Assembly (NCBI RefSeq): GCF_051622035.1
Contig: NC_135360.1
Location: 9,166,001-9,230,000, forward strand
Source of the DNA: Arctopsyche grandis
Lineage: Eukaryota; Arthropoda; Insecta; Trichoptera; Hydropsychidae
Direction: 5' to 3'
DNA: 64,000 bases
Position numbers and translations under genes: made by a program. The notes beneath the pieces were generated by a model. It searched no databases. It was given only the letters and a program-made list of their open reading frames with translations, and was not told where the DNA came from. Positions 1 to 64,000 of the stretch are shown here, piece by piece. Within the stretch, counting starts at the first letter, position 1. Each line of letters begins with the position of its first letter.

Positions 1-1874
1 CTTATTAATATTCAATACATACAATAATAATTGAAAATTTATATAACTATGCGTTCAATAACCAATTCGTAATGTCGAAATGTGCGCGCATTGCTTAGTA
101 GAAAAATTATTCTATTGAACGGCAATAAACGGAAATCAATTATTGTATACGAAGATACGATGTTTATGTTGATTCATTGAAAAACCACTGAAAAAATTGT
201 ACACAGGTAAAACCTGTGTATTTTATCGCTTATTTACACCTTTTTTATTTATCCTCCAACCCGAGTAAAACGCTAATGTATGCAGTGGGTGTGTTTTGTA
301 TTGTAAATAAATACGCGAGTGCCCCTGACATGAAGGGCGTTTTAATTTGTAATTCACAACGACGAGATCGTTGAAGTGTGACTAATTCGAGTTATCGGGG
401 TTTTTATAACCGTCAAATCGTTTCTGAAAATTTTACGTGCTTGAATTCAATGATAAAACTGACTGACGTTGTGCAACGTCGATCGAATGTTTATTTTTCT
501 GGGAAGATGATTTTCAAATGATAATATTTTAAAATAATCATTTTATATATGTACTTATATATATATATGAACTATTCCCCGTGTTATATTCACGTTCTTA
601 TTAGAAAGTTTAAAATAGTAAATGTGTATGAAATGTGTATGAAAAATTTATTTCTATTATATTGTTATGAATTGGATTGTAAATATGTATTATACATACA
701 TACATTTCGTTTTATGGAATCGACTTTTCAATGCATGAAGTTGCTAATGATGTTTTAACCGTGTATTTTAGTGAAGCTTTTAAAAAACTATCTTAATAGC
801 TTTTTAAGTGAACGCTTAAAGTAAAAAAATGTGTTTTCTTACAATGGTTATGTCTTTGGAGTATAAAAATTGTCAATTTAAAGTTCAAATATGATGAATT
901 TTTATGTTCAAATATGAACTAATTTAGTTCGATGTACATGAACTTAATTAGTTTATTGTGATCGCTAAACTAGTATCATGTCAAATATTTTATTTATATA
1001 TGTACATATTATTGTATTAACAGTTTCATATGTAATAGTATAAAAATAAGCGTATATTTAAATATTATAAATGATATTTTTTGCATTTTTGAATGAGTCG
1101 GTAGATATTTTAAGCCCAACTATACTAAAAATTTCAATTAAAATCTATATGGGATTATCGAACGGAAAATATTAATTTGAATTATTTTTTTTCATGAATT
1201 AAATAATTTGGGAAACACTGCCTTAAATAATTTATTTTATATACCTATATAACTATACAAAGTTCACAACCTACGATAAAATTTATTATAAGGAAAATTC
1301 TGTACACAATTTAGAGACATCGACGAGTCAGCCTTTTTCAAACCCAACGATAAAAGTTTGCCGAGGAAATATAAAGTTTCAAAGAATGTTAATGATTTTC
1401 ACATTGAAAAATAATGTTATGCTCACTAATTAGAAAAGGTGAATAAACTTGACGCAATTTATTTCACACCTTGAATATAATCTAACATAATACACGGAAA
1501 ATTTAAGGTAATATTTAAATACTTTGAAAGAATCGGTTATATATTAACATTTTTATGTATAATTTACCACTGAATCAATTTATTTACATTTATGTATATA
1601 AATGTCTTTATTTTTAGCTCATTTCGATTAAACGGTTGGTGTACTTTTGTTTCTGAAATTGAATCGAGCGCATCGACATTGATCAATTAAATCATAAGAA
1701 AAAAATTTAAAAATGATTCATTTGCATTAAAAAGAAATTAAATTCAGGTACAACGAAGAATGATTAAATAATGCATTATCGAGTAGTGTCGGTTTTGAGC
1801 GACTTCGAAAGTGAAAATTGAAACTGAAAGTGAAGAAACGTACGCAAGGAAAAAAAATAGAAGAATCGACTTAC
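1..1874. other. AT-rich non-coding stretch
   Basis: I see no exon, RNA gene or bounded transposon here. The stretch is AT-rich with scattered short runs of TATATA and TACATA type. If the minus-strand signal-peptide exon at 1941-1875 belongs to a real gene, this stretch would be its first intron, but no downstream exon with a coding signal could be recognised before the window edge. Confidence 0.5.
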
Positions 1875-1941
1875 GGACTTCTTGCGCAACCGTGAACGAA
1901 ACCATCAGTCCAGTTACGAAGATTAATGCGTTGGCGAACAT
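1875..1941 (-). CDS. Putative first coding exon of a secreted protein (partial gene)
   Basis: The reverse strand carries an ATG in an A-rich context (AAAAATG) followed by 22 codons that look like a classical signal peptide: MFANALIFVTGLMVSFTVAQ, then Glu-Val. The frame runs into a strong splice donor, CC|GTAAGT, after one base of codon 23 (phase 1). A hydrophobic core followed by small residues (TVAQ) suggests cleavage near residue 19-20. The architecture, a very short first coding exon ending phase 1 just after the signal peptide, resembles the JHBP/takeout and serpin genes in this window, but no further exon is visible to the left, so the family is unknown. The remainder would lie beyond position 1. 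The open frame upstream of this ATG has no such quality and is probably 5' untranslated. This is inference from sequence alone. Confidence 0.4.
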
Positions 1942-2726
1942 TTTTCGTTTTATTTTATCTTTTGGCACAAAAGAAGTTGAAGAAATGCAATGTGTACGGA
2001 GTGTTGCGAGAGTTGACCTAACTCGACGGTTGTCAAAACGCGTTTGTTCCTCGAAGCAAATATAAATGCATCGTAGTCGTTGGTAGTAATAACCATCTGT
2101 GGCCAGGTCGTGGTAGAGGGGGAGGTAGTGTCTTGTATACAAACTCTTAAAATAAAAAAAACAATTTTCCTGCAATGTCAACATGTTTTATTTTTCGCGA
2201 CAGACCACCATTGTATGGGTTTGTTTTATAGAGCTGAGAGTTCACAGGTATCTTGTGACATATGTACGTGTGTGTCCCATATTATTATTTTTTTATATAG
2301 TAATTAGATTGCTATTGTATCTTGTATATGTTTTATTTAGAATATACATATGTATGAATACATTATGAGTGGGTAGAAATTTTGTGAAAATTAGTTAATC
2401 GAATTAACCTTTGTATTGTACCTCATTTAATTTTTTGCTATCTAAATATGCGTCTTTTTCGTCATCGTCTTCTTCGAGTATTAAATTGAAATGTATATTT
2501 TATGACCGGAAAAGAATAGTGCTATTGATGTAATTTATAAATAATGCAAAATTTGAATTCCGCTACAAAGAATATCGCTAAATATATATGCATAACGAAA
2601 TTCTATAGTATTATATTTTTGTTTATTACAATTTTGCCGTTGCGACATGACAAATGTACTCCAGGACTTCAGTATGGTCAAGTATTTGAATAAAATACAT
2701 TAATAAAAAAAAAAGTTTTTTAAAAA
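1942..2726. other. Non-coding stretch, possible 5' flank of the 1941-1875 exon
   Basis: No gene is recognised. If the minus-strand exon at 1941-1875 is real, the first part of this stretch is its 5' untranslated region and promoter. No clear TATA box in the expected place was identified. Confidence 0.35.
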
Positions 2727-3027
2727 CATACCTCTTCTATACATAATTTGTATATAAAATTATTATTTTGAATAAAAATGTCAATAATTTTATTTTACTA
2801 CCGCCACATTTATGTATAAAATTAATGACTACGAGACGTCACCGAGATTAAAAATTTTCGGACTTGGTTCACTTCTTAAACGATATTTTTTCTCTATCGT
2901 AATGGTGGAGGATCCATTTACTTGTATTGATGACCAAAATGAGCAATATGGCAAAGTATGAAAACGATTGGATAAGAGGCAAACTTTTTCCTGAATTGTA
3001 ATCGTAAGTGAAACGTAAAGGAGGTAT
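2727..3027. repeat. Dispersed repeat / MITE-like element, copy 1
   Basis: The segment starts with ACATACCTCTT and ends with AAGGAGGTATGT, an imperfect terminal inverted repeat. From about 2755 to 3027 it matches 5545-5815 in direct orientation. Shared landmarks are TTTGAATAAAAATG/ATACCAATAATTTTAT at the left, ATCGTAATGG(T/C)GGAGGA in the middle, GAGCAATATGGC(A/G)AAGTATG, and TGAATTGTAATCGTAAGTG at the right. The two copies differ by many substitutions and small indels, so the element is old. The short reverse-strand frames across it are not conserved between copies and are not called as genes. No transposase is present and no superfamily is assigned. Confidence 0.55.
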
Positions 3028-3637
3028 GTAAAAAGATACAAAATAGTAAATAAAATTAAAATAATATACGAAAACAACATACAATTCCTTTATATTTTTA
3101 TAAAATGAATTCATATTGTACCTATGTACATATATGTATATGACTGCGGATATATTTCATATAATTTACAATGGCTTAAACACACAATACTGTAATAACT
3201 TTAACCACATAAGTAATACTAAATTCAAACCAAAGAAAATCTGTAGTTTCCCAATTATATAAGTATATTTACATACATACATACATATGTACATATAATA
3301 CTTCCTGATATCATTACATATGTTTATAATATATATTATTTTAAGCAAATGCCACCCTTTTACTCGAAGATCAAAACACAGTAAAAAATAGATATACAGA
3401 TAAAGTCAAAACTAAAATAGATATATTCTAGTACATCGTTTCGCAACCTGGGTCCACATGGCCCCCTTGCGAAGACCCAGACCCTCTCAAGGGAGGCCCA
3501 AACCAAAATTCTACTTTTGGGAAGGCATAACGAGCTTAAGGGAAGTACAGTCAGAATAAAGTTATAAAATTTTTATACTTAAATAATATCGAAAGAAGAG
3601 AAGAGAAAAATGTTATATTTGTCATCAAACTGAATAC

Positions 3638-4560
3638 ATGAACGTTTGCATTTCGGAAAACATACTAGCTTGTGCGACCGATGGGGTTGCTTCAATAGTT
3701 GGCAAATATCGAGGATTTATCGCATACATATATAAAAAAATATGTGCCAAATATTTTTTAAAAAAGGTTGGGAAGGCGTTTAATATTATAATAAAAACAA
3801 TAAATTTCATTAAATCAAGTTCACTTCGAGATTGCCTTTTTCGACAAATATGTAAGGAAAACGAGGAAGATTTTGATTGCCTTAAATTACCCACAGAAAT
3901 TCGTTGGCTATCGAAGGTTAATTGTCTTAATCGTATTAATATACTTTGGAACAGTATTGTGTCCTTTATGAGTAACAACCAATTTTGGGAAGAGATGATT
4001 GGTACAAAATGCTATATATTTTATTTATCAAATATATTTGAGAAATTTAATTTGTAAAACAAACAATTATAAGGAAAATGTTGTAATCTCATAACGTGTA
4101 AAAATGTAATCATTGCTTTTCTTGGAAAGCTCAATCTTTTCAGAATTAATATTGGACGACGTGAGTTAACACAATATCCATCATTGGCTACTATTTCTAA
4201 TGAAAGACAATATGATGATCATATATTGAACATTTGAAGCAGCTTCATAAGGATATGCAAGTTAGATTTAATCATATTATAAATCTAAATATTCCAGATT
4301 GGGTGATTAATGCATTTGGTGTGTATGCAATCTATATTGATATCGAATTGTAAGAAAGTTTGATATATCTGCAACGTAATATGAATGCACAAGTAAGATT
4401 TAAACTAAATAAAGATAATTTTTGGATCAGCACTGAATAGGGAGTATGTTTCCACAGCTTTGGGAGAAGGCAAGTTTATATTTGGCTGAAATTCCTTCAT
4501 TTTATCTCGTCGATTCTGGATTTAGTCGAGTTATGCATCTCCTCTGAAAAGTTCGTTACC
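3638..4560 (+). pseudogene. hAT (ZBED5/SCAND3-like) transposase pseudogene
   Basis: An open stretch at 3638-4057 encodes pieces typical of the ZBED5/FAM200-like branch of hAT transposases: CATDGVASIVGKYRGFIAYI, then IKSSSLRDCLFRQICKENEE and TEIRWLSKVNCLNRI. The segment normally joining the first two blocks is missing, so there is an internal deletion. Downstream, in other frames and past stops, are further pieces: LTQYPSLATISNERQYDDHI near 4160, NHIINLNIPDWVINAF near 4265, and the C-terminal dimerisation region (LWEKASLYLAEIPSFYLVDS, then GFSRVMHLL followed by a stop) near 4455-4550. The N-terminal BED finger is absent. Frameshifts and stops make it inactive. The family assignment rests on remembered family patterns, not on a search. 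Confidence 0.8.
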
Positions 4561-4600
4561 GTCTTGATGTCATAATAATTATGTACATACGAAATTATAC

Positions 4601-5515
4601 TGTTACGTAGGGGTGGGTGGAGGATCCAAGTAAAAGGCCAACAGTCGTCTCACAGCATTTATTGATGATTAAGAAGATACCCGCACTGGCGGTGCTCAGT
4701 CCAGAATTACATGATATCGCCTACGTACCGCCTTATAAATCTCTCATGACGTGTTGTATAGTCACGTATTCGGATATGTATATGACTAATAACGGTCATT
4801 GTTTAGCCTAAATGCACCTAGAGTCCAGATATAATATCTGCTGTCCCTGAATGTGATATTTTCCACCTTGGGGAGCGTAGATTATCGGATATTATGTTAA
4901 AATATTTATCTGGTAACCTGCTCTCATCATTACTTTCTTAATTTGAATGTGATGAATGAGTGGAATCTTAATCTACTCTCTTCCATTTGGGCCTCGCTGT
5001 GATTTTATTTTTATTTATATTTTGTTTTATTTTATTTTATTTTTTCATTCTCCTTTGTATATTTTTATATACTATTTTAATTTTGTTCAGTGTAAACAAA
5101 GAATGGGATTTATGGATTTTATTTTTAATTTTTACACTTTTTTTTTTTTTTTTTCTCTCTGAATGATGTATTATTTTCCTTTTGTTACTTTTTTTTTATT
5201 ATTTTATTTTACCATGTTTTCTGCTTTTGCTTTTTTCCTTTATTTACAGTTTACTTGTTTTTATATCATGTTTTTATATATTTTTCAAATGTAGGCCATT
5301 GTGGCGCATTAGGTTCTTCCTGTAATGCCACAATGGTCCAAAACTATTAAATAAAAATAAAATAATCCCGGAAGTAAGTGCAAGCACTTAGTTAATCCGA
5401 TAACAGATATCCGTTGGTCTAAGTGCAAGCACTTAGTTAATCCGTTAACAGATAACCCTTGAACGGTCACATAGTCTCTGGGATTCTATTCGCTTAATCC
5501 GCGGCGTACGTAACA
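4601..5515 (+). mobile_element. Non-autonomous DNA transposon with TGTTACGTA ends, copy 1
   Basis: The element begins TGTTACGTAGGGGTGGGTGG and ends GCGTACGTAACA, giving a terminal inverted repeat of at least 9 bp. It is flanked by a 4-bp duplication, ATAC at 4597-4600 and ATAC at 5516-5519. Its left and right arms match, in inverted orientation, the second copy at 6049-6432. The right part carries two copies of a near-palindrome, AAGTGCAAGCACTTAG. Its interior was interrupted by a retroposon (about 4836-5366). The open frame over its left arm has no recognisable protein. The superfamily is not clear: a 4-bp duplication (ATAC, ATAA) with these ends does not match one I can name safely. Confidence 0.75.
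4836..5366 (+). mobile_element. 5'-truncated retroposon (LINE/SINE 3' end) inside the TGTTACGTA element
   Basis: Compared with the uninterrupted sister copy at 6049-6432, this block is extra. It is flanked by ATAAT on both sides (about 4831-4835 and 5362-5366) and ends in an A-rich tail with AAATAAAAATAAAAT. Just before the tail, at about 5294-5338, is a hairpin, CCATTGTGGC ... GCCACAATGG, with a loop resembling that of the two SINE tails at 18369 and 21172. A poly-T/pyrimidine-rich region occupies 5000-5280. No reverse transcriptase domain is visible, so this is either a truncated LINE 3' untranslated region or a SINE. Confidence 0.55.
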
Positions 5516-5544
5516 ATACTATAAAAAAAGTGTTTTAAAATTAA

Positions 5545-5815
5545 ATTATTATTTTGAATAAAAATACCAATAATTTTATTTTACGTCCGCCATCTATGTT
5601 TAAAACTAAAAACTGGATAGACGTTTGGCACTTTTCAGAAATTAAAATTTCAAAAGCGTCTTACACGATATTTTTGCACCATCGTAATGGCGGAGGAACC
5701 GTTTATTTATATTGATGACTAAAATGAGCAATATGGCGAAGTATGAAAACGATCGGATAAGAGGCAATTTTTTTCCTGAATTGTAATCGTAAGTGAAACG
5801 TAAAGGAGGTATGTA
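5545..5815. repeat. Dispersed repeat, copy 2 of the 2727-3027 element
   Basis: This is a direct-orientation match to 2755-3027 through almost its whole length, ending at the same AAAGGAGGTATGTA terminus. The left terminus seen in copy 1 (ACATACCTCTT) is not recognisable here. It lies between the two TGTTACGTA elements, inside the ZBED-type hAT relic. From about 5900 to 5990 the following DNA is an AT-rich imperfect tandem of ACTTATTTTAAATTT-like units. Confidence 0.55.
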
Positions 5816-6048
5816 TGTAATAATAAAAATATGCGATCGTCACTAACAGCATCGGAATCATATATGAGGCATAAGGATCACACTAAATAAAATTATCTTT
5901 TAATCAATTTATTACTTATTTTAAATTTACGACTTATTTAAAATTTATTACTTATTTTAAATTTTAATACTTATTTACGATTTATTATGGTTAAAAATAT
6001 ATATTACATATGTATGTTCAAATTTGTAATTATAAAAAGATTATATAA

Positions 6049-6432
6049 TGTTACGTACGCCGTGGATTGAGCGAGTTGTACTTAGACCAACGGATATCTG
6101 TTATCGGTTAACTAAATGCATGCACTTACTTCCAAAGATTATATCTGGACTCTAAGTGCATTTAGGCTAAACAATGACCGTTATTAGTTATTTCTCAGAA
6201 TCGGTACGGGAAGATCCAATGTCTTGGAAATACATATCCGAATACGTGACTATACAACAGGTAAACAGATTAGGCGTCCTGAGAGATCTACCCTTTATAA
6301 GGCGGTACGTAGGCGATATAATTCATTCTGGACGGAGCAGTGACAGTGTGTGTAACTCCTTAATCATCAATAAATGCTGTGAAACGACTGTTGGCCTTTT
6401 AATTGGATCCTCCACCCACCCCGTACGCAACA
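6049..6432 (-). mobile_element. Non-autonomous DNA transposon with TGTTACGTA ends, copy 2 (inverted)
   Basis: This 384-bp element begins TGTTACGTACGCC and ends CCCCGTACGCAACA, and is flanked by ATAA at 6045-6048 and ATAA at 6433-6436. Read on the minus strand it matches the arms of copy 1 (4601-5515): the GGGGTGGGTGGAGGATCCAA end, the AAAAGGCCAACAGTCGT stretch, the GTTTAGGCTAAACAA-type centre and the AACGGATATCTGTTATCGG block. It lacks the retroposon that interrupts copy 1. The plus-strand open frame at 6174-6443 is incidental. Confidence 0.75.
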
Positions 6433-6546
6433 ATAATATATAATATTTTTAATATGTACTTTTTTTTTCGAGAAAATATGGAGAGAGGCACATAAAAATA
6501 TTAAACGCAAAAGGGGCCACGGTCCAAAAAAGGTTCAGAAACGCTG

Positions 6547-7990
6547 TAATCTATTACATATTTATAAAACAATACTTATGTACTGAAAATGGACAGATTA
6601 TTGAAGATTACCTTGAACTTTATTTTTAAACTGTTGAATTCGGCAACAGTTAATCCGTAATTTAACCGGATGTCAAATATTAAATTTTAATATTTATGTA
6701 ATAGTTTAAATATATATATATGTATATAAAATTTTTGTTGATTATGTTAAATAAGGAAAAATTAAATCAAATTTACGTGCCGGGTATGAAATGCAAACAA
6801 CTAAAAGGATAATAAATTATAGCATGAACATGTGTATAGTATTAATTATTTTATTTAAAATTTAATTGAAAGGTTTATAGTATAAACAAATACACGTCTT
6901 CGTTGTGAAAATGACAGACAATTATTTACATTCAAGAAAAAACAATTAATTTTCCTTTGTATTGCAAACTGAAAAGGACTTTGAGACGTCTTCTTTTAAA
7001 GAGATCCTGTTTATTAGCGGCTTTGAAAAAAATACGAAACCATTCATTATATTTTTTAGTTATTATATGTACAGCAAAAATCGAAACGTACCTTGAACGC
7101 AAATTAATTTTTTCGTCAACTTTAACTTCGAAGCTAATGCGATTTACGATTTTTTTTTTTTTTTTTTTCTACTGAAGCAAATCATAACAAAAAAATGAAA
7201 ACAAATGATATTCCTTTAACCCTTGAAATGGGTATCAATTAATACGATTTTTACGACGTTCTAAATTGAATAAAACACGTATTTATTACGTACATAACAT
7301 AATATGACGCACGCCGAGTTCGTTTTAATGATTGCTCGTAAAATTCAACTGGTACGAAGTTGCATCATTTTCTTTTAATTTCTCACTCAAGCGTAAAAAA
7401 TTCGGCAATTGCTCTTATAATTTTTTCGAATTTTAAAAGTGGGTCGAAGTTTGAATCCATTTAAATAAATCATCGAATGTGTCGTGCAGGTTTGGTATTT
7501 TGATACATTCGAATGCAGTGCAGTAAAAAGTTCACGCTACGTGACCGTGAAAGGGTTAAAAATTTCCAGTCACCATCCGAATCGACTAAAAAGTGTGTAA
7601 AAATGATAATCTATATATTTTTTAATTAATTGGTTAAATTGATGTGCGTATTTCAACCACGAAGAACGCCTTGGAGTGATGTTTAAACACGTCACGCACT
7701 AAATTCATTTCGCGATTCATAAAAGCTTTCCGTCGATTGCTAGTGGCTTTTTGATTGGTTAAGGTCGTCGCAAATGCAATGAAAAATATTTTCAAAGATA
7801 AAGTCGAAGAATATCATCAAAACTTGAAGAAATCAATTGTATCGTGTGGATTTGAAAGCTTCCGGTGAATTTGCCGAATGTAAAATATAATACAAGATGT
7901 AAAAAAAAGTGTTAAAATTTCACTCCAAAGCGTTCTTAGCAAATCGCTTTGAAATTTTCTGTAAAGTAAATCAATATTTTACAATTCTGT
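6547..7990. other. AT-rich intergenic stretch
   Basis: No exon, RNA gene or bounded mobile element is recognised. Long homopolymer runs are present (for example T at 7150-7168). Short open frames show no conserved motif. Confidence 0.45.
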
Positions 7991-8140
7991 TAGGGTTGCC
8001 AACATATTCATTTTGACCCGGAAACTCCGGGTTCGGCGGTCGATCTCCGGACTCGGGGTTTACAAACAAAATCTCCGGGTCAGTGGTCAATATCTGTCAT
8101 TCGTGGTGGGAATAATAATTAATATATAAAAAATGTAAAG

Positions 8141-9660
8141 AAATAAAAGTTGGTGCAGGCGATTGATTCCATTATTGTATACGAAATAATTGGTTTCGAC
8201 CGTTGCTTTGAATTATACTTGTACTTCATATCACATTTTCTTAATTTCATATGTGAGACAATTTTAATTTTAGAGAAAAGTGATATAATAACAACTGAAT
8301 TACACGATGTTATGTTTCAATGCAATGAAAAGTTAAAATCTCGGCTGGAGGATAGTTTCTTTGGGAGCAAAATTCGGGAATCATTGAAGCATCCCAGTCT
8401 AGGGCTTCTAAGCCGGCTTAAACCGAGACCGAAAAACCGGCTTTTTGACTATCATTTTTTGGCTTGATCAACCGGCTTCTTAAGGTTTCCTTTTATTAAT
8501 GTTTTTCCCTCAAAACTAACAATTATGAATTTCAAATTTCTATGAAAGATCAAAAATAATGTGTATTGGATCCAAACTGTCTAGAATAGGCTTAGGTATA
8601 TTTCTTTGAATAACAATAAAAGGCATGGCACTTAGCGGTGGCTTTGAGATAGAGTAATGGATGAAGACCAGGTCATAAACCAATAAAATATAATATAATA
8701 TTATTGAAAGTAGTTTCAATAATCTACACAAGGCCTTTCAAAATTTCGACAAATAGGGCTTTCTATTTTTTGTAGTTTTTGCGAGTTCTTCTTCTTGATA
8801 CATAGTAGGTTATTTAAATCATTTAATTATTTGTATTCAGGTATTCAGAATCTGTCATTTTACGGCTGTGATATTTGTAATAATAATAATGATCTTATGA
8901 AAGTTCATAGCTTATTTTTATTTATAAGCAATTATTTTTTTACATAATAAAATTATTTTTCGATAATACAATAATTTTTCATTGTAAGAATTTAAAACTT
9001 CAAAAAAACCTTAATTTTCTGGACCCGGTGAAAGCCGGTCAGACGGCTTTTTATTTGTAAAAAACCGAAAACCGGCTTTTTCTTTCGGATGGTTTTTTGG
9101 AACCCCTAATCCCAGTCAAACAGATCAGATAAAATTTACAGAACAAGCTAGAGAAGTACATACACAAATATTATGTTACATACACAAATAAGTAAGTTAC
9201 ATACACAAATATTATGATTTTGAAAATAGTTGTTATAAATATTTAGCTGCATTAAGCATTAAGAAAAATGATCTGAAATACGACAAAGTTCTGAAAATTG
9301 CCTCTGTTTTGAAAATACAAATGAATGAAGATCGATTATATGACGAAATTATCAAACAACATATTCATAATCTGCATAATGATTATAACTGTCCAAGCAC
9401 GGAGCGGAACTGGGTGACAATTTTTAAAACAGTCGAAAACATAACTGAAATATGTAGTATCGAAAGTTTTGTCCATCACAATCAGCAATACATTTGTTGA
9501 ACGCATTTTTTCTATAGTGGAATCCATTTGGAGGAATGACAGAAATATGTAGAATGCGCTTAAATTTAGTCCGAACTGAAAATTCAGATTGATTTTGATA
9601 TGGATTGGGAAAATTTTTACACATTTTCAAAAGCCCCAGAACAGAAGCCAACTTTCAAAA
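8141..9660 (+). pseudogene. hAT transposase fragments, interrupted by a younger insertion
   Basis: The left piece (about 8150-8391) encodes a hAT-like internal segment (ELHDVMFQCNEKLKSRLEDS, then FFGSKIRESLKHPS). The frame is cut by the nested element that starts at 8400. The right piece (9309-9500) carries NCPSTERNWVTIFKTVENIT and EICSIESFV. After a stop it continues with an ERIFS-like block (ERIFSIVESIWRNDRN, about 9498-9545), which resembles the C-terminal dimerisation motif of hAT transposases. Stops and frameshifts separate the pieces. The N-terminal part and most of the catalytic core are missing. The identification is from motif resemblance. Confidence 0.6.
8400..9109. mobile_element. 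Nested hAT-type non-autonomous element with exact 8-bp target duplication
   Basis: This insert starts TAGGGCTTCTAAGCCGG and its right end, complemented, reads TAGGGGTTCCAAAAAACC. Both subterminal regions are rich in AAGCCGG / CCGGCTTTTT blocks in opposite orientation. TCCCAGTC is present immediately before it (8392-8399) and immediately after it (9110-9117), a perfect 8-bp duplication. It sits inside the transposase remnant of the 7991-9773 element. It has no coding potential that I recognise; the minus-strand frame near 8540-8731 has no known motif. Confidence 0.8.
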
Positions 9661-9773
9661 ATAAATTTATTTTTTAATTCCTCCGTATTTCTAAGATTTC
9701 TTTTTATATAAACCCCCCCACTACCCACAAAAAAATTCTCAGGGTCAGCACCGGCACAATGTTGGCAACCCTA

Positions 9774-11750
9774 ATTTCTGTACACGTACATGTAAATAAG
9801 TATTGACTTTCTTCTTTTAAATTATTCAATAATGATCATCAAAACATTCTTAAAGCGTTCATTATTAAGTGTGACATCAATATGGAGGAAATTATACCCG
9901 ATTAATTCAATGACATTTTTTTCAACATGTTTTTATTTTCAAAAATTGCATTAGCATATTGTACTGAAAATATGTGAATATTTTATTTATAATATTTAAA
10001 CGGCGTGATAAAATTGACTTCCTTCCTATTCGATATCCTCATCATTTTGGATCAAAGTTGAAGACTGTTTACAATTTTCTTCCGTTTTTGTGTCTTTTTA
10101 AGGGCGAAATCAAGGATAAATACACGGATAAAATTTTACCGAAAACACTCCAGGGGATGATTTTGGGACGGTGTGCAAGGCATGCTACATTTTTTTCGCA
10201 TGTTTAAAAGTATCTCAAAAGAACCATGTGCCGTGTTCCTTCCTGTGTGATTACACCCTAACAACGATCGATAAGACATTCAGTAATCAGCTGATGATTT
10301 TTTGAGGCAAAATTAAGTACTTTATCTCATAAGATATCTAATTCTTATGAGGCACAAATGTCTAATTCTTACAATTTTTATTCATAAAATATTAAAATAA
10401 AAATAAAGTTTTAGTAAAATACACTTTTAATAGAATGTCGCTAAAAGATAAATATCAATTTAATTTTATATAATAATTATGTACATATATCAATTCTAAT
10501 TTATTTGAAATTAAATATAACTATCAGGTTTTAACTTACAGATTTTTAAAGTTATCGACAGATGTCTATACTAAAATAAATGAATACAGATAATAAAATC
10601 TTTTTATAGATGTCAGTACATAATTAAATATTAAATTACATAATTGAAACAATAAAAATGTCATAAAATTATGAATTGGTATTTATGAATAAAATTTGTC
10701 ATAGTATCGTTCCGTGCAAATTCCGTGCGATTGCAGCTATAATTCATTATATAATTTGCATTCGGAAATGTTTAGTATGAATTTATATGTTAATTTTCTG
10801 AGAATTTTCATATACTGGGTTTGGTTTGTTTTTTTTTCTCAAATCAACTTGACAATTCTCATAACTCAGCGAAAGGCCATCGAAAGCCACACAGTATGTT
10901 GACAAATTAATTTCGTCAATGTCGATCGTCGAAATAAAATGTTCAAACTTGCATAATGCGAAATTTAAATTTTAAAATTTACGGAATACATAAATATGTA
11001 CACAAATAATTATATTTAATCTGAAATCAATGCTTAATAAATAAAAAAATGGGTCAATAACTAAGTTTAAGCTGACCATGAATGCCAATATTTGTATTGA
11101 TATTTTCACATCATAATTTTTTCTTTATTACTAAATTACGTGATAAATATGCATTTCATTTATTAGAAAACTAAGAAAATTTTTCTCAAAGAAAAATGAC
11201 CAGCAGAGTGTGAAGATTTATTGTATTTTCCGACTTGTACTTGTTTTAACGACCGTTACAATATAACAAGTTTACTCAACCGATATATTACACAATATAT
11301 GTAGGTATATACATTATTTTGTCGCAGGGTCGATTCAAAATTTAAGAAACATTTCATATTTGTACAATTTTGCTACGCGAAAAGTCAATAAACACTCAAT
11401 GTAATTTTCACTCTAATGGTCATGTATGTATGTAATAACAAGTCGCTTGAGAAAATAAGCAGTTGTTTCTCAATACATTTCTTATTGACAATTATATCCA
11501 GTTTAGGATCGCAGGTAAGTATAATTTTACTAATCAATTGATGTACAGTTCGGTAAAGAGGTTAACTTGATGTGAAAGGATTATGCAATTTTTGTTGCGC
11601 GATTCGCACGCACGCATACCGTGTTTCAAAACATTACTCTTAATTTAATTATAGTAAGATTAGTTAAGTGTAACTGCACATTGGGTAAATAAAATTGCTA
11701 CTCCAGTTTATGAAGGCGATTTTTCAGAGTTACTTTGGATGTAATTCTGT
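9774..11750. other. AT-rich intergenic stretch
   Basis: No gene, RNA gene or bounded mobile element could be supported. The open frames at 9974-10207 and 10714-10902 lack any recognisable motif and have no good splice or start context. Confidence 0.45.
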
Positions 11751-12195
11751 CAGTGGTGACCCTAGGGATGGTGTTACCTAAAAAATATTTTTTATTAATT
11801 ATAAATATTATGACTTATGTTATGTTATGACTTAGAAGAGAGAAGCGCCAAATGAGAAGCTAATTTCACACGTTGTTTCTGGATTGCGCCTCCGTCTGGC
11901 TGAATCAGTTAACCTTCTTATTTTTAGGTACATACATACACTGATTTCTCAGAAGTTCGAAAAAAAGCCAATTTTGGCTCATATTTGATGCTAATGCTGC
12001 ACCAGATGGATTTCGCGGTAGCTGTATAAATACAGAAAGCTGTATATATACAGAAATAGCAATGAGGCGAGTAGCTGCTCGAGGACCTTCATTCAACAAA
12101 TATATCGAATTAGCGTTTTTCAATTTGAACAATTTGGTGTCACCCCGAAAATGGTGTCACACTGTACTCCCCGCACGGGCTTAGCGACGCTACTG
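11751..12195. mobile_element. Small hAT-like non-autonomous element
   Basis: The left end CAGTGGTGACCCTAGGGATG and the complement of the right end (CAGTAGCGTCGCTAAGCCC) resemble the CAGTGGCGT ends common in hAT elements. The next inner bases, GGTGTTACC and GTGTGACACCAT, also match in inverted orientation. The flanks AATTCTGT and ACTTTGTT agree at only about half the positions, so the target duplication is decayed or wrong. The minus-strand frame at 11905-12132 is not conserved with anything I recognise. Confidence 0.5.
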
Positions 12196-12676
12196 ACTTT
12201 GTTACATTGAACTTGGTAACTTAGTAACTTAAACTCAAAGCCTTAGCTTTCCAAGTTTTCGTCTACAAAGGCATGTTCTAGAATGTTTATTGATGCGTTT
12301 ACTTCACACACTGTCGATAATATATAATATTAAAAATATAAAATCATTGTTGTCATCTGTCAGGGTTCAATGACGGAGAAGTTCATTCGAAACTACGTGT
12401 GTGTGTATGTATGTAAGTTTAATTGAAAAAAATATTCATATAAACTTCATTGCTAAAGGATGGAGGCTGATTAGGGCAATGGCAAATAACAATACACGTT
12501 CCAACACTGTTGAATGCAATAGAGAAACAAAGTTAAGAATAGCCAATTTTCAAAACACCATCTGTTGTCTAGTTATAACCACAGATAGGCGCGGAAGCGT
12601 GCTTTTTCTGGGAAAAAGTTTTCAAAAGCAGGGCGTTTTGGGTCTGATTTACAGGAAACAGGGCAAACTACAAAGC
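12196..12676. other. Intergenic stretch
   Basis: No gene recognised. The part at about 12560-12600 (TCTAGTTATAACCACAGATA, then GGCGCGG) shares a motif with the neighbouring MITE (GTTATGAC(T/C)AGAG and GGCGCGG at 12770 and 12880). A degraded piece of the same element family may therefore be present. Confidence 0.35.
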
Positions 12677-12678
12677 TA

Positions 12679-12968
12679 GAGAGCAAAAAAATAAGGTTCC
12701 CCATAAAAATGAACGATGCACGGCGAACAATGAACAATGAACGGCGCAGGGTCGCGCCGGCCTATGGTTATGACTAGAGGTAAGATAATCACAGTGCTAT
12801 CCATTGTTCGGCAAACCTTTAACAATGCATTTACAACCTTTGAACAATACACGGGCCCCTCAGGCTCCGGTGACTAGTTATGACCAGAGATCGGCGCGGC
12901 AATGCGCCAGCACAGAAAAAAATGGGATCCTTTTGTCAATGTCTATTGTTAACCTTTTTTTTGCTCTC
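12679..12968. mobile_element. Short MITE with GAGAGCAAAAAAA ends
   Basis: A 290-bp element is bounded by GAGAGCAAAAAAATAAGG at the left and, complemented, GAGAGCAAAAAAAAGG at the right, each next to a TA (12677-12678 and 12969-12970). This is the pattern of a Tc1/mariner-type MITE. The interior is GC-richer than its surroundings and contains two inverted related blocks, GGTTATGACTAGAGGTA and TAGTTATGACCAGAG. Directly after the right TA, GAGAGCAAAAAAAGAG begins again, as if a second element had inserted end-to-end and been lost. Confidence 0.65.
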
Positions 12969-12970
12969 TA

Positions 12971-14047
12971 GAGAGCAAAAAAAGAGAATGAAATTTCACG
13001 GGCTGAACTGGGCACCTGCTTTATATTTTTTACAGAATTATTATTATACATAAAATTAAAACTATTTTTTTAACAAGTAGGGAATGATATATTGATTGTA
13101 ATTATTAGTACCAAATCAATGGACATCTAATATTAGCGTTGAATATTTCTATGAACCGCGAGGACCGGAATTCTCCTTCTGATTTTTTAAAATAAAAAAT
13201 TGTCCTTATTCCAAGGACATGTTTATGTTGAAAGAGGAGGAAGAGAACGTTGTTTGATATGAGTATTTCCCGCTAGGTTTTGGATATTATTTAATTAATA
13301 TAATGCGTTACCAATACTACCCATTGGCAACTTGTTCCGCCCCAAAAGGATACTACCCGGTCAAAATCCAAGGCCTAGTTATAACTTGGAAATAACGTTA
13401 AATAGCACTTGGTATCATAATTAAATTTAAATACTCTAAATTATGACAAATATTCCTTACAATTACATAGACAAGATTCTCGAACAAATACTTTAAAACC
13501 GAATTTACTTATTTTTTTCATAAAAAGATCCTTTTTTAAATACGAAAAAATCAACTCACTGACTATGTATTTACATATATACATACAATATAGTATTTTT
13601 GCCGAAATTAATTATTTTGAACCACACTGTAACACCCATACTGTACGTTTTACCCATAGTTGTGAACATTCGTTGGTCAGTTGCATTTACTACTTCGGTG
13701 ACAGTTGTTCAGCTTTGATAACATTATTTAACTATATAAATTATAAATATATAAAAATTAAATTTATAGTGAGTGAGTAAAATTGTACAATAATTTAAAA
13801 GTCGTTAAAGAACAAATTCTTATATTAATTTGAAAATTCATCATCTATAGTTTCATACAAAAGTCGATATCAGTCATTAAATTTCGCGCCATATTTTTTT
13901 CTTTGAAATTACTGGATGGTGCATGTAAAAAATACATACACGGAATCATTCAAGGTTGGATTTTTGAAATTAAGAGTACAGAATAGACAACCTCTTCTCC
14001 AGTTTCATTGATAGTGTGATGTGATACGAACGTCCTGAAGACCCGAA
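12971..14047. other. Upstream region of the JHBP/takeout gene
   Basis: No exon is recognised. The last few hundred bases should contain the promoter and 5' untranslated region of the gene starting at 14048, but I could not identify a convincing TATA box or a single start site. The start codon context is CCGAAATGG. Confidence 0.4.
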
Positions 14048-17000
14048 ATGGAATTCTTCAGTAAGGCCATGATCAGGATATTCGTCTTCCTGTGTACGTT
14101 GTCCTTATCTTTCGGACAAATTGATGACATAAGTGAGTTTTATTTAAGTATCTACTTTATCGAAAGTGTTTTTATATAAATATATGTGGCCTATGTCACG
14201 TTCATAGCGCAAAGCAGCAATTGTATGATATTCCACAACTTCAACAAAGTAAATGTGAAAGTTTTGCTGGAAAGGTCATGGCGTATTGTCTTGTTCGTTT
14301 GTATAGTTGGTCAATCAATCAATGCTATTTCGATAGATATTACAGTTTTATGCAAATATGTGTAATCCAAAAAAAAGTCACATTCAAATACATACGATTA
14401 GAATAATTAATATAAAAGTGGTTATAAATTTAAATCGATTCGATATGCTCGACAAATGTCAAAAAAATGTAAATATTTTAAATCTACCAATTTTAATAAA
14501 TTTATGTAGTATTTTGGTGATGATTTTGTATATTTTAATAATTTGTTGAAAGATGGTGCATAAGCTAGAAACTTAATGTATCGGTATGATTTTGCATATA
14601 TTTTTAAGGCAATTTGCAAATTATTAACATTCGAATTGATCAGACGGATAATAAATCGTCCATAATTTATGTTACTATTTCGTGCAGAGTTTTTTTTTTA
14701 TTATTTTAATGTTATTATGAAACTTATAAAAGCTTTTAAACGTGATCTTATGTAATTGAAATTGAATTATTACGTTAGTACATTTTTATTAATTTCTAAA
14801 GGACCACATCACTACATTGTTTCTGTATTCTGAAATACATGCATACATATGTATGTACATACAGGTATTAAAAATGAAAATACTAGAAACTACATACATA
14901 TTCAAACTCACCAGAGTATATACATCCGTATGTATTTATGTTGGTATATAAGTATATACATATTGGTCGTTGCTAAAACCTATGAATTGCACAGTATGCA
15001 TTGTCGAATAAATTTGAAATGGGCAACGCCGAGTACATATATCTGCTAGTTGCTAAGTAGAAATAACAGATCATACCTATATTTAATAATTTAATAAGGT
15101 ATGATATATTTTATCCCGGAAAAGCATAAAATATCCGTATTAGTTGAAATACCATGTAAGTTATAGTTTCCAAATATCATTGGGCCAGTAGTATATGTAT
15201 ACATTTCGTTCGTTCATGAACATGCTAGTTTGTTCACACACGAATCAATCTGACCAGTTATAGTGAACACAAAAGAGCAAATTGACAAATTAACTAGTTT
15301 GTACGTGCACAAACTATTAGGCATAAGATTAAGTATTCTCAATCGTTTGTACGTATGTAAATATGTATAGGTACATACGTACATATGCTTAGCCTGGATA
15401 GCAATATTTGTAATATTAGCAAAAACAGGAATTATAGCAACGCTGTAATGTGGATTCTATAGGACTTCCCTTTTAAATACTCAAAGGTTTTGAAAGATCA
15501 AAAGTTTTGACACCCAAAAATTTCATGTGACACCCGATGAGTATATGTGGAGATAGCTATTGACTATTAGCACTTTAACTAAAACCAATAGTTCGTGTAT
15601 GAACTAACTAATATGTTCATTTAGTTGTATTTATATTAAGAATCTAAAAAGGTACATAAAATTAGACTCGGATCGATTTAACCATTCAAAATTACTTCTG
15701 CTTTATAAATATTTTTGCATATATGTATGTATATACAGATATTAAACTTATCTAATAAATAATTTCGTACGAGACTTTGTAATTTGTAAAGTCTTAAAAG
15801 GTTTAATGTATGGATGTGTGTATGTAAGGTTTGGGTGGTAGAATCCAATCCGTTTTCGATTTCGATTCATTTTTCAGTTCCTGGTCCAGATTCTTTGATC
15901 AGTTCCGTATCCGGATTCATTTTTCAGTTCCAGATGCGGATTCCCGGTTTAGTTCCGGATCCCGATTAATTTTTACAAGCCTCTTCTATATTTTACAGTT
16001 CTGGATCCGGATTCCTTTTTCAGTTCCGGATCAGGACGTTTTCTCAGTTCGGTTGTGTGTGTAATTCTTTTCTAACTGGCTGTCGTTAAATTTTTTTTTC
16101 GATTCAAATACATCTAATAAAAATACAATACAGAACTCTTACTAGAAAAATGTTCTAACATTAGCCGAACCTTAATAAGATGTCCTTATAAGCATGTTAA
16201 TTTAAACATATTTCTTTTGTAAAATAATAAACAGTAAAATAAGCTGGTCTGGCTTATTAAAAAGTCATGGAAAGAACACTAATGTTACATTTGATGATTT
16301 GAACACATACATACATTTGATGATTTGAAAATCGGCTCGAACTTATATATAATCATACAATTTCAATTTACCATCAAATTTCATGAACCGATAAAGGGTA
16401 AATTATTTCTCCTACTACCGGTATACCGGTATTTATCGTTAAATGAAAAAAAGTGTGTTTTTCAGTGAATTGTGAACTGCGTGTGGTAATTTTTCCTAAA
16501 AACGTTATCCTAAATTGAATCGTAAATTATTAAAAATAAACATCACTTGAATATTGTGATATAAATGAATAAAAGTAAATTCGTAATATTATTTTTTTTA
16601 ACCAATCATAATTTGAAAGTTTCGATCTCGATTTTGTTGGTGTGTATTGCCAGTGAATTTATCACTTTAAATTGCCACATTTAATACAGAAAATAAACAA
16701 ACTCCAGACAACCTAATTCAAAATCATTAGCATTGATTTTTTTATGTAATATTTTGCAATTAAATGCGTGTATATGTACTTAATTCGCGATAAAATAGTT
16801 TCCGGTAATTACCGGTAAATTTTAAAACATACCGGTATTTACCGATGGCGAAATTTTTTCGATTTACCGGCATTGCAATACATATGTATATATACCCTTA
16901 TATGTAGACATATCCAAATTATTACTATCATATAGTATTACAGCTTTTTATGGACGTAAAATGTATGTACGCATATTGCTTACATGCTTGACAAAAAATA

Positions 17001-20000
17001 TTGCAAAATGTCAATCAATTCAAGTATACTCCGCACGGTAGACATGTTGGCCAACAAACGCTTCACACAACAATCGAAAGTTTTCATAAATAAATTTTAA
17101 TGAAAATTCTTTCACACAATTGTGTTTTATCATATATTATATGTTTTTTATCATCAATATTGTTTTTGTGAATTTCAGGAAGCATACTAGCGTCGTGCCA
17201 CATGAAAGATAAAAACTACGACAACTGCATGAAGAAAGCGTTGAACAAAATAAGGCCGTATTTCAAATCAGGTACTTACAGAGCATTACACATTTATACA
17301 ACACTCATTCTTATTGGACGAGTACGGAATACCTACTATCGTAGGACACAATGAAAAATCTGACAAGTACCCGAATTTGGCAACGAATAAGCACGCAAAG
17401 TTAGCCATTCGCCTTGACTTCGATACAAACAGGTATATTGAATGTTCGCGAAGTTCAACCAATTTTTTTTACTATTGACGTTTCTAAATCGCCGATCGTA
17501 TATCAAGTGTTTTGCATAAGTATATGACCTCAGCTTTGGAGTAGATCGATGCATAATATGTCATAGATATGCATGTATTTAGATGGCGGTGTTTTTTTTA
17601 TATCTAAATGTGATGTCTGCACGAGTGCAGTGATTTTATGTAATCTGTGTTTGGTAAGAGACGCGCGATCTGCAACAATTTGAGTGCCTTGGATAATTTT
17701 ACTTTCACTCAATTGATAAATTTATGTATGTAGTATGTAGTAGGTGTATCATATTATGCACATACATTCCGTAACGACGATTACTTGGGTAATGCCATTG
17801 AAAATTGGGGTAAAATTTTGTACTATATATGTACATATGTACGTAATTGCTTCGAATGTGTGCAATACGTATTTTTATTGTTCGTTAGTAAGTTTCGAAA
17901 TTTTGGTCGAGATAAATCGATCGGTTGGAGGCAAAGTTTTTATTTAACTTTTCCTTGATACGACGCACTTATCCACTACGATGGAAATCCAAAATGTCCA
18001 TATTAGCCAGCAGCATAGCTCGGTCGTTAAGCTTCTGCCTATCACCGAGAGGTTCGATCCCATGAGCTGACCTCGATTGAAAAAGAAAATTCTGAGTATA
18101 TCTGTATTTCTGCTGGTCAGACTTGGATATTTGTGGCTCCAGGTCGATCGTTTCCCATCAGAGTTTGTCAATTTTTCTGATTTCATTGTTGAAATGGTTC
18201 CCGATTAAAATTGGCTAAAAAGCCTTCCTACCTACTATGTCACCACTATTTGAGTATGATTAATGTACAATAAAATGTATGTACAATTCATAGATGTCTT
18301 GTTAATTTGCGAGTTTTCAGTGTGTCGTGGTTCAACGACGTAATAAAAATGCTACATTGTTTGTAATTGGCCAGGAAGGCACATTGGGGTTTACCTGTAA
18401 GGCCTTCCTGGTATACATATATGTAAAAAATAAATAAATATGCATACATATGTGAATGTGTGCATCACGAAATTTGGCATTAAATTTTTTTATTAAATTT
18501 AAATAATGCAAATAATTTGCCTAAAACTGATCGAACGTACATCATGAAAATAATTTACAAAGTTTCAAATTTTTTGTATATACACGTATAATAAATAGGT
18601 ACATATATACCCAGCGGTCTCCGTGACTTGACAGAATGTTAAATGACAGAAAACGCAAATATCGGAAGGCAAAGATCGAAGATCGAAAGATCTTAAGTCG
18701 AAAGATCAAAAAAAAAGGGTGCATGGTAAACGGTACATACTCACTTAATTTGCGCGAGCAGGATACAACAGGAACAAGAGGAACAGGCTTTTCCTCCCGT
18801 ATTAATGTGCGCCCGCAGAATACCGTTCACCCTTTTTTTTGATCTTTCGACTTAAGATCTTTCGATTTTCGATCTTTGCCTTCCGATATTTGCGTTTTCG
18901 GTAATTTCACATTCCGGCCCGTGAGGTAGACCCGTTGTGGTTTCAGTCAGGCAACACAGCTAGTTGCTTGTTTCTTGGGATATTTAATATGTTTTAGCGC
19001 AAAAATAGCCATGTTAAAATATATACATCATATATATAATAGCGCTATTCTCTTGTGTCTGTGTGAAATAATGCTCGCCGTACTATTATAGTCGTTTCGA
19101 TTCGACTTATATAAAAAGACTGCCAAAAAACGTACGAATATAATACGAACATAATAACCGATCAACAAAAAACTTCTATATGTACTGTTTGCTACCAATG
19201 TTTCCTCTAGGCAAATTAGTCTCTGATCATTTAGCGCCATCTATTGAAAATTTATTTAATTAATTTTTCTATTAGTGTTTTATATTGTTTATATGTAGGG
19301 AGGTAGATTTTACCATTTTTTTTTTCATACTAAGCAATCAAATATAAATATTAAATTAAATATATTTAAAAGACATGACCGACACATTTCTTTTAATTTT
19401 TTTTTTAATTAATAGCTTAATATGCCATAACCCATGCGATGATATTACATCGGGTACAACACTAGTACATATGTATATAAAAATAGTATAGTGTAAATGT
19501 CAATGGTAAAGTGCATTCTAATTTGGTTTGTTTGACTTAGTGAGTGGTTCATGTTGAAAAGCTCGAACCGACGATGAAAATTCAAAACATCATTACACAA
19601 AGACGTGGAGTGGTTTAAAGCTGCCTTGAATGCCTTTTATTCAATTTATTATTGCCTATTATTGAAGTGCATTTACTTCGTCACCTTGAATAAAATAATA
19701 TACGGCTCATTTTTACGTGCGGGTTCTCTTAATGTTTATTTTGATTTTTATAACCATTAAGTGCGACACGACTGTCAAGATTGTTGTTGATTTTCCGCAT
19801 TGTTTTTGTCCATTCAACTAAAATAAATGCTTATTCAATATCAGTTTTTTGCTACTTACGATTAAAAATTTGTTTTATACTTAGGTATTCCCGAGCTTGG
19901 AGTGTCATCTTTCGATCCACACTTCGCTTCACTCGTTGAACAGAAAAGAGGAGGTGAAGCTGCAAATTATTATTTGAGACTTACCAATGTGTTGGAGCAC

Positions 20001-21919
20001 GGATGGACAAAATCCAAAATTACCAAGTATAAGTTAGTATTAAATTTTTCCACATATTATTAACATCATCATTATTTACAGCCATTTTCCATCCACTTTT
20101 GAATGAAAGAATTCTCCAACACGCTTCCATTCGTTTCTGTTTTGGGCAACTCCCATCTACGTATCTCATCCCATACATTTTTTTGCAATTTCATTCATCT
20201 ATCTCCCCTGTAACCTTCCTTGCACCCTTTTACATTCATTCGGGTACCATTCGAGCACTTCTTTTGTCCCTCTATCGTTTATATCTCTTATTATTAATAT
20301 AAACACTCATTCATTTAGACTTTTTATAACTGTTTTTCTTATTTCCACAAATCTCACAGAACTAATTTGACTTCGTAAAATGTTTCACGACCGTTTGTCT
20401 TATTTTTTGATACAAACGTGTATGAAGGCCATAAAAGGCCATTTTGGTTTTGGAAACAGGTGTTCAGTTTAGCTACAAGATAAATACAGTAGATATATGT
20501 ATAGGGAAAATGTTGTTATATAAATTATGATATTCAAACACAAGTCACATCTATTTTGTTTGAATTTGAATGATGTATTAACACTTGTAATAAGCCAGAT
20601 ACAAATATATATGTATGTAGTAACAACACTGACAATGAATTCTTACAAACTTATTTTGATGTGTTGGTTTGAAATTTCTCGTGACCAACAAAAATAAGCA
20701 ATAATTAATTTTTTTATTTTTTAAAGTTCTTCCAATGTACGGGTTTTATTGCATAATAGATAATGCTTTGAACAAAGTGGTCACGGGTTCAAATCCCACT
20801 GGTTTCTGTTGGCCAGACCTTGGATTTGTGACTCCAGGTCGATCGTTTCTTATCACAGTTTGCCAATTTATGTGATTTTTATTGAAACGGTTCCAAGAAA
20901 TTGGCAACCTTACCCATTTTCTCGCAAATCTCGAGTTTTCAGAAATCTCAAATTTCGTTGAATTGTATAAAATGCTACAAAAACTTACAAATTTGACCAT
21001 AAATATCTCTGTGGATGTTAACTAATATGTATTTACTGAATTTCACTGAATTGTTTAAAAAAAATGCTGCAAATTTACAAATTTGAACATAGATGCCTCT
21101 GTGGGTGTTAATTGATATGTAATTACTTTATAAAATACAAATAATACTTGTATCAAATATACAATGTTTCTGGCCAGGAAGGCACATTGGTGCTACCTGT
21201 GAAGCCTTCTTGGTGTAAATTTAAAAAATAAATAAATATAATAACTTACAGTGTCTATTACATTACCGTTTTTAGGACTGATTGGAAGAATCACCGCATT
21301 GTGTACACACAATACTTCCCAGAGAAATCCCTAAACGGTGACTATGACCTGGAAGCTCACGCTCTGGGCACCACACTTCAGAGGAGTGGTAGATGGAATA
21401 TGACTCTATATGATTATGCACAGACAACAACTATCACCAGGAATCCAAAGATGATTAATGGAGTTGAAGTGTTCGATGGTCAGCCGCTAGATGTGCACGT
21501 TGAAATCGACAGGATTGGAAATATGCAGATTCACGTGTCCAACATACTCAATGGTGCCAATATTTTAGGTATATGATAATAATTTTTGCATTTAAAATCT
21601 TATCAAAAATGTCAAAAAAAAACTTAGTTCAAAACTGTAATTTTTCATAGAAGATATATATATAATTTGTATGTTTTTTATTGAACTGGGTTCTATTGGT
21701 CTGAAACTTTTGAAATTTGCATATTGCTCATTATTAATTTGATGTTCATACATTGATTTTATTTTAGAAAATATCCTCGATTCAATCATCAATGCATCGT
21801 GGAGACCTGGTTTCGCCATGATTCGACCGCTTATCAATGATCTGGTCAGCACGGCGTTCACAAAGATATGGAGCGAGTCGTTTAAGAATTTCCCATTCCA
21901 CAACTTCATATCTAACTGA
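14048..21919 (+). CDS. JHBP/takeout family secreted ligand-binding protein (five exons)
   Basis: Five exons with GT-AG borders join in frame to 256 residues: 14048-14132, 17179-17271, 19885-20032, 21276-21568 and 21768-21919. Residues 1-23 form a signal peptide ending LSLSFG. The mature N-terminus has the paired cysteines typical of the family (ASCHMKDKNYDNCMKKALNK). Other hallmarks are the PELGVSSFDP block in exon 3, GDYDLEAHALGTTLQRSGRW in exon 4, and the C-terminal stretch from NILNGANILG through SWRPGFAMIRPLINDL to the end. This family comprises secreted lipid-pocket proteins that carry juvenile hormone or other hydrophobic ligands; in flies, takeout links feeding, circadian output and male behaviour. 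The particular ligand here cannot be read from sequence. Length and exon phases are normal and no lesion is seen, so it looks functional. Introns 2 and 3 contain SINEs and a MITE. Confidence 0.92.
15850..16055 (+). repeat. Imperfect tandem repeat in JHBP intron 1
   Basis: About six diverged units contain variants of TTTTTCAGTTCC and GGATCCGGATTC. Spacing is irregular, at roughly 30-37 bases. The continuous open frame across it (15831-16064) arises from the repeat and has no gene features. It lies inside the first intron of the JHBP/takeout gene. Confidence 0.6.
16413..16875. repeat. Possible MITE with ACCGGTA-rich ends in JHBP intron 1
   Basis: The left end contains CTACCGGTATACCGGTATTT. The right end contains CCGGTAATTACCGGTAAATT, then ATACCGGTATTTACC and finally GATTTACCGGCATTG. 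These give partial inverted-repeat symmetry around an AT-rich centre, and the GC-rich ACCGGT palindromes stand out from the background. I could not define exact ends or a target duplication. Confidence 0.35.
17998..18440 (+). mobile_element. tRNA-derived SINE, copy 1 (JHBP intron 2)
   Basis: The head resembles a tRNA with RNA polymerase III promoter boxes: A-box-like TAGCTCGGTCG near 18016 and B box GAGGTTCGATCCC near 18049-18061. The body contains CTCCAGGTCGATCGTTTCCC and ends in a hairpin, CCAGGAAGGC ... GCCTTCCTGG (18370-18411). An A-rich tail with AAATAAATAAAT follows. The body and tail match the second copy at 20748-21240. I do not recognise a named family. Confidence 0.75.
18649..18899. 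mobile_element. Long-hairpin MITE (JHBP intron 2)
   Basis: The left arm (18649-18721) and right arm (18828-18899) are inverted repeats of about 72 bp that differ by one substitution and one indel in an A run. Landmarks are GAAAACGCAAATATCGGAAG at the tip and GATCTTAAGTCGAAAGATC towards the loop, which is about 106 bp. The plus-strand open frame starting at 18636 is the arm being translated, not a gene. No clear target duplication was found. If transcribed as part of the JHBP intron, the arms would form a nearly perfect double-stranded stem. Confidence 0.75.
20748..21240 (+). mobile_element. tRNA-derived SINE, copy 2 (JHBP intron 3)
   Basis: The B box is GGGTTCAAATCCC (about 20785-20797). The body shares GACTCCAGGTCGATCGTTTC and the CGAGTTTTCAG segment with copy 1. 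The 3' hairpin CCAGGAAGGC ... GCCTTCTTGG lies at about 21174-21215, and an AAATAAATAAATA tail follows. The A box is decayed. A partial internal repeat of the AATTGTATAAAATGCTACAA segment occurs at about 20960-21110. The minus-strand open frame at 20746-21000 is incidental. Confidence 0.7.
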
Positions 21920-22081
21920 AGAATCGAGTATAATTGAATTTATTTTTTAATTTTATCTCAACCTTAGCCTGGATATGCCCGAGAGATTTCGCTTACTGAG
22001 GATGTTATTATTTTATAATATCAATGAATTTTTTGTCACGACATACATTGAAAATTTTATTGTATGGTTTTTCATTGCTAG

Positions 22082-22087
22082 AATAAA
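22082..22087 (+). terminator. Candidate polyadenylation signal of the JHBP/takeout gene
   Basis: AATAAA lies 163 bases after the stop codon of the JHBP/takeout gene, a normal distance. A GT-rich element further downstream was not clearly seen. Confidence 0.5.
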
Positions 22088-22446
22088 ATTGTCATGCTAT
22101 AATAGTAAAATATGTATATACGTATTAGGTATTTAATGTTATGAAAATATTTTTAAAATAAGTTTATAAGTATATCTAGGATAAAACACATGTCCAAAAA
22201 TCATGTTTATATTACATACATATATGTATCTACATATGTATTTGTTATTGAATTTGAATTTGCATTTGAATATAACTGCATTTTTTTATAAGCATTTTAT
22301 CAATTACTTTTAATTTGTAAACTAGGCAAATGTGCAATTTTTTTTATTTATAGCAAATAAAAATGACTTTTTATATTTATATCAATTTAATACATAATAA
22401 ATTATATTTGTATTATAACATAATACCGAAAAGGTTTTGTATTAAT

Positions 22447-24528
22447 TTATTTTCCGGTATATATTCCACACAAAATAATATTATCGCCATTCAAGAGAAT
22501 GATAACGTACGGATGATCGGCGGTAAAATAATTATCCCTCGCAGACATTATTCTTTCTCCAAAATCTAAAAACAGTACTTACAACTTAATGTATGTTATT
22601 AACTATCATTTATAATAGTTTTAGTATCAAAGTTCACCTGAAGCTGCACCGGCTTTAGTTCCTTGTTCATTGACTTCGATGAAAGCTTTCTGAACAGCAT
22701 CCGTTACAAAAAGTCTGTCCCTGCTTTGTAAGATATGGACCATATCTGACTTTCTACTATCAAATATTTGCTTTATTCCCAACTGAAATAATAAAAATAA
22801 ACTGAAAATATTAACAAATGTGACGATTTAGCCCAAAAATAGTATAAGCAATACTTTTGTCAATATTGTCACCTGACATGTATACGTATGACTATGACAT
22901 GTATATGTATAATGTATTGATTACCTCTGTTAAAATTGCAGTCAAATCAATGGAAGTCTCAATTTTGAACCTAGGGAGTGTAACATGAACATCCTGTATA
23001 TACATTTGTTTCAAAATGTTTGAGAGATCTATATTAGGTAATTTATTTTCCAAATCTTGTAATCCGTCGTTTTTGTTAGGCAATATAATTACAATTGGGA
23101 CATCACTATTGGTGTATGGCAACTTCAATATATATATATAATATTATAAGTTTAGCAGAATTCAGTTGAATGAATAAAATTATTTGCATATTATACAAAC
23201 TTTTGAATCCAATTCTGGTACACGAGAATATAAAAATTCGCTATTTTTGATACATCATATCCAGTTCTATGGATTTTTTGTTGTTCAAAGTAATTTTTTT
23301 TTTGCAGTCTTGTCTTTTTCAAACGCAGACATCTATTGTCCCTGTTTAAATCGCAAAGTATGTATTTAAAAAAGTTTAACTTACATACATGCACATGTAC
23401 ACATTTTTATTCTTACTTTATAATAAATGGTATTGACAATAATTAAATTTGTATTTGCGTCAAATTGATTTGAAGATACAAGATCTTTGATTTTATTATT
23501 AGTCTGTTTTTCCACCTAAATGAATAGAGTTCGATTAATTTCAGATTTAAAATATATTGCATATTAAATCGATATATTAAAATAAACATTATATAATAAA
23601 ATGCAATTAAAATTACTATTATTGATTATATAATAATTGAAAATGTGATTAAATGATGCAAAAAAAATATATACATGTATATAAATAAAATAATTAAATA
23701 TACATGTATATAAATAAAGTATACATAAGTTATACCCAATCATTAATTGTGAAGGCTGCCTTTTCCGGTGAACTGAAATCAATGTTTTCAGACTTGAAAG
23801 CATTTTGGGCGATAATTTTGAAATGTGAATCCAATTGATATTTTTCACCTTCTCTTACATATAATTTATTTGCCAATTTTAAGTCCTACTGGAACTAATT
23901 TTCTTGATCATCGCTTTAAAATAAGATTTCATCTGAAAAGTACATGTGAATACTTTATGCATACACATATTATAATGGTAAATACATACATTTTATTTCC
24001 TTAGACAAAATATTTTAAATTGAAACACCATATAGAATACATATGTATGCTTCATGTGTTTTTTATAGAAAAAAAATTAATTTAATTTCACTAAAATCAG
24101 ACATGTGAAGACTAGAAATGATTTCGTTACGAGTTGCTCCTGCTGCTCCTTGAGAAAGCATAGCCAGGATTATTTCTATCGATAATGGAGACATTATTAT
24201 ACTTCGATCATCCTGAATTGATGCCACTTGCTGAAAAATGTGTTGTTGAGTAATTTATTTCACCACAATTTTAATCTGATTAATTGAAAATGAAATAAAA
24301 TTCGAAAGAACATTTGTTGACGGCATCAGAAAGCGGCGATTCGATCTTTCATCCGTTTGATAAATTTATCAGTAACAGAATAAAACCTGCAATCAAACTG
24401 AACATGTTAACAATATCAAATCGGTATATTGAAACGTATATGAAATTTCAATGGGCGAAATAATTTTTGTAATTGAAAATTATTTTGTAATATATTCAAT
24501 ATTCTTCAAATTCAAATATCTTCTTCAT
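22447..24528 (-). pseudogene. Serpin pseudogene (cluster copy 1)
   Basis: All nine serpin exons can be traced on the minus strand: 24528-24507 (start exon), about 24386-24300, 24230-24092, about 23935-23737, 23515-23417, about 23380-23195, about 23131-22925, 22782-22638 and 22565-22447. Several are broken. The donor after exon 1 is no longer GT and exon 2 has an internal stop. Exon 4 lacks 7 bases relative to the sister fragment at 32641-32730, which shifts the frame. Exon 6 has several stops (GNW has become G-Q-stop). The acceptor of exon 7 has been replaced by a TATATA run. Exons 5, 8 and 9 are still open; exon 8 keeps IEVNEQGTKAGAA and exon 9 keeps NYFTADHPY and ends LCGIYTGK. It is a dead copy of an inhibitory-type serpin. 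Confidence 0.85.
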
Positions 24529-24607
24529 GGTTATAGCGACTTGAAGCGTTTGTCCTCAACTGATAAACAGTTACCAAACTTTTGTTTAAATAGACATTAC
24601 ATTAAAT

Positions 24608-25016
24608 AAGCGATTTCCAAACTGGGAGTCGCGGACTAGTCCAAAGAGGCGCCAAAAGTTAGTTTATAACATAACATAATAAAATAAAATAATATAAGAA
24701 AACAGTTTTTGTTCTAACAAATGCATTGCTAGCATCATCTTAAGATTCTTGTAGAATCGCAAAATGTAAAAAAAACAACATACAATGGGAGAGATGCTAG
24801 CTTTGCCAGTTTTATAAACGGCGAAACAGTTGCGACAAATACCTCATTCTGATGTCAATAATATTTGAATTAATATATTTTTATCACATATAGGTAAAGT
24901 GTTTGTATTATTTTATATAAATAAAGAGCGAGGGAGGGGGGGGGGGGGGGGGTGAGCCACCAAGATTAGTTTTTTTAAATGGGAGCCCTTGGTAGCAATA
25001 AGTTTGGAAACTACTG
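24608..25016. mobile_element. Remnant of a hAT-like element upstream of serpin copy 1
   Basis: The left end AAGCGATTTCCAAACTGGGA, then GTCGCGG, and the complement of the right end (CAGTAGTTTCCAAACTTATT) are the inverted ends of a CAGNGNTTCCAAACTGGG-type hAT element. CATTAAAT lies before the left end (24600-24607). The right end of the same insertion was duplicated into the mosaic serpin copy at about 32744-32768, where CATTAAAT follows it, giving the expected 8-bp duplication split over two loci. A run of about 18 G at 24935-24952 lies inside. Confidence 0.6.
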
Positions 25017-25371
25017 CTTTGTTGTTTGTTATCAAATTAACTTTGACTTTTGACAATAAATTTGTTTTTTTAAGCTGTGATTAAAATATGATACACCAAT
25101 GTGATTATACATATGTACATATTTCTTCATAGAAAAGTCATATTTGTGTGTTATATATATTTTATTAAAAAATGATCACACTTATTTATAATATTCTAAT
25201 ATAAGTATTTAATTTTTGTCAAAAAAGTATTATAAAAAATAATAATAAAGACGCACTATGCATAGGCTAACAGAGATATGTACATATGTACATTTTTGTA
25301 TTTTACATCGACAATTTCAATTTGAAATTATACCATGTTCATTACGTAATTGAAATTGCACTAATCGCCAT

Positions 25372-27894
25372 TTAGGGTCCAATATATTTTCCGCAGAAAA
25401 TTATATCATCTTTATTCATCAACATATAGAAGAATGGATGGCTTGCCATGAAGACAGGAATAGCTGATATTGCCATTGGTCTAATTTCTGCAAAACAAAT
25501 TTAATATCAATATCGGTAGATATTAAATATTCTCTTATATAATTCTTGCTTGTGGCTTGTCATTGTAATCATCAAAATACCTGTGGCGACAGCTGCTTCA
25601 GTTCCGTGTTCATTTACTTCAATGAATGCCTTTTGTGTTGCATCTGAAACATACACATGTTCGTGGCTCTTCAGTAAGTTATATAAATCTGCTTTCTGTG
25701 TGTTGAAAATTAATTTTATTCCGAGCTGAAATAAAAAAATAATAGAGATTATGTATATGTAAATGCATTACATAAATGGAGTGCTGTAATATAAAAATAC
25801 TTGTGGTAAGACTTCCTTCAAGTTAATAGCCGATTCAATCTTGAATTTTGGAATACTAACAGACTCTTGTTTCCCTCATTTTATTTAAAACTTCTGCAAT
25901 ATTGACGCTGTAAAGTTTTTCTTCTAAGGTTTCAAGTCCGTCAATTTTTCTAGGTAAAATTATGGCTAAATAGGTGTCGTTGTTTTTATAAGGTAATGAC
26001 AAAATCTAATGTAAGAAAACAGATAATCAAAATCAGTATCATAATCAAAATCATTATATAATAGTATAATTACATACATCGGCGTCCCATTCTGGTAGAT
26101 GGGCGTAAGGGAATTCGTCAATTTTAAACATCATATCAACATCCATTTGGTCAATCATGCTTTTGTAGAATTTCCATTTGTGAACAGAACGCATATCAAA
26201 TGGTTTTGACCAATTGCCCTAAGTTATCATAACACACAGGCATGTAAGTATGTATGTATACATATATTCAAATTTCCAAAAATCAAAATAAAAATATTTA
26301 AAATATTTAAGTGTAGGAATATAGCACGATTTGTGCTATTACGAATCAAAACCAGTGATCTCATCATCGATCCTGTACAAACATGCATAACTCAAGGGAA
26401 ACGTCCCCTTTGACCATTCCAGAAGAAAGAGTTCATCGCTCGATCGTAAAACGAACGAAACCCAACAGTGATGTCATCAGGCAGCCGCAACACATGTCCT
26501 GAAAAGTCGTTTACACGTGGCACACGACCGCATTCTTAAACGAACGACGTCATGGCTCTGACCCCATAGCTATATACCACACGTGTACCGAAGACACGTG
26601 CCTCGGAAACAGGTCAAAACGTGTCCCTAAAACACGTGTCCTGGAAACGAAGACAAACCATATGCACACGGCACGCTTCAAGCCAGAACGTATATAAAGC
26701 AACGCACCAGCTCCCAACACCAGAGTGAATCTCTGGAGTTCAGCCAGCTCACTTCTCCGAAGCTCAACCTCTTCGTACATACAATAACCATTGTATGTAC
26801 GGTGTTTTCTTAGACCGGGACATGGTCAACACACCTGTCCCGCGTACTAAATTGGTGACCCCGACGTGATCTTCAATCCGCCCTATAACTGGTGACCCCT
26901 ACAAAAGTATTGTAATGTTTATTTAATAATACCTGAAAATAAATAGCATTGACCAACATGACGCGAGTTTCCGGATCCAGTGTTTCCGGAGATATAAAAT
27001 CCTTTATTTTATTATTAGTTTTACTTTCAACCTTTCAACAGAAAAATAAAATATAACTTTATTGATTCTGTATTAAGAAATACAAAAAAAGATAGAAATA
27101 TGTATATACATATGTATATTCATTAAATAATATAAATAATTGTCACCCATGCATTAATAGTACTGGAAGCTTTTTCTTTGTTCGAAAAATCAATATTTTG
27201 AACACCAGCATTAAAGTGGTCTGTAGCAATAGATTTGAACACAGAGGCTAATTTAAATGATGCACCCTTTTTAACATATATTTTATTTGCAACGTTTAAA
27301 ACCACTCCTGGAATGCCGCTGTGTTTTTCAATTGTCGAATGAAATGTAGATTTTATCTGAAATATTATAAGAAGTAAATATGTATTATATCAACAAACCA
27401 CTAAGTCATTTTTTTTAATATTTGTAGATGAAATTTACTATTTCCGAATTGGGCAAATGAATAGCATTATTTAATTCCTTTTGGGTTTTACCACGAGCTC
27501 CTGTGGACAGAAGTCCAAGCAGGACTTCAGCCGAAATCGGAGACACTACTAAGTTTTTATTAGCATTTTTATTTGTAGCCTCCTAGATACGAAGAGATCC
27601 AATAATTATTTAATTATTAAATATTTAAATATTATTACTGCTGTATATACATATTTAAATAAATTTCATACTTTGTAAAACTCTAATGAGAATCGATTTA
27701 TTGCGTTTTGTGTTTCCTCCACTTCATTTGGAATTGATACAACAGACGTAAACAGAAAAGTATATATAAAAACTGAAAAATAATAAAAACCAATTAGTTT
27801 CTTGTTATACACGTGTGAAATTATATATACATATCTAAATTGTATTTTAATTACAATAATATTTATTATTACATAATTCAGATATTGTTTTCAT
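25372..27894 (-). CDS. Serpin, nearly complete but with a frameshift (cluster copy 2)
   Basis: Nine exons on the minus strand: 27894-27873, 27772-27672, 27582-27439, 27356-27147, 27031-26933, 26218-26078, 26005-25801, 25725-25581 and 25487-25372. All have consensus GT-AG borders and the same phases as the intact neighbour. Product features are a signal peptide (MKTISELFFIYTFLFTSVVS), the hinge EVNEHGTEAAVAT, a reactive loop running EIRPMAISAIP, the serpin signature MASHPFFYML, and a C-terminus FCGKYIGP. Exon 7 is 205 bases instead of 207: two bases are missing near 25866-25880 after the codons for NKMRE, which leads to an early stop. Either the gene has just died, or this is a sequencing error; everything else is clean. 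Without the shift it would be about 394 residues. By standard numbering P1-P1' would be Ile-Ser. Intron 5 contains an LTR. Confidence 0.85.
26312..26903 (+). mobile_element. Solo LTR (or LTR plus leader) of a Ty3/Gypsy-type retrotransposon
   Basis: The segment starts TGTAGG and ends CCTACA and is clearly richer in GC than its surroundings. It contains TATATAAAG (26691-26699), four CACGTG palindromes (26514, 26580, 26595, 26633), and at 26853-26869 TGGTGACCCCGACGTGA. That last motif matches the tRNA-Trp primer-binding site used by CsRn1-like Ty3/Gypsy elements. TGGTGACCCC occurs again at 26890. The ends TGTAGG/CCTACA suggest a 592-bp LTR with flanks TAAG/AAAG as a weak 4-bp duplication. The alternative is an LTR ending at 26852 followed by a truncated leader. 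It lies in intron 5 of serpin copy 2, in the opposite orientation to the gene. Confidence 0.6.
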
Positions 27895-28015
27895 GATGAT
27901 AGTTCGTTTTCCTTGTCTGTTCACACACAACTGGTGTAAGATAATCTAACATTGGTCTACATTGACATTATTATAAATTGGTGATTCTCATACATAATTG
28001 AATTAAAAAAATATC
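27895..28015 (-). promoter_or_regulatory. Proximal promoter / 5' leader of serpin copy 2
   Basis: Reading on the minus strand towards the ATG at 27894, this region has GAGAATCACCAATTTATAA, then GTTAGATTATCTTACACCAG, then ACAGACAAGGAAAACGAACT just before ATCATCATG. The last two blocks recur before the start exon of the mosaic copy (about 32950-33030). The first recurs at an orphan site (28640-28765) that lacks an intact ATG. Conservation of order among copies suggests a shared promoter and leader. TTTATAAT is a possible TATA box. No factor can be named. Confidence 0.5.
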
Positions 28016-29459
28016 AAAATTTGAATTATATAAATATTGACTTATGTTGATGTTTACAAATTACCTTATAAACCTAAATTATAAGTATGCATAAATTACC
28101 TTAATATATAAATATATACACATGTAAAAATTACCTTAATATGGATGTATGTACATATGTATGTTACAAACCTTATTTAATACATAAATTGTATTATAAG
28201 TATAAATTTTTTACAGTAAAATAAGTAACATTTTATGATACTTTCGAAATGTTATAAAACCTCTCATTATATCAATGAAAAATGTATTAATATAACTATG
28301 ATCATATGATTAAATTATTTCTTGGTGACAAAGTAAGACGATATCTTAAAAAGCTTTGGATTTTATGTACACGAACGTATGTACATACATTAATTAATTA
28401 ACTGGAACACGTTACATCTTGTGTTTATTTATCTTTTAATGAAGATTTGTTAAAAATAATTGGAGTTTTTTTTATTTAATTGATTTATTATATTTCCAAA
28501 TTGACGACTAGGTATAGAAGACTGCAGCTTCCTCATTTTGTAAAACACTGCACTAAATATTGTCTACCAAAACATATTATTTTGACTTTTGACACTGACA
28601 ATCAAGTGTTTAAAATTGAGAAACAATTTTTGTTACTCAGATCTTAGTTTCAATGATGATAGTTTGTTTTCCGTGTATGTACACAACTGGTGTAAAAAAA
28701 CATTGGTGTGCATATGTACATTGACTTTATTGCTAATTGGTGATTCTCATATTTGTATGAATTTGAATAGAATTAATTTATTATTTGGTGACGAAGTAAG
28801 ACTAGATCTTAAAAAGATTGATTTGCTGGATTTTATATACCTATATGTACATGTACATTACATATGTATATTATAAATTGAATAAAAAATTTGGCAATAT
28901 AATTGGGACACGTTACATTTTGTAAATTTGTATTCATGTTTATTTACCTTTTAATTCCTCACATAATTTTCAATAATAAGTAATTTTGAATAATTTGATT
29001 TTTTTTTAAATAATTTGATTTTTTTATTTTTATTTAATTGATTTATTATATTTCCAATTTGACGACTATAGAAGATTGAAGATTCCCCATTTTGTAAAAC
29101 ACTGCAGTAGATATTTTCTACAAAAATATATTATTTTGACTTTTGACACAAAGCATCAAATGATCAAAATTGATAAATAAATTTTGTTACTCAAATCTTA
29201 TTTCAATACAATGTTCGTATAAATTATAATTCCAGCCCCAATTAAAATTTGGAAACAAATTATATAACACGAAGACAATATAAGTTCATTCAGAACTAAT
29301 TTGAAATTATTTATATTTGAATATCTCATTTCCATGTAGTGGTTGGCCAGTAGAAACAACTTGGTTAATCCAAAATTATTAAAAAACATAAACCCTGTAA
29401 CATTGATGGGGAACTTGTTTATCTTAAATGCAGCTTCAGATTATTAATATCTATATATC
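28016..29459. repeat. Intergenic region with duplicated serpin 5' flanks
   Basis: Two related blocks lie here in direct orientation, about 28460-28665 and 29035-29215. They share AATTGATTTATTATATTTCC, GACGACTA, CATTTTGTAAAACACTGCA and TATTATTTTGACTTTTGACA. The first is followed by a promoter-like block (28640-28765) resembling the serpin leaders, with AGTTTGTTTTCCGTGTATGT and AATTGGTGATTCTCAT. No exon follows. This reads as debris of one or two deleted serpin copies. The plus-strand open frame at 28589-28876 crosses this duplicated non-coding region and is not called. Confidence 0.5.
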
Positions 29460-29694
29460 GATGGTTTCGCGCACAGATTTTGTATGTTAATTTTTGGATT
29501 TGTATTAAACTTATGAATAGAATTTTAAGTTTGTAGATGCTGGAATAATTAAGGTTTTTCCTTTCAAGTTAATTTTTGTGGTTTACATAAATTAACTTGA
29601 AAGGAAAACCTCAATTATCTCAGCATCTACATATGTACTTAAAATTTCATACAAAATCAAAAATGGACATACAATATCTGTGCACTAAGCCATC
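29460..29694. mobile_element. Long-hairpin MITE between serpin copies 2 and 3
   Basis: The two halves are inverted repeats over almost the full length, with arms of about 110 bp. Landmarks are GATGG(T/C)TT at the tips, GCACAGAT(T/A)TTGTATGT, GTAGATGCTG, and TCCTTTCAAGTTAATTT next to a very short loop around 29575-29590. Arm identity falls towards the tips. No clear target duplication was found. A transcript would fold into one long imperfect stem. Confidence 0.65.
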
Positions 29695-29966
29695 ATGTGT
29701 ACATACATAAATATGTGTGTGACCAAAAGAAACTGCTTATTATTTCAATTAAATAATTTGTTTTTAATACCTGCAATAGAGTGGTTTTATATGTTGGATA
29801 TACAAAATCATTAGTTTTGGTAAGACTCCTACTTTTATCTTTTCTCCAGATCGATATAGGTATATTATTATTTATATATTACATTTATTATAAGTTATTA
29901 TTAAATAATTTTACTACAAATTAAAAGTCTCATTTTGTATAATATATGTATGTATGTATGTAAATA

Positions 29967-29972
29967 TTTATT
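29967..29972 (-). terminator. Candidate polyadenylation signal of serpin copy 3
   Basis: AATAAA on the minus strand lies about 100 bases beyond the stop codon of the intact serpin gene (stop at 30074-30072). Confidence 0.5.
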
Positions 29973-30071
29973 AGACCAAACTAAAATGAATAAGTTATAT
30001 ATATATAATAGTATTTCATTATATACGTTTCAACTAAAAAATATAGATTAAATACACTTCAATAATATAAT

Positions 30072-32188
30072 TTAAGCTCCAATATATTTTCCACAGAAAA
30101 TTATATCTTCTTTGTTCATCAACATGTAGAAGAAAGGATGATCAGCAGTGAAGAATACTTCATCACTTCGAAGTGACTGAAGTTGAACTCTTAATTCTGA
30201 AATAAAAATATGATTTTGGTTGTAAGCATCAATTTTTTGTTGAAAATTCTATTTTTTTATTGAATATACCTGTAACAACGCCAGCTTCAGTTCCATGCTC
30301 ATTCACTTCAATGAAAGCCTTTTGGTTAGCATCTGAAACGAAAACTTGGTGGTGGCTTTTCAATAAATTGTGTAAATCTGCCTTTTGTTCGTTGAAAATC
30401 AATTTTATTCCAAGCTAAAATAAAAAAAAAACTGAATTACATACAAATAATAATAAATAAAGAAATCAATTGATTACGGCACACACTTCTGGTAAAACGT
30501 GTTTCAGATCAATGGTCGATACAATCTTGAATTTTGGAATGGCAACATGGACTTCGCTTTCCCTCATTTTATTTAAAACATCGACCATGTTGGCACCATA
30601 AATTTTTTCTTCTAAGGCTGCGAGTCCATCAACTTTTTTGGGTAAAATTATGACTAAATATGTGTCGTTATTTTTATAAGGCAACGACAAAATCTACGTA
30701 GTATCAGAAAACGGGAAATTAATATAATTATGATACAATATGCACATTTGCATCCATACACTCATGTACATATGAATATACATATTTATTTTTTAAATCG
30801 AATTTACACAATAGTAATTACTTCAGAGTCCCATTCTGGTAGATTGGCGTACGGGAAATCGTCGGTTTGATACATCATGTCAACGTCAACAGTGCTAATT
30901 TTATTTTTCTTAAAATTCCTTTTATGTACCAAGCGTTTATTAAATGGTTTTTTCCAATTACCCTGCAAGTAATCAAAATATAATCATCGTACAGAAGATA
31001 CAATTTAGCCAACAAATTAAAAAAAAAAACAGTCAACATTATTAAAACAAGAATTCCAAAGTTCCTCATTAAGAAAAATGATTTTAAAAATAAATAAAAT
31101 ATACATAACCTCTAAATATTCACTTGCTTTTTAATACCTGGAAATAAATTGCGTTAATTAGAATAACGCGAGTGTTTGGATCCAATGTTTCTGATGATAC
31201 AAAATCCTTAATTTTATTATTAGTCTTACTCTCAACCTTTCAAAAATTAATAATAATATATTATACTAAAACACAACAACTAAAAAATATGTCTCCATTC
31301 GTTGGGCTTTAAATAATGCAAAATTTACCCATTCATTGATTGTATTAGCCGCTCGAGTGGCTTTTGAGAAATCGATATTTTCAACATCAGAAGAAAATTG
31401 ATCTATAGCAATGGATTTAAACACCGGAGCTAGTTTGAAAGCTTCGCCGTCTTTCACATATACTTTATTAGCAATGTTTAAAACTACTCCTTGAATATTG
31501 CTTAGCTTTCCCATTATAGATTGGAAAGTAGATTTTATCTGAAAAGGAAGAACAAATATTAACAATCATTTAACCAGAAAATTATTTGTTGTTATTTGTA
31601 AAATTTCGTTAACTATTTCTGGATCCGGAAAATGAAGAGAATCGCTTATTTCCTTTTGGGTGTCACCACGGGCACTTGTGGACAGAAGTCCAAGGAGTAC
31701 TTCAGCTGAAAGTGGCGACATTATTAAGTTCTTTCCAGCATTTTTATTTGCAGCCTCCTACATAGAAATAAAAATTTAATAAAATAAAAGTATGGCATAA
31801 GTTGTGTTTATTTATTTTATAAAAGCAAATAAATACCTTATAGAATTCCAATGAAAATCGATTTATTGTGTTGGTTGTTTGTATATTTTTGGTTGGTGTT
31901 GATACAACAGACACAACCATAAAGAAAAATATATATATGTAAGCTGAAAAAAATAGTGTGTTAGTGTATAATTATAATTATATTATGTTATTCGGGTTGT
32001 TGAAGAAAAACCTTCCACAATTTAAGAGCTACAGTAAATACTATTCAAAGTAATATAATCTTAAAGTAGTACTTGAAAATGCTCCTAGTTATACATAATT
32101 TTCTGTGGGGATATCTAAAATCTGGGAGGATCTTCTGCCTTTATTGATATAATAATTTACCATTACAGAGTTGAGATATTTTTTTCAT
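30072..32188 (-). CDS. Secreted serpin, intact (cluster copy 3, nine exons)
   Basis: Nine exons on the minus strand: 32188-32167, 31943-31837, 31757-31614, 31538-31329, 31236-31138, 30962-30822, 30693-30487, 30414-30270 and 30196-30072. They join without any lesion to 1200 bases (399 residues), the usual serpin length. The start exon gives a signal peptide (MKKISQLSYIYIFFFMVVSV). The breach/shutter motif NAIYFQGNW is present, as are the strand block EVHVAIPKFKI, hinge EVNEHGTEAGVVT (346-358), reactive loop ELRVQLQSLRSDE (359-371) and signature FTADHPFFYML (374-384). Small residues in the hinge suggest a protease inhibitor rather than a non-inhibitory member. Standard counting puts P1-P1' at Gln365-Ser366. 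Insect serpins of this type restrain serine-protease cascades in haemolymph; the target is unknown. The donor of exon 3 (GTTAAC) is weak but placed as in copy 2. The last intron splits the reactive loop between P8 and P7, as in insect serpin-1 genes. Confidence 0.95.
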
Positions 32189-32300
32189 GATGATATATAC
32201 TGGTTTACCGCCTGATGTAAAACAATCACCTACAAATGACGTAAAACAATCAAACAATGTTATACATAGACACTTTGTATATCAGTGCTTCTCATACTTA
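32189..32300 (-). promoter_or_regulatory. Proximal promoter / 5' leader of serpin copy 3
   Basis: This is immediately upstream (minus strand) of the ATG at 32188. It contains two copies of GATTGTTTTAC(G/A)TCA and a conserved TATATCATCATG start context. It is only loosely similar to the leader of copy 2, so regulation may have diverged. The region is inferred from position. Confidence 0.4.
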
Positions 32301-32380
32301 ATAAACATTTATCACTTACCGTTGGTGTTTAAAAAATTCTCCCTTCCAACTTTTTTCTTTGTATGAAGTCCTTTTTGTTC

Positions 32381-32494
<114 letters not shown>

Positions 32495-32560
32495 TTATAT
32501 TAATTTAATACACAATAAATGATATTTGTATTATAACATAACACCGAAAAAGTTTTGTAT

Positions 32561-32949
32561 GAAATTTATTTTCCGGTATATCATCCACAAAAAATAATAT
32601 TATAACCATTCAAGAGCATGAAAAAGGAACGGATGATCGGCTCTCTTACATATAATTTATTTGCCAATTTTAAGTTATTGCTTTTACTGGAACTGATTTT
32701 CTTGACCATCGCTTTAAAATGAGATTTCATCTGAAATGTACATGTAGCAATAAGTTTGGAAACCACTGCATTAAATAAATGTTGTAAATTTTTTTTTAAC
32801 TTTTGACACTAAATGCGATTAAAATATGATAAACCGATGTGATTATTAAAGTCTCTTGTTATACACGTATGAAATTATATACACAATATCTAAATTGTAT
32901 TATAATTATAATATTATTTATTATTACACAATTCAGATGTTGTTTTCAT
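32561..32949 (-). pseudogene. Mosaic, internally deleted serpin pseudogene (cluster copy 4)
   Basis: On the minus strand the start exon is recognisable at 32949-32928: ATG plus 21 bases and a GT donor, encoding MKTTSEL, like copy 2. Next comes DNA matching intron 1 of copy 2 (about 32855-32925). Then comes DNA matching the region upstream of copy 1, including the right end of its hAT-like remnant (about 32744-32850). Then part of exon 4 (32730 to about 32636; SSSKSNNLKLANKLYVRE) is fused directly to the terminal part of exon 9 (about 32635-32561), which has stops. Exons 2, 3 and 5-8 are gone. Both the copy-1-like and copy-2-like parts are clear by eye, so at least two rearrangements built it. 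Confidence 0.75.
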
Positions 32950-33097
32950 GACGATAGTTTGTTTTCCGTGTCTGTTCACTGGTGTAAAATAATCTAACAT
33001 TGGTGTTCATACATTGACTTATGGTTTAACCCGGCATCGCTCGGTATTTGTAAAAAAAACCGCTTAAACATTACTTATCTAATAGTTAACATTTTAT

Positions 33098-33203
33098 TAA
33101 ATTTATTTGAATAGTTTTATTTTATATAAATTTATTTGAATAGTTTTATTTTATATAAATTTATTTGAATAGTTTTATTTTATATAAATTTATTTGAATA
33201 CTC
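33098..33203. repeat. 29-bp AT-rich tandem repeat, about 3.5 copies
   Basis: TTTATTTGAATAGTTTTATT followed by TTATATAAA repeats with a period of 29 bases; the GAATAG landmark falls at about 33109, 33138 and 33167, and the decayed GAATAC at 33196. The copies are essentially identical, which suggests recent expansion. Confidence 0.85.
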
Positions 33204-33418
33204 ATTTGTTTTTTTTAATAAATTGACTCTCACGAACAAACAAACATATACAATACTCTTACGAAATTATATGTATAACAGAATCCGAAGAGAAATTGGG
33301 TAGGGCTTCGCCCAAGGGGACTTCGAATACTTTGAATCGAAAAATAAATCGAATCAGCGCCTTTGAATCGAAAAATAATAAAAAGTTGAAAATAAAAATG
33401 AAAATGTTGTTTCCACCT

Positions 33419-34535
33419 AGAGGTTGTGATTTCTCGACTTTTTTTGATTCTCGAGATTCGAGAATCTCCTTTTCTCGGAATATTTGAATCTCGAGATTTG
33501 AGAATCTTATTTTCTCGAAATATTTAAATCTCGAGAATTCGAGATTTTCTTTTTTTGTTTCTCGAGAAAGTAGAATTTTTTTTTTAATATAGTGAATTGA
33601 TTTTTTTAGCATATAAACTTGACAACATACAAAAATCAAAACGAAACAAACACTACATATGTATGTATGTTAAATCAGGGGCTTACAACTTTATTAAAGA
33701 CATGACGAAAAAAAGATATAGAGAGATACAATAGAAAATTGAATAGAAAAAAAAGTAAAATTATATTAAAAAAATATTATAAAAGAAGGCATGAAAAGAA
33801 AATAAAAATATACAAAAGTAGTTTGAAATAGGAAAAATAACAATATGTAAAAAATAATTTTATGAAATTCCCAGTGTTGCTACCCGCCTTTGCCCGTGTT
33901 TTTGTGACCGGACAAATAATAAAAATACTGACCATCTATGCATATTAAAATACTGAATATAAATTGATTAATATTTAAGGAACAAATACTCGAATAAATA
34001 AATAATAAATCAAAAATCTTTGTTTAATGTGTGTTAAGTGGGGTCATATTGTCAGTGAAAATATATTTTCTATAGCGTTTTAGTGATATCATAACCGAAT
34101 ACTTCCGGACTAGTGAATAAATGGTACCTACATGCACATACATATATGCAACATAAAAATGGTGCGATTTCGTTGTAACATATGTATGTGTACTTATATG
34201 ATGACCGAATAATAACTTACCGGAAAAATAATAAAATACTGACCATCTATACATATTACAATACTTCATAAAATTATTTAGAAGTAAACAAGTATACAAA
34301 TCAGTCAGTTTATTGAGTTAATACATGTAGTGATAAATTAAGAATATTCTCGATATTTTCGAGATTCTAAAAAACGATTTCTCGAGAAAAGAGAATCTCG
34401 AATTTTCGTAATAAAATAATCTCGAAAAATGAGAATTTCGAAATTTTACAATAAAATATTCTCGAGAAACGAGAATCAAAATTTCTCGAGAGTTCTCGAG
34501 AAATCTCGAGACGAGATTTCTCGATCACAACCTCT
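33419..34535. repeat. Element with TCTCGAGA-rich arms abutting the satellite
   Basis: The segment is bounded by AGAGGTTGTGAT at the left and ATCACAACCTCT at the right, a perfect 12-bp inverted repeat. Next to each end, about 170-200 bases are packed with variants of TCTCGAGA and GAATCTCGA, many self-complementary. The interior (about 33650-34330) is AT-rich and carries two direct copies, about 300 bp apart (33926 and 34228), of AATACTGACCATCTAT followed by (A/G)CATATTA. The first satellite base follows the right end directly. No coding sequence is seen; the open frames over the arms are composition effects. The nature of the element is unknown. Confidence 0.5.
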
Positions 34536-35514
34536 GGGTTGGGTTAGGTTTGGTGAAATTAGCACGTTTTGTGTATACTTTTGCAATTTCGAATTCTTTG
34601 ATTTCGGTGTTGGTTAGGTTAGGATGGGTTAGGTATGGTGAGGTTAGCGAGTTTTGTGAATAACTAACAATCTCGAATTATTTGATTTCGGTGATGGTTA
34701 GGTTAGGATGGGTTAGGTTTGGTGAGGTAAGCACGTTTTGTGTATATTTTTGCAATGTTGAATTCTTTGATTTTGGTGTTGGTTAGGTTAGGTTGGGTTA
34801 GGTTTGGTGAGCTTAGCACGTTTTGTGTATATTTTTGCAATGTTGAATTCTTTGATTTTGGTGTTGGTAAGGTTGGGTTGGGTTAGGTTTGGTGAGGTAA
34901 GCACGTTTTGTGTATATTCTTGCAATGTCGAATTCTTTGATTTTGGTGTTGTTAAGGTTTGGTTGGGTTGGGTTTGGTGATGTAAGGGCGTTTTGTGTAT
35001 ATTTTTGCAATGTCGAATTTTTTAATTTCGGTGTTGCTTGTGTTAGGTTAGGTTGGGTTAGGTTTAGTGAGGTTAGCACGTTTTGTGTATTTTTTTGCAA
35101 TGTTGAATTCTTTGATTTCGGTGTTGTTTAGGTTAGGTTGGCTTAGGTTCGGTGAGGTTAGCACGTTTTGTGTATATTTTTGCAATGTCGAATTCTTTGA
35201 TTTCGGTCATGGTTAGGTTGGGTTGGGTTAGGTTTCGTGCGGTAAGCGAGTTTAGTGTCTAACTTACAATCTCGAATTATTTGATTTTGGTGATGGTAAG
35301 GTTAGGTTGGGTCTATTTTGATGAAGTAAGCGAGTTTTGTGAATAACTTACAATCTCGAATTCTTTGATTTCGGTGATGGTTAGGTTAGGTTGGGTTAGG
35401 TTTGGTGAGCTTAGCACGTTTTGTGTATATTTTTGCAATATTGATTTCTTTGATTTCGGTGTTGGTAAGGTTAGGTTGGGTTAGGTTTTGTGAGGTAAGC
35501 GCGTTTTGTGTATA

Positions 35515-37190
35515 TTTTTGCAATGTCGAATTCTTTGATTTCGGTGATGGTTATGTTAGGTTGGGTTAGGTTTGGTGAGGTAAGCGAGTTTTGTGAATAA
35601 CTTACAATCTCGAATTCTTTGATTTCGGTGATGGCTAGGTTAGGTTGGGTTAGGTTTGGTGAGGTAAGCGCGTTTTGGGTATATTTTTGCAATGTCGAAT
35701 TCTTTAATTTCGGTGTTGCTTGTGTTAGGTTGGGTTACGTTTGGTGAGGTTAGCGAGTTTTGTGAATAACTTACAATCTGGAATTCTTTGATTTCGGTGA
35801 TCGTTAGGTTAGGTTGGGTTAGGTTTGATGAGGTAAGCACGTTTTTTGTATATTTTTGCAATGTTGAATTCTTTGATTTTGGTGTTGGTTAGGTTTGGTG
35901 AGGTTAGCACGTTTTGTGTATATTTTTGCAATGTTGAATTCTTTGATTTCGGTGTTGTTTAGGTTAGGTTGGCTTAGGTTCGGTGAGGTTAGCACGTTTT
36001 GTGTATATTTTTGCAATGTCGAATTTATTGATTTCGGTCATGGTTAGGTTGGGTTGGGTTAGGTTTCGTGCGGTAAGCGAGTTTTGTGTCTAACTTACAA
36101 TCTCGAATTATTTGACTTTGGTGATGGTAAGGTTAGGTTGGGTCTATTTTGATGAGGTAAGCGAGTTTTGTGAAAATCTTACAATCTCGAATTCTTTAAT
36201 TTCGGTGATGGTTAGGTTAGGTTGGGTTAGGTTTGGTGAGGTTAGCACGTTTTTTGTATATTTTTGCATGGCGATTTCTTTGATTTCGGTGTTGTTTGGG
36301 TTAGTTTGGGTTAGGTATGGTGAGCATAGCACGTTTTGTGTATATTCTTGCAATGTCGAATTCTTTGATTTCGGTGATGGTTATGTTAGGTTGGGTTAGG
36401 TTTGGTGAGGTAAGCGAGTTTTGTGAATAACTTACAATCTCGAACTCTTTGATTTCGGTGATGGCTAGGTTAGGTTGGGTTAGGTTTGGTGAGGTAAGCG
36501 CGTTTTGGGTATATTTTTGCAATGTCGAATTCTTTAATTTCGGTGTTGCTTGTGTTAGGTTGGGTAACGTTTGGTGAGGTTAGCGAGTTTTGTGAATAAC
36601 TTACAATCTGGAATTCTTTGATTTCGGTGATCGTTAGGTTAGGTTGGGTTAGGTTTGATGAGGTAAGCACGTTTTTTGTATATTTTTGCAATGTTGAATT
36701 CTTTGATTTTGGTGTTGGTTAGGTTTGGTGAGGTTAGCACGTTTTGTGTATATTTTTGCAATGTTGAATTCTTTGATTTCGGTGTTGTTTAGGTTAGGTT
36801 GGCTTAGGTTCGGTGAGGTTAGCACGTTTTGTGTATATTTTTGCAATGTCGAATTTATTGATTTCGGTCATGGTTAGGTTGGGTTGGGTTAGGTTTCGTG
36901 CGGTAAGCGAGTTTTGTGTCTAACTTACAATCTCGAATTATTTGACTTTGGTGATGGTAAGGTTAGGTTGGGTCTATTTTGATGAGGTAAGCGAGTTTTG
37001 TGAAAATCTTACAATCTCGAATTCTTTAATTTCGGTGATGGTTAGGTTAGGTTGGGTTAGGTTTGGTGAGGTTAGCACGTTTTTTGTATATTTTTGCATG
37101 GCGATTTCTTTGATTTCGGTGTTGTTTGGGTTAGTTTGGGTTAGGTATGGTGAGCATAGCACGTTTTGTGTATATTCTTGCAATGTCGAA
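35515..37190 (+). repeat. 830-bp tandem higher-order block, two copies
   Basis: Within the satellite, about 35515-36344 is repeated as 36345 to about 37190 at a spacing of 830 bases (about ten monomers). Diagnostic irregular monomers recur at exactly this spacing: the TTTTGCATGGCGATTTCTTT monomer and the GGGTCTATTTTGATGAGG monomer. Few substitutions separate the copies. Confidence 0.8.
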
Positions 37191-37371
37191 TTCTTCGATT
37201 TCGGTGATGGTAATGTTAGGTTGGGTTAGGTTTGGTGAGGTAAGCGAGTTTTGTGAATAACTTACAATCTCGAATTCTTTGATTTCGGTGATGGTTAGGT
37301 TAGGTTGGGTTAGGTTTGGTGAGCTTAGCACGTTTTGTGTATATTTTTGCAATATTGATTTCTTTGATTTC

Positions 37372-39681
37372 GGTGTTGGTAAGGTTAGGTTGGGTTAGGT
37401 TTTGTGAGGTAAGCGCGTTTTGTGTATATTTTTGCAATGTCGAATTCTTTGATTTCGGTGATGGTTATGTTAGGTTGGGTTAGGTTTGGTGAGGTAAGCG
37501 AGTTTTGTGAATAACTTACAATCTCGAATTCTTTGATTTCGGTGATGGCTAGGTTAGGTTGGTTTAGGTTTGGTGAGGTAAGCGCGTTTTGTGTATATTT
37601 TTGCGATGTTGAATTCTTTGATTTTGGTGTTGGTAAGGTAAGGTTGGGTTAGGTTTGGTGAGCTTAGCACGTTTTGTGTATATTTTTGCAATGTTGAATT
37701 CTTTGATTTTGGTGTTGGTTAGGTTGGGTTGGGTTAGGTTTGGTGAGGTAAGCACGTTTTGTGTATATTCTTTGCAATGTCGAATTCTTTGATTTCGGTG
37801 ATGGTAATGTTAGGTTGGGTTAGGTTTGGTGAGGTAAGCGAGTTTTGTGAATAATTAAGAATCTCGAATTCTTTGATTTCGGTGATGGTTAGGTTAGGTT
37901 GGGTTAGGTTTGGTGAGCTTAGCACGTTTTGTGTATATTTTTGCAATGTTAAATTCTTTGATTTTGGTGTTGTTAAGGTTTGGTTGGGTTGGGTTTGGTG
38001 AGGTAAGGGCGTTTTGTGTATATTTTTGCAATGTCGAATTTTTTGATTTCGGTGTTGCTTGGGTTAGGTTGGGTTAGGTTTGGTGAGCTAAGCACGTTTT
38101 GTGTATATTTTTGCAATGTTGAATTCTTCGATTTTGGTGTTGGTTAGGTTAGGTTGGGTTAGGTTTGGTGAGATAAGCGAGTTTTGTGAATAACTTACAA
38201 TCTCGAATTCTTTGATTTCGGTGATGGCTAGGTTAGGTTGGTTTAGGTTTGGTGAGGTAAGCGCGTTTTGTGTATATTTTTGCGATGTTGAATTCTTTGA
38301 TTTTGGTGTTGCTTGTGTTAGGTTGGGTTACGTTTGGTGAGGTTAGCGAGTTTTGTGAATAACTTACAATCTGGAATTCTTTGATTTCGGTGATCGTTAG
38401 GTTAGGTTGGGTTAGGTTTGATGAGGTAAGCACGTTTTTTGTATATTTTTGCAATGTTGAATTCTTTGATTTTGGTGTTGGTTAGGTTCGGTGAGGTTAG
38501 CACGTTTTGTGTATATTTTTGCAATGTCGAATTTATTGATTTCGGTCATGGTTAGGTTGGGTTGGGTTAGGTTTCGTGCGGTAAGCGAGTTTTGTGTCTA
38601 ACTTACAATCTCGAATTATTTGATTTTGGTGATGGTAAGGTTAGGTTGGGTCTATTTTGATGAAGTAAGCGAGTTTTGTGTAAATTTTACAATCTCGAAT
38701 TCATTGATTTCGGTGATGGTTAGGTTAGGTTGGGTTAAGTATGGTGAGGTTAGCATCTTTTGTGTATATTTTTGAAAAGTCGAATTCTTTGATTTTGGTG
38801 TTGGTTAGGTTAGGTTGGGTTAGGTTTGTTGAGCTTAGCACGTTTTGTGTATATTTTTGCAATGTTGAATTCTTTGATTTCGGTGTTGGTAAGGTTAGGT
38901 TGGGTTAGGTTTTGTGAGGTAAGCGCGTTTTGTGTATATTTTTGCAATGTCGAATTCTTTGATTTCGGTGATGGTTATGTTAGGTTGGGTTAGGTTTGGT
39001 GAGATAAGCGAGTTTTGTGAATAACTTACAATCTCGAATTCTTTGATTTCGGTGATGGCTAGGTTAGGTTGGTTTAGGTTTGGTGAGGTAAGCGCGTTTT
39101 GTGTATATTTTTGCGATGTTGAATTCTTTGATTTTGGTGTTGGTAAGGTAAGGTTGGGTTAGGTTTGGTGAGCTTAGCACGTTTTGTGTATATTTTTGCA
39201 ATGTTGAATTCTTTGATTTTGGTGTTGGTTAGGTTGGGTTGGGTTAGGTTTGGTGAGGTAAGCACGTTTTGTGTATATTCTTTGCAATGTCGAATTCTTT
39301 GATTTCGGTGATGGTAATGTTAGGTTGGGTTAGGTTTGGTGAGGTAAGCGAGTTTTGTGAATAATTAAGAATCTCGAATTCTTTGATTTCGGTGATGGTT
39401 AGGTTAGGTTGGGTTAGGTTTGGTGAGCTTAGCACGTTTTGTGTATATTTTTGCAATGTTAAATTCTTTGATTTTGGTGTTGTTAAGGTTTGGTTGGGTT
39501 GGGTTTGGTGAGGTAAGGGCGTTTTGTGTATATTTTTGCAATGTCGAATTTTTTGATTTCGGTGTTGCTTGGGTTAGGTTGGGTTAGGTTTGGTGAGCTA
39601 AGCATGTTTTGTGTATATTTTTGCAATGTTGAATTCTTCGATTTTGGTGTTGGTTAGGTTAGGTTGGGTTAGGTTTGGTGA
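37372..39681 (+). repeat. 1510-bp spaced duplication inside the satellite
   Basis: About 800 bases (37372-38171) recur at 38882-39681. An adjacent part (from about 38233) recurs with a spacing of 1681 bases (from about 39914), so a two-monomer insertion (171 bases) separates the two registers. Shared markers include TGTATATTCTTTGCAATG and AATAATTAAGAATCTCG. Confidence 0.7.
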
Positions 39682-42600
39682 GCTTAGCACGTTTTGTGTA
39701 TATTTTTGCAATATTGATTTCTTTGATTTCGGTGTTGGTAAGGTTAGGTTGGGTTAGGTTTTGTGAGGTAAGCGCGTTTTGTGTATATTTTTGCAATGTC
39801 GAATTCTTTGATTTCGGTGATGGTTATGTTAGGTTGGGTTAGGTTTGGTGAGGTAAGCGAGTTTTGTGTATATTCTTGCAATCTCGAATTCTTTGATTTC
39901 GGTGATGGCTAGGTTAGGTTGGGTTAGGTTTGGTGAGGTAAGCGCGTTTTGGGTATATTTTTGCAATGTCGAATTCTTTAATTTCGGTGTTGCTTGTGTT
40001 AGGTTGGGTTACGTTTGGTGAGGTTAGCGAGTTTTGTGAATAACTTACAATCTGGAATTCTTTGATTTCGGTGATCGTTAGGTTAGGTTGGGTTAGGTTT
40101 GATGAGGTAAGCACGTTTTTTGTATATTTTTGCAATGTTGAATTCTTTGATTTTGGTGTTGGTTAGGTTCGGTGAGGTTAGCACGTTTTGTGTATATTTT
40201 TGCAATGTCGAATTTATTGATTTCGGTCATGGTTAGGTTGGGTTGGGTTAGGTTTCGTGCGGTAAGCGAGTTTTGTGTCTAACTTACAATCTCGAATTAT
40301 TTGATTTTGGTGATGGTAAGGTTAGGTTGGGTCTATTTTGATGAAGTAAGCGAGTTTTGTGTAAATTTTAAAATCTCGAATTCATTGATTTCGGTGATGG
40401 TTAGGTTAGGTTGGGTTAAGTATGGTGAGGTTAGCATCTTTTGTGTATATTTTTGAAAAGTCGAATTCTTTGATTTTGGTGTTGGTTAGGTTAGGTTGGG
40501 TTAGGTTTGTTGAGCTTAGCACGTTTTGTGTATATTTTTGCAATGTTGAATTCTTTGATTTCGGTGTTGTTTAGGTTAGGTTGGCTTAGGTTCGGTGAGG
40601 TTAGCACGTTTTGTGTATATTTTTGCAATGTCGAATTCTTTGATTTCGGTCATGGTTAGGTTGGGTTGGGTTAGGTTTCGTGCGGTTAGCGAGTTTTTTG
40701 TCTAACTTACAATCTCGAATTATTTGACTTTGGTGATGGTAAGGTTAGGTTGGGTCTATTTTGATGAGGTAAGCGAGTTTTGTGAAAATCTTACAATCTC
40801 GAATTCTTTAATTTCGGTGATGGTTAGGTTAGGTTGGGTTAGGTTTGGTGAGGTTAGCACGTTTTGTGTATATTTTTGCAATGTTGAATTATTTGATTTC
40901 GGTGTTGTTTAGGTTAGGTTGGCTTAGGTTCGGTGAGGTTAGCACGTTTTGTGTATATTTTTGCAATGTCGAATTTATTGATTTCGGTCATGGTTAGGTT
41001 GGGTTGGGTTAGGTTTCGTGCGGTAAGCGAGTTTTGTGTCTAACTTACAATCTCGAATTATTTGACTTTGGTGATGGTAAGGTTAGGTTGGGTCTATTTT
41101 GATGAGGTAAGCGAGTTTTGTGAAAATCTTACAATCTCGAATTCTTTAATTTCGGTGATGGTTAGGTTAGGTTGGGTTAGGTTTGGTGAGGTTAGCACGT
41201 TTTTTGTATATTTTTGCATGGCGATTTCTTTGATTTCGGTGTTGTTTGGGTTAGTTTGGGTTAGGTATGGTGAGCATAGCACGTTTTGTGTATATTCTTG
41301 CAATGTCTAATTCTTCGATTTCGGTGATGGTAATGTTAGGTTGGGTTAGGTTTGGTGAGGTAAGCGAGTTTTGTGAATAACTTACAATCTCGAATTCTTT
41401 GATTTCGGTGATGGTTAGGTTAGGTTGGGTTAGGTTTGGTGAGCTTAGCACGTTTTGTGTATATTTTTGCAATATTGATTTCTTTGATTTCGGTGTTGGT
41501 AAGGTTAGGTTGGGTTAGGTTTTGTGAGGTAAGCGCGTTTTGTGTATATTTTTGCAATGTCGAATTCTTTGATTTCGGTGATGGTTATGTTAGGTTGGGT
41601 TAGGTTTGGTGAGGTAAGCGAGTTTTGTGAATAACTTACAATCTCGAATTCTTTGATTTCGGTGATGGCTAGGTTAGGTTGGTTTAGGTTTGGTGAGGTA
41701 AGCGCGTTTTGTGTATATTTTTGCAATGTCGAATTCTTTAATTTCGGTGTTGCTTGTGTTAGGTTTGGTTACGTTTGGTGAGGTTAGCGAGTTTTGTGAA
41801 TAACTTACAATCTGGAATTCTTTGATTTCGGTGATCGTTAGGTTAGGTTGGGTTAGGTTTGGTGAGGTAAGCACGTTTTTTGTATATTTTTGCAATGTTG
41901 AATTCTTTGATTTTGGTGTTGGTTAGGTTTGGTGAGGTTAGCACGTTTTGTGTATATTTTTGCAATGTTAAAATCTTTGATTTCGGTGTTGTTTAGGTTA
42001 GGTTGGCTTAGGTTCGGTGAGGTTAGCACGTTTTGTGTATATTTTTGCAATGTCGAATTTATTGATTTCGGTCATGGTTAGGTTGGGTTGGGTTAGGTTT
42101 CGTGCGGTAAGCGAGTTTTGTGTCTAACTTACAATCTCGAATTATTTGATTTTGGTGATGGTAAGGTTAGGTTGGGTTAGGTTTGGTGAGGTTAGCACGT
42201 TTTTTGTATATTTTTGCATGGCGATTTCTTTGATTTAGAATCATATTGATTGTGAATAATTTAGAATCTCAAATTCTTTGATTTCGGTGATGGTTAGGTT
42301 AGGTTGGGTTAGGTTTGGTGAGCTTAGCACGTTTTGTGTATATTTTTGCAATGTGGAATTCTTTGATTTTGGTGTTGTTAAGGTTTGGTTGGGTTGGGTT
42401 TGGTGAGGTGAGCGCGTTTTGTGTATATTTTTGCAATGTTGAATTCTTTGATTTTGGTGTTGGTTAGGTTGGGTTGGGTTAGGTTTGGTGAGGTAAGCCC
42501 GTTTTGTGTATATTCTTGCAATGTCGAATTCTTTGATTTCGGTGATGGTAATGTAAGGTTGGATTAGGTTTGGTGAGGTAAGCGAGTTTTGAGAAAAACT

Positions 42601-45600
42601 AACAATCTGGAATTCTTTGATTTCGGTGATGGTTAGGTTAGGTTGGGTTTGGTTTGGTGAGGTTAGCGAGTTTTGTGAATAACTAACAATCTGAAATTCT
42701 TTAAAATTTCGGTGATGGTTAGGTTTTTTGATTTCGGTGATTTCGGTGATTCTTTGATTTCGGTGATGGTAATGTTAGGTTGGGTTGGGTTTGGTGAGGT
42801 AAGCGAGTTTTGTGAATAATTAAGAATCTCGAATTCTTTGATTTCGGTGATGGTTAGGTTAGGTTGGGTTAGGTTTGGTGAGCTTAGCACGTTTTGTGTA
42901 TATTTTTGCAATGTTAAATTCTTTGATTTTGGTGTTGTTAAGGTTTGGTTGGGTTGGGTTTGGTGAGGTAAGGGCGTTTTGTGTATATTTTTGCAATGTC
43001 GAATTTTTTGATTTCGGTGTTGCTTGGGTTAGGTTGGGTTAGGTTTGGTGAGCTAAGCACGTTTTGTGTATATTTTTGCAATGTTGAATTCTTCGATTTT
43101 GGTGTTGGTTAGGTTAGGTTGGGTTAGGTTTGGTGAGCTTAGCACGTTTTGTGTATATTTTTGCAAAATTGATTTCTTTGATCTCGGTGTTGGTAAGGTT
43201 AGGTTGGGTTAGGTTTTGTGAGGTAAGCGCGTTTTGTGTATATTTTTGCAATGTCGAATTCTTTGATTTCGGTGATGGCTAGGTTAGGTTGGGTTAGGTT
43301 TGGTGAGGTAAGCGCGTTTTGGGTATATTTTTGCAATGTCGAATTCTTTAATTTCGGTGTTGCTTGTGTTAGGTTGGGTTACGTTTGGTGAGGTTAGCGA
43401 GTTTTGTGAATAACTTACAATCTGGAATTCTTTGATTTCGGTGATCGTTAGGTTAGGTTGGGTTAGGTTTGATGAGGTAAGCACGTTTTTTGTATATTTT
43501 TGCAATGTTGAATTCTTTGATTTTGGTGTTGGTTAGGTTCGGTGAGGTTAGCACGTTTTGTGTATATTTTTGCAATGTCGAATTTTTTGATTTCGGTGTT
43601 GCTTGGGTTAGGTTGGGTTAGGTTTGGTGAGCTAAGCACGTTTTGTGTATATTTTTGCAATGTTGAATTCTTTGATTTCGGTGATCGTTAGGTTAGGTTG
43701 GGTTAGGTTTGGTGAGGTAAGCACGTTTTTTGTATATTTTTGCAATGTTGAATTCTTTGATTTTGGTGTTGGTTAGGTTTGGTGAGGTTAGCACGTTTTG
43801 TGTATATTTTTGCAATGTTGAATTTTTTGATTTCGGTGTTGCTTGGGTTAGGTTGGGTTAGGTTTGGTGAGCTTAGCACGTTTTGTGTATATTTTTGCAA
43901 TGTTGAATTCTTTGATTTTGGTGTTGGTTAGGTTGGGTTGGGTTAGGTTTGGTGAGGTAAGCGCGTTTTGTGTATATTTTTGCAATGTCGAATTTTTTGA
44001 TTTCGGTGTTGCTTGGGATAGGTTGGGTTAGGTTTGGTGAGCTTAGCACGTTTTGTGTATATTTTTGCAATGTTGAATTCTTTGATTTTGGTGTTGGTTA
44101 GGTTGGGTTGGGTTAGGTTTGGTGAGGTAAGCGCGTTTTGTGTATATTTTTGCAATGTCGAATTCTTTAATTTCGGTGTTGCTTGTGTTAGGTTGGGTTA
44201 GGTTTGGTGAGGTTAGCGAGTTTTGTGAATAACTAACAATCTGAAATTCTTTAAAATTTCGGTGATGGTTAGGTTTCTTGATTTCGGTGATTTCGGTGAT
44301 TCTTTGATTTCGGTGATGGTAATGTTAGGTTGGGTTAGGTTTGGTGAGGTAAGCGAGTTTTGTGAATAATTAAGAATCTCGAATTCTTTGATTTCGGTGA
44401 TCGTTAGGTTAGGTTGGGTTAGGTTTGGTGAGCTTAGCACGTTTTGTGTATATTTTTGCAATGTTGAATTCTTTGATTTTGGTGTTGGTTAGGTTGGGTT
44501 GGGTTAGGTTTGGTGAGGTAAGCGCGTTTTGTGTATATTTTTGCAATGTTGAATTCTTTGATTTTGGTGTTGGTTAGGTTAGGTTGGGTTAGGTTTGGTG
44601 AGCTTAGCACGTTTTGTGTATATTTTTGCAATGTTGAATTCTTTGATTTTGGTGTTGGTTAGGTTGGGTTGGGTTACGTTTGGTGAGGTTAGCGAGTTTT
44701 GTGAATAACTTACAATCTGGAATTCTTTGATTTCGGTGATCGTTAGGTTAGGTTGGGTTAGGTTTGGTGAGGTAAGCACGTTTTTTGTATATTTTTGCAA
44801 TGTTGAATTCTTTGATTTTGGTGTTGGTTAGGTTTGGTGTGGTTAGCACGTTTTGTGTATATTTTTGCAATGTTGAATTCTTTGATTTCGGTGTTGTTAA
44901 GGTTAGGTTGGCTTAGGTTCGGTGAGGTTAGCACGTTTTGTGTATATTTTTGCAATGTTGAATTTTTTGATTTCGGTGTTGCTTGGGTTAGGTTGGGTTA
45001 GGTTTGGTGAGCTTAGCACGTTATGTGTATATTTTTGCAATGTTGAATTCTTTGATTTTGGTGTTGGTTAGGTTGGGTTGGGTTAGGTTTGGTGAGGTAA
45101 GCGCGTTTTGTGTATATTTTTGCAATGTCGAATTTTTTGATTTCGGTGTTGCTTGGGATAGGTTGGGTTAGGTTTGGTGAGCTTAGCACGTTTTGTGTAT
45201 ATTTTTGCAATGTTGAATTCTTTGATTTTGGTGTTGGTTAGGTTGTGTTGGGTTAGGTTTGGTGAGGTAAGCGCGTTTTGTGTATATTTTTGCAATGTCG
45301 AATTCTTTAATTTCGGTGTTGCTTGTGTTAGGTTGGGTTAGGTTTGGTGAGGTTAGCGAATTTTGTGAATAACTAACAATCTGAAATTCTTTAAAATTTC
45401 GGTGATGGTTAGGTTTCTTGATTTCGGTGATTTCGGTGATTCTTTGATTTCGGTGATGGTAATGTTAGGTTGGGTTAGGTTTGGTGAGGTAAGCGAGTTT
45501 TGTGAATAATTAAGAATCTCGAATTCTTTGATTTCGGTGATCGTTAGGTTAGGTTGGGTTAGGTTTGGTGAGCTTAGCACGTTTTGTGTATATTTTTGCA

Positions 45601-46792
45601 ATGTTGAATTCTTTGATTTTGGTGTTGGTTAGGTTAGGTTGGGTTAGGTTTGGTGAGCTTAGCACGTTTTGTGTATATTTTTGCAATGTTGAATTCTTTG
45701 ATTTTGGTGTTGGTTAGGTTGGGTTGGGTTACGTTTGGTGAGGTTAGCGAGTTTTGTGAATAACTAACAATCTGGAATTCTTTGATTTCGGTGATCGTTA
45801 GGTTAGGTTGGGTTAGGTTTGGTGAGGTAAGCACGTTTTTTGTATATTTTTGCAATGTTGAATTCTTTGATTTTGGTGTTGGTTAGGTTTGGTGAGGTTA
45901 GCACGTTTTGTGTATATTTTTGCAATGTTGAATTCTTTGATTTCGGTGTTGTTTAGGTTAGGTTGGCTTAGGTTCGGTGAGGTTAGCACGTTTTGTGTTA
46001 ATTTTTGCAATGTCGAATTTATTGATTTCGGTCATGGTTAGGTTGGGTTGGGTTAGGTTTCGTGCGGTAAGCGAGTTTTGTGTCTAACTTACAATCTCGA
46101 ATTATTTGATTTTGGTGATGGTAAGGTTAGGTTGGGTCTATTTTGATGAAGTAAGCGAGTTTTGTGTAAATCTTACAATCTCGAATTCATTGATTTCGGT
46201 GATGGTTAGGTTAGGTTGGGTTAAGTATGGTGAGGTTAGCATCTTTTGTGTATATTTTTGAAAAGTCGAATTCTTTGATTTTGGTGTTGGTTAGGTTAGG
46301 TTGGGTTAGGTTTGTTGAGCTTAGCACGTTTTGTGTATATTTTTGCAATGTTGAATTCTTTGATTTCGGTGTTGTTTAGGTTAGGTTGGCTTAGGTTCGG
46401 TGAGGTTAGCACGTTTTGTGTATATTTTTGCAATGTCGAATTCTTTGATTTCGGTCATGGTTAGGTTGGGTTGGGTTAGGTTTCGTGCGGTTAGCGAGTT
46501 TTTTGTCTAACTTACAATCTCGAATTATTTGACTTTGGTGATGGTAAGGTTAGGTTGGGTCTATTTTGATGAGGTAAGCGAGTTTTGTGAAAATCTTACA
46601 ATCTCGAATTCTTTAATTTCGGTGATGGTTAGGTTAGGTTGGGTTAGGTTTGGTGAGGTTAGCACGTTTTTTGTATATTTTTGCATGGCGATTTCTTTGA
46701 TTTCGGTGTTGTTTGGGTTAGTTTGGGTAAGGTATGGTGAGCATAGCACGTTTTGTGTATATTCTTGCAATGTCGAATTCTTCGATTTCGGT
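39649..46792 (+). repeat. 7144-bp higher-order repeat, unit A
   Basis: About 84 monomers form a unit that is repeated immediately to the right at 46793-53936. Every irregular monomer in unit A has a counterpart exactly 7144 bases further on. Examples are GAATCATATTGATTGTGAAT at about 42238 and 49382, and the GATTTCGGTGATTTCGGTGA disruptions. Only a handful of base differences were noticed by eye, for example one at 45024/52168 and one at about 42552/49696. Confidence 0.9.
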
Positions 46793-49700
46793 GTTGGTTA
46801 GGTTAGGTTGGGTTAGGTTTGGTGAGCTTAGCACGTTTTGTGTATATTTTTGCAATATTGATTTCTTTGATTTCGGTGTTGGTAAGGTTAGGTTGGGTTA
46901 GGTTTTGTGAGGTAAGCGCGTTTTGTGTATATTTTTGCAATGTCGAATTCTTTGATTTCGGTGATGGTTATGTTAGGTTGGGTTAGGTTTGGTGAGGTAA
47001 GCGAGTTTTGTGTATATTCTTGCAATCTCGAATTCTTTGATTTCGGTGATGGCTAGGTTAGGTTGGGTTAGGTTTGGTGAGGTAAGCGCGTTTTGGGTAT
47101 ATTTTTGCAATGTCGAATTCTTTAATTTCGGTGTTGCTTGTGTTAGGTTGGGTTACGTTTGGTGAGGTTAGCGAGTTTTGTGAATAACTTACAATCTGGA
47201 ATTCTTTGATTTCGGTGATCGTTAGGTTAGGTTGGGTTAGGTTTGATGAGGTAAGCACGTTTTTTGTATATTTTTGCAATGTTGAATTCTTTGATTTTGG
47301 TGTTGGTTAGGTTCGGTGAGGTTAGCACGTTTTGTGTATATTTTTGCAATGTCGAATTTATTGATTTCGGTCATGGTTAGGTTGGGTTGGGTTAGGTTTC
47401 GTGCGGTAAGCGAGTTTTGTGTCTAACTTACAATCTCGAATTATTTGATTTTGGTGATGGTAAGGTTAGGTTGGGTCTATTTTGATGAAGTAAGCGAGTT
47501 TTGTGTAAATTTTAAAATCTCGAATTCATTGATTTCGGTGATGGTTAGGTTAGGTTGGGTTAAGTATGGTGAGGTTAGCATCTTTTGTGTATATTTTTGA
47601 AAAGTCGAATTCTTTGATTTTGGTGTTGGTTAGGTTAGGTTGGGTTAGGTTTGTTGAGCTTAGCACGTTTTGTGTATATTTTTGCAATGTTGAATTCTTT
47701 GATTTCGGTGTTGTTTAGGTTAGGTTGGCTTAGGTTCGGTGAGGTTAGCACGTTTTGTGTATATTTTTGCAATGTCGAATTCTTTGATTTCGGTCATGGT
47801 TAGGTTGGGTTGGGTTAGGTTTCGTGCGGTTAGCGAGTTTTTTGTCTAACTTACAATCTCGAATTATTTGACTTTGGTGATGGTAAGGTTAGGTTGGGTC
47901 TATTTTGATGAGGTAAGCGAGTTTTGTGAAAATCTTACAATCTCGAATTCTTTAATTTCGGTGATGGTTAGGTTAGGTTGGGTTAGGTTTGGTGAGGTTA
48001 GCACGTTTTGTGTATATTTTTGCAATGTTGAATTATTTGATTTCGGTGTTGTTTAGGTTAGGTTGGCTTAGGTTCGGTGAGGTTAGCACGTTTTGTGTAT
48101 ATTTTTGCAATGTCGAATTTATTGATTTCGGTCATGGTTAGGTTGGGTTGGGTTAGGTTTCGTGCGGTAAGCGAGTTTTGTGTCTAACTTACAATCTCGA
48201 ATTATTTGACTTTGGTGATGGTAAGGTTAGGTTGGGTCTATTTTGATGAGGTAAGCGAGTTTTGTGAAAATCTTACAATCTCGAATTCTTTAATTTCGGT
48301 GATGGTTAGGTTAGGTTGGGTTAGGTTTGGTGAGGTTAGCACGTTTTTTGTATATTTTTGCATGGCGATTTCTTTGATTTCGGTGTTGTTTGGGTTAGTT
48401 TGGGTTAGGTATGGTGAGCATAGCACGTTTTGTGTATATTCTTGCAATGTCTAATTCTTCGATTTCGGTGATGGTAATGTTAGGTTGGGTTAGGTTTGGT
48501 GAGGTAAGCGAGTTTTGTGAATAACTTACAATCTCGAATTCTTTGATTTCGGTGATGGTTAGGTTAGGTTGGGTTAGGTTTGGTGAGCTTAGCACGTTTT
48601 GTGTATATTTTTGCAATATTGATTTCTTTGATTTCGGTGTTGGTAAGGTTAGGTTGGGTTAGGTTTTGTGAGGTAAGCGCGTTTTGTGTATATTTTTGCA
48701 ATGTCGAATTCTTTGATTTCGGTGATGGTTATGTTAGGTTGGGTTAGGTTTGGTGAGGTAAGCGAGTTTTGTGAATAACTTACAATCTCGAATTCTTTGA
48801 TTTCGGTGATGGCTAGGTTAGGTTGGTTTAGGTTTGGTGAGGTAAGCGCGTTTTGTGTATATTTTTGCAATGTCGAATTCTTTAATTTCGGTGTTGCTTG
48901 TGTTAGGTTTGGTTACGTTTGGTGAGGTTAGCGAGTTTTGTGAATAACTTACAATCTGGAATTCTTTGATTTCGGTGATCGTTAGGTTAGGTTGGGTTAG
49001 GTTTGGTGAGGTAAGCACGTTTTTTGTATATTTTTGCAATGTTGAATTCTTTGATTTTGGTGTTGGTTAGGTTTGGTGAGGTTAGCACGTTTTGTGTATA
49101 TTTTTGCAATGTTAAAATCTTTGATTTCGGTGTTGTTTAGGTTAGGTTGGCTTAGGTTCGGTGAGGTTAGCACGTTTTGTGTATATTTTTGCAATGTCGA
49201 ATTTATTGATTTCGGTCATGGTTAGGTTGGGTTGGGTTAGGTTTCGTGCGGTAAGCGAGTTTTGTGTCTAACTTACAATCTCGAATTATTTGATTTTGGT
49301 GATGGTAAGGTTAGGTTGGGTTAGGTTTGGTGAGGTTAGCACGTTTTTTGTATATTTTTGCATGGCGATTTCTTTGATTTAGAATCATATTGATTGTGAA
49401 TAATTTAGAATCTCAAATTCTTTGATTTCGGTGATGGTTAGGTTAGGTTGGGTTAGGTTTGGTGAGCTTAGCACGTTTTGTGTATATTTTTGCAATGTGG
49501 AATTCTTTGATTTTGGTGTTGTTAAGGTTTGGTTGGGTTGGGTTTGGTGAGGTGAGCGCGTTTTGTGTATATTTTTGCAATGTTGAATTCTTTGATTTTG
49601 GTGTTGGTTAGGTTGGGTTGGGTTAGGTTTGGTGAGGTAAGCCCGTTTTGTGTATATTCTTGCAATGTCGAATTCTTTGATTTCGGTGATGGTAATGTTA

Positions 49701-52700
49701 GGTTGGATTAGGTTTGGTGAGGTAAGCGAGTTTTGAGAAAAACTAACAATCTGGAATTCTTTGATTTCGGTGATGGTTAGGTTAGGTTGGGTTTGGTTTG
49801 GTGAGGTTAGCGAGTTTTGTGAATAACTAACAATCTGAAATTCTTTAAAATTTCGGTGATGGTTAGGTTTTTTGATTTCGGTGATTTCGGTGATTCTTTG
49901 ATTTCGGTGATGGTAATGTTAGGTTGGGTTGGGTTTGGTGAGGTAAGCGAGTTTTGTGAATAATTAAGAATCTCGAATTCTTTGATTTCGGTGATGGTTA
50001 GGTTAGGTTGGGTTAGGTTTGGTGAGCTTAGCACGTTTTGTGTATATTTTTGCAATGTTAAATTCTTTGATTTTGGTGTTGTTAAGGTTTGGTTGGGTTG
50101 GGTTTGGTGAGGTAAGGGCGTTTTGTGTATATTTTTGCAATGTCGAATTTTTTGATTTCGGTGTTGCTTGGGTTAGGTTGGGTTAGGTTTGGTGAGCTAA
50201 GCACGTTTTGTGTATATTTTTGCAATGTTGAATTCTTCGATTTTGGTGTTGGTTAGGTTAGGTTGGGTTAGGTTTGGTGAGCTTAGCACGTTTTGTGTAT
50301 ATTTTTGCAAAATTGATTTCTTTGATCTCGGTGTTGGTAAGGTTAGGTTGGGTTAGGTTTTGTGAGGTAAGCGCGTTTTGTGTATATTTTTGCAATGTCG
50401 AATTCTTTGATTTCGGTGATGGCTAGGTTAGGTTGGGTTAGGTTTGGTGAGGTAAGCGCGTTTTGGGTATATTTTTGCAATGTCGAATTCTTTAATTTCG
50501 GTGTTGCTTGTGTTAGGTTGGGTTACGTTTGGTGAGGTTAGCGAGTTTTGTGAATAACTTACAATCTGGAATTCTTTGATTTCGGTGATCGTTAGGTTAG
50601 GTTGGGTTAGGTTTGATGAGGTAAGCACGTTTTTTGTATATTTTTGCAATGTTGAATTCTTTGATTTTGGTGTTGGTTAGGTTCGGTGAGGTTAGCACGT
50701 TTTGTGTATATTTTTGCAATGTCGAATTTTTTGATTTCGGTGTTGCTTGGGTTAGGTTGGGTTAGGTTTGGTGAGCTAAGCACGTTTTGTGTATATTTTT
50801 GCAATGTTGAATTCTTTGATTTCGGTGATCGTTAGGTTAGGTTGGGTTAGGTTTGGTGAGGTAAGCACGTTTTTTGTATATTTTTGCAATGTTGAATTCT
50901 TTGATTTTGGTGTTGGTTAGGTTTGGTGAGGTTAGCACGTTTTGTGTATATTTTTGCAATGTTGAATTTTTTGATTTCGGTGTTGCTTGGGTTAGGTTGG
51001 GTTAGGTTTGGTGAGCTTAGCACGTTTTGTGTATATTTTTGCAATGTTGAATTCTTTGATTTTGGTGTTGGTTAGGTTGGGTTGGGTTAGGTTTGGTGAG
51101 GTAAGCGCGTTTTGTGTATATTTTTGCAATGTCGAATTTTTTGATTTCGGTGTTGCTTGGGATAGGTTGGGTTAGGTTTGGTGAGCTTAGCACGTTTTGT
51201 GTATATTTTTGCAATGTTGAATTCTTTGATTTTGGTGTTGGTTAGGTTGGGTTGGGTTAGGTTTGGTGAGGTAAGCGCGTTTTGTGTATATTTTTGCAAT
51301 GTCGAATTCTTTAATTTCGGTGTTGCTTGTGTTAGGTTGGGTTAGGTTTGGTGAGGTTAGCGAGTTTTGTGAATAACTAACAATCTGAAATTCTTTAAAA
51401 TTTCGGTGATGGTTAGGTTTCTTGATTTCGGTGATTTCGGTGATTCTTTGATTTCGGTGATGGTAATGTTAGGTTGGGTTAGGTTTGGTGAGGTAAGCGA
51501 GTTTTGTGAATAATTAAGAATCTCGAATTCTTTGATTTCGGTGATCGTTAGGTTAGGTTGGGTTAGGTTTGGTGAGCTTAGCACGTTTTGTGTATATTTT
51601 TGCAATGTTGAATTCTTTGATTTTGGTGTTGGTTAGGTTGGGTTGGGTTAGGTTTGGTGAGGTAAGCGCGTTTTGTGTATATTTTTGCAATGTTGAATTC
51701 TTTGATTTTGGTGTTGGTTAGGTTAGGTTGGGTTAGGTTTGGTGAGCTTAGCACGTTTTGTGTATATTTTTGCAATGTTGAATTCTTTGATTTTGGTGTT
51801 GGTTAGGTTGGGTTGGGTTACGTTTGGTGAGGTTAGCGAGTTTTGTGAATAACTTACAATCTGGAATTCTTTGATTTCGGTGATCGTTAGGTTAGGTTGG
51901 GTTAGGTTTGGTGAGGTAAGCACGTTTTTTGTATATTTTTGCAATGTTGAATTCTTTGATTTTGGTGTTGGTTAGGTTTGGTGTGGTTAGCACGTTTTGT
52001 GTATATTTTTGCAATGTTGAATTCTTTGATTTCGGTGTTGTTAAGGTTAGGTTGGCTTAGGTTCGGTGAGGTTAGCACGTTTTGTGTATATTTTTGCAAT
52101 GTTGAATTTTTTGATTTCGGTGTTGCTTGGGTTAGGTTGGGTTAGGTTTGGTGAGCTTAGCACGTTTTGTGTATATTTTTGCAATGTTGAATTCTTTGAT
52201 TTTGGTGTTGGTTAGGTTGGGTTGGGTTAGGTTTGGTGAGGTAAGCGCGTTTTGTGTATATTTTTGCAATGTCGAATTTTTTGATTTCGGTGTTGCTTGG
52301 GATAGGTTGGGTTAGGTTTGGTGAGCTTAGCACGTTTTGTGTATATTTTTGCAATGTTGAATTCTTTGATTTTGGTGTTGGTTAGGTTGTGTTGGGTTAG
52401 GTTTGGTGAGGTAAGCGCGTTTTGTGTATATTTTTGCAATGTCGAATTCTTTAATTTCGGTGTTGCTTGTGTTAGGTTGGGTTAGGTTTGGTGAGGTTAG
52501 CGAATTTTGTGAATAACTAACAATCTGAAATTCTTTAAAATTTCGGTGATGGTTAGGTTTCTTGATTTCGGTGATTTCGGTGATTCTTTGATTTCGGTGA
52601 TGGTAATGTTAGGTTGGGTTAGGTTTGGTGAGGTAAGCGAGTTTTGTGAATAATTAAGAATCTCGAATTCTTTGATTTCGGTGATCGTTAGGTTAGGTTG

Positions 52701-53936
52701 GGTTAGGTTTGGTGAGCTTAGCACGTTTTGTGTATATTTTTGCAATGTTGAATTCTTTGATTTTGGTGTTGGTTAGGTTAGGTTGGGTTAGGTTTGGTGA
52801 GCTTAGCACGTTTTGTGTATATTTTTGCAATGTTGAATTCTTTGATTTTGGTGTTGGTTAGGTTGGGTTGGGTTACGTTTGGTGAGGTTAGCGAGTTTTG
52901 TGAATAACTAACAATCTGGAATTCTTTGATTTCGGTGATCGTTAGGTTAGGTTGGGTTAGGTTTGGTGAGGTAAGCACGTTTTTTGTATATTTTTGCAAT
53001 GTTGAATTCTTTGATTTTGGTGTTGGTTAGGTTTGGTGAGGTTAGCACGTTTTGTGTATATTTTTGCAATGTTGAATTCTTTGATTTCGGTGTTGTTTAG
53101 GTTAGGTTGGCTTAGGTTCGGTGAGGTTAGCACGTTTTGTGTTAATTTTTGCAATGTCGAATTTATTGATTTCGGTCATGGTTAGGTTGGGTTGGGTTAG
53201 GTTTCGTGCGGTAAGCGAGTTTTGTGTCTAACTTACAATCTCGAATTATTTGATTTTGGTGATGGTAAGGTTAGGTTGGGTCTATTTTGATGAAGTAAGC
53301 GAGTTTTGTGTAAATCTTACAATCTCGAATTCATTGATTTCGGTGATGGTTAGGTTAGGTTGGGTTAAGTATGGTGAGGTTAGCATCTTTTGTGTATATT
53401 TTTGAAAAGTCGAATTCTTTGATTTTGGTGTTGGTTAGGTTAGGTTGGGTTAGGTTTGTTGAGCTTAGCACGTTTTGTGTATATTTTTGCAATGTTGAAT
53501 TCTTTGATTTCGGTGTTGTTTAGGTTAGGTTGGCTTAGGTTCGGTGAGGTTAGCACGTTTTGTGTATATTTTTGCAATGTCGAATTCTTTGATTTCGGTC
53601 ATGGTTAGGTTGGGTTGGGTTAGGTTTCGTGCGGTTAGCGAGTTTTTTGTCTAACTTACAATCTCGAATTATTTGACTTTGGTGATGGTAAGGTTAGGTT
53701 GGGTCTATTTTGATGAGGTAAGCGAGTTTTGTGAAAATCTTACAATCTCGAATTCTTTAATTTCGGTGATGGTTAGGTTAGGTTGGGTTAGGTTTGGTGA
53801 GGTTAGCACGTTTTTTGTATATTTTTGCATGGCGATTTCTTTGATTTCGGTGTTGTTTGGGTTAGTTTGGGTAAGGTATGGTGAGCATAGCACGTTTTGT
53901 GTATATTCTTGCAATGTCGAATTCTTCGATTTCGGT
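46793..53936 (+). repeat. 7144-bp higher-order repeat, unit B
   Basis: This is the tandem partner of 39649-46792 with the same monomer order throughout. At its right end the match to the start of unit A stops and the sequence jumps to the register of unit position about 1677, where the partial third copy begins. Confidence 0.9.
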
Positions 53937-56900
53937 GATGGTAATGTTAGGTTGGGTTAGGTTTGGTGAGGTAAGCGAGTTTTGTGAATAACTAACAATC
54001 TCGAATTCTTTGATTTCGGTGATGGTTAGGTTAGGTTGGGTTAGGTTTAATGAGCTTAGCACGTTTTGTGTATATTTTTGCAATATTGATTTCTTTGATT
54101 TCGGTGTTGGTAAGGTTAGGTTGGGTTAGGTTTTGTGAGGTAAGCGCGTTTTGTGTATATTTTTGCAATGTCGAATTCTTTGATTTCGGTGATGGTTATG
54201 TTAGGTTGGGTTAGGTTTGGTGAGGTAAGCGAGTTTTGTGAATAACTTACAATCTCGAATTCTTTGATTTCGGTGATGGCTAGGTTAGGTTGGTTTAGGT
54301 TTGGTGAGGTAAGCGCGTTTTGTGTATATTTTTGCAATGTCGAATTCTTTAATTTCGGTGTTGCTTGTGTTAGGTTTGGTTACGTTTGGTGAGGTTAGCG
54401 AGTTTTGTGAATAACTTACAATCTGGAATTCTTTGATTTCGGTGATCGTTAGGTTAGGTTGGGTTAGGTTTGGTGAGGTAAGCACGTTTTTTGTATATTT
54501 TTGCAATGTTGAATTCTATGATTTTGGTGTTGGTTAGGTTTGGTGAGGTTAGCACGTTTTGTGTATATTTTTGCAATGTTAAAATCTTTGATTTCGGTGT
54601 TGTTTAGGTTAGGTTGGCTTAGGTTCGGTGAGGTTAGCACGTTTTGTGTATATTTTTGCAATGTCGAATTTATTGATTTCGGTCATGGTTAGGTTGGGTT
54701 GGGTTAGGTTTCGTGTGGTAAGCGAGTTTTGTGTCTAACTTACAATCTCGAATTATTTGATTTTGGTGATGGTAAGGTTAGGTTGGGTTAGGTTTGGTGA
54801 GGTTAGCACGTTTTTTGTATATTTTTGCATGGCGATTTCTTTGATTTAGAATCATATTGATTGTGAATAATTTAGAATCTCAAATTCTTTGATTTCGGTG
54901 ATGGTTAGGTTAGGTTGGGTTAGGTTTGGTGAGCTTAGCACGTTTTGTGTATATTTTTGCAATGTGGAATTCTTTGATTTTGGTGTTGTTAAGGTTTGGT
55001 TGGGTTGGGTTTGGTGAGGTGAGCGCGTTTTGTGTATATTTTTGCAATGTTGAATTTTTTGATTTTGGTGTTGGTTAGGTTGGGTTGGGTTAGGTTTGGT
55101 GAGGTAAGCCCGTTTTGTGTATATTCTTGCAATGTCGAATTCTTTGATTTCGGTGATGGTAATGTTAGGTTGGATTAGGTTTGGTGAGGTAAGCGAGTTT
55201 TGAGAAAAACTAACAATCTAGAATTCTTTGATTTCGGTGATGGTTAGGTTAGGTTGGGTTAGGTTTGGTGAGGTTAGCGAGTTTTGTGAATAACTAACAA
55301 TCTGAAATTCTTTAAAATTTCGGTGATGGATAGGTTTCTTGATTTCGGTGATTTCGGTGATGGTAATGTTAGGTTGGGTTGGGTTTGGTGAGGTAAGCGA
55401 GTTTTGTGAATAATTAAGAATCTCGAATTCTTTGATTTCGGTGATGGTTAGGTTAGGTTGGGTTAGGTTTGGTGAGCTTAGCACGTTTTGTGTATATTTT
55501 TGCAATGTTAAATTCTTTGATTTTGGTGTTGTTAAGGTTTGGTTGGGTTGGGTTTGGTGAGGTAAGGGCGTTTTGTGTATATTTTTGCAATGTCGAATTT
55601 TTTGATTTCGGTGTTGCTTGGGTTAGTTTGGGTTAGGTTTGGTGAGCTAAGCACGTTTTGTGTATATTTTTGCAATGTTGAATTCTTCGATTTTGGTGTT
55701 GGTTAGGTTAGGTTGGGTTAGGTTTGGTGAGCTTAGCACGTTTTGTGTATATTTTTGCAAAATTGATTTCTTTGATCTCGGTGTTGGTAAGGTTAGGTTG
55801 GGTTAGGTTTTGTGAGGTAAGCGCGTTTTGTGTATATTTTTGCAATGTCGAATTCTTTGATTTCGGTGATGGTTATGTTAGGTTGGGTTAGGTTTGGTGA
55901 GGTAAGCGAGTTTTGTGTATATTCTTGCAATCTCGAATTCTTTGATTTCGGTGATGGCTAGGTTAGGTTGGGTTAGGTTTGGTGAGGTAAGCGCGTTTTG
56001 GGTATATTTTTGCAATGTCGAATTCTTTAATTTCGGTGTTGCTTGTGTTAGGTTGGGTTACGTTTGGTGAGGTTAGCGAGTTTTGTGAATAACTTACAAT
56101 CTGGAATTCTTTGATTTCGGTGATCGTTAGGTTAGGTTGGGTTAGGTTTGATGAGGTAAGCACGTTTTTTGTATATTTTTGCAATGTTGAATTCTTTGAT
56201 TTTGGTGTTGGTTAGGTTCGGTGAGGTTAGCACGTTTTGTGTATATTTTTGCAATGTCGAATTTTTTGATTTCGGTGTTGCTTGGGTTAGGTTGGTTTAG
56301 GTTTGGTGAGCTAAGCACGTTTTGTGTATATTTTTGCAATGTTGAATTCTTTGATTTCGGTGATCGTTAGGTTAGGTTGGGTTAGGTTTGGTGAGGTAAG
56401 CACGTTTTTTGTATATTTTTGCAATGTTGAATTCTTTGATTTTGGTGTTGGTTAGGTTTGGTGAGGTTAGCACGTTTTGTGTATATTTTTGCAATGTTGA
56501 ATTTTTTGATTTCGGTGTTGCTTGGGTTAGGTTGGGTTAGGTTTGGTGAGCTTAGCACGTTTTGTGTATATTTTTGCAATGTTGAATTCTTTGATTTTGG
56601 TGTTGGTTAGGTTGGGTTGGGTTAGGTTTGGTGAGGTAAGCGCGTTTTGTGTATATTTTTGCAATGTCGAATTCTTTAATTTCGGTGTTGCTTGTGTAAG
56701 GTTGGGTTAGGTTTGGTGAGGTTAGCGAGTTTTGTGAATAACTAACAATCTGAAATTCTTTAAAATTTCGGTGATGGTTAGGTTTCTTGATTTCGGTGAT
56801 TTCAGTGATTCTTTGATTTCGGTGATGGTAATGTTAGGTTGGGTTAGGTTTGGTGAGGTAAGCGAGTTTTGTGAATAATTAAGAATCTCGAATTCTTTGA

Positions 56901-59114
56901 TTTCGGTGATCGTTAGGTTAGGTTGGGTTAGGTTTGGTGAGCTTAGCACGTTTTGTGTATATTTTTGCAATGTTGAATTCTTTGATTTTGGTGTTGGTTA
57001 GGTTGGGTTGGGTTAGGTTTGGTGAGGTAAGCGCGTTTTGTGTATATTTTTGCAATGTCAAATTTTTTGATTTCGGTGTTGCTTGGGTTAGGTTGGGTTA
57101 GGTTTGGTGAGCTAAGCACGTTTTGTGTTTATTTTTGCAATGTTGAATTCTTTGATTTTGGTGTTGGTTAGGTTGGGTTGGGTTACGTTTGGTGAGGTTA
57201 GCGAGTTTTGTGAATAACTTACAATCTGGAATTCTTTGATTTCGGTGATCGTTAGGTTAGGTTGGGTTAGGTTTGGTGAGGTAAGCACGTTTTTTGTATA
57301 TTTTTGCAATGTTGAATTCTTTGATTTTGGTGTTGGTTAGGTTTGGTGTGGTTAGCACGTTTTGTGTATATTTTTGCAATGTTGAATTCTTTGATTTCGG
57401 TGTTGTTAAGGTTAGGTTGGCTTAGGTTCGGTGAGGTTAGCACGTTTTGTGTATATTTTTGCAATGTCGAATTCTTTAATTTCGGTGTTGCTTGTGTTAG
57501 GTTGGGTTACGTTTGGTGAGATTAGCGAGTTTTGTGAATAACTTACAATCTGGAATTCTTTGATTTCGGTGATCGTTAGGTTAGGTTGGGTTAGGTTTGG
57601 TGAGGTAAGCACGTTTTTTGTATATTTTTGCAATGTTGAATTCTTTGATTTTGGTGTTGGTTAGGTTTGGTGAGGTTACCACGTTTTGTGTATATTTTTG
57701 CAATGTTGAATTCTTTGATTTCGGTGTTGGTTAGGTTGGGTTGGGTTAGGTTTGGTGAGGTAAGCGCGTTTTGTGTATATTTTTGCAATGTCGAATTCTT
57801 TAATTTCAGTGTTGCTTGTGTTAGGTTGGGTTACGTTTGGTGAGGTTAGCGAGTTTTGTGAATAACTTACAATCTGGAATTCTTTGATTTCGGTGATCGT
57901 TAGGTTAGGTTGGGTTAGGTTTGGTGAGGTAAGCACGTTTTTTGTATATTTTTGCAATGTTGAATTCTTTGATTTCGGTGTTGTTTAGGTGAGGTTGGCT
58001 TAGGTTCGGTGAGGTTAGCACGTTTTGTGTATATTTTTGCAATGTCGAATTTTTTGATTTCGGTGTTGCTTGGGTTAGGTTGGGTTAGGTTTGGTGAGCT
58101 AAGCACGTTTTGTGTATATTTTTGAAATGTTGAATTCTTTGATTTTGGTGTTGGTTAGGTTAGGTTGGGTTAGGTTTGGTGAGCTTAGCACGTTTTGTGT
58201 ATATTTTTGCAATGTTGAATTCTTTGATTTTGGTGTTGGTTAGGTTGGGTTGGGTTACGTTTGGTGAGGTTAGCGAGTTTTGTGAATAACTTACAATCTG
58301 GAATTCTTTGATTTCGGTGATCGTTAGGTTAGGTTGGGTTAGGTTTGGTGAGGTAAGCACGTTTTTTGTATATTTTTGCAATGTTGAATTCTTTGATTTT
58401 GGTGTTGGTTAGGTTTGGTGAGGTTAGCACGTTTTGTGTATATTTTTGCAATGTTGAATTCTTTGATTTCGGTGTTGTTAAGGTTAGGTTGGCTTAGGTT
58501 CGGTGAGGTTAGCACGTTTTGTGTATATTTTTGCAATGTCGAATTCTTTAATTTCGGTGTTGCTTGTGTTAGGTTGGGTTACGTTTGGTGAGGTTAGCGA
58601 GTTTTGTGAATAACTTACAATCTGGAATTCTTTGATTTCGGTGATCGTTAGGTTAGGTTGGGTTAGGTTTGGTGAGGTAAGCACATTTTTTGTATATTTT
58701 TGCAATGTTGAATTCTTTGATTTTGGTGTTGGTTAGGTTTGGTGAGGTTACCACGTTTTGTGTATATTTTTGCAATGTTGAATTCTTTGATTTCGGTGTT
58801 GGTTAGGTTGGGTTGGGTTAGGTTTGGTGAGCTTAGCACGTTTTGTGTATATTTTTGCAATAATGATTTCTTTGATTTTGGTGTTGGTTAGGTTGGGTTG
58901 GGTTAGGTTTGGTGAGGTAAGCACGTTTTGTGTATATTCTTGCAATGTCGAATTCTTTGATTTCGGTGATGGTAATGTTAGGTTGGGTTAGGTTTGGTGA
59001 GGTAAGCGAGTTTTGTGAATAATTAAGAATCTCGAATTCTTTGATTTCGGTGATGGTTAGGTTAGGTTGGGTTAGGTTTGGTGAGCTTAGCACGTTTTGT
59101 GTATATTTTTGCAA
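53937..59114 (+). repeat. Partial, decayed third copy of the higher-order unit
   Basis: From 53937 the sequence follows unit B shifted by 5467 bases. The shift changes to 5535 after a 17-bp loss and an 85-bp (one monomer) gain. Further on, by about 56720, it drops by 170 bases (two monomers), and correspondence then becomes patchy. This is the pattern expected of unequal exchange. Confidence 0.65.
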
Positions 59115-61134
59115 TGTTAAATTCTTTGATTTTGGTGTTGGTTAGGTTGGGTTGGGTTAGGTTTGGTGAGGTAAGCACGTTTTGTGTATATTTTTGCAAT
59201 GTTGAATTCTTTGATTTCGGTGTTGTTTAGGTTAGGTTGGCTTAGGTTCGGTGAGGTTAGCACGTTTTGTGTATATTTTTGCAATGTCGAATTCTTTGAT
59301 TTCGGTCATGGTTAGGTTGGGTTGGGTTAGGTTTCGTGCGGTTAGTAAGTTTTTTGTCTAACTTACAATTTTGAATTATTTGATTTTGGTGATGGTAAGG
59401 TTAGGTTGGGTCTATTTTGATGAGGTAAGCGAGTTTTGTGAAAATCTTACAATCTCGAATTCTTTAATTTCGGTGATGGTTAGGTTAGGTTGGGTTAGGT
59501 TTGGTGAGGTAAGCACGTTTTTTGTATATTTTTGCATGGCGATTTCTTTGATTTCGGTGTTGTTTGGGTTAGTTTGGGTTAGGTATGGTGAGCTTAGCAC
59601 GTTTTGTGTATATTCTTGCAATGTCGAATTCTTTGATTTCGGTGATGGTAAGGTTAGGTTGGGTATGGTTTGGTGAGTTTAGCACGTTGTGTGTATATTT
59701 TTGCAATGTTGAATTCTTTGATTTTGGTGTTGGTTAGGTTTGGTTAGGTAAGGTTTGGTGAGGTCAGCACGTTTTGTGTATATTTTTTAAATGTCGAATT
59801 CTTTGATTTCGGTGTTGGTTAGGCTAGGTTGGGTTAGGTTTGGTGTGGTTAGCGAGTTTTGTGTAAATCTTACAATTTGGAATTCTTTGATTTTGGTGTT
59901 GGTTAGGTTGGGTTGGGTTAGGTTTGGTGGGGTTAGTACGTTTTGTGTATATTTTTGCAATGTCAAATTCTTTGATTTCGGTGTTGGTAAGGTTAGGTTG
60001 GGTTAGGTTTGGTGAGGTTACCACGTTTTGTGTATATTCTTGCAATGTCGAATTCTTTGATTTCGGTGATGGTAATGTTAGGTTGGGTTAAGTTTGGTGA
60101 GTTAAGCGAGTTTTGTGAATAATTTAGAATCTCAAATTCTTTGATTTCGGTGATGGTTAGGTTAGGTTGGGTTAGGTTTGGTGAGCTTAGCACGTTTTGT
60201 GTATATTTTTGCAATGTGGAATTCTTTGATTTTGGTGTTGTTAAGGTTTGGTTAAGTTGGGTTTGGTGAGGTGAGCGCGTTTTGTGTATATTTTTGCAAT
60301 GTCGAATTCTTTGATTTCGGTGTTGCTTGGGTTAGGTTGGGTTAGGTTTGGTGAGCTAGGCACGTTTTTTGTATATTTTTGCAATGTTAAATTCATTGAT
60401 TTTGGTGTTGGTTAGGTTAGGTTGGGTTAGGTTTGGTGAGGTAAGCGCGTTTTGTGAATATTTTTGCAATGTCGAATTCTTTGATTTTGGTGTTTGTTAG
60501 GTTAGGTTGGGTTTGGTTTGGTGAGATTAGCACGTTTTGTGTATATTCTTGCAATGTCGGATTCTTTGATTTCGGTGATGGTTATGTTAGGTTGGGTTAG
60601 ATTTGGTGAGGTAAGCGAGTTTTGTGAATATATAAGAATCTCGAATTTTTTGATTTCGGTGATGGTTAGGTTAGGTTGGGTTAGGTTTGGTGAGCTTAGC
60701 ACGTTTTGTGTATATTTTTGCAATGTTGAATTCTTTGATTTTGGTGTTGTTAAGGTTTGGTTGGGTTGGGTTTGGTGAGGTAAGGGCGTTTTGTTTATAT
60801 TTTTGCAATGTCGAATTTTTTGATTTCGGTGTTGCTTGGGTTAGGTTGGGTTAGGTTTGGTGAGCTAAGCACGTTTTGTGTATATTTTTGCAATGTTGAA
60901 TTCTTTGATTTTGGTGTTGGTTAGGTTAGGTTGGGTTAGGTTTGGTGAGCGTAGCACGTTTTGTGTATATTTTTGCAATGTTGAATTCTTTGATTTTGGT
61001 GTTGGTTTGGTTGGGTTGGGTTAGGTTTGGTGAGGTAAGCGCGTTTTGTGTATATTTTTGCAATGTCGAATTCTTTAATTTCGGTGTTGCTTGTGTTAGG
61101 TTGGGTTACGTTTGGTGAGGTTAGCGAGTTTTGT

Positions 61135-62910
61135 GAATAACTTACAATCTGGAATTCTTTGATTTCGGTGATCGTTAGGTTAGGTTGGGTTAGGTTTGGT
61201 GAGGTAAGCACGTTTTTTGTATATTTTTGCAATGTAGAATTCTTTGATTTTGGTGTTGGTTAGGTTTGGTGAGGTTAGCACGTTTTGTGTATTTTTTTGC
61301 AATGTTGAATTCTTTGATTTTGGTGTTGGTTAGGTTAGGTTGGGTTAGGTTTGGTGAGCTTAGCACGTTTTGTGTATATTTTTGCAATGTTGAATCCTTT
61401 GATTTTGGTGTTGGTTAGGTTGGGTTGGGTTAGGTTTGGTGAGGTAAGCACGTTTTGTGTATATTTTTGCAATGTTGAATTCTTTGATTTTGGTGTTGGT
61501 TAGGTTGGGTTGGGTTAGGTTTGGTGAGGTAAGCACGTTTTGTGTATATTCTTGCAATGTCGAATTCTTTGATTTTGGTGATGGTAATGTTAGGTTGGGT
61601 TAGGTTTGGTGAGGTAAGCGAGTTTTGTGAATAATAAAGAATCTCGAATTCTTTGATTTCGGTGATGGTTAGGTTAGGTTGGGTTAGGTTTGGTGAGCTT
61701 AGCACGTTTTGTGTATATTTTTGCAATGTTAAATTCTTTGATTTTGGTGTTGTTAAGGTTTGGTTGGGTTGGGTTTGGTGAGGTAAGGGCGTATTGTGTA
61801 TATTTTTGCAATGTCGAATTTTTTGATTTCGGTGTTGCTTGGGTTGGGTTGGGTTAGGTTTGGTGAGCTTAGCACGTTTTGTGTATATTTTTGCAATGTT
61901 GAATTCTTTGATTTTGGTGTTGGTTAGGTTGGGTTGGGTAAGGTTTGGTGAGGTAAGCGCGTTTTGTGTATATTTTTGCAATGTCGAATTCTTTAATTTC
62001 GGTGTTGCTTGTGTTAGGTTGGGTTACGTTTGGTGAGGTTAGCGAGTTTTGTGAATAACTTACAATCTGGAATTCTTTGATTTCGGTGATCGCTAGGTTA
62101 GGTTGGGTTATGTTTGGTGAGGTAAGCACGTTTTTTGTATATTTTTGCAATGTTGAATTCTTTGATTTTGGTGTTGGTTAGGTTTGGTGAGGTTAGCACG
62201 TTTTGTGTATATTTTTGCAATGTTGAATTCTTTGATTTCGGTGTTGGTTAGGTTGGGTTGGGTTAGGTTTGGTGAGGTAAGCACGTTTTGTGTATATTTT
62301 TGCAATGTTGAATTCTTTGATTTTGGTGTTGGTTTGGTTGGGTTGGGTTAGGTTTGGTGAGGTAAGCGCGTTTTGTGAATAACTTACAATCTGGAATTCT
62401 TTGATTTCGGTGATCGTTAGGTTAGGTTGGGTTAGGTTTGGTGAGGTAAGCACGTTTTTTGTATATTTTTGCAATGTAGAATTCTTTGATTTTGGTGTTG
62501 GTTAGGTTTGGTGAGGTTAGCACGTTTTGTGTATTTTTTTGCAATGTTGAATTCTTTGATTTTGGTGTTGGTTAGGTTAGGTTGGGTTAGGTTTGGTGAG
62601 CTTAGCACGTTTTGTGTATATTTTTGCAATGTTGAATCCTTTGATTTTGGTGTTGGTTAGGTTGGGTTGGGTTAGGTTTGGTGAGGTAAGCACGTTTTGT
62701 GTATATTTTTGCAATGTTGAATTCTTTGATTTTGGTGTTGGTTAGGTTGGGTTGGGTTAGGTTTGGTGAGGTAAGCACGTTTTGTGTATATTCTTGCAAT
62801 GTCGAATTCTTTGATTTTGGTGATGGTAATGTTAGGTTGGGTTAGGTTTGGTGAGGTAAGCGAGTTTTGTGAATAATAAAGAATCTCGAATTCTTTGATT
62901 TCGGTGATGG
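61135..62910 (+). repeat. 1242-bp spaced duplication near the right edge of the satellite
   Basis: 61135-61668 corresponds to 62377-62910 at a constant spacing of 1242 bases, including shared oddities such as GTGTATTTTTTTGCAATG, GAATCCTTTG and AATAATAAAGAATCTCG. The match ends exactly where the perfect TTAGG run begins at 62911. Confidence 0.75.
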
Positions 62911-62950
62911 TTAGGTTAGGTTAGGTTAGGTTAGGTTAGGTTAGGTTAGG
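62911..62950 (+). repeat. Perfect (TTAGG)8 run inside a satellite monomer
   Basis: Eight exact TTAGG units replace the usual TTAGGTTAGGTTGGGTTAGG of the monomer, making it 20 bases (four pentamers) longer. TTAGG is the canonical telomere repeat of most insects outside Diptera. The paralogous monomer at 61669 has the ordinary form, so the change is recent. Confidence 0.95.
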
Positions 62951-64000
62951 TTTGGTGAGGTAAGCACGTTTTTTGTATATTTTTGCAATGTTGAATTCTT
63001 TGATTTTGGTGTTGGTTAGGTTAGGTTGGTTTAGGTTTGGTGAGCTTAGCACGTTTTGTGTATATTTTTGCAATGTTGAATCCTTTGATTTTGGTGTTGG
63101 TTAGGTTGGGTTGGGTTAGGTTTGGTGAGGTAAGCACGTTTTGTGTATATTCTTGCAATGTCGAATTCTTTGATTTTGGTGATGGTAATGTTAGGTTGGG
63201 TTAGGTTTGGTGAGGTAAGCGAGTTTTGTGAATAATTAAGAATCTCGAATTCTTTGATTTCGGTGATGGTTAGGTTAGGTTGGGTTAGGTTTGGTGAGCT
63301 TAGCACGTTTTGTGTATATTTTTGCAATGTTAAATTCTTTGATATTGGTGTTGTTAAGGTTTGGTTGGGTTGGGTTTGGTGAGGTAAGGGCGTTTTGTGT
63401 ATATTTTTGCAATGTCCAATTTTTTGATTTCGGTGTTGCTTGGGTTGGGTTGGGTTAGGTTTGGTGAGCTTAGCACGTTTTGTGTATATTTTTGCAATGT
63501 TGAATTCTTTGATTTTGGTGTTGGTTAGGTTGAGTTGGGTTAGGTTTGGTGAGGTAAGCGCGTTTTGTGTATATTTTTGCAATGTCGAATTCTTTAATTT
63601 CGGTGTTGCTTGTGTTAGGTTGGGTTACGTTTGGTGAGGTTAGCGAGTTTTGTGAATAACTTACAATCTGGAATTCTTTGATTTCGGTGATCGCTAGGTT
63701 AGGTTGGGTTAGGTTTGGTGAGGTAAGCACGTTTTTTGTATATTTTTGCAATGTTGAATTCTTTGATTTTGGTGTTGGTTAGGTTTGGTGAGGTTAGCAC
63801 GTTTTGTGTATATTTTTGCAATGTTGAATTCTTTGATTTCGGTGTTGTTTAGGTTAGGTTGGCTTAGGTTCCGTGAGGTTAGCACGTTTTGTGTATATTT
63901 TTGCAATGTCGAATTTTTTGATTTCGGTGTTGTTTGGGTTAGTTTGGGTTAGGTATGGTGAGCTTAGCACGTTTTGTGTATATTCTTGCAATGTCGAATT

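Follow-up and report, generated by a model that had tools for sequence, protein, structure and literature searches.

The window, a stretch of 64,000 nucleotides at positions 9166001-9230000 of the 34.75 Mb contig C6, is occupied from position 34537 to its right edge by a single tandem array of an 85-bp satellite (34537..64000, G-rich strand on the plus strand), as delimited by tandem repeat, orientation and anchor analyses. The array starts directly at a transposon end (around position 34537) and runs on beyond the window to C6:9300491; together with the elements inserted in it, it measures about 100 kb and contains no N up to that point. Tandem Repeats Finder describes 34537-64000 as one array with a period of either 85 (355.7 copies) or 170 (176.3 copies), and the spacing between unit anchors in the window array is 85 in 186 of 359 cases, 84 in 96 and 70 in 26, with a few other values; the 70-bp spacing is 15 bp, i.e. 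three pentamers, shorter. The orientation is uniform, with 681 TTAGG and no CCTAA, where the 34.5 kb left of the array have 16 and 15, respectively, and this bears out the initial annotation, in which an array of 84-85 bp monomers, all in one orientation and at least 29.5 kb long, had been noticed. The word 'megasatellite' chosen there is an unusual one for an 85-bp unit, for which 'satellite' is the usual term.

One strand of the monomer is very rich in G and T, and the unit combines a telomere-like block with some 50-60 bp of ordinary sequence. In its consensus form, GGTTA GGTTA GGTTG GGTTA GGTT(T), the block agrees with (GGTTA)n at 23 of 24 positions; when the monomer was put through 1000 dinucleotide shuffles, the best score obtained was 20. 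A block of five TTAGG-type pentamers making up a third of the monomer had been proposed previously; the block is real, but the good match covers 24 nt, and 34-35 nt are arrived at when the weaker pentamers GGTTT GGTGA GGTWA are counted in (28-41% of the monomer). Given this match, the outcome of the shuffles and the presence of TTAGG telomeres in the same species, the monomer holds the species' own telomere repeat beyond chance. The block may derive from telomere sequence or be similar to it only. Conservation within the window array is not clearly higher in the block than in the remainder of the monomer.

Larger rearrangements are superimposed on the tandem structure. A tandem duplication within the array (39601..46828, plus strand) has its copy 7144 bp further on at 99.86% identity and, to judge by sequence, is a recent and large-scale event. 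A local expansion of the pentamer block (62909..62961, plus strand) comprises about 10.6 pentamers, including a perfect (TTAGG)8 at 62911-62950. To the right of the window, the array is broken in four places by inserted elements, two copies of one of about 4.2 kb and two of another of about 7.2 kb; both copies of each sit in later tandem duplications, which have offsets of 6240 and 15033 and include stretches of 99.86% and 99.91% identity.

The outer borders of the array are transposon ends. On the left lies a complete, non-autonomous and putatively hAT-like element (33418..34536, plus strand) with the left terminal inverted repeat (TIR) TAGAGGTTGTGAT and the right TIR ATCACAACCTCTG; its inverted repeats can be written as TAGAGGTTGTGAT...ATCACAACCTCT, the final right base being A in the other copies examined. 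It is preceded by the target-site duplication TTTCCACC (33410..33417), and the same 8 nt stand outside both outer TIRs, the right copy being located at C6:9300826-9300833. The right 332 bp of the element, here called R (34204..34535, plus strand), have a direct second copy beyond the array (C6:9300492-9300824, 95% identical), and this far-side copy is followed by the final TIR base and then by TTTCCACC again. The composite thus delimited spans C6:9199418-9300825, or 101.4 kb, and in view of its element ends and the 8-nt duplication it has the hallmarks of one transposition unit. MITEs of the hAT superfamily are characterised by an 8-bp target-site duplication, short terminal inverted repeats and a related hAT element as the source of transposase; by its 8-bp target duplication and short inverted repeats, the element would be classed as a hAT-like MITE. 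Two solo copies, on C1 and C8, show 91% identity across an alignment of about 1.14 kb, and both have short terminal inverted repeats (TAGAGGTTGTGAT / ATCACAACCTCTA). Of the three sites examined, the composite and the C1 solo copy show a perfect 8-nt duplication, and the C8 copy one that matches at 6/8 positions. R itself is present in at least 40 near-full copies genome-wide, the window copy included, at 91-100% identity (40 of 407 candidates scored). Its direct copies flanking the array could suggest a long terminal repeat; this assignment was rejected, as the inverted repeats and the 8-nt duplication indicate a hAT-like element.

A sister composite is situated in inverted orientation at C6:25.68-25.75 Mb and has the same element-satellite and satellite-R junctions, each inner junction pattern having exactly two occurrences in the genome when up to three mismatches are allowed. 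In the left flank of the sister, homology to the window composite stops at the inverted repeat; its R copy is cut at 249 of 332 bp, which is why its second target duplication is not visible. The satellites of the window and of the 25.7 Mb locus match at up to 92%, and other arrays at no more than 87% among the matches listed (40 of 7122 candidates scored). That the inner junctions are shared and the left flank is not argues that the satellite was transposon cargo and expanded afterwards. R can be rejected as a general carrier of the satellite, each element-satellite junction being found only twice genome-wide.

The assembly amounts to 475.7 Mb in 189 contigs, the longest of 42.67 Mb, and its 13 large contigs (29.5-42.7 Mb, 451.6 Mb in total) are taken as chromosomes by inference. 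A 27-base core of the satellite, searched for across the whole assembly with at most three mismatches, gives 180,197 and 187,544 matches on the two strands, and the reversed control none. At 85 bp per match this corresponds to about 31 Mb or 6.6% of the assembly, and to about 34-46 Mb (7-10%) when corrected for the fraction of units that the core recovers, 0.68-0.93 in seven sampled stretches (267 of about 347 in the window); the satellite looks like the main satellite DNA of this genome. Of the 26 large-contig ends, 22 have it at the tip or close by. Five interior points sampled in C22 (1.3 Mb) and C23 (2.16 Mb), both unplaced, all showed the satellite in a two-unit form of 170 bp. The orientation of the 170-bp form switches inside C23, and that of the satellite switches within the first 100 kb of C8 as well. 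Inland arrays number at least four on C1 (4.44, 10.04, 12.20 and 18.44 Mb, among the matches listed), lie at 9.2, 12.67, 25.7 and 34.39 Mb on C6 and occur likewise on C9, C10 and C13, with both orientations represented among the arrays of these five contigs.

Fifteen of the 26 large-contig ends terminate in pure (TTAGG)n, and (TTAGG)6 has 46,861 overlapping matches in the assembly. A single match to the telomerase domain PF12009 (E 1.5e-18) is located on C8 in one frame of 739 aa, and this frame matches solved telomerases with a best E of 2.2e-21. The TTAGG ends together with one telomerase gene therefore point to ordinary insect-type telomeres and agree with the initial annotation, which named TTAGG as the telomere repeat of most insects. 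The assignment of the DNA to an insect was inferred from the TTAGG telomeres and from an exon of juvenile-hormone-binding type inside the window.

The satellite family is subtelomeric satellite DNA. A subtelomeric position with the G-rich strand running outward, as envisaged in the initial annotation, thus holds for the family, but not for the array in the window, which lies 9.2 Mb into C6, counted from the left, and not near an end. The chromosome end that a subtelomeric position would have placed to the right of the window does not exist, because both ends of C6 carry telomere and the same satellite, and the array is located at 9.20-9.30 Mb between them. Monomers in the interior of many chromosomes had been named as an observation that would speak against a subtelomeric reading; they do so for the window array and not for the satellite family.

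The border between satellite and telomere is readable at 14 of the 26 large-contig ends and at the ends of two unplaced contigs, giving a set of 16 junctions (C1R, C2L, C3L, C3R, C4R, C5L, C6L, C6R, C7R, C9R, C10L, C10R, C12R, C13R and the unplaced C18 and C21). At all 16, the satellite adjoins the telomere, the G-rich strand points outward and the switch to telomere falls inside the telomere-like block. The most frequent switch point is just past the diagnostic mismatch pentamer GGTTG. A ..TTG pentamer is retained at 13 of the 16 ends (GGTTG, or AGTTG at C2L and C10L) and telomere begins at once behind it, after two additional bases (C5L) or after a small number of further pentamers (C3R, C7R, C10R); C6L, C12R and C13R switch earlier within the block. 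Relative to a uniform distribution along the 85 bp and assuming independent ends, the position of the joint has a P of 1.6e-9 (24-nt block) or 4.3e-7 (34 nt); the ends may not be independent, all junctions coming from one assembly. The other 12 large-contig ends lie outside the joint count. Four of them (C1L, C8L, C8R and C11L) stop within satellite of the usual polarity, and three (C5R, C11R and C13L) stop within the 170-bp form in the opposite polarity, which speaks against outward orientation as a simple rule for the whole satellite. At C12L, 2,500 N separate the telomere from satellite; the first bases of C4L, C7L and C9L are N, and C2R, as read from its last 300 bases, ends in (AC)n.

The last units before the telomere are informative with respect to the history of the joints. 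Their mean identity across the 16 ends is 0.806; interior units drawn at random from these ends reach 0.838, and all of 300 such draws equalled or exceeded the observed value. The comparison used one anchor rule throughout, with the anchor excluded, and five ends offer only 2-3 interior units; limited to the 11 ends with at least four interior units, 297 of 300 draws equal or exceed the observed value. A laxer rule for the terminal anchor gives 0.822 versus 0.846, and over 170 nt, at 10 ends, no difference is seen (0.835 versus 0.833). Last units that are less alike than interior units make it unlikely that one joint was recently copied to all ends. Among the 16 ends there are 15 distinct block texts; C18R and C21L have an identical one and look related, as do C1R and C5L, which show 0.918 identity over 170 nt. 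C2L belongs to a 170-bp subfamily with a less telomere-like block, yet its joint lies at the homologous position, an observation more easily explained by inheritance or exchange than by priming through telomerase. Most likely, joining occurred at several ends separately rather than once, an old common joint being the less probable history.

How far an inherited joint could account for these observations deserves consideration. The first monomer would have spanned an old border between subtelomere and telomere, taking in unique sequence and the initial telomere repeats, and been amplified with it, and the terminal unit would have spread by exchange between ends without any repeated joining. The block and the joint would then both be explained by one event, and the ..TTG pentamer at 13 of 16 ends, the different subfamily at C2L included, as well as the last-unit variant common to C1R and C5L, would be expected. 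The lower likeness of last units compared with random interior units, the diversity of block texts and the three ends with an earlier switch in the block argue in the opposite direction, so that we regard inheritance as possible, though doubtful. That the likeness to telomere is a mere coincidence in a G/T-rich satellite is hardly credible in spite of the strong strand bias of the monomer, given the 23/24 match that no shuffle attained and the true telomere beginning in the block at every junction read.

Two further alternatives concern the presence of the satellite inland. If inland arrays were scars of end-to-end fusions or inverted former ends, equivalent to interstitial telomere sequence of the fusion type, subtelomeric satellite inside several chromosomes and the opposite orientation of two large arrays on C6 would find a ready explanation; this is unlikely, since the window array has neither a head-to-head partner nor a long telomere tract or N gap, all satellite found at C6:9.20-9.30 Mb runs in one orientation and the array is bordered by transposon ends, outside both of which the same 8 nt occur. 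A fusion scar is rejected, for the window array alone, on the transposon borders and the single orientation. Misplacement of a real chromosome end into C6 by scaffolding is conceivable in principle, as satellite-rich assemblies are error-prone and several contig ends here consist of N or satellite. It is nevertheless very improbable and is rejected for the window array: C6:9166001-9310000 is free of N, non-satellite sequence flanks the array on both sides, the transposon borders correspond across it and C6 already has a telomere at both ends.

The account that we consider probable as a whole is that of a subtelomeric satellite joined to the telomere at its block, at several ends separately, with the window array as cargo of a hAT-like element that was later expanded. 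The block would be the site at which satellite and telomere can be joined, and this could come about in two ways. Telomerase may extend a broken or resected end at the block, in which case seeding would favour extension after GGTTAGGTT; alternatively, a lost end may be copied from another telomere by recombination through the homology provided by the block. The data are compatible with telomerase, recombination or inheritance as the cause of the fixed joint. To judge from the ends of the array, the satellite in the window arrived as cargo between two hAT-like element copies, one complete and one shortened, which would have flanked some satellite and mobilised it jointly; unequal exchange in place may then have brought the array to about 100 kb. 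A more speculative extension, which we put forward tentatively, is that the satellite acts as a self-renewing landing strip for telomeres, each unit offering a TTAGG start site so that breaks at any point of the long terminal arrays are healed at the next unit, with transposon-borne arrays placing such strips inland. If this held true, inland strips could seed new ends, fissions or fusions.

The window array provides a concrete route for a subtelomeric satellite into the chromosome interior. The target-site duplication supports this transposon route, and interior arrays with telomere-like sequence therefore need not be fusion scars. A testable question is raised at the same time, namely whether satellites with telomere-like blocks are places of telomere rebuilding.

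Subtelomeric satellites are common and well known in plants and insects, but the way in which a telomere is attached to them has seldom been observed across many ends within a single genome. The aphid repeat MpR, with a length of 169 bp, is similar to the dimer length of the satellite described here. Like our satellite, it is a subtelomeric tandem repeat of an insect with TTAGG telomeres (Spence et al. 1998, cited in PMC4296714); its two primers, the MpR sequences given in that source, have no close match in the satellite, the best alignments showing 6 and 8 mismatches of 18. In potato, the subtelomeric satellites CL14 and CL34, with units of 182 and 339 bp and arrays of up to 1-3 Mb, resemble the present system in their long arrays at chromosome ends and in a direct telomere join at some ends; unlike the single block used at 16 of 16 junctions here, the potato junction clones contain varied incomplete monomers (PMC3276127). 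The X43.1 satellite of Silene latifolia is likewise subtelomeric and attached straight to the telomere in some clones, but it comes from a plant and joins via linkers too (PMC9498494). Reviews describe subtelomeres as containing degenerate telomere tracts with a possible role in healing (PMC5615363, PMC9498494). For the inland array, the closest parallel is miDNA4 of Xenopus tropicalis, a satellite tied to, and spread by, a non-autonomous DNA transposon (MITE) (PMC9659126); in contrast, the satellite of the window is flanked by one complete and one truncated copy of its element, as a composite, and belongs to a subtelomeric family. Interstitial telomeric sequences share with our arrays the presence of telomere-like repeats at interior sites (PMC9693754), whereas here a short telomere-like block is embedded in a longer unit and there are no long tracts. 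Neither this satellite nor a fixed joint position in an insect is described in the literature searched on satellite-telomere joints and on satellites borne by transposons, a body of partly available texts with most subscription papers outside it. Against the background of these systems, a joint fixed at every border read and a composite transposon that takes a subtelomeric satellite inland seem unusual.

The sequence to the left of the array carries an exon of a juvenile-hormone-binding-type protein on the plus strand (window 21232-21576), a serpin exon on the minus strand (window 31266-31565) and a (TA)58 microsatellite (window 32384-32500).

The 170-bp, two-unit form of the satellite is found with its G-rich strand pointing inward at three contig ends, namely the right ends of C5 (L056) and C11 (L059) and the left end of C13 (L043), a polarity that is the reverse of that at telomere-bearing ends; these are possibly centromeric or inverted blocks. 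On C10, visual inspection also revealed a diverged sister satellite (L025:4494-5170; C10:30258494-30259170), which adjoins 85-bp units in the opposite orientation and follows the same plan, with telomere-like pentamers plus CACCGGTGCAAAGTATTCACCGATGC... By eye, both the sister satellite and the neighbouring 85-bp units apparently lie within a broken reverse-transcriptase element. The telomerase gene of this species (L153:1132-3351; C8:27.11 Mb) forms a single unbroken frame of 739 aa, and its coding part may therefore be without introns.

The array on C6 is itself host to mobile elements. One of these is inserted into the non-telomeric part of the satellite and contains a 772-aa frame with DUF1759, a BEL/Pao-type feature; the frame is doubled at an offset of 6,240 bp (L015:16-2334 and L015:6256-8574). 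A non-LTR retroelement (L017:4180 to L018:1411; C6:9264180-9271411), with a second copy 15,033 bp further on, encodes a zinc knuckle, an endonuclease and a reverse transcriptase. Its insertion site falls within the satellite's telomere-like block; a duplication of 12 nt (AGGTTTGGTGAG) accompanies the insertion, and the element terminates in poly(A). It may be related to retroelements of the TRAS/SART type, which target telomeres.
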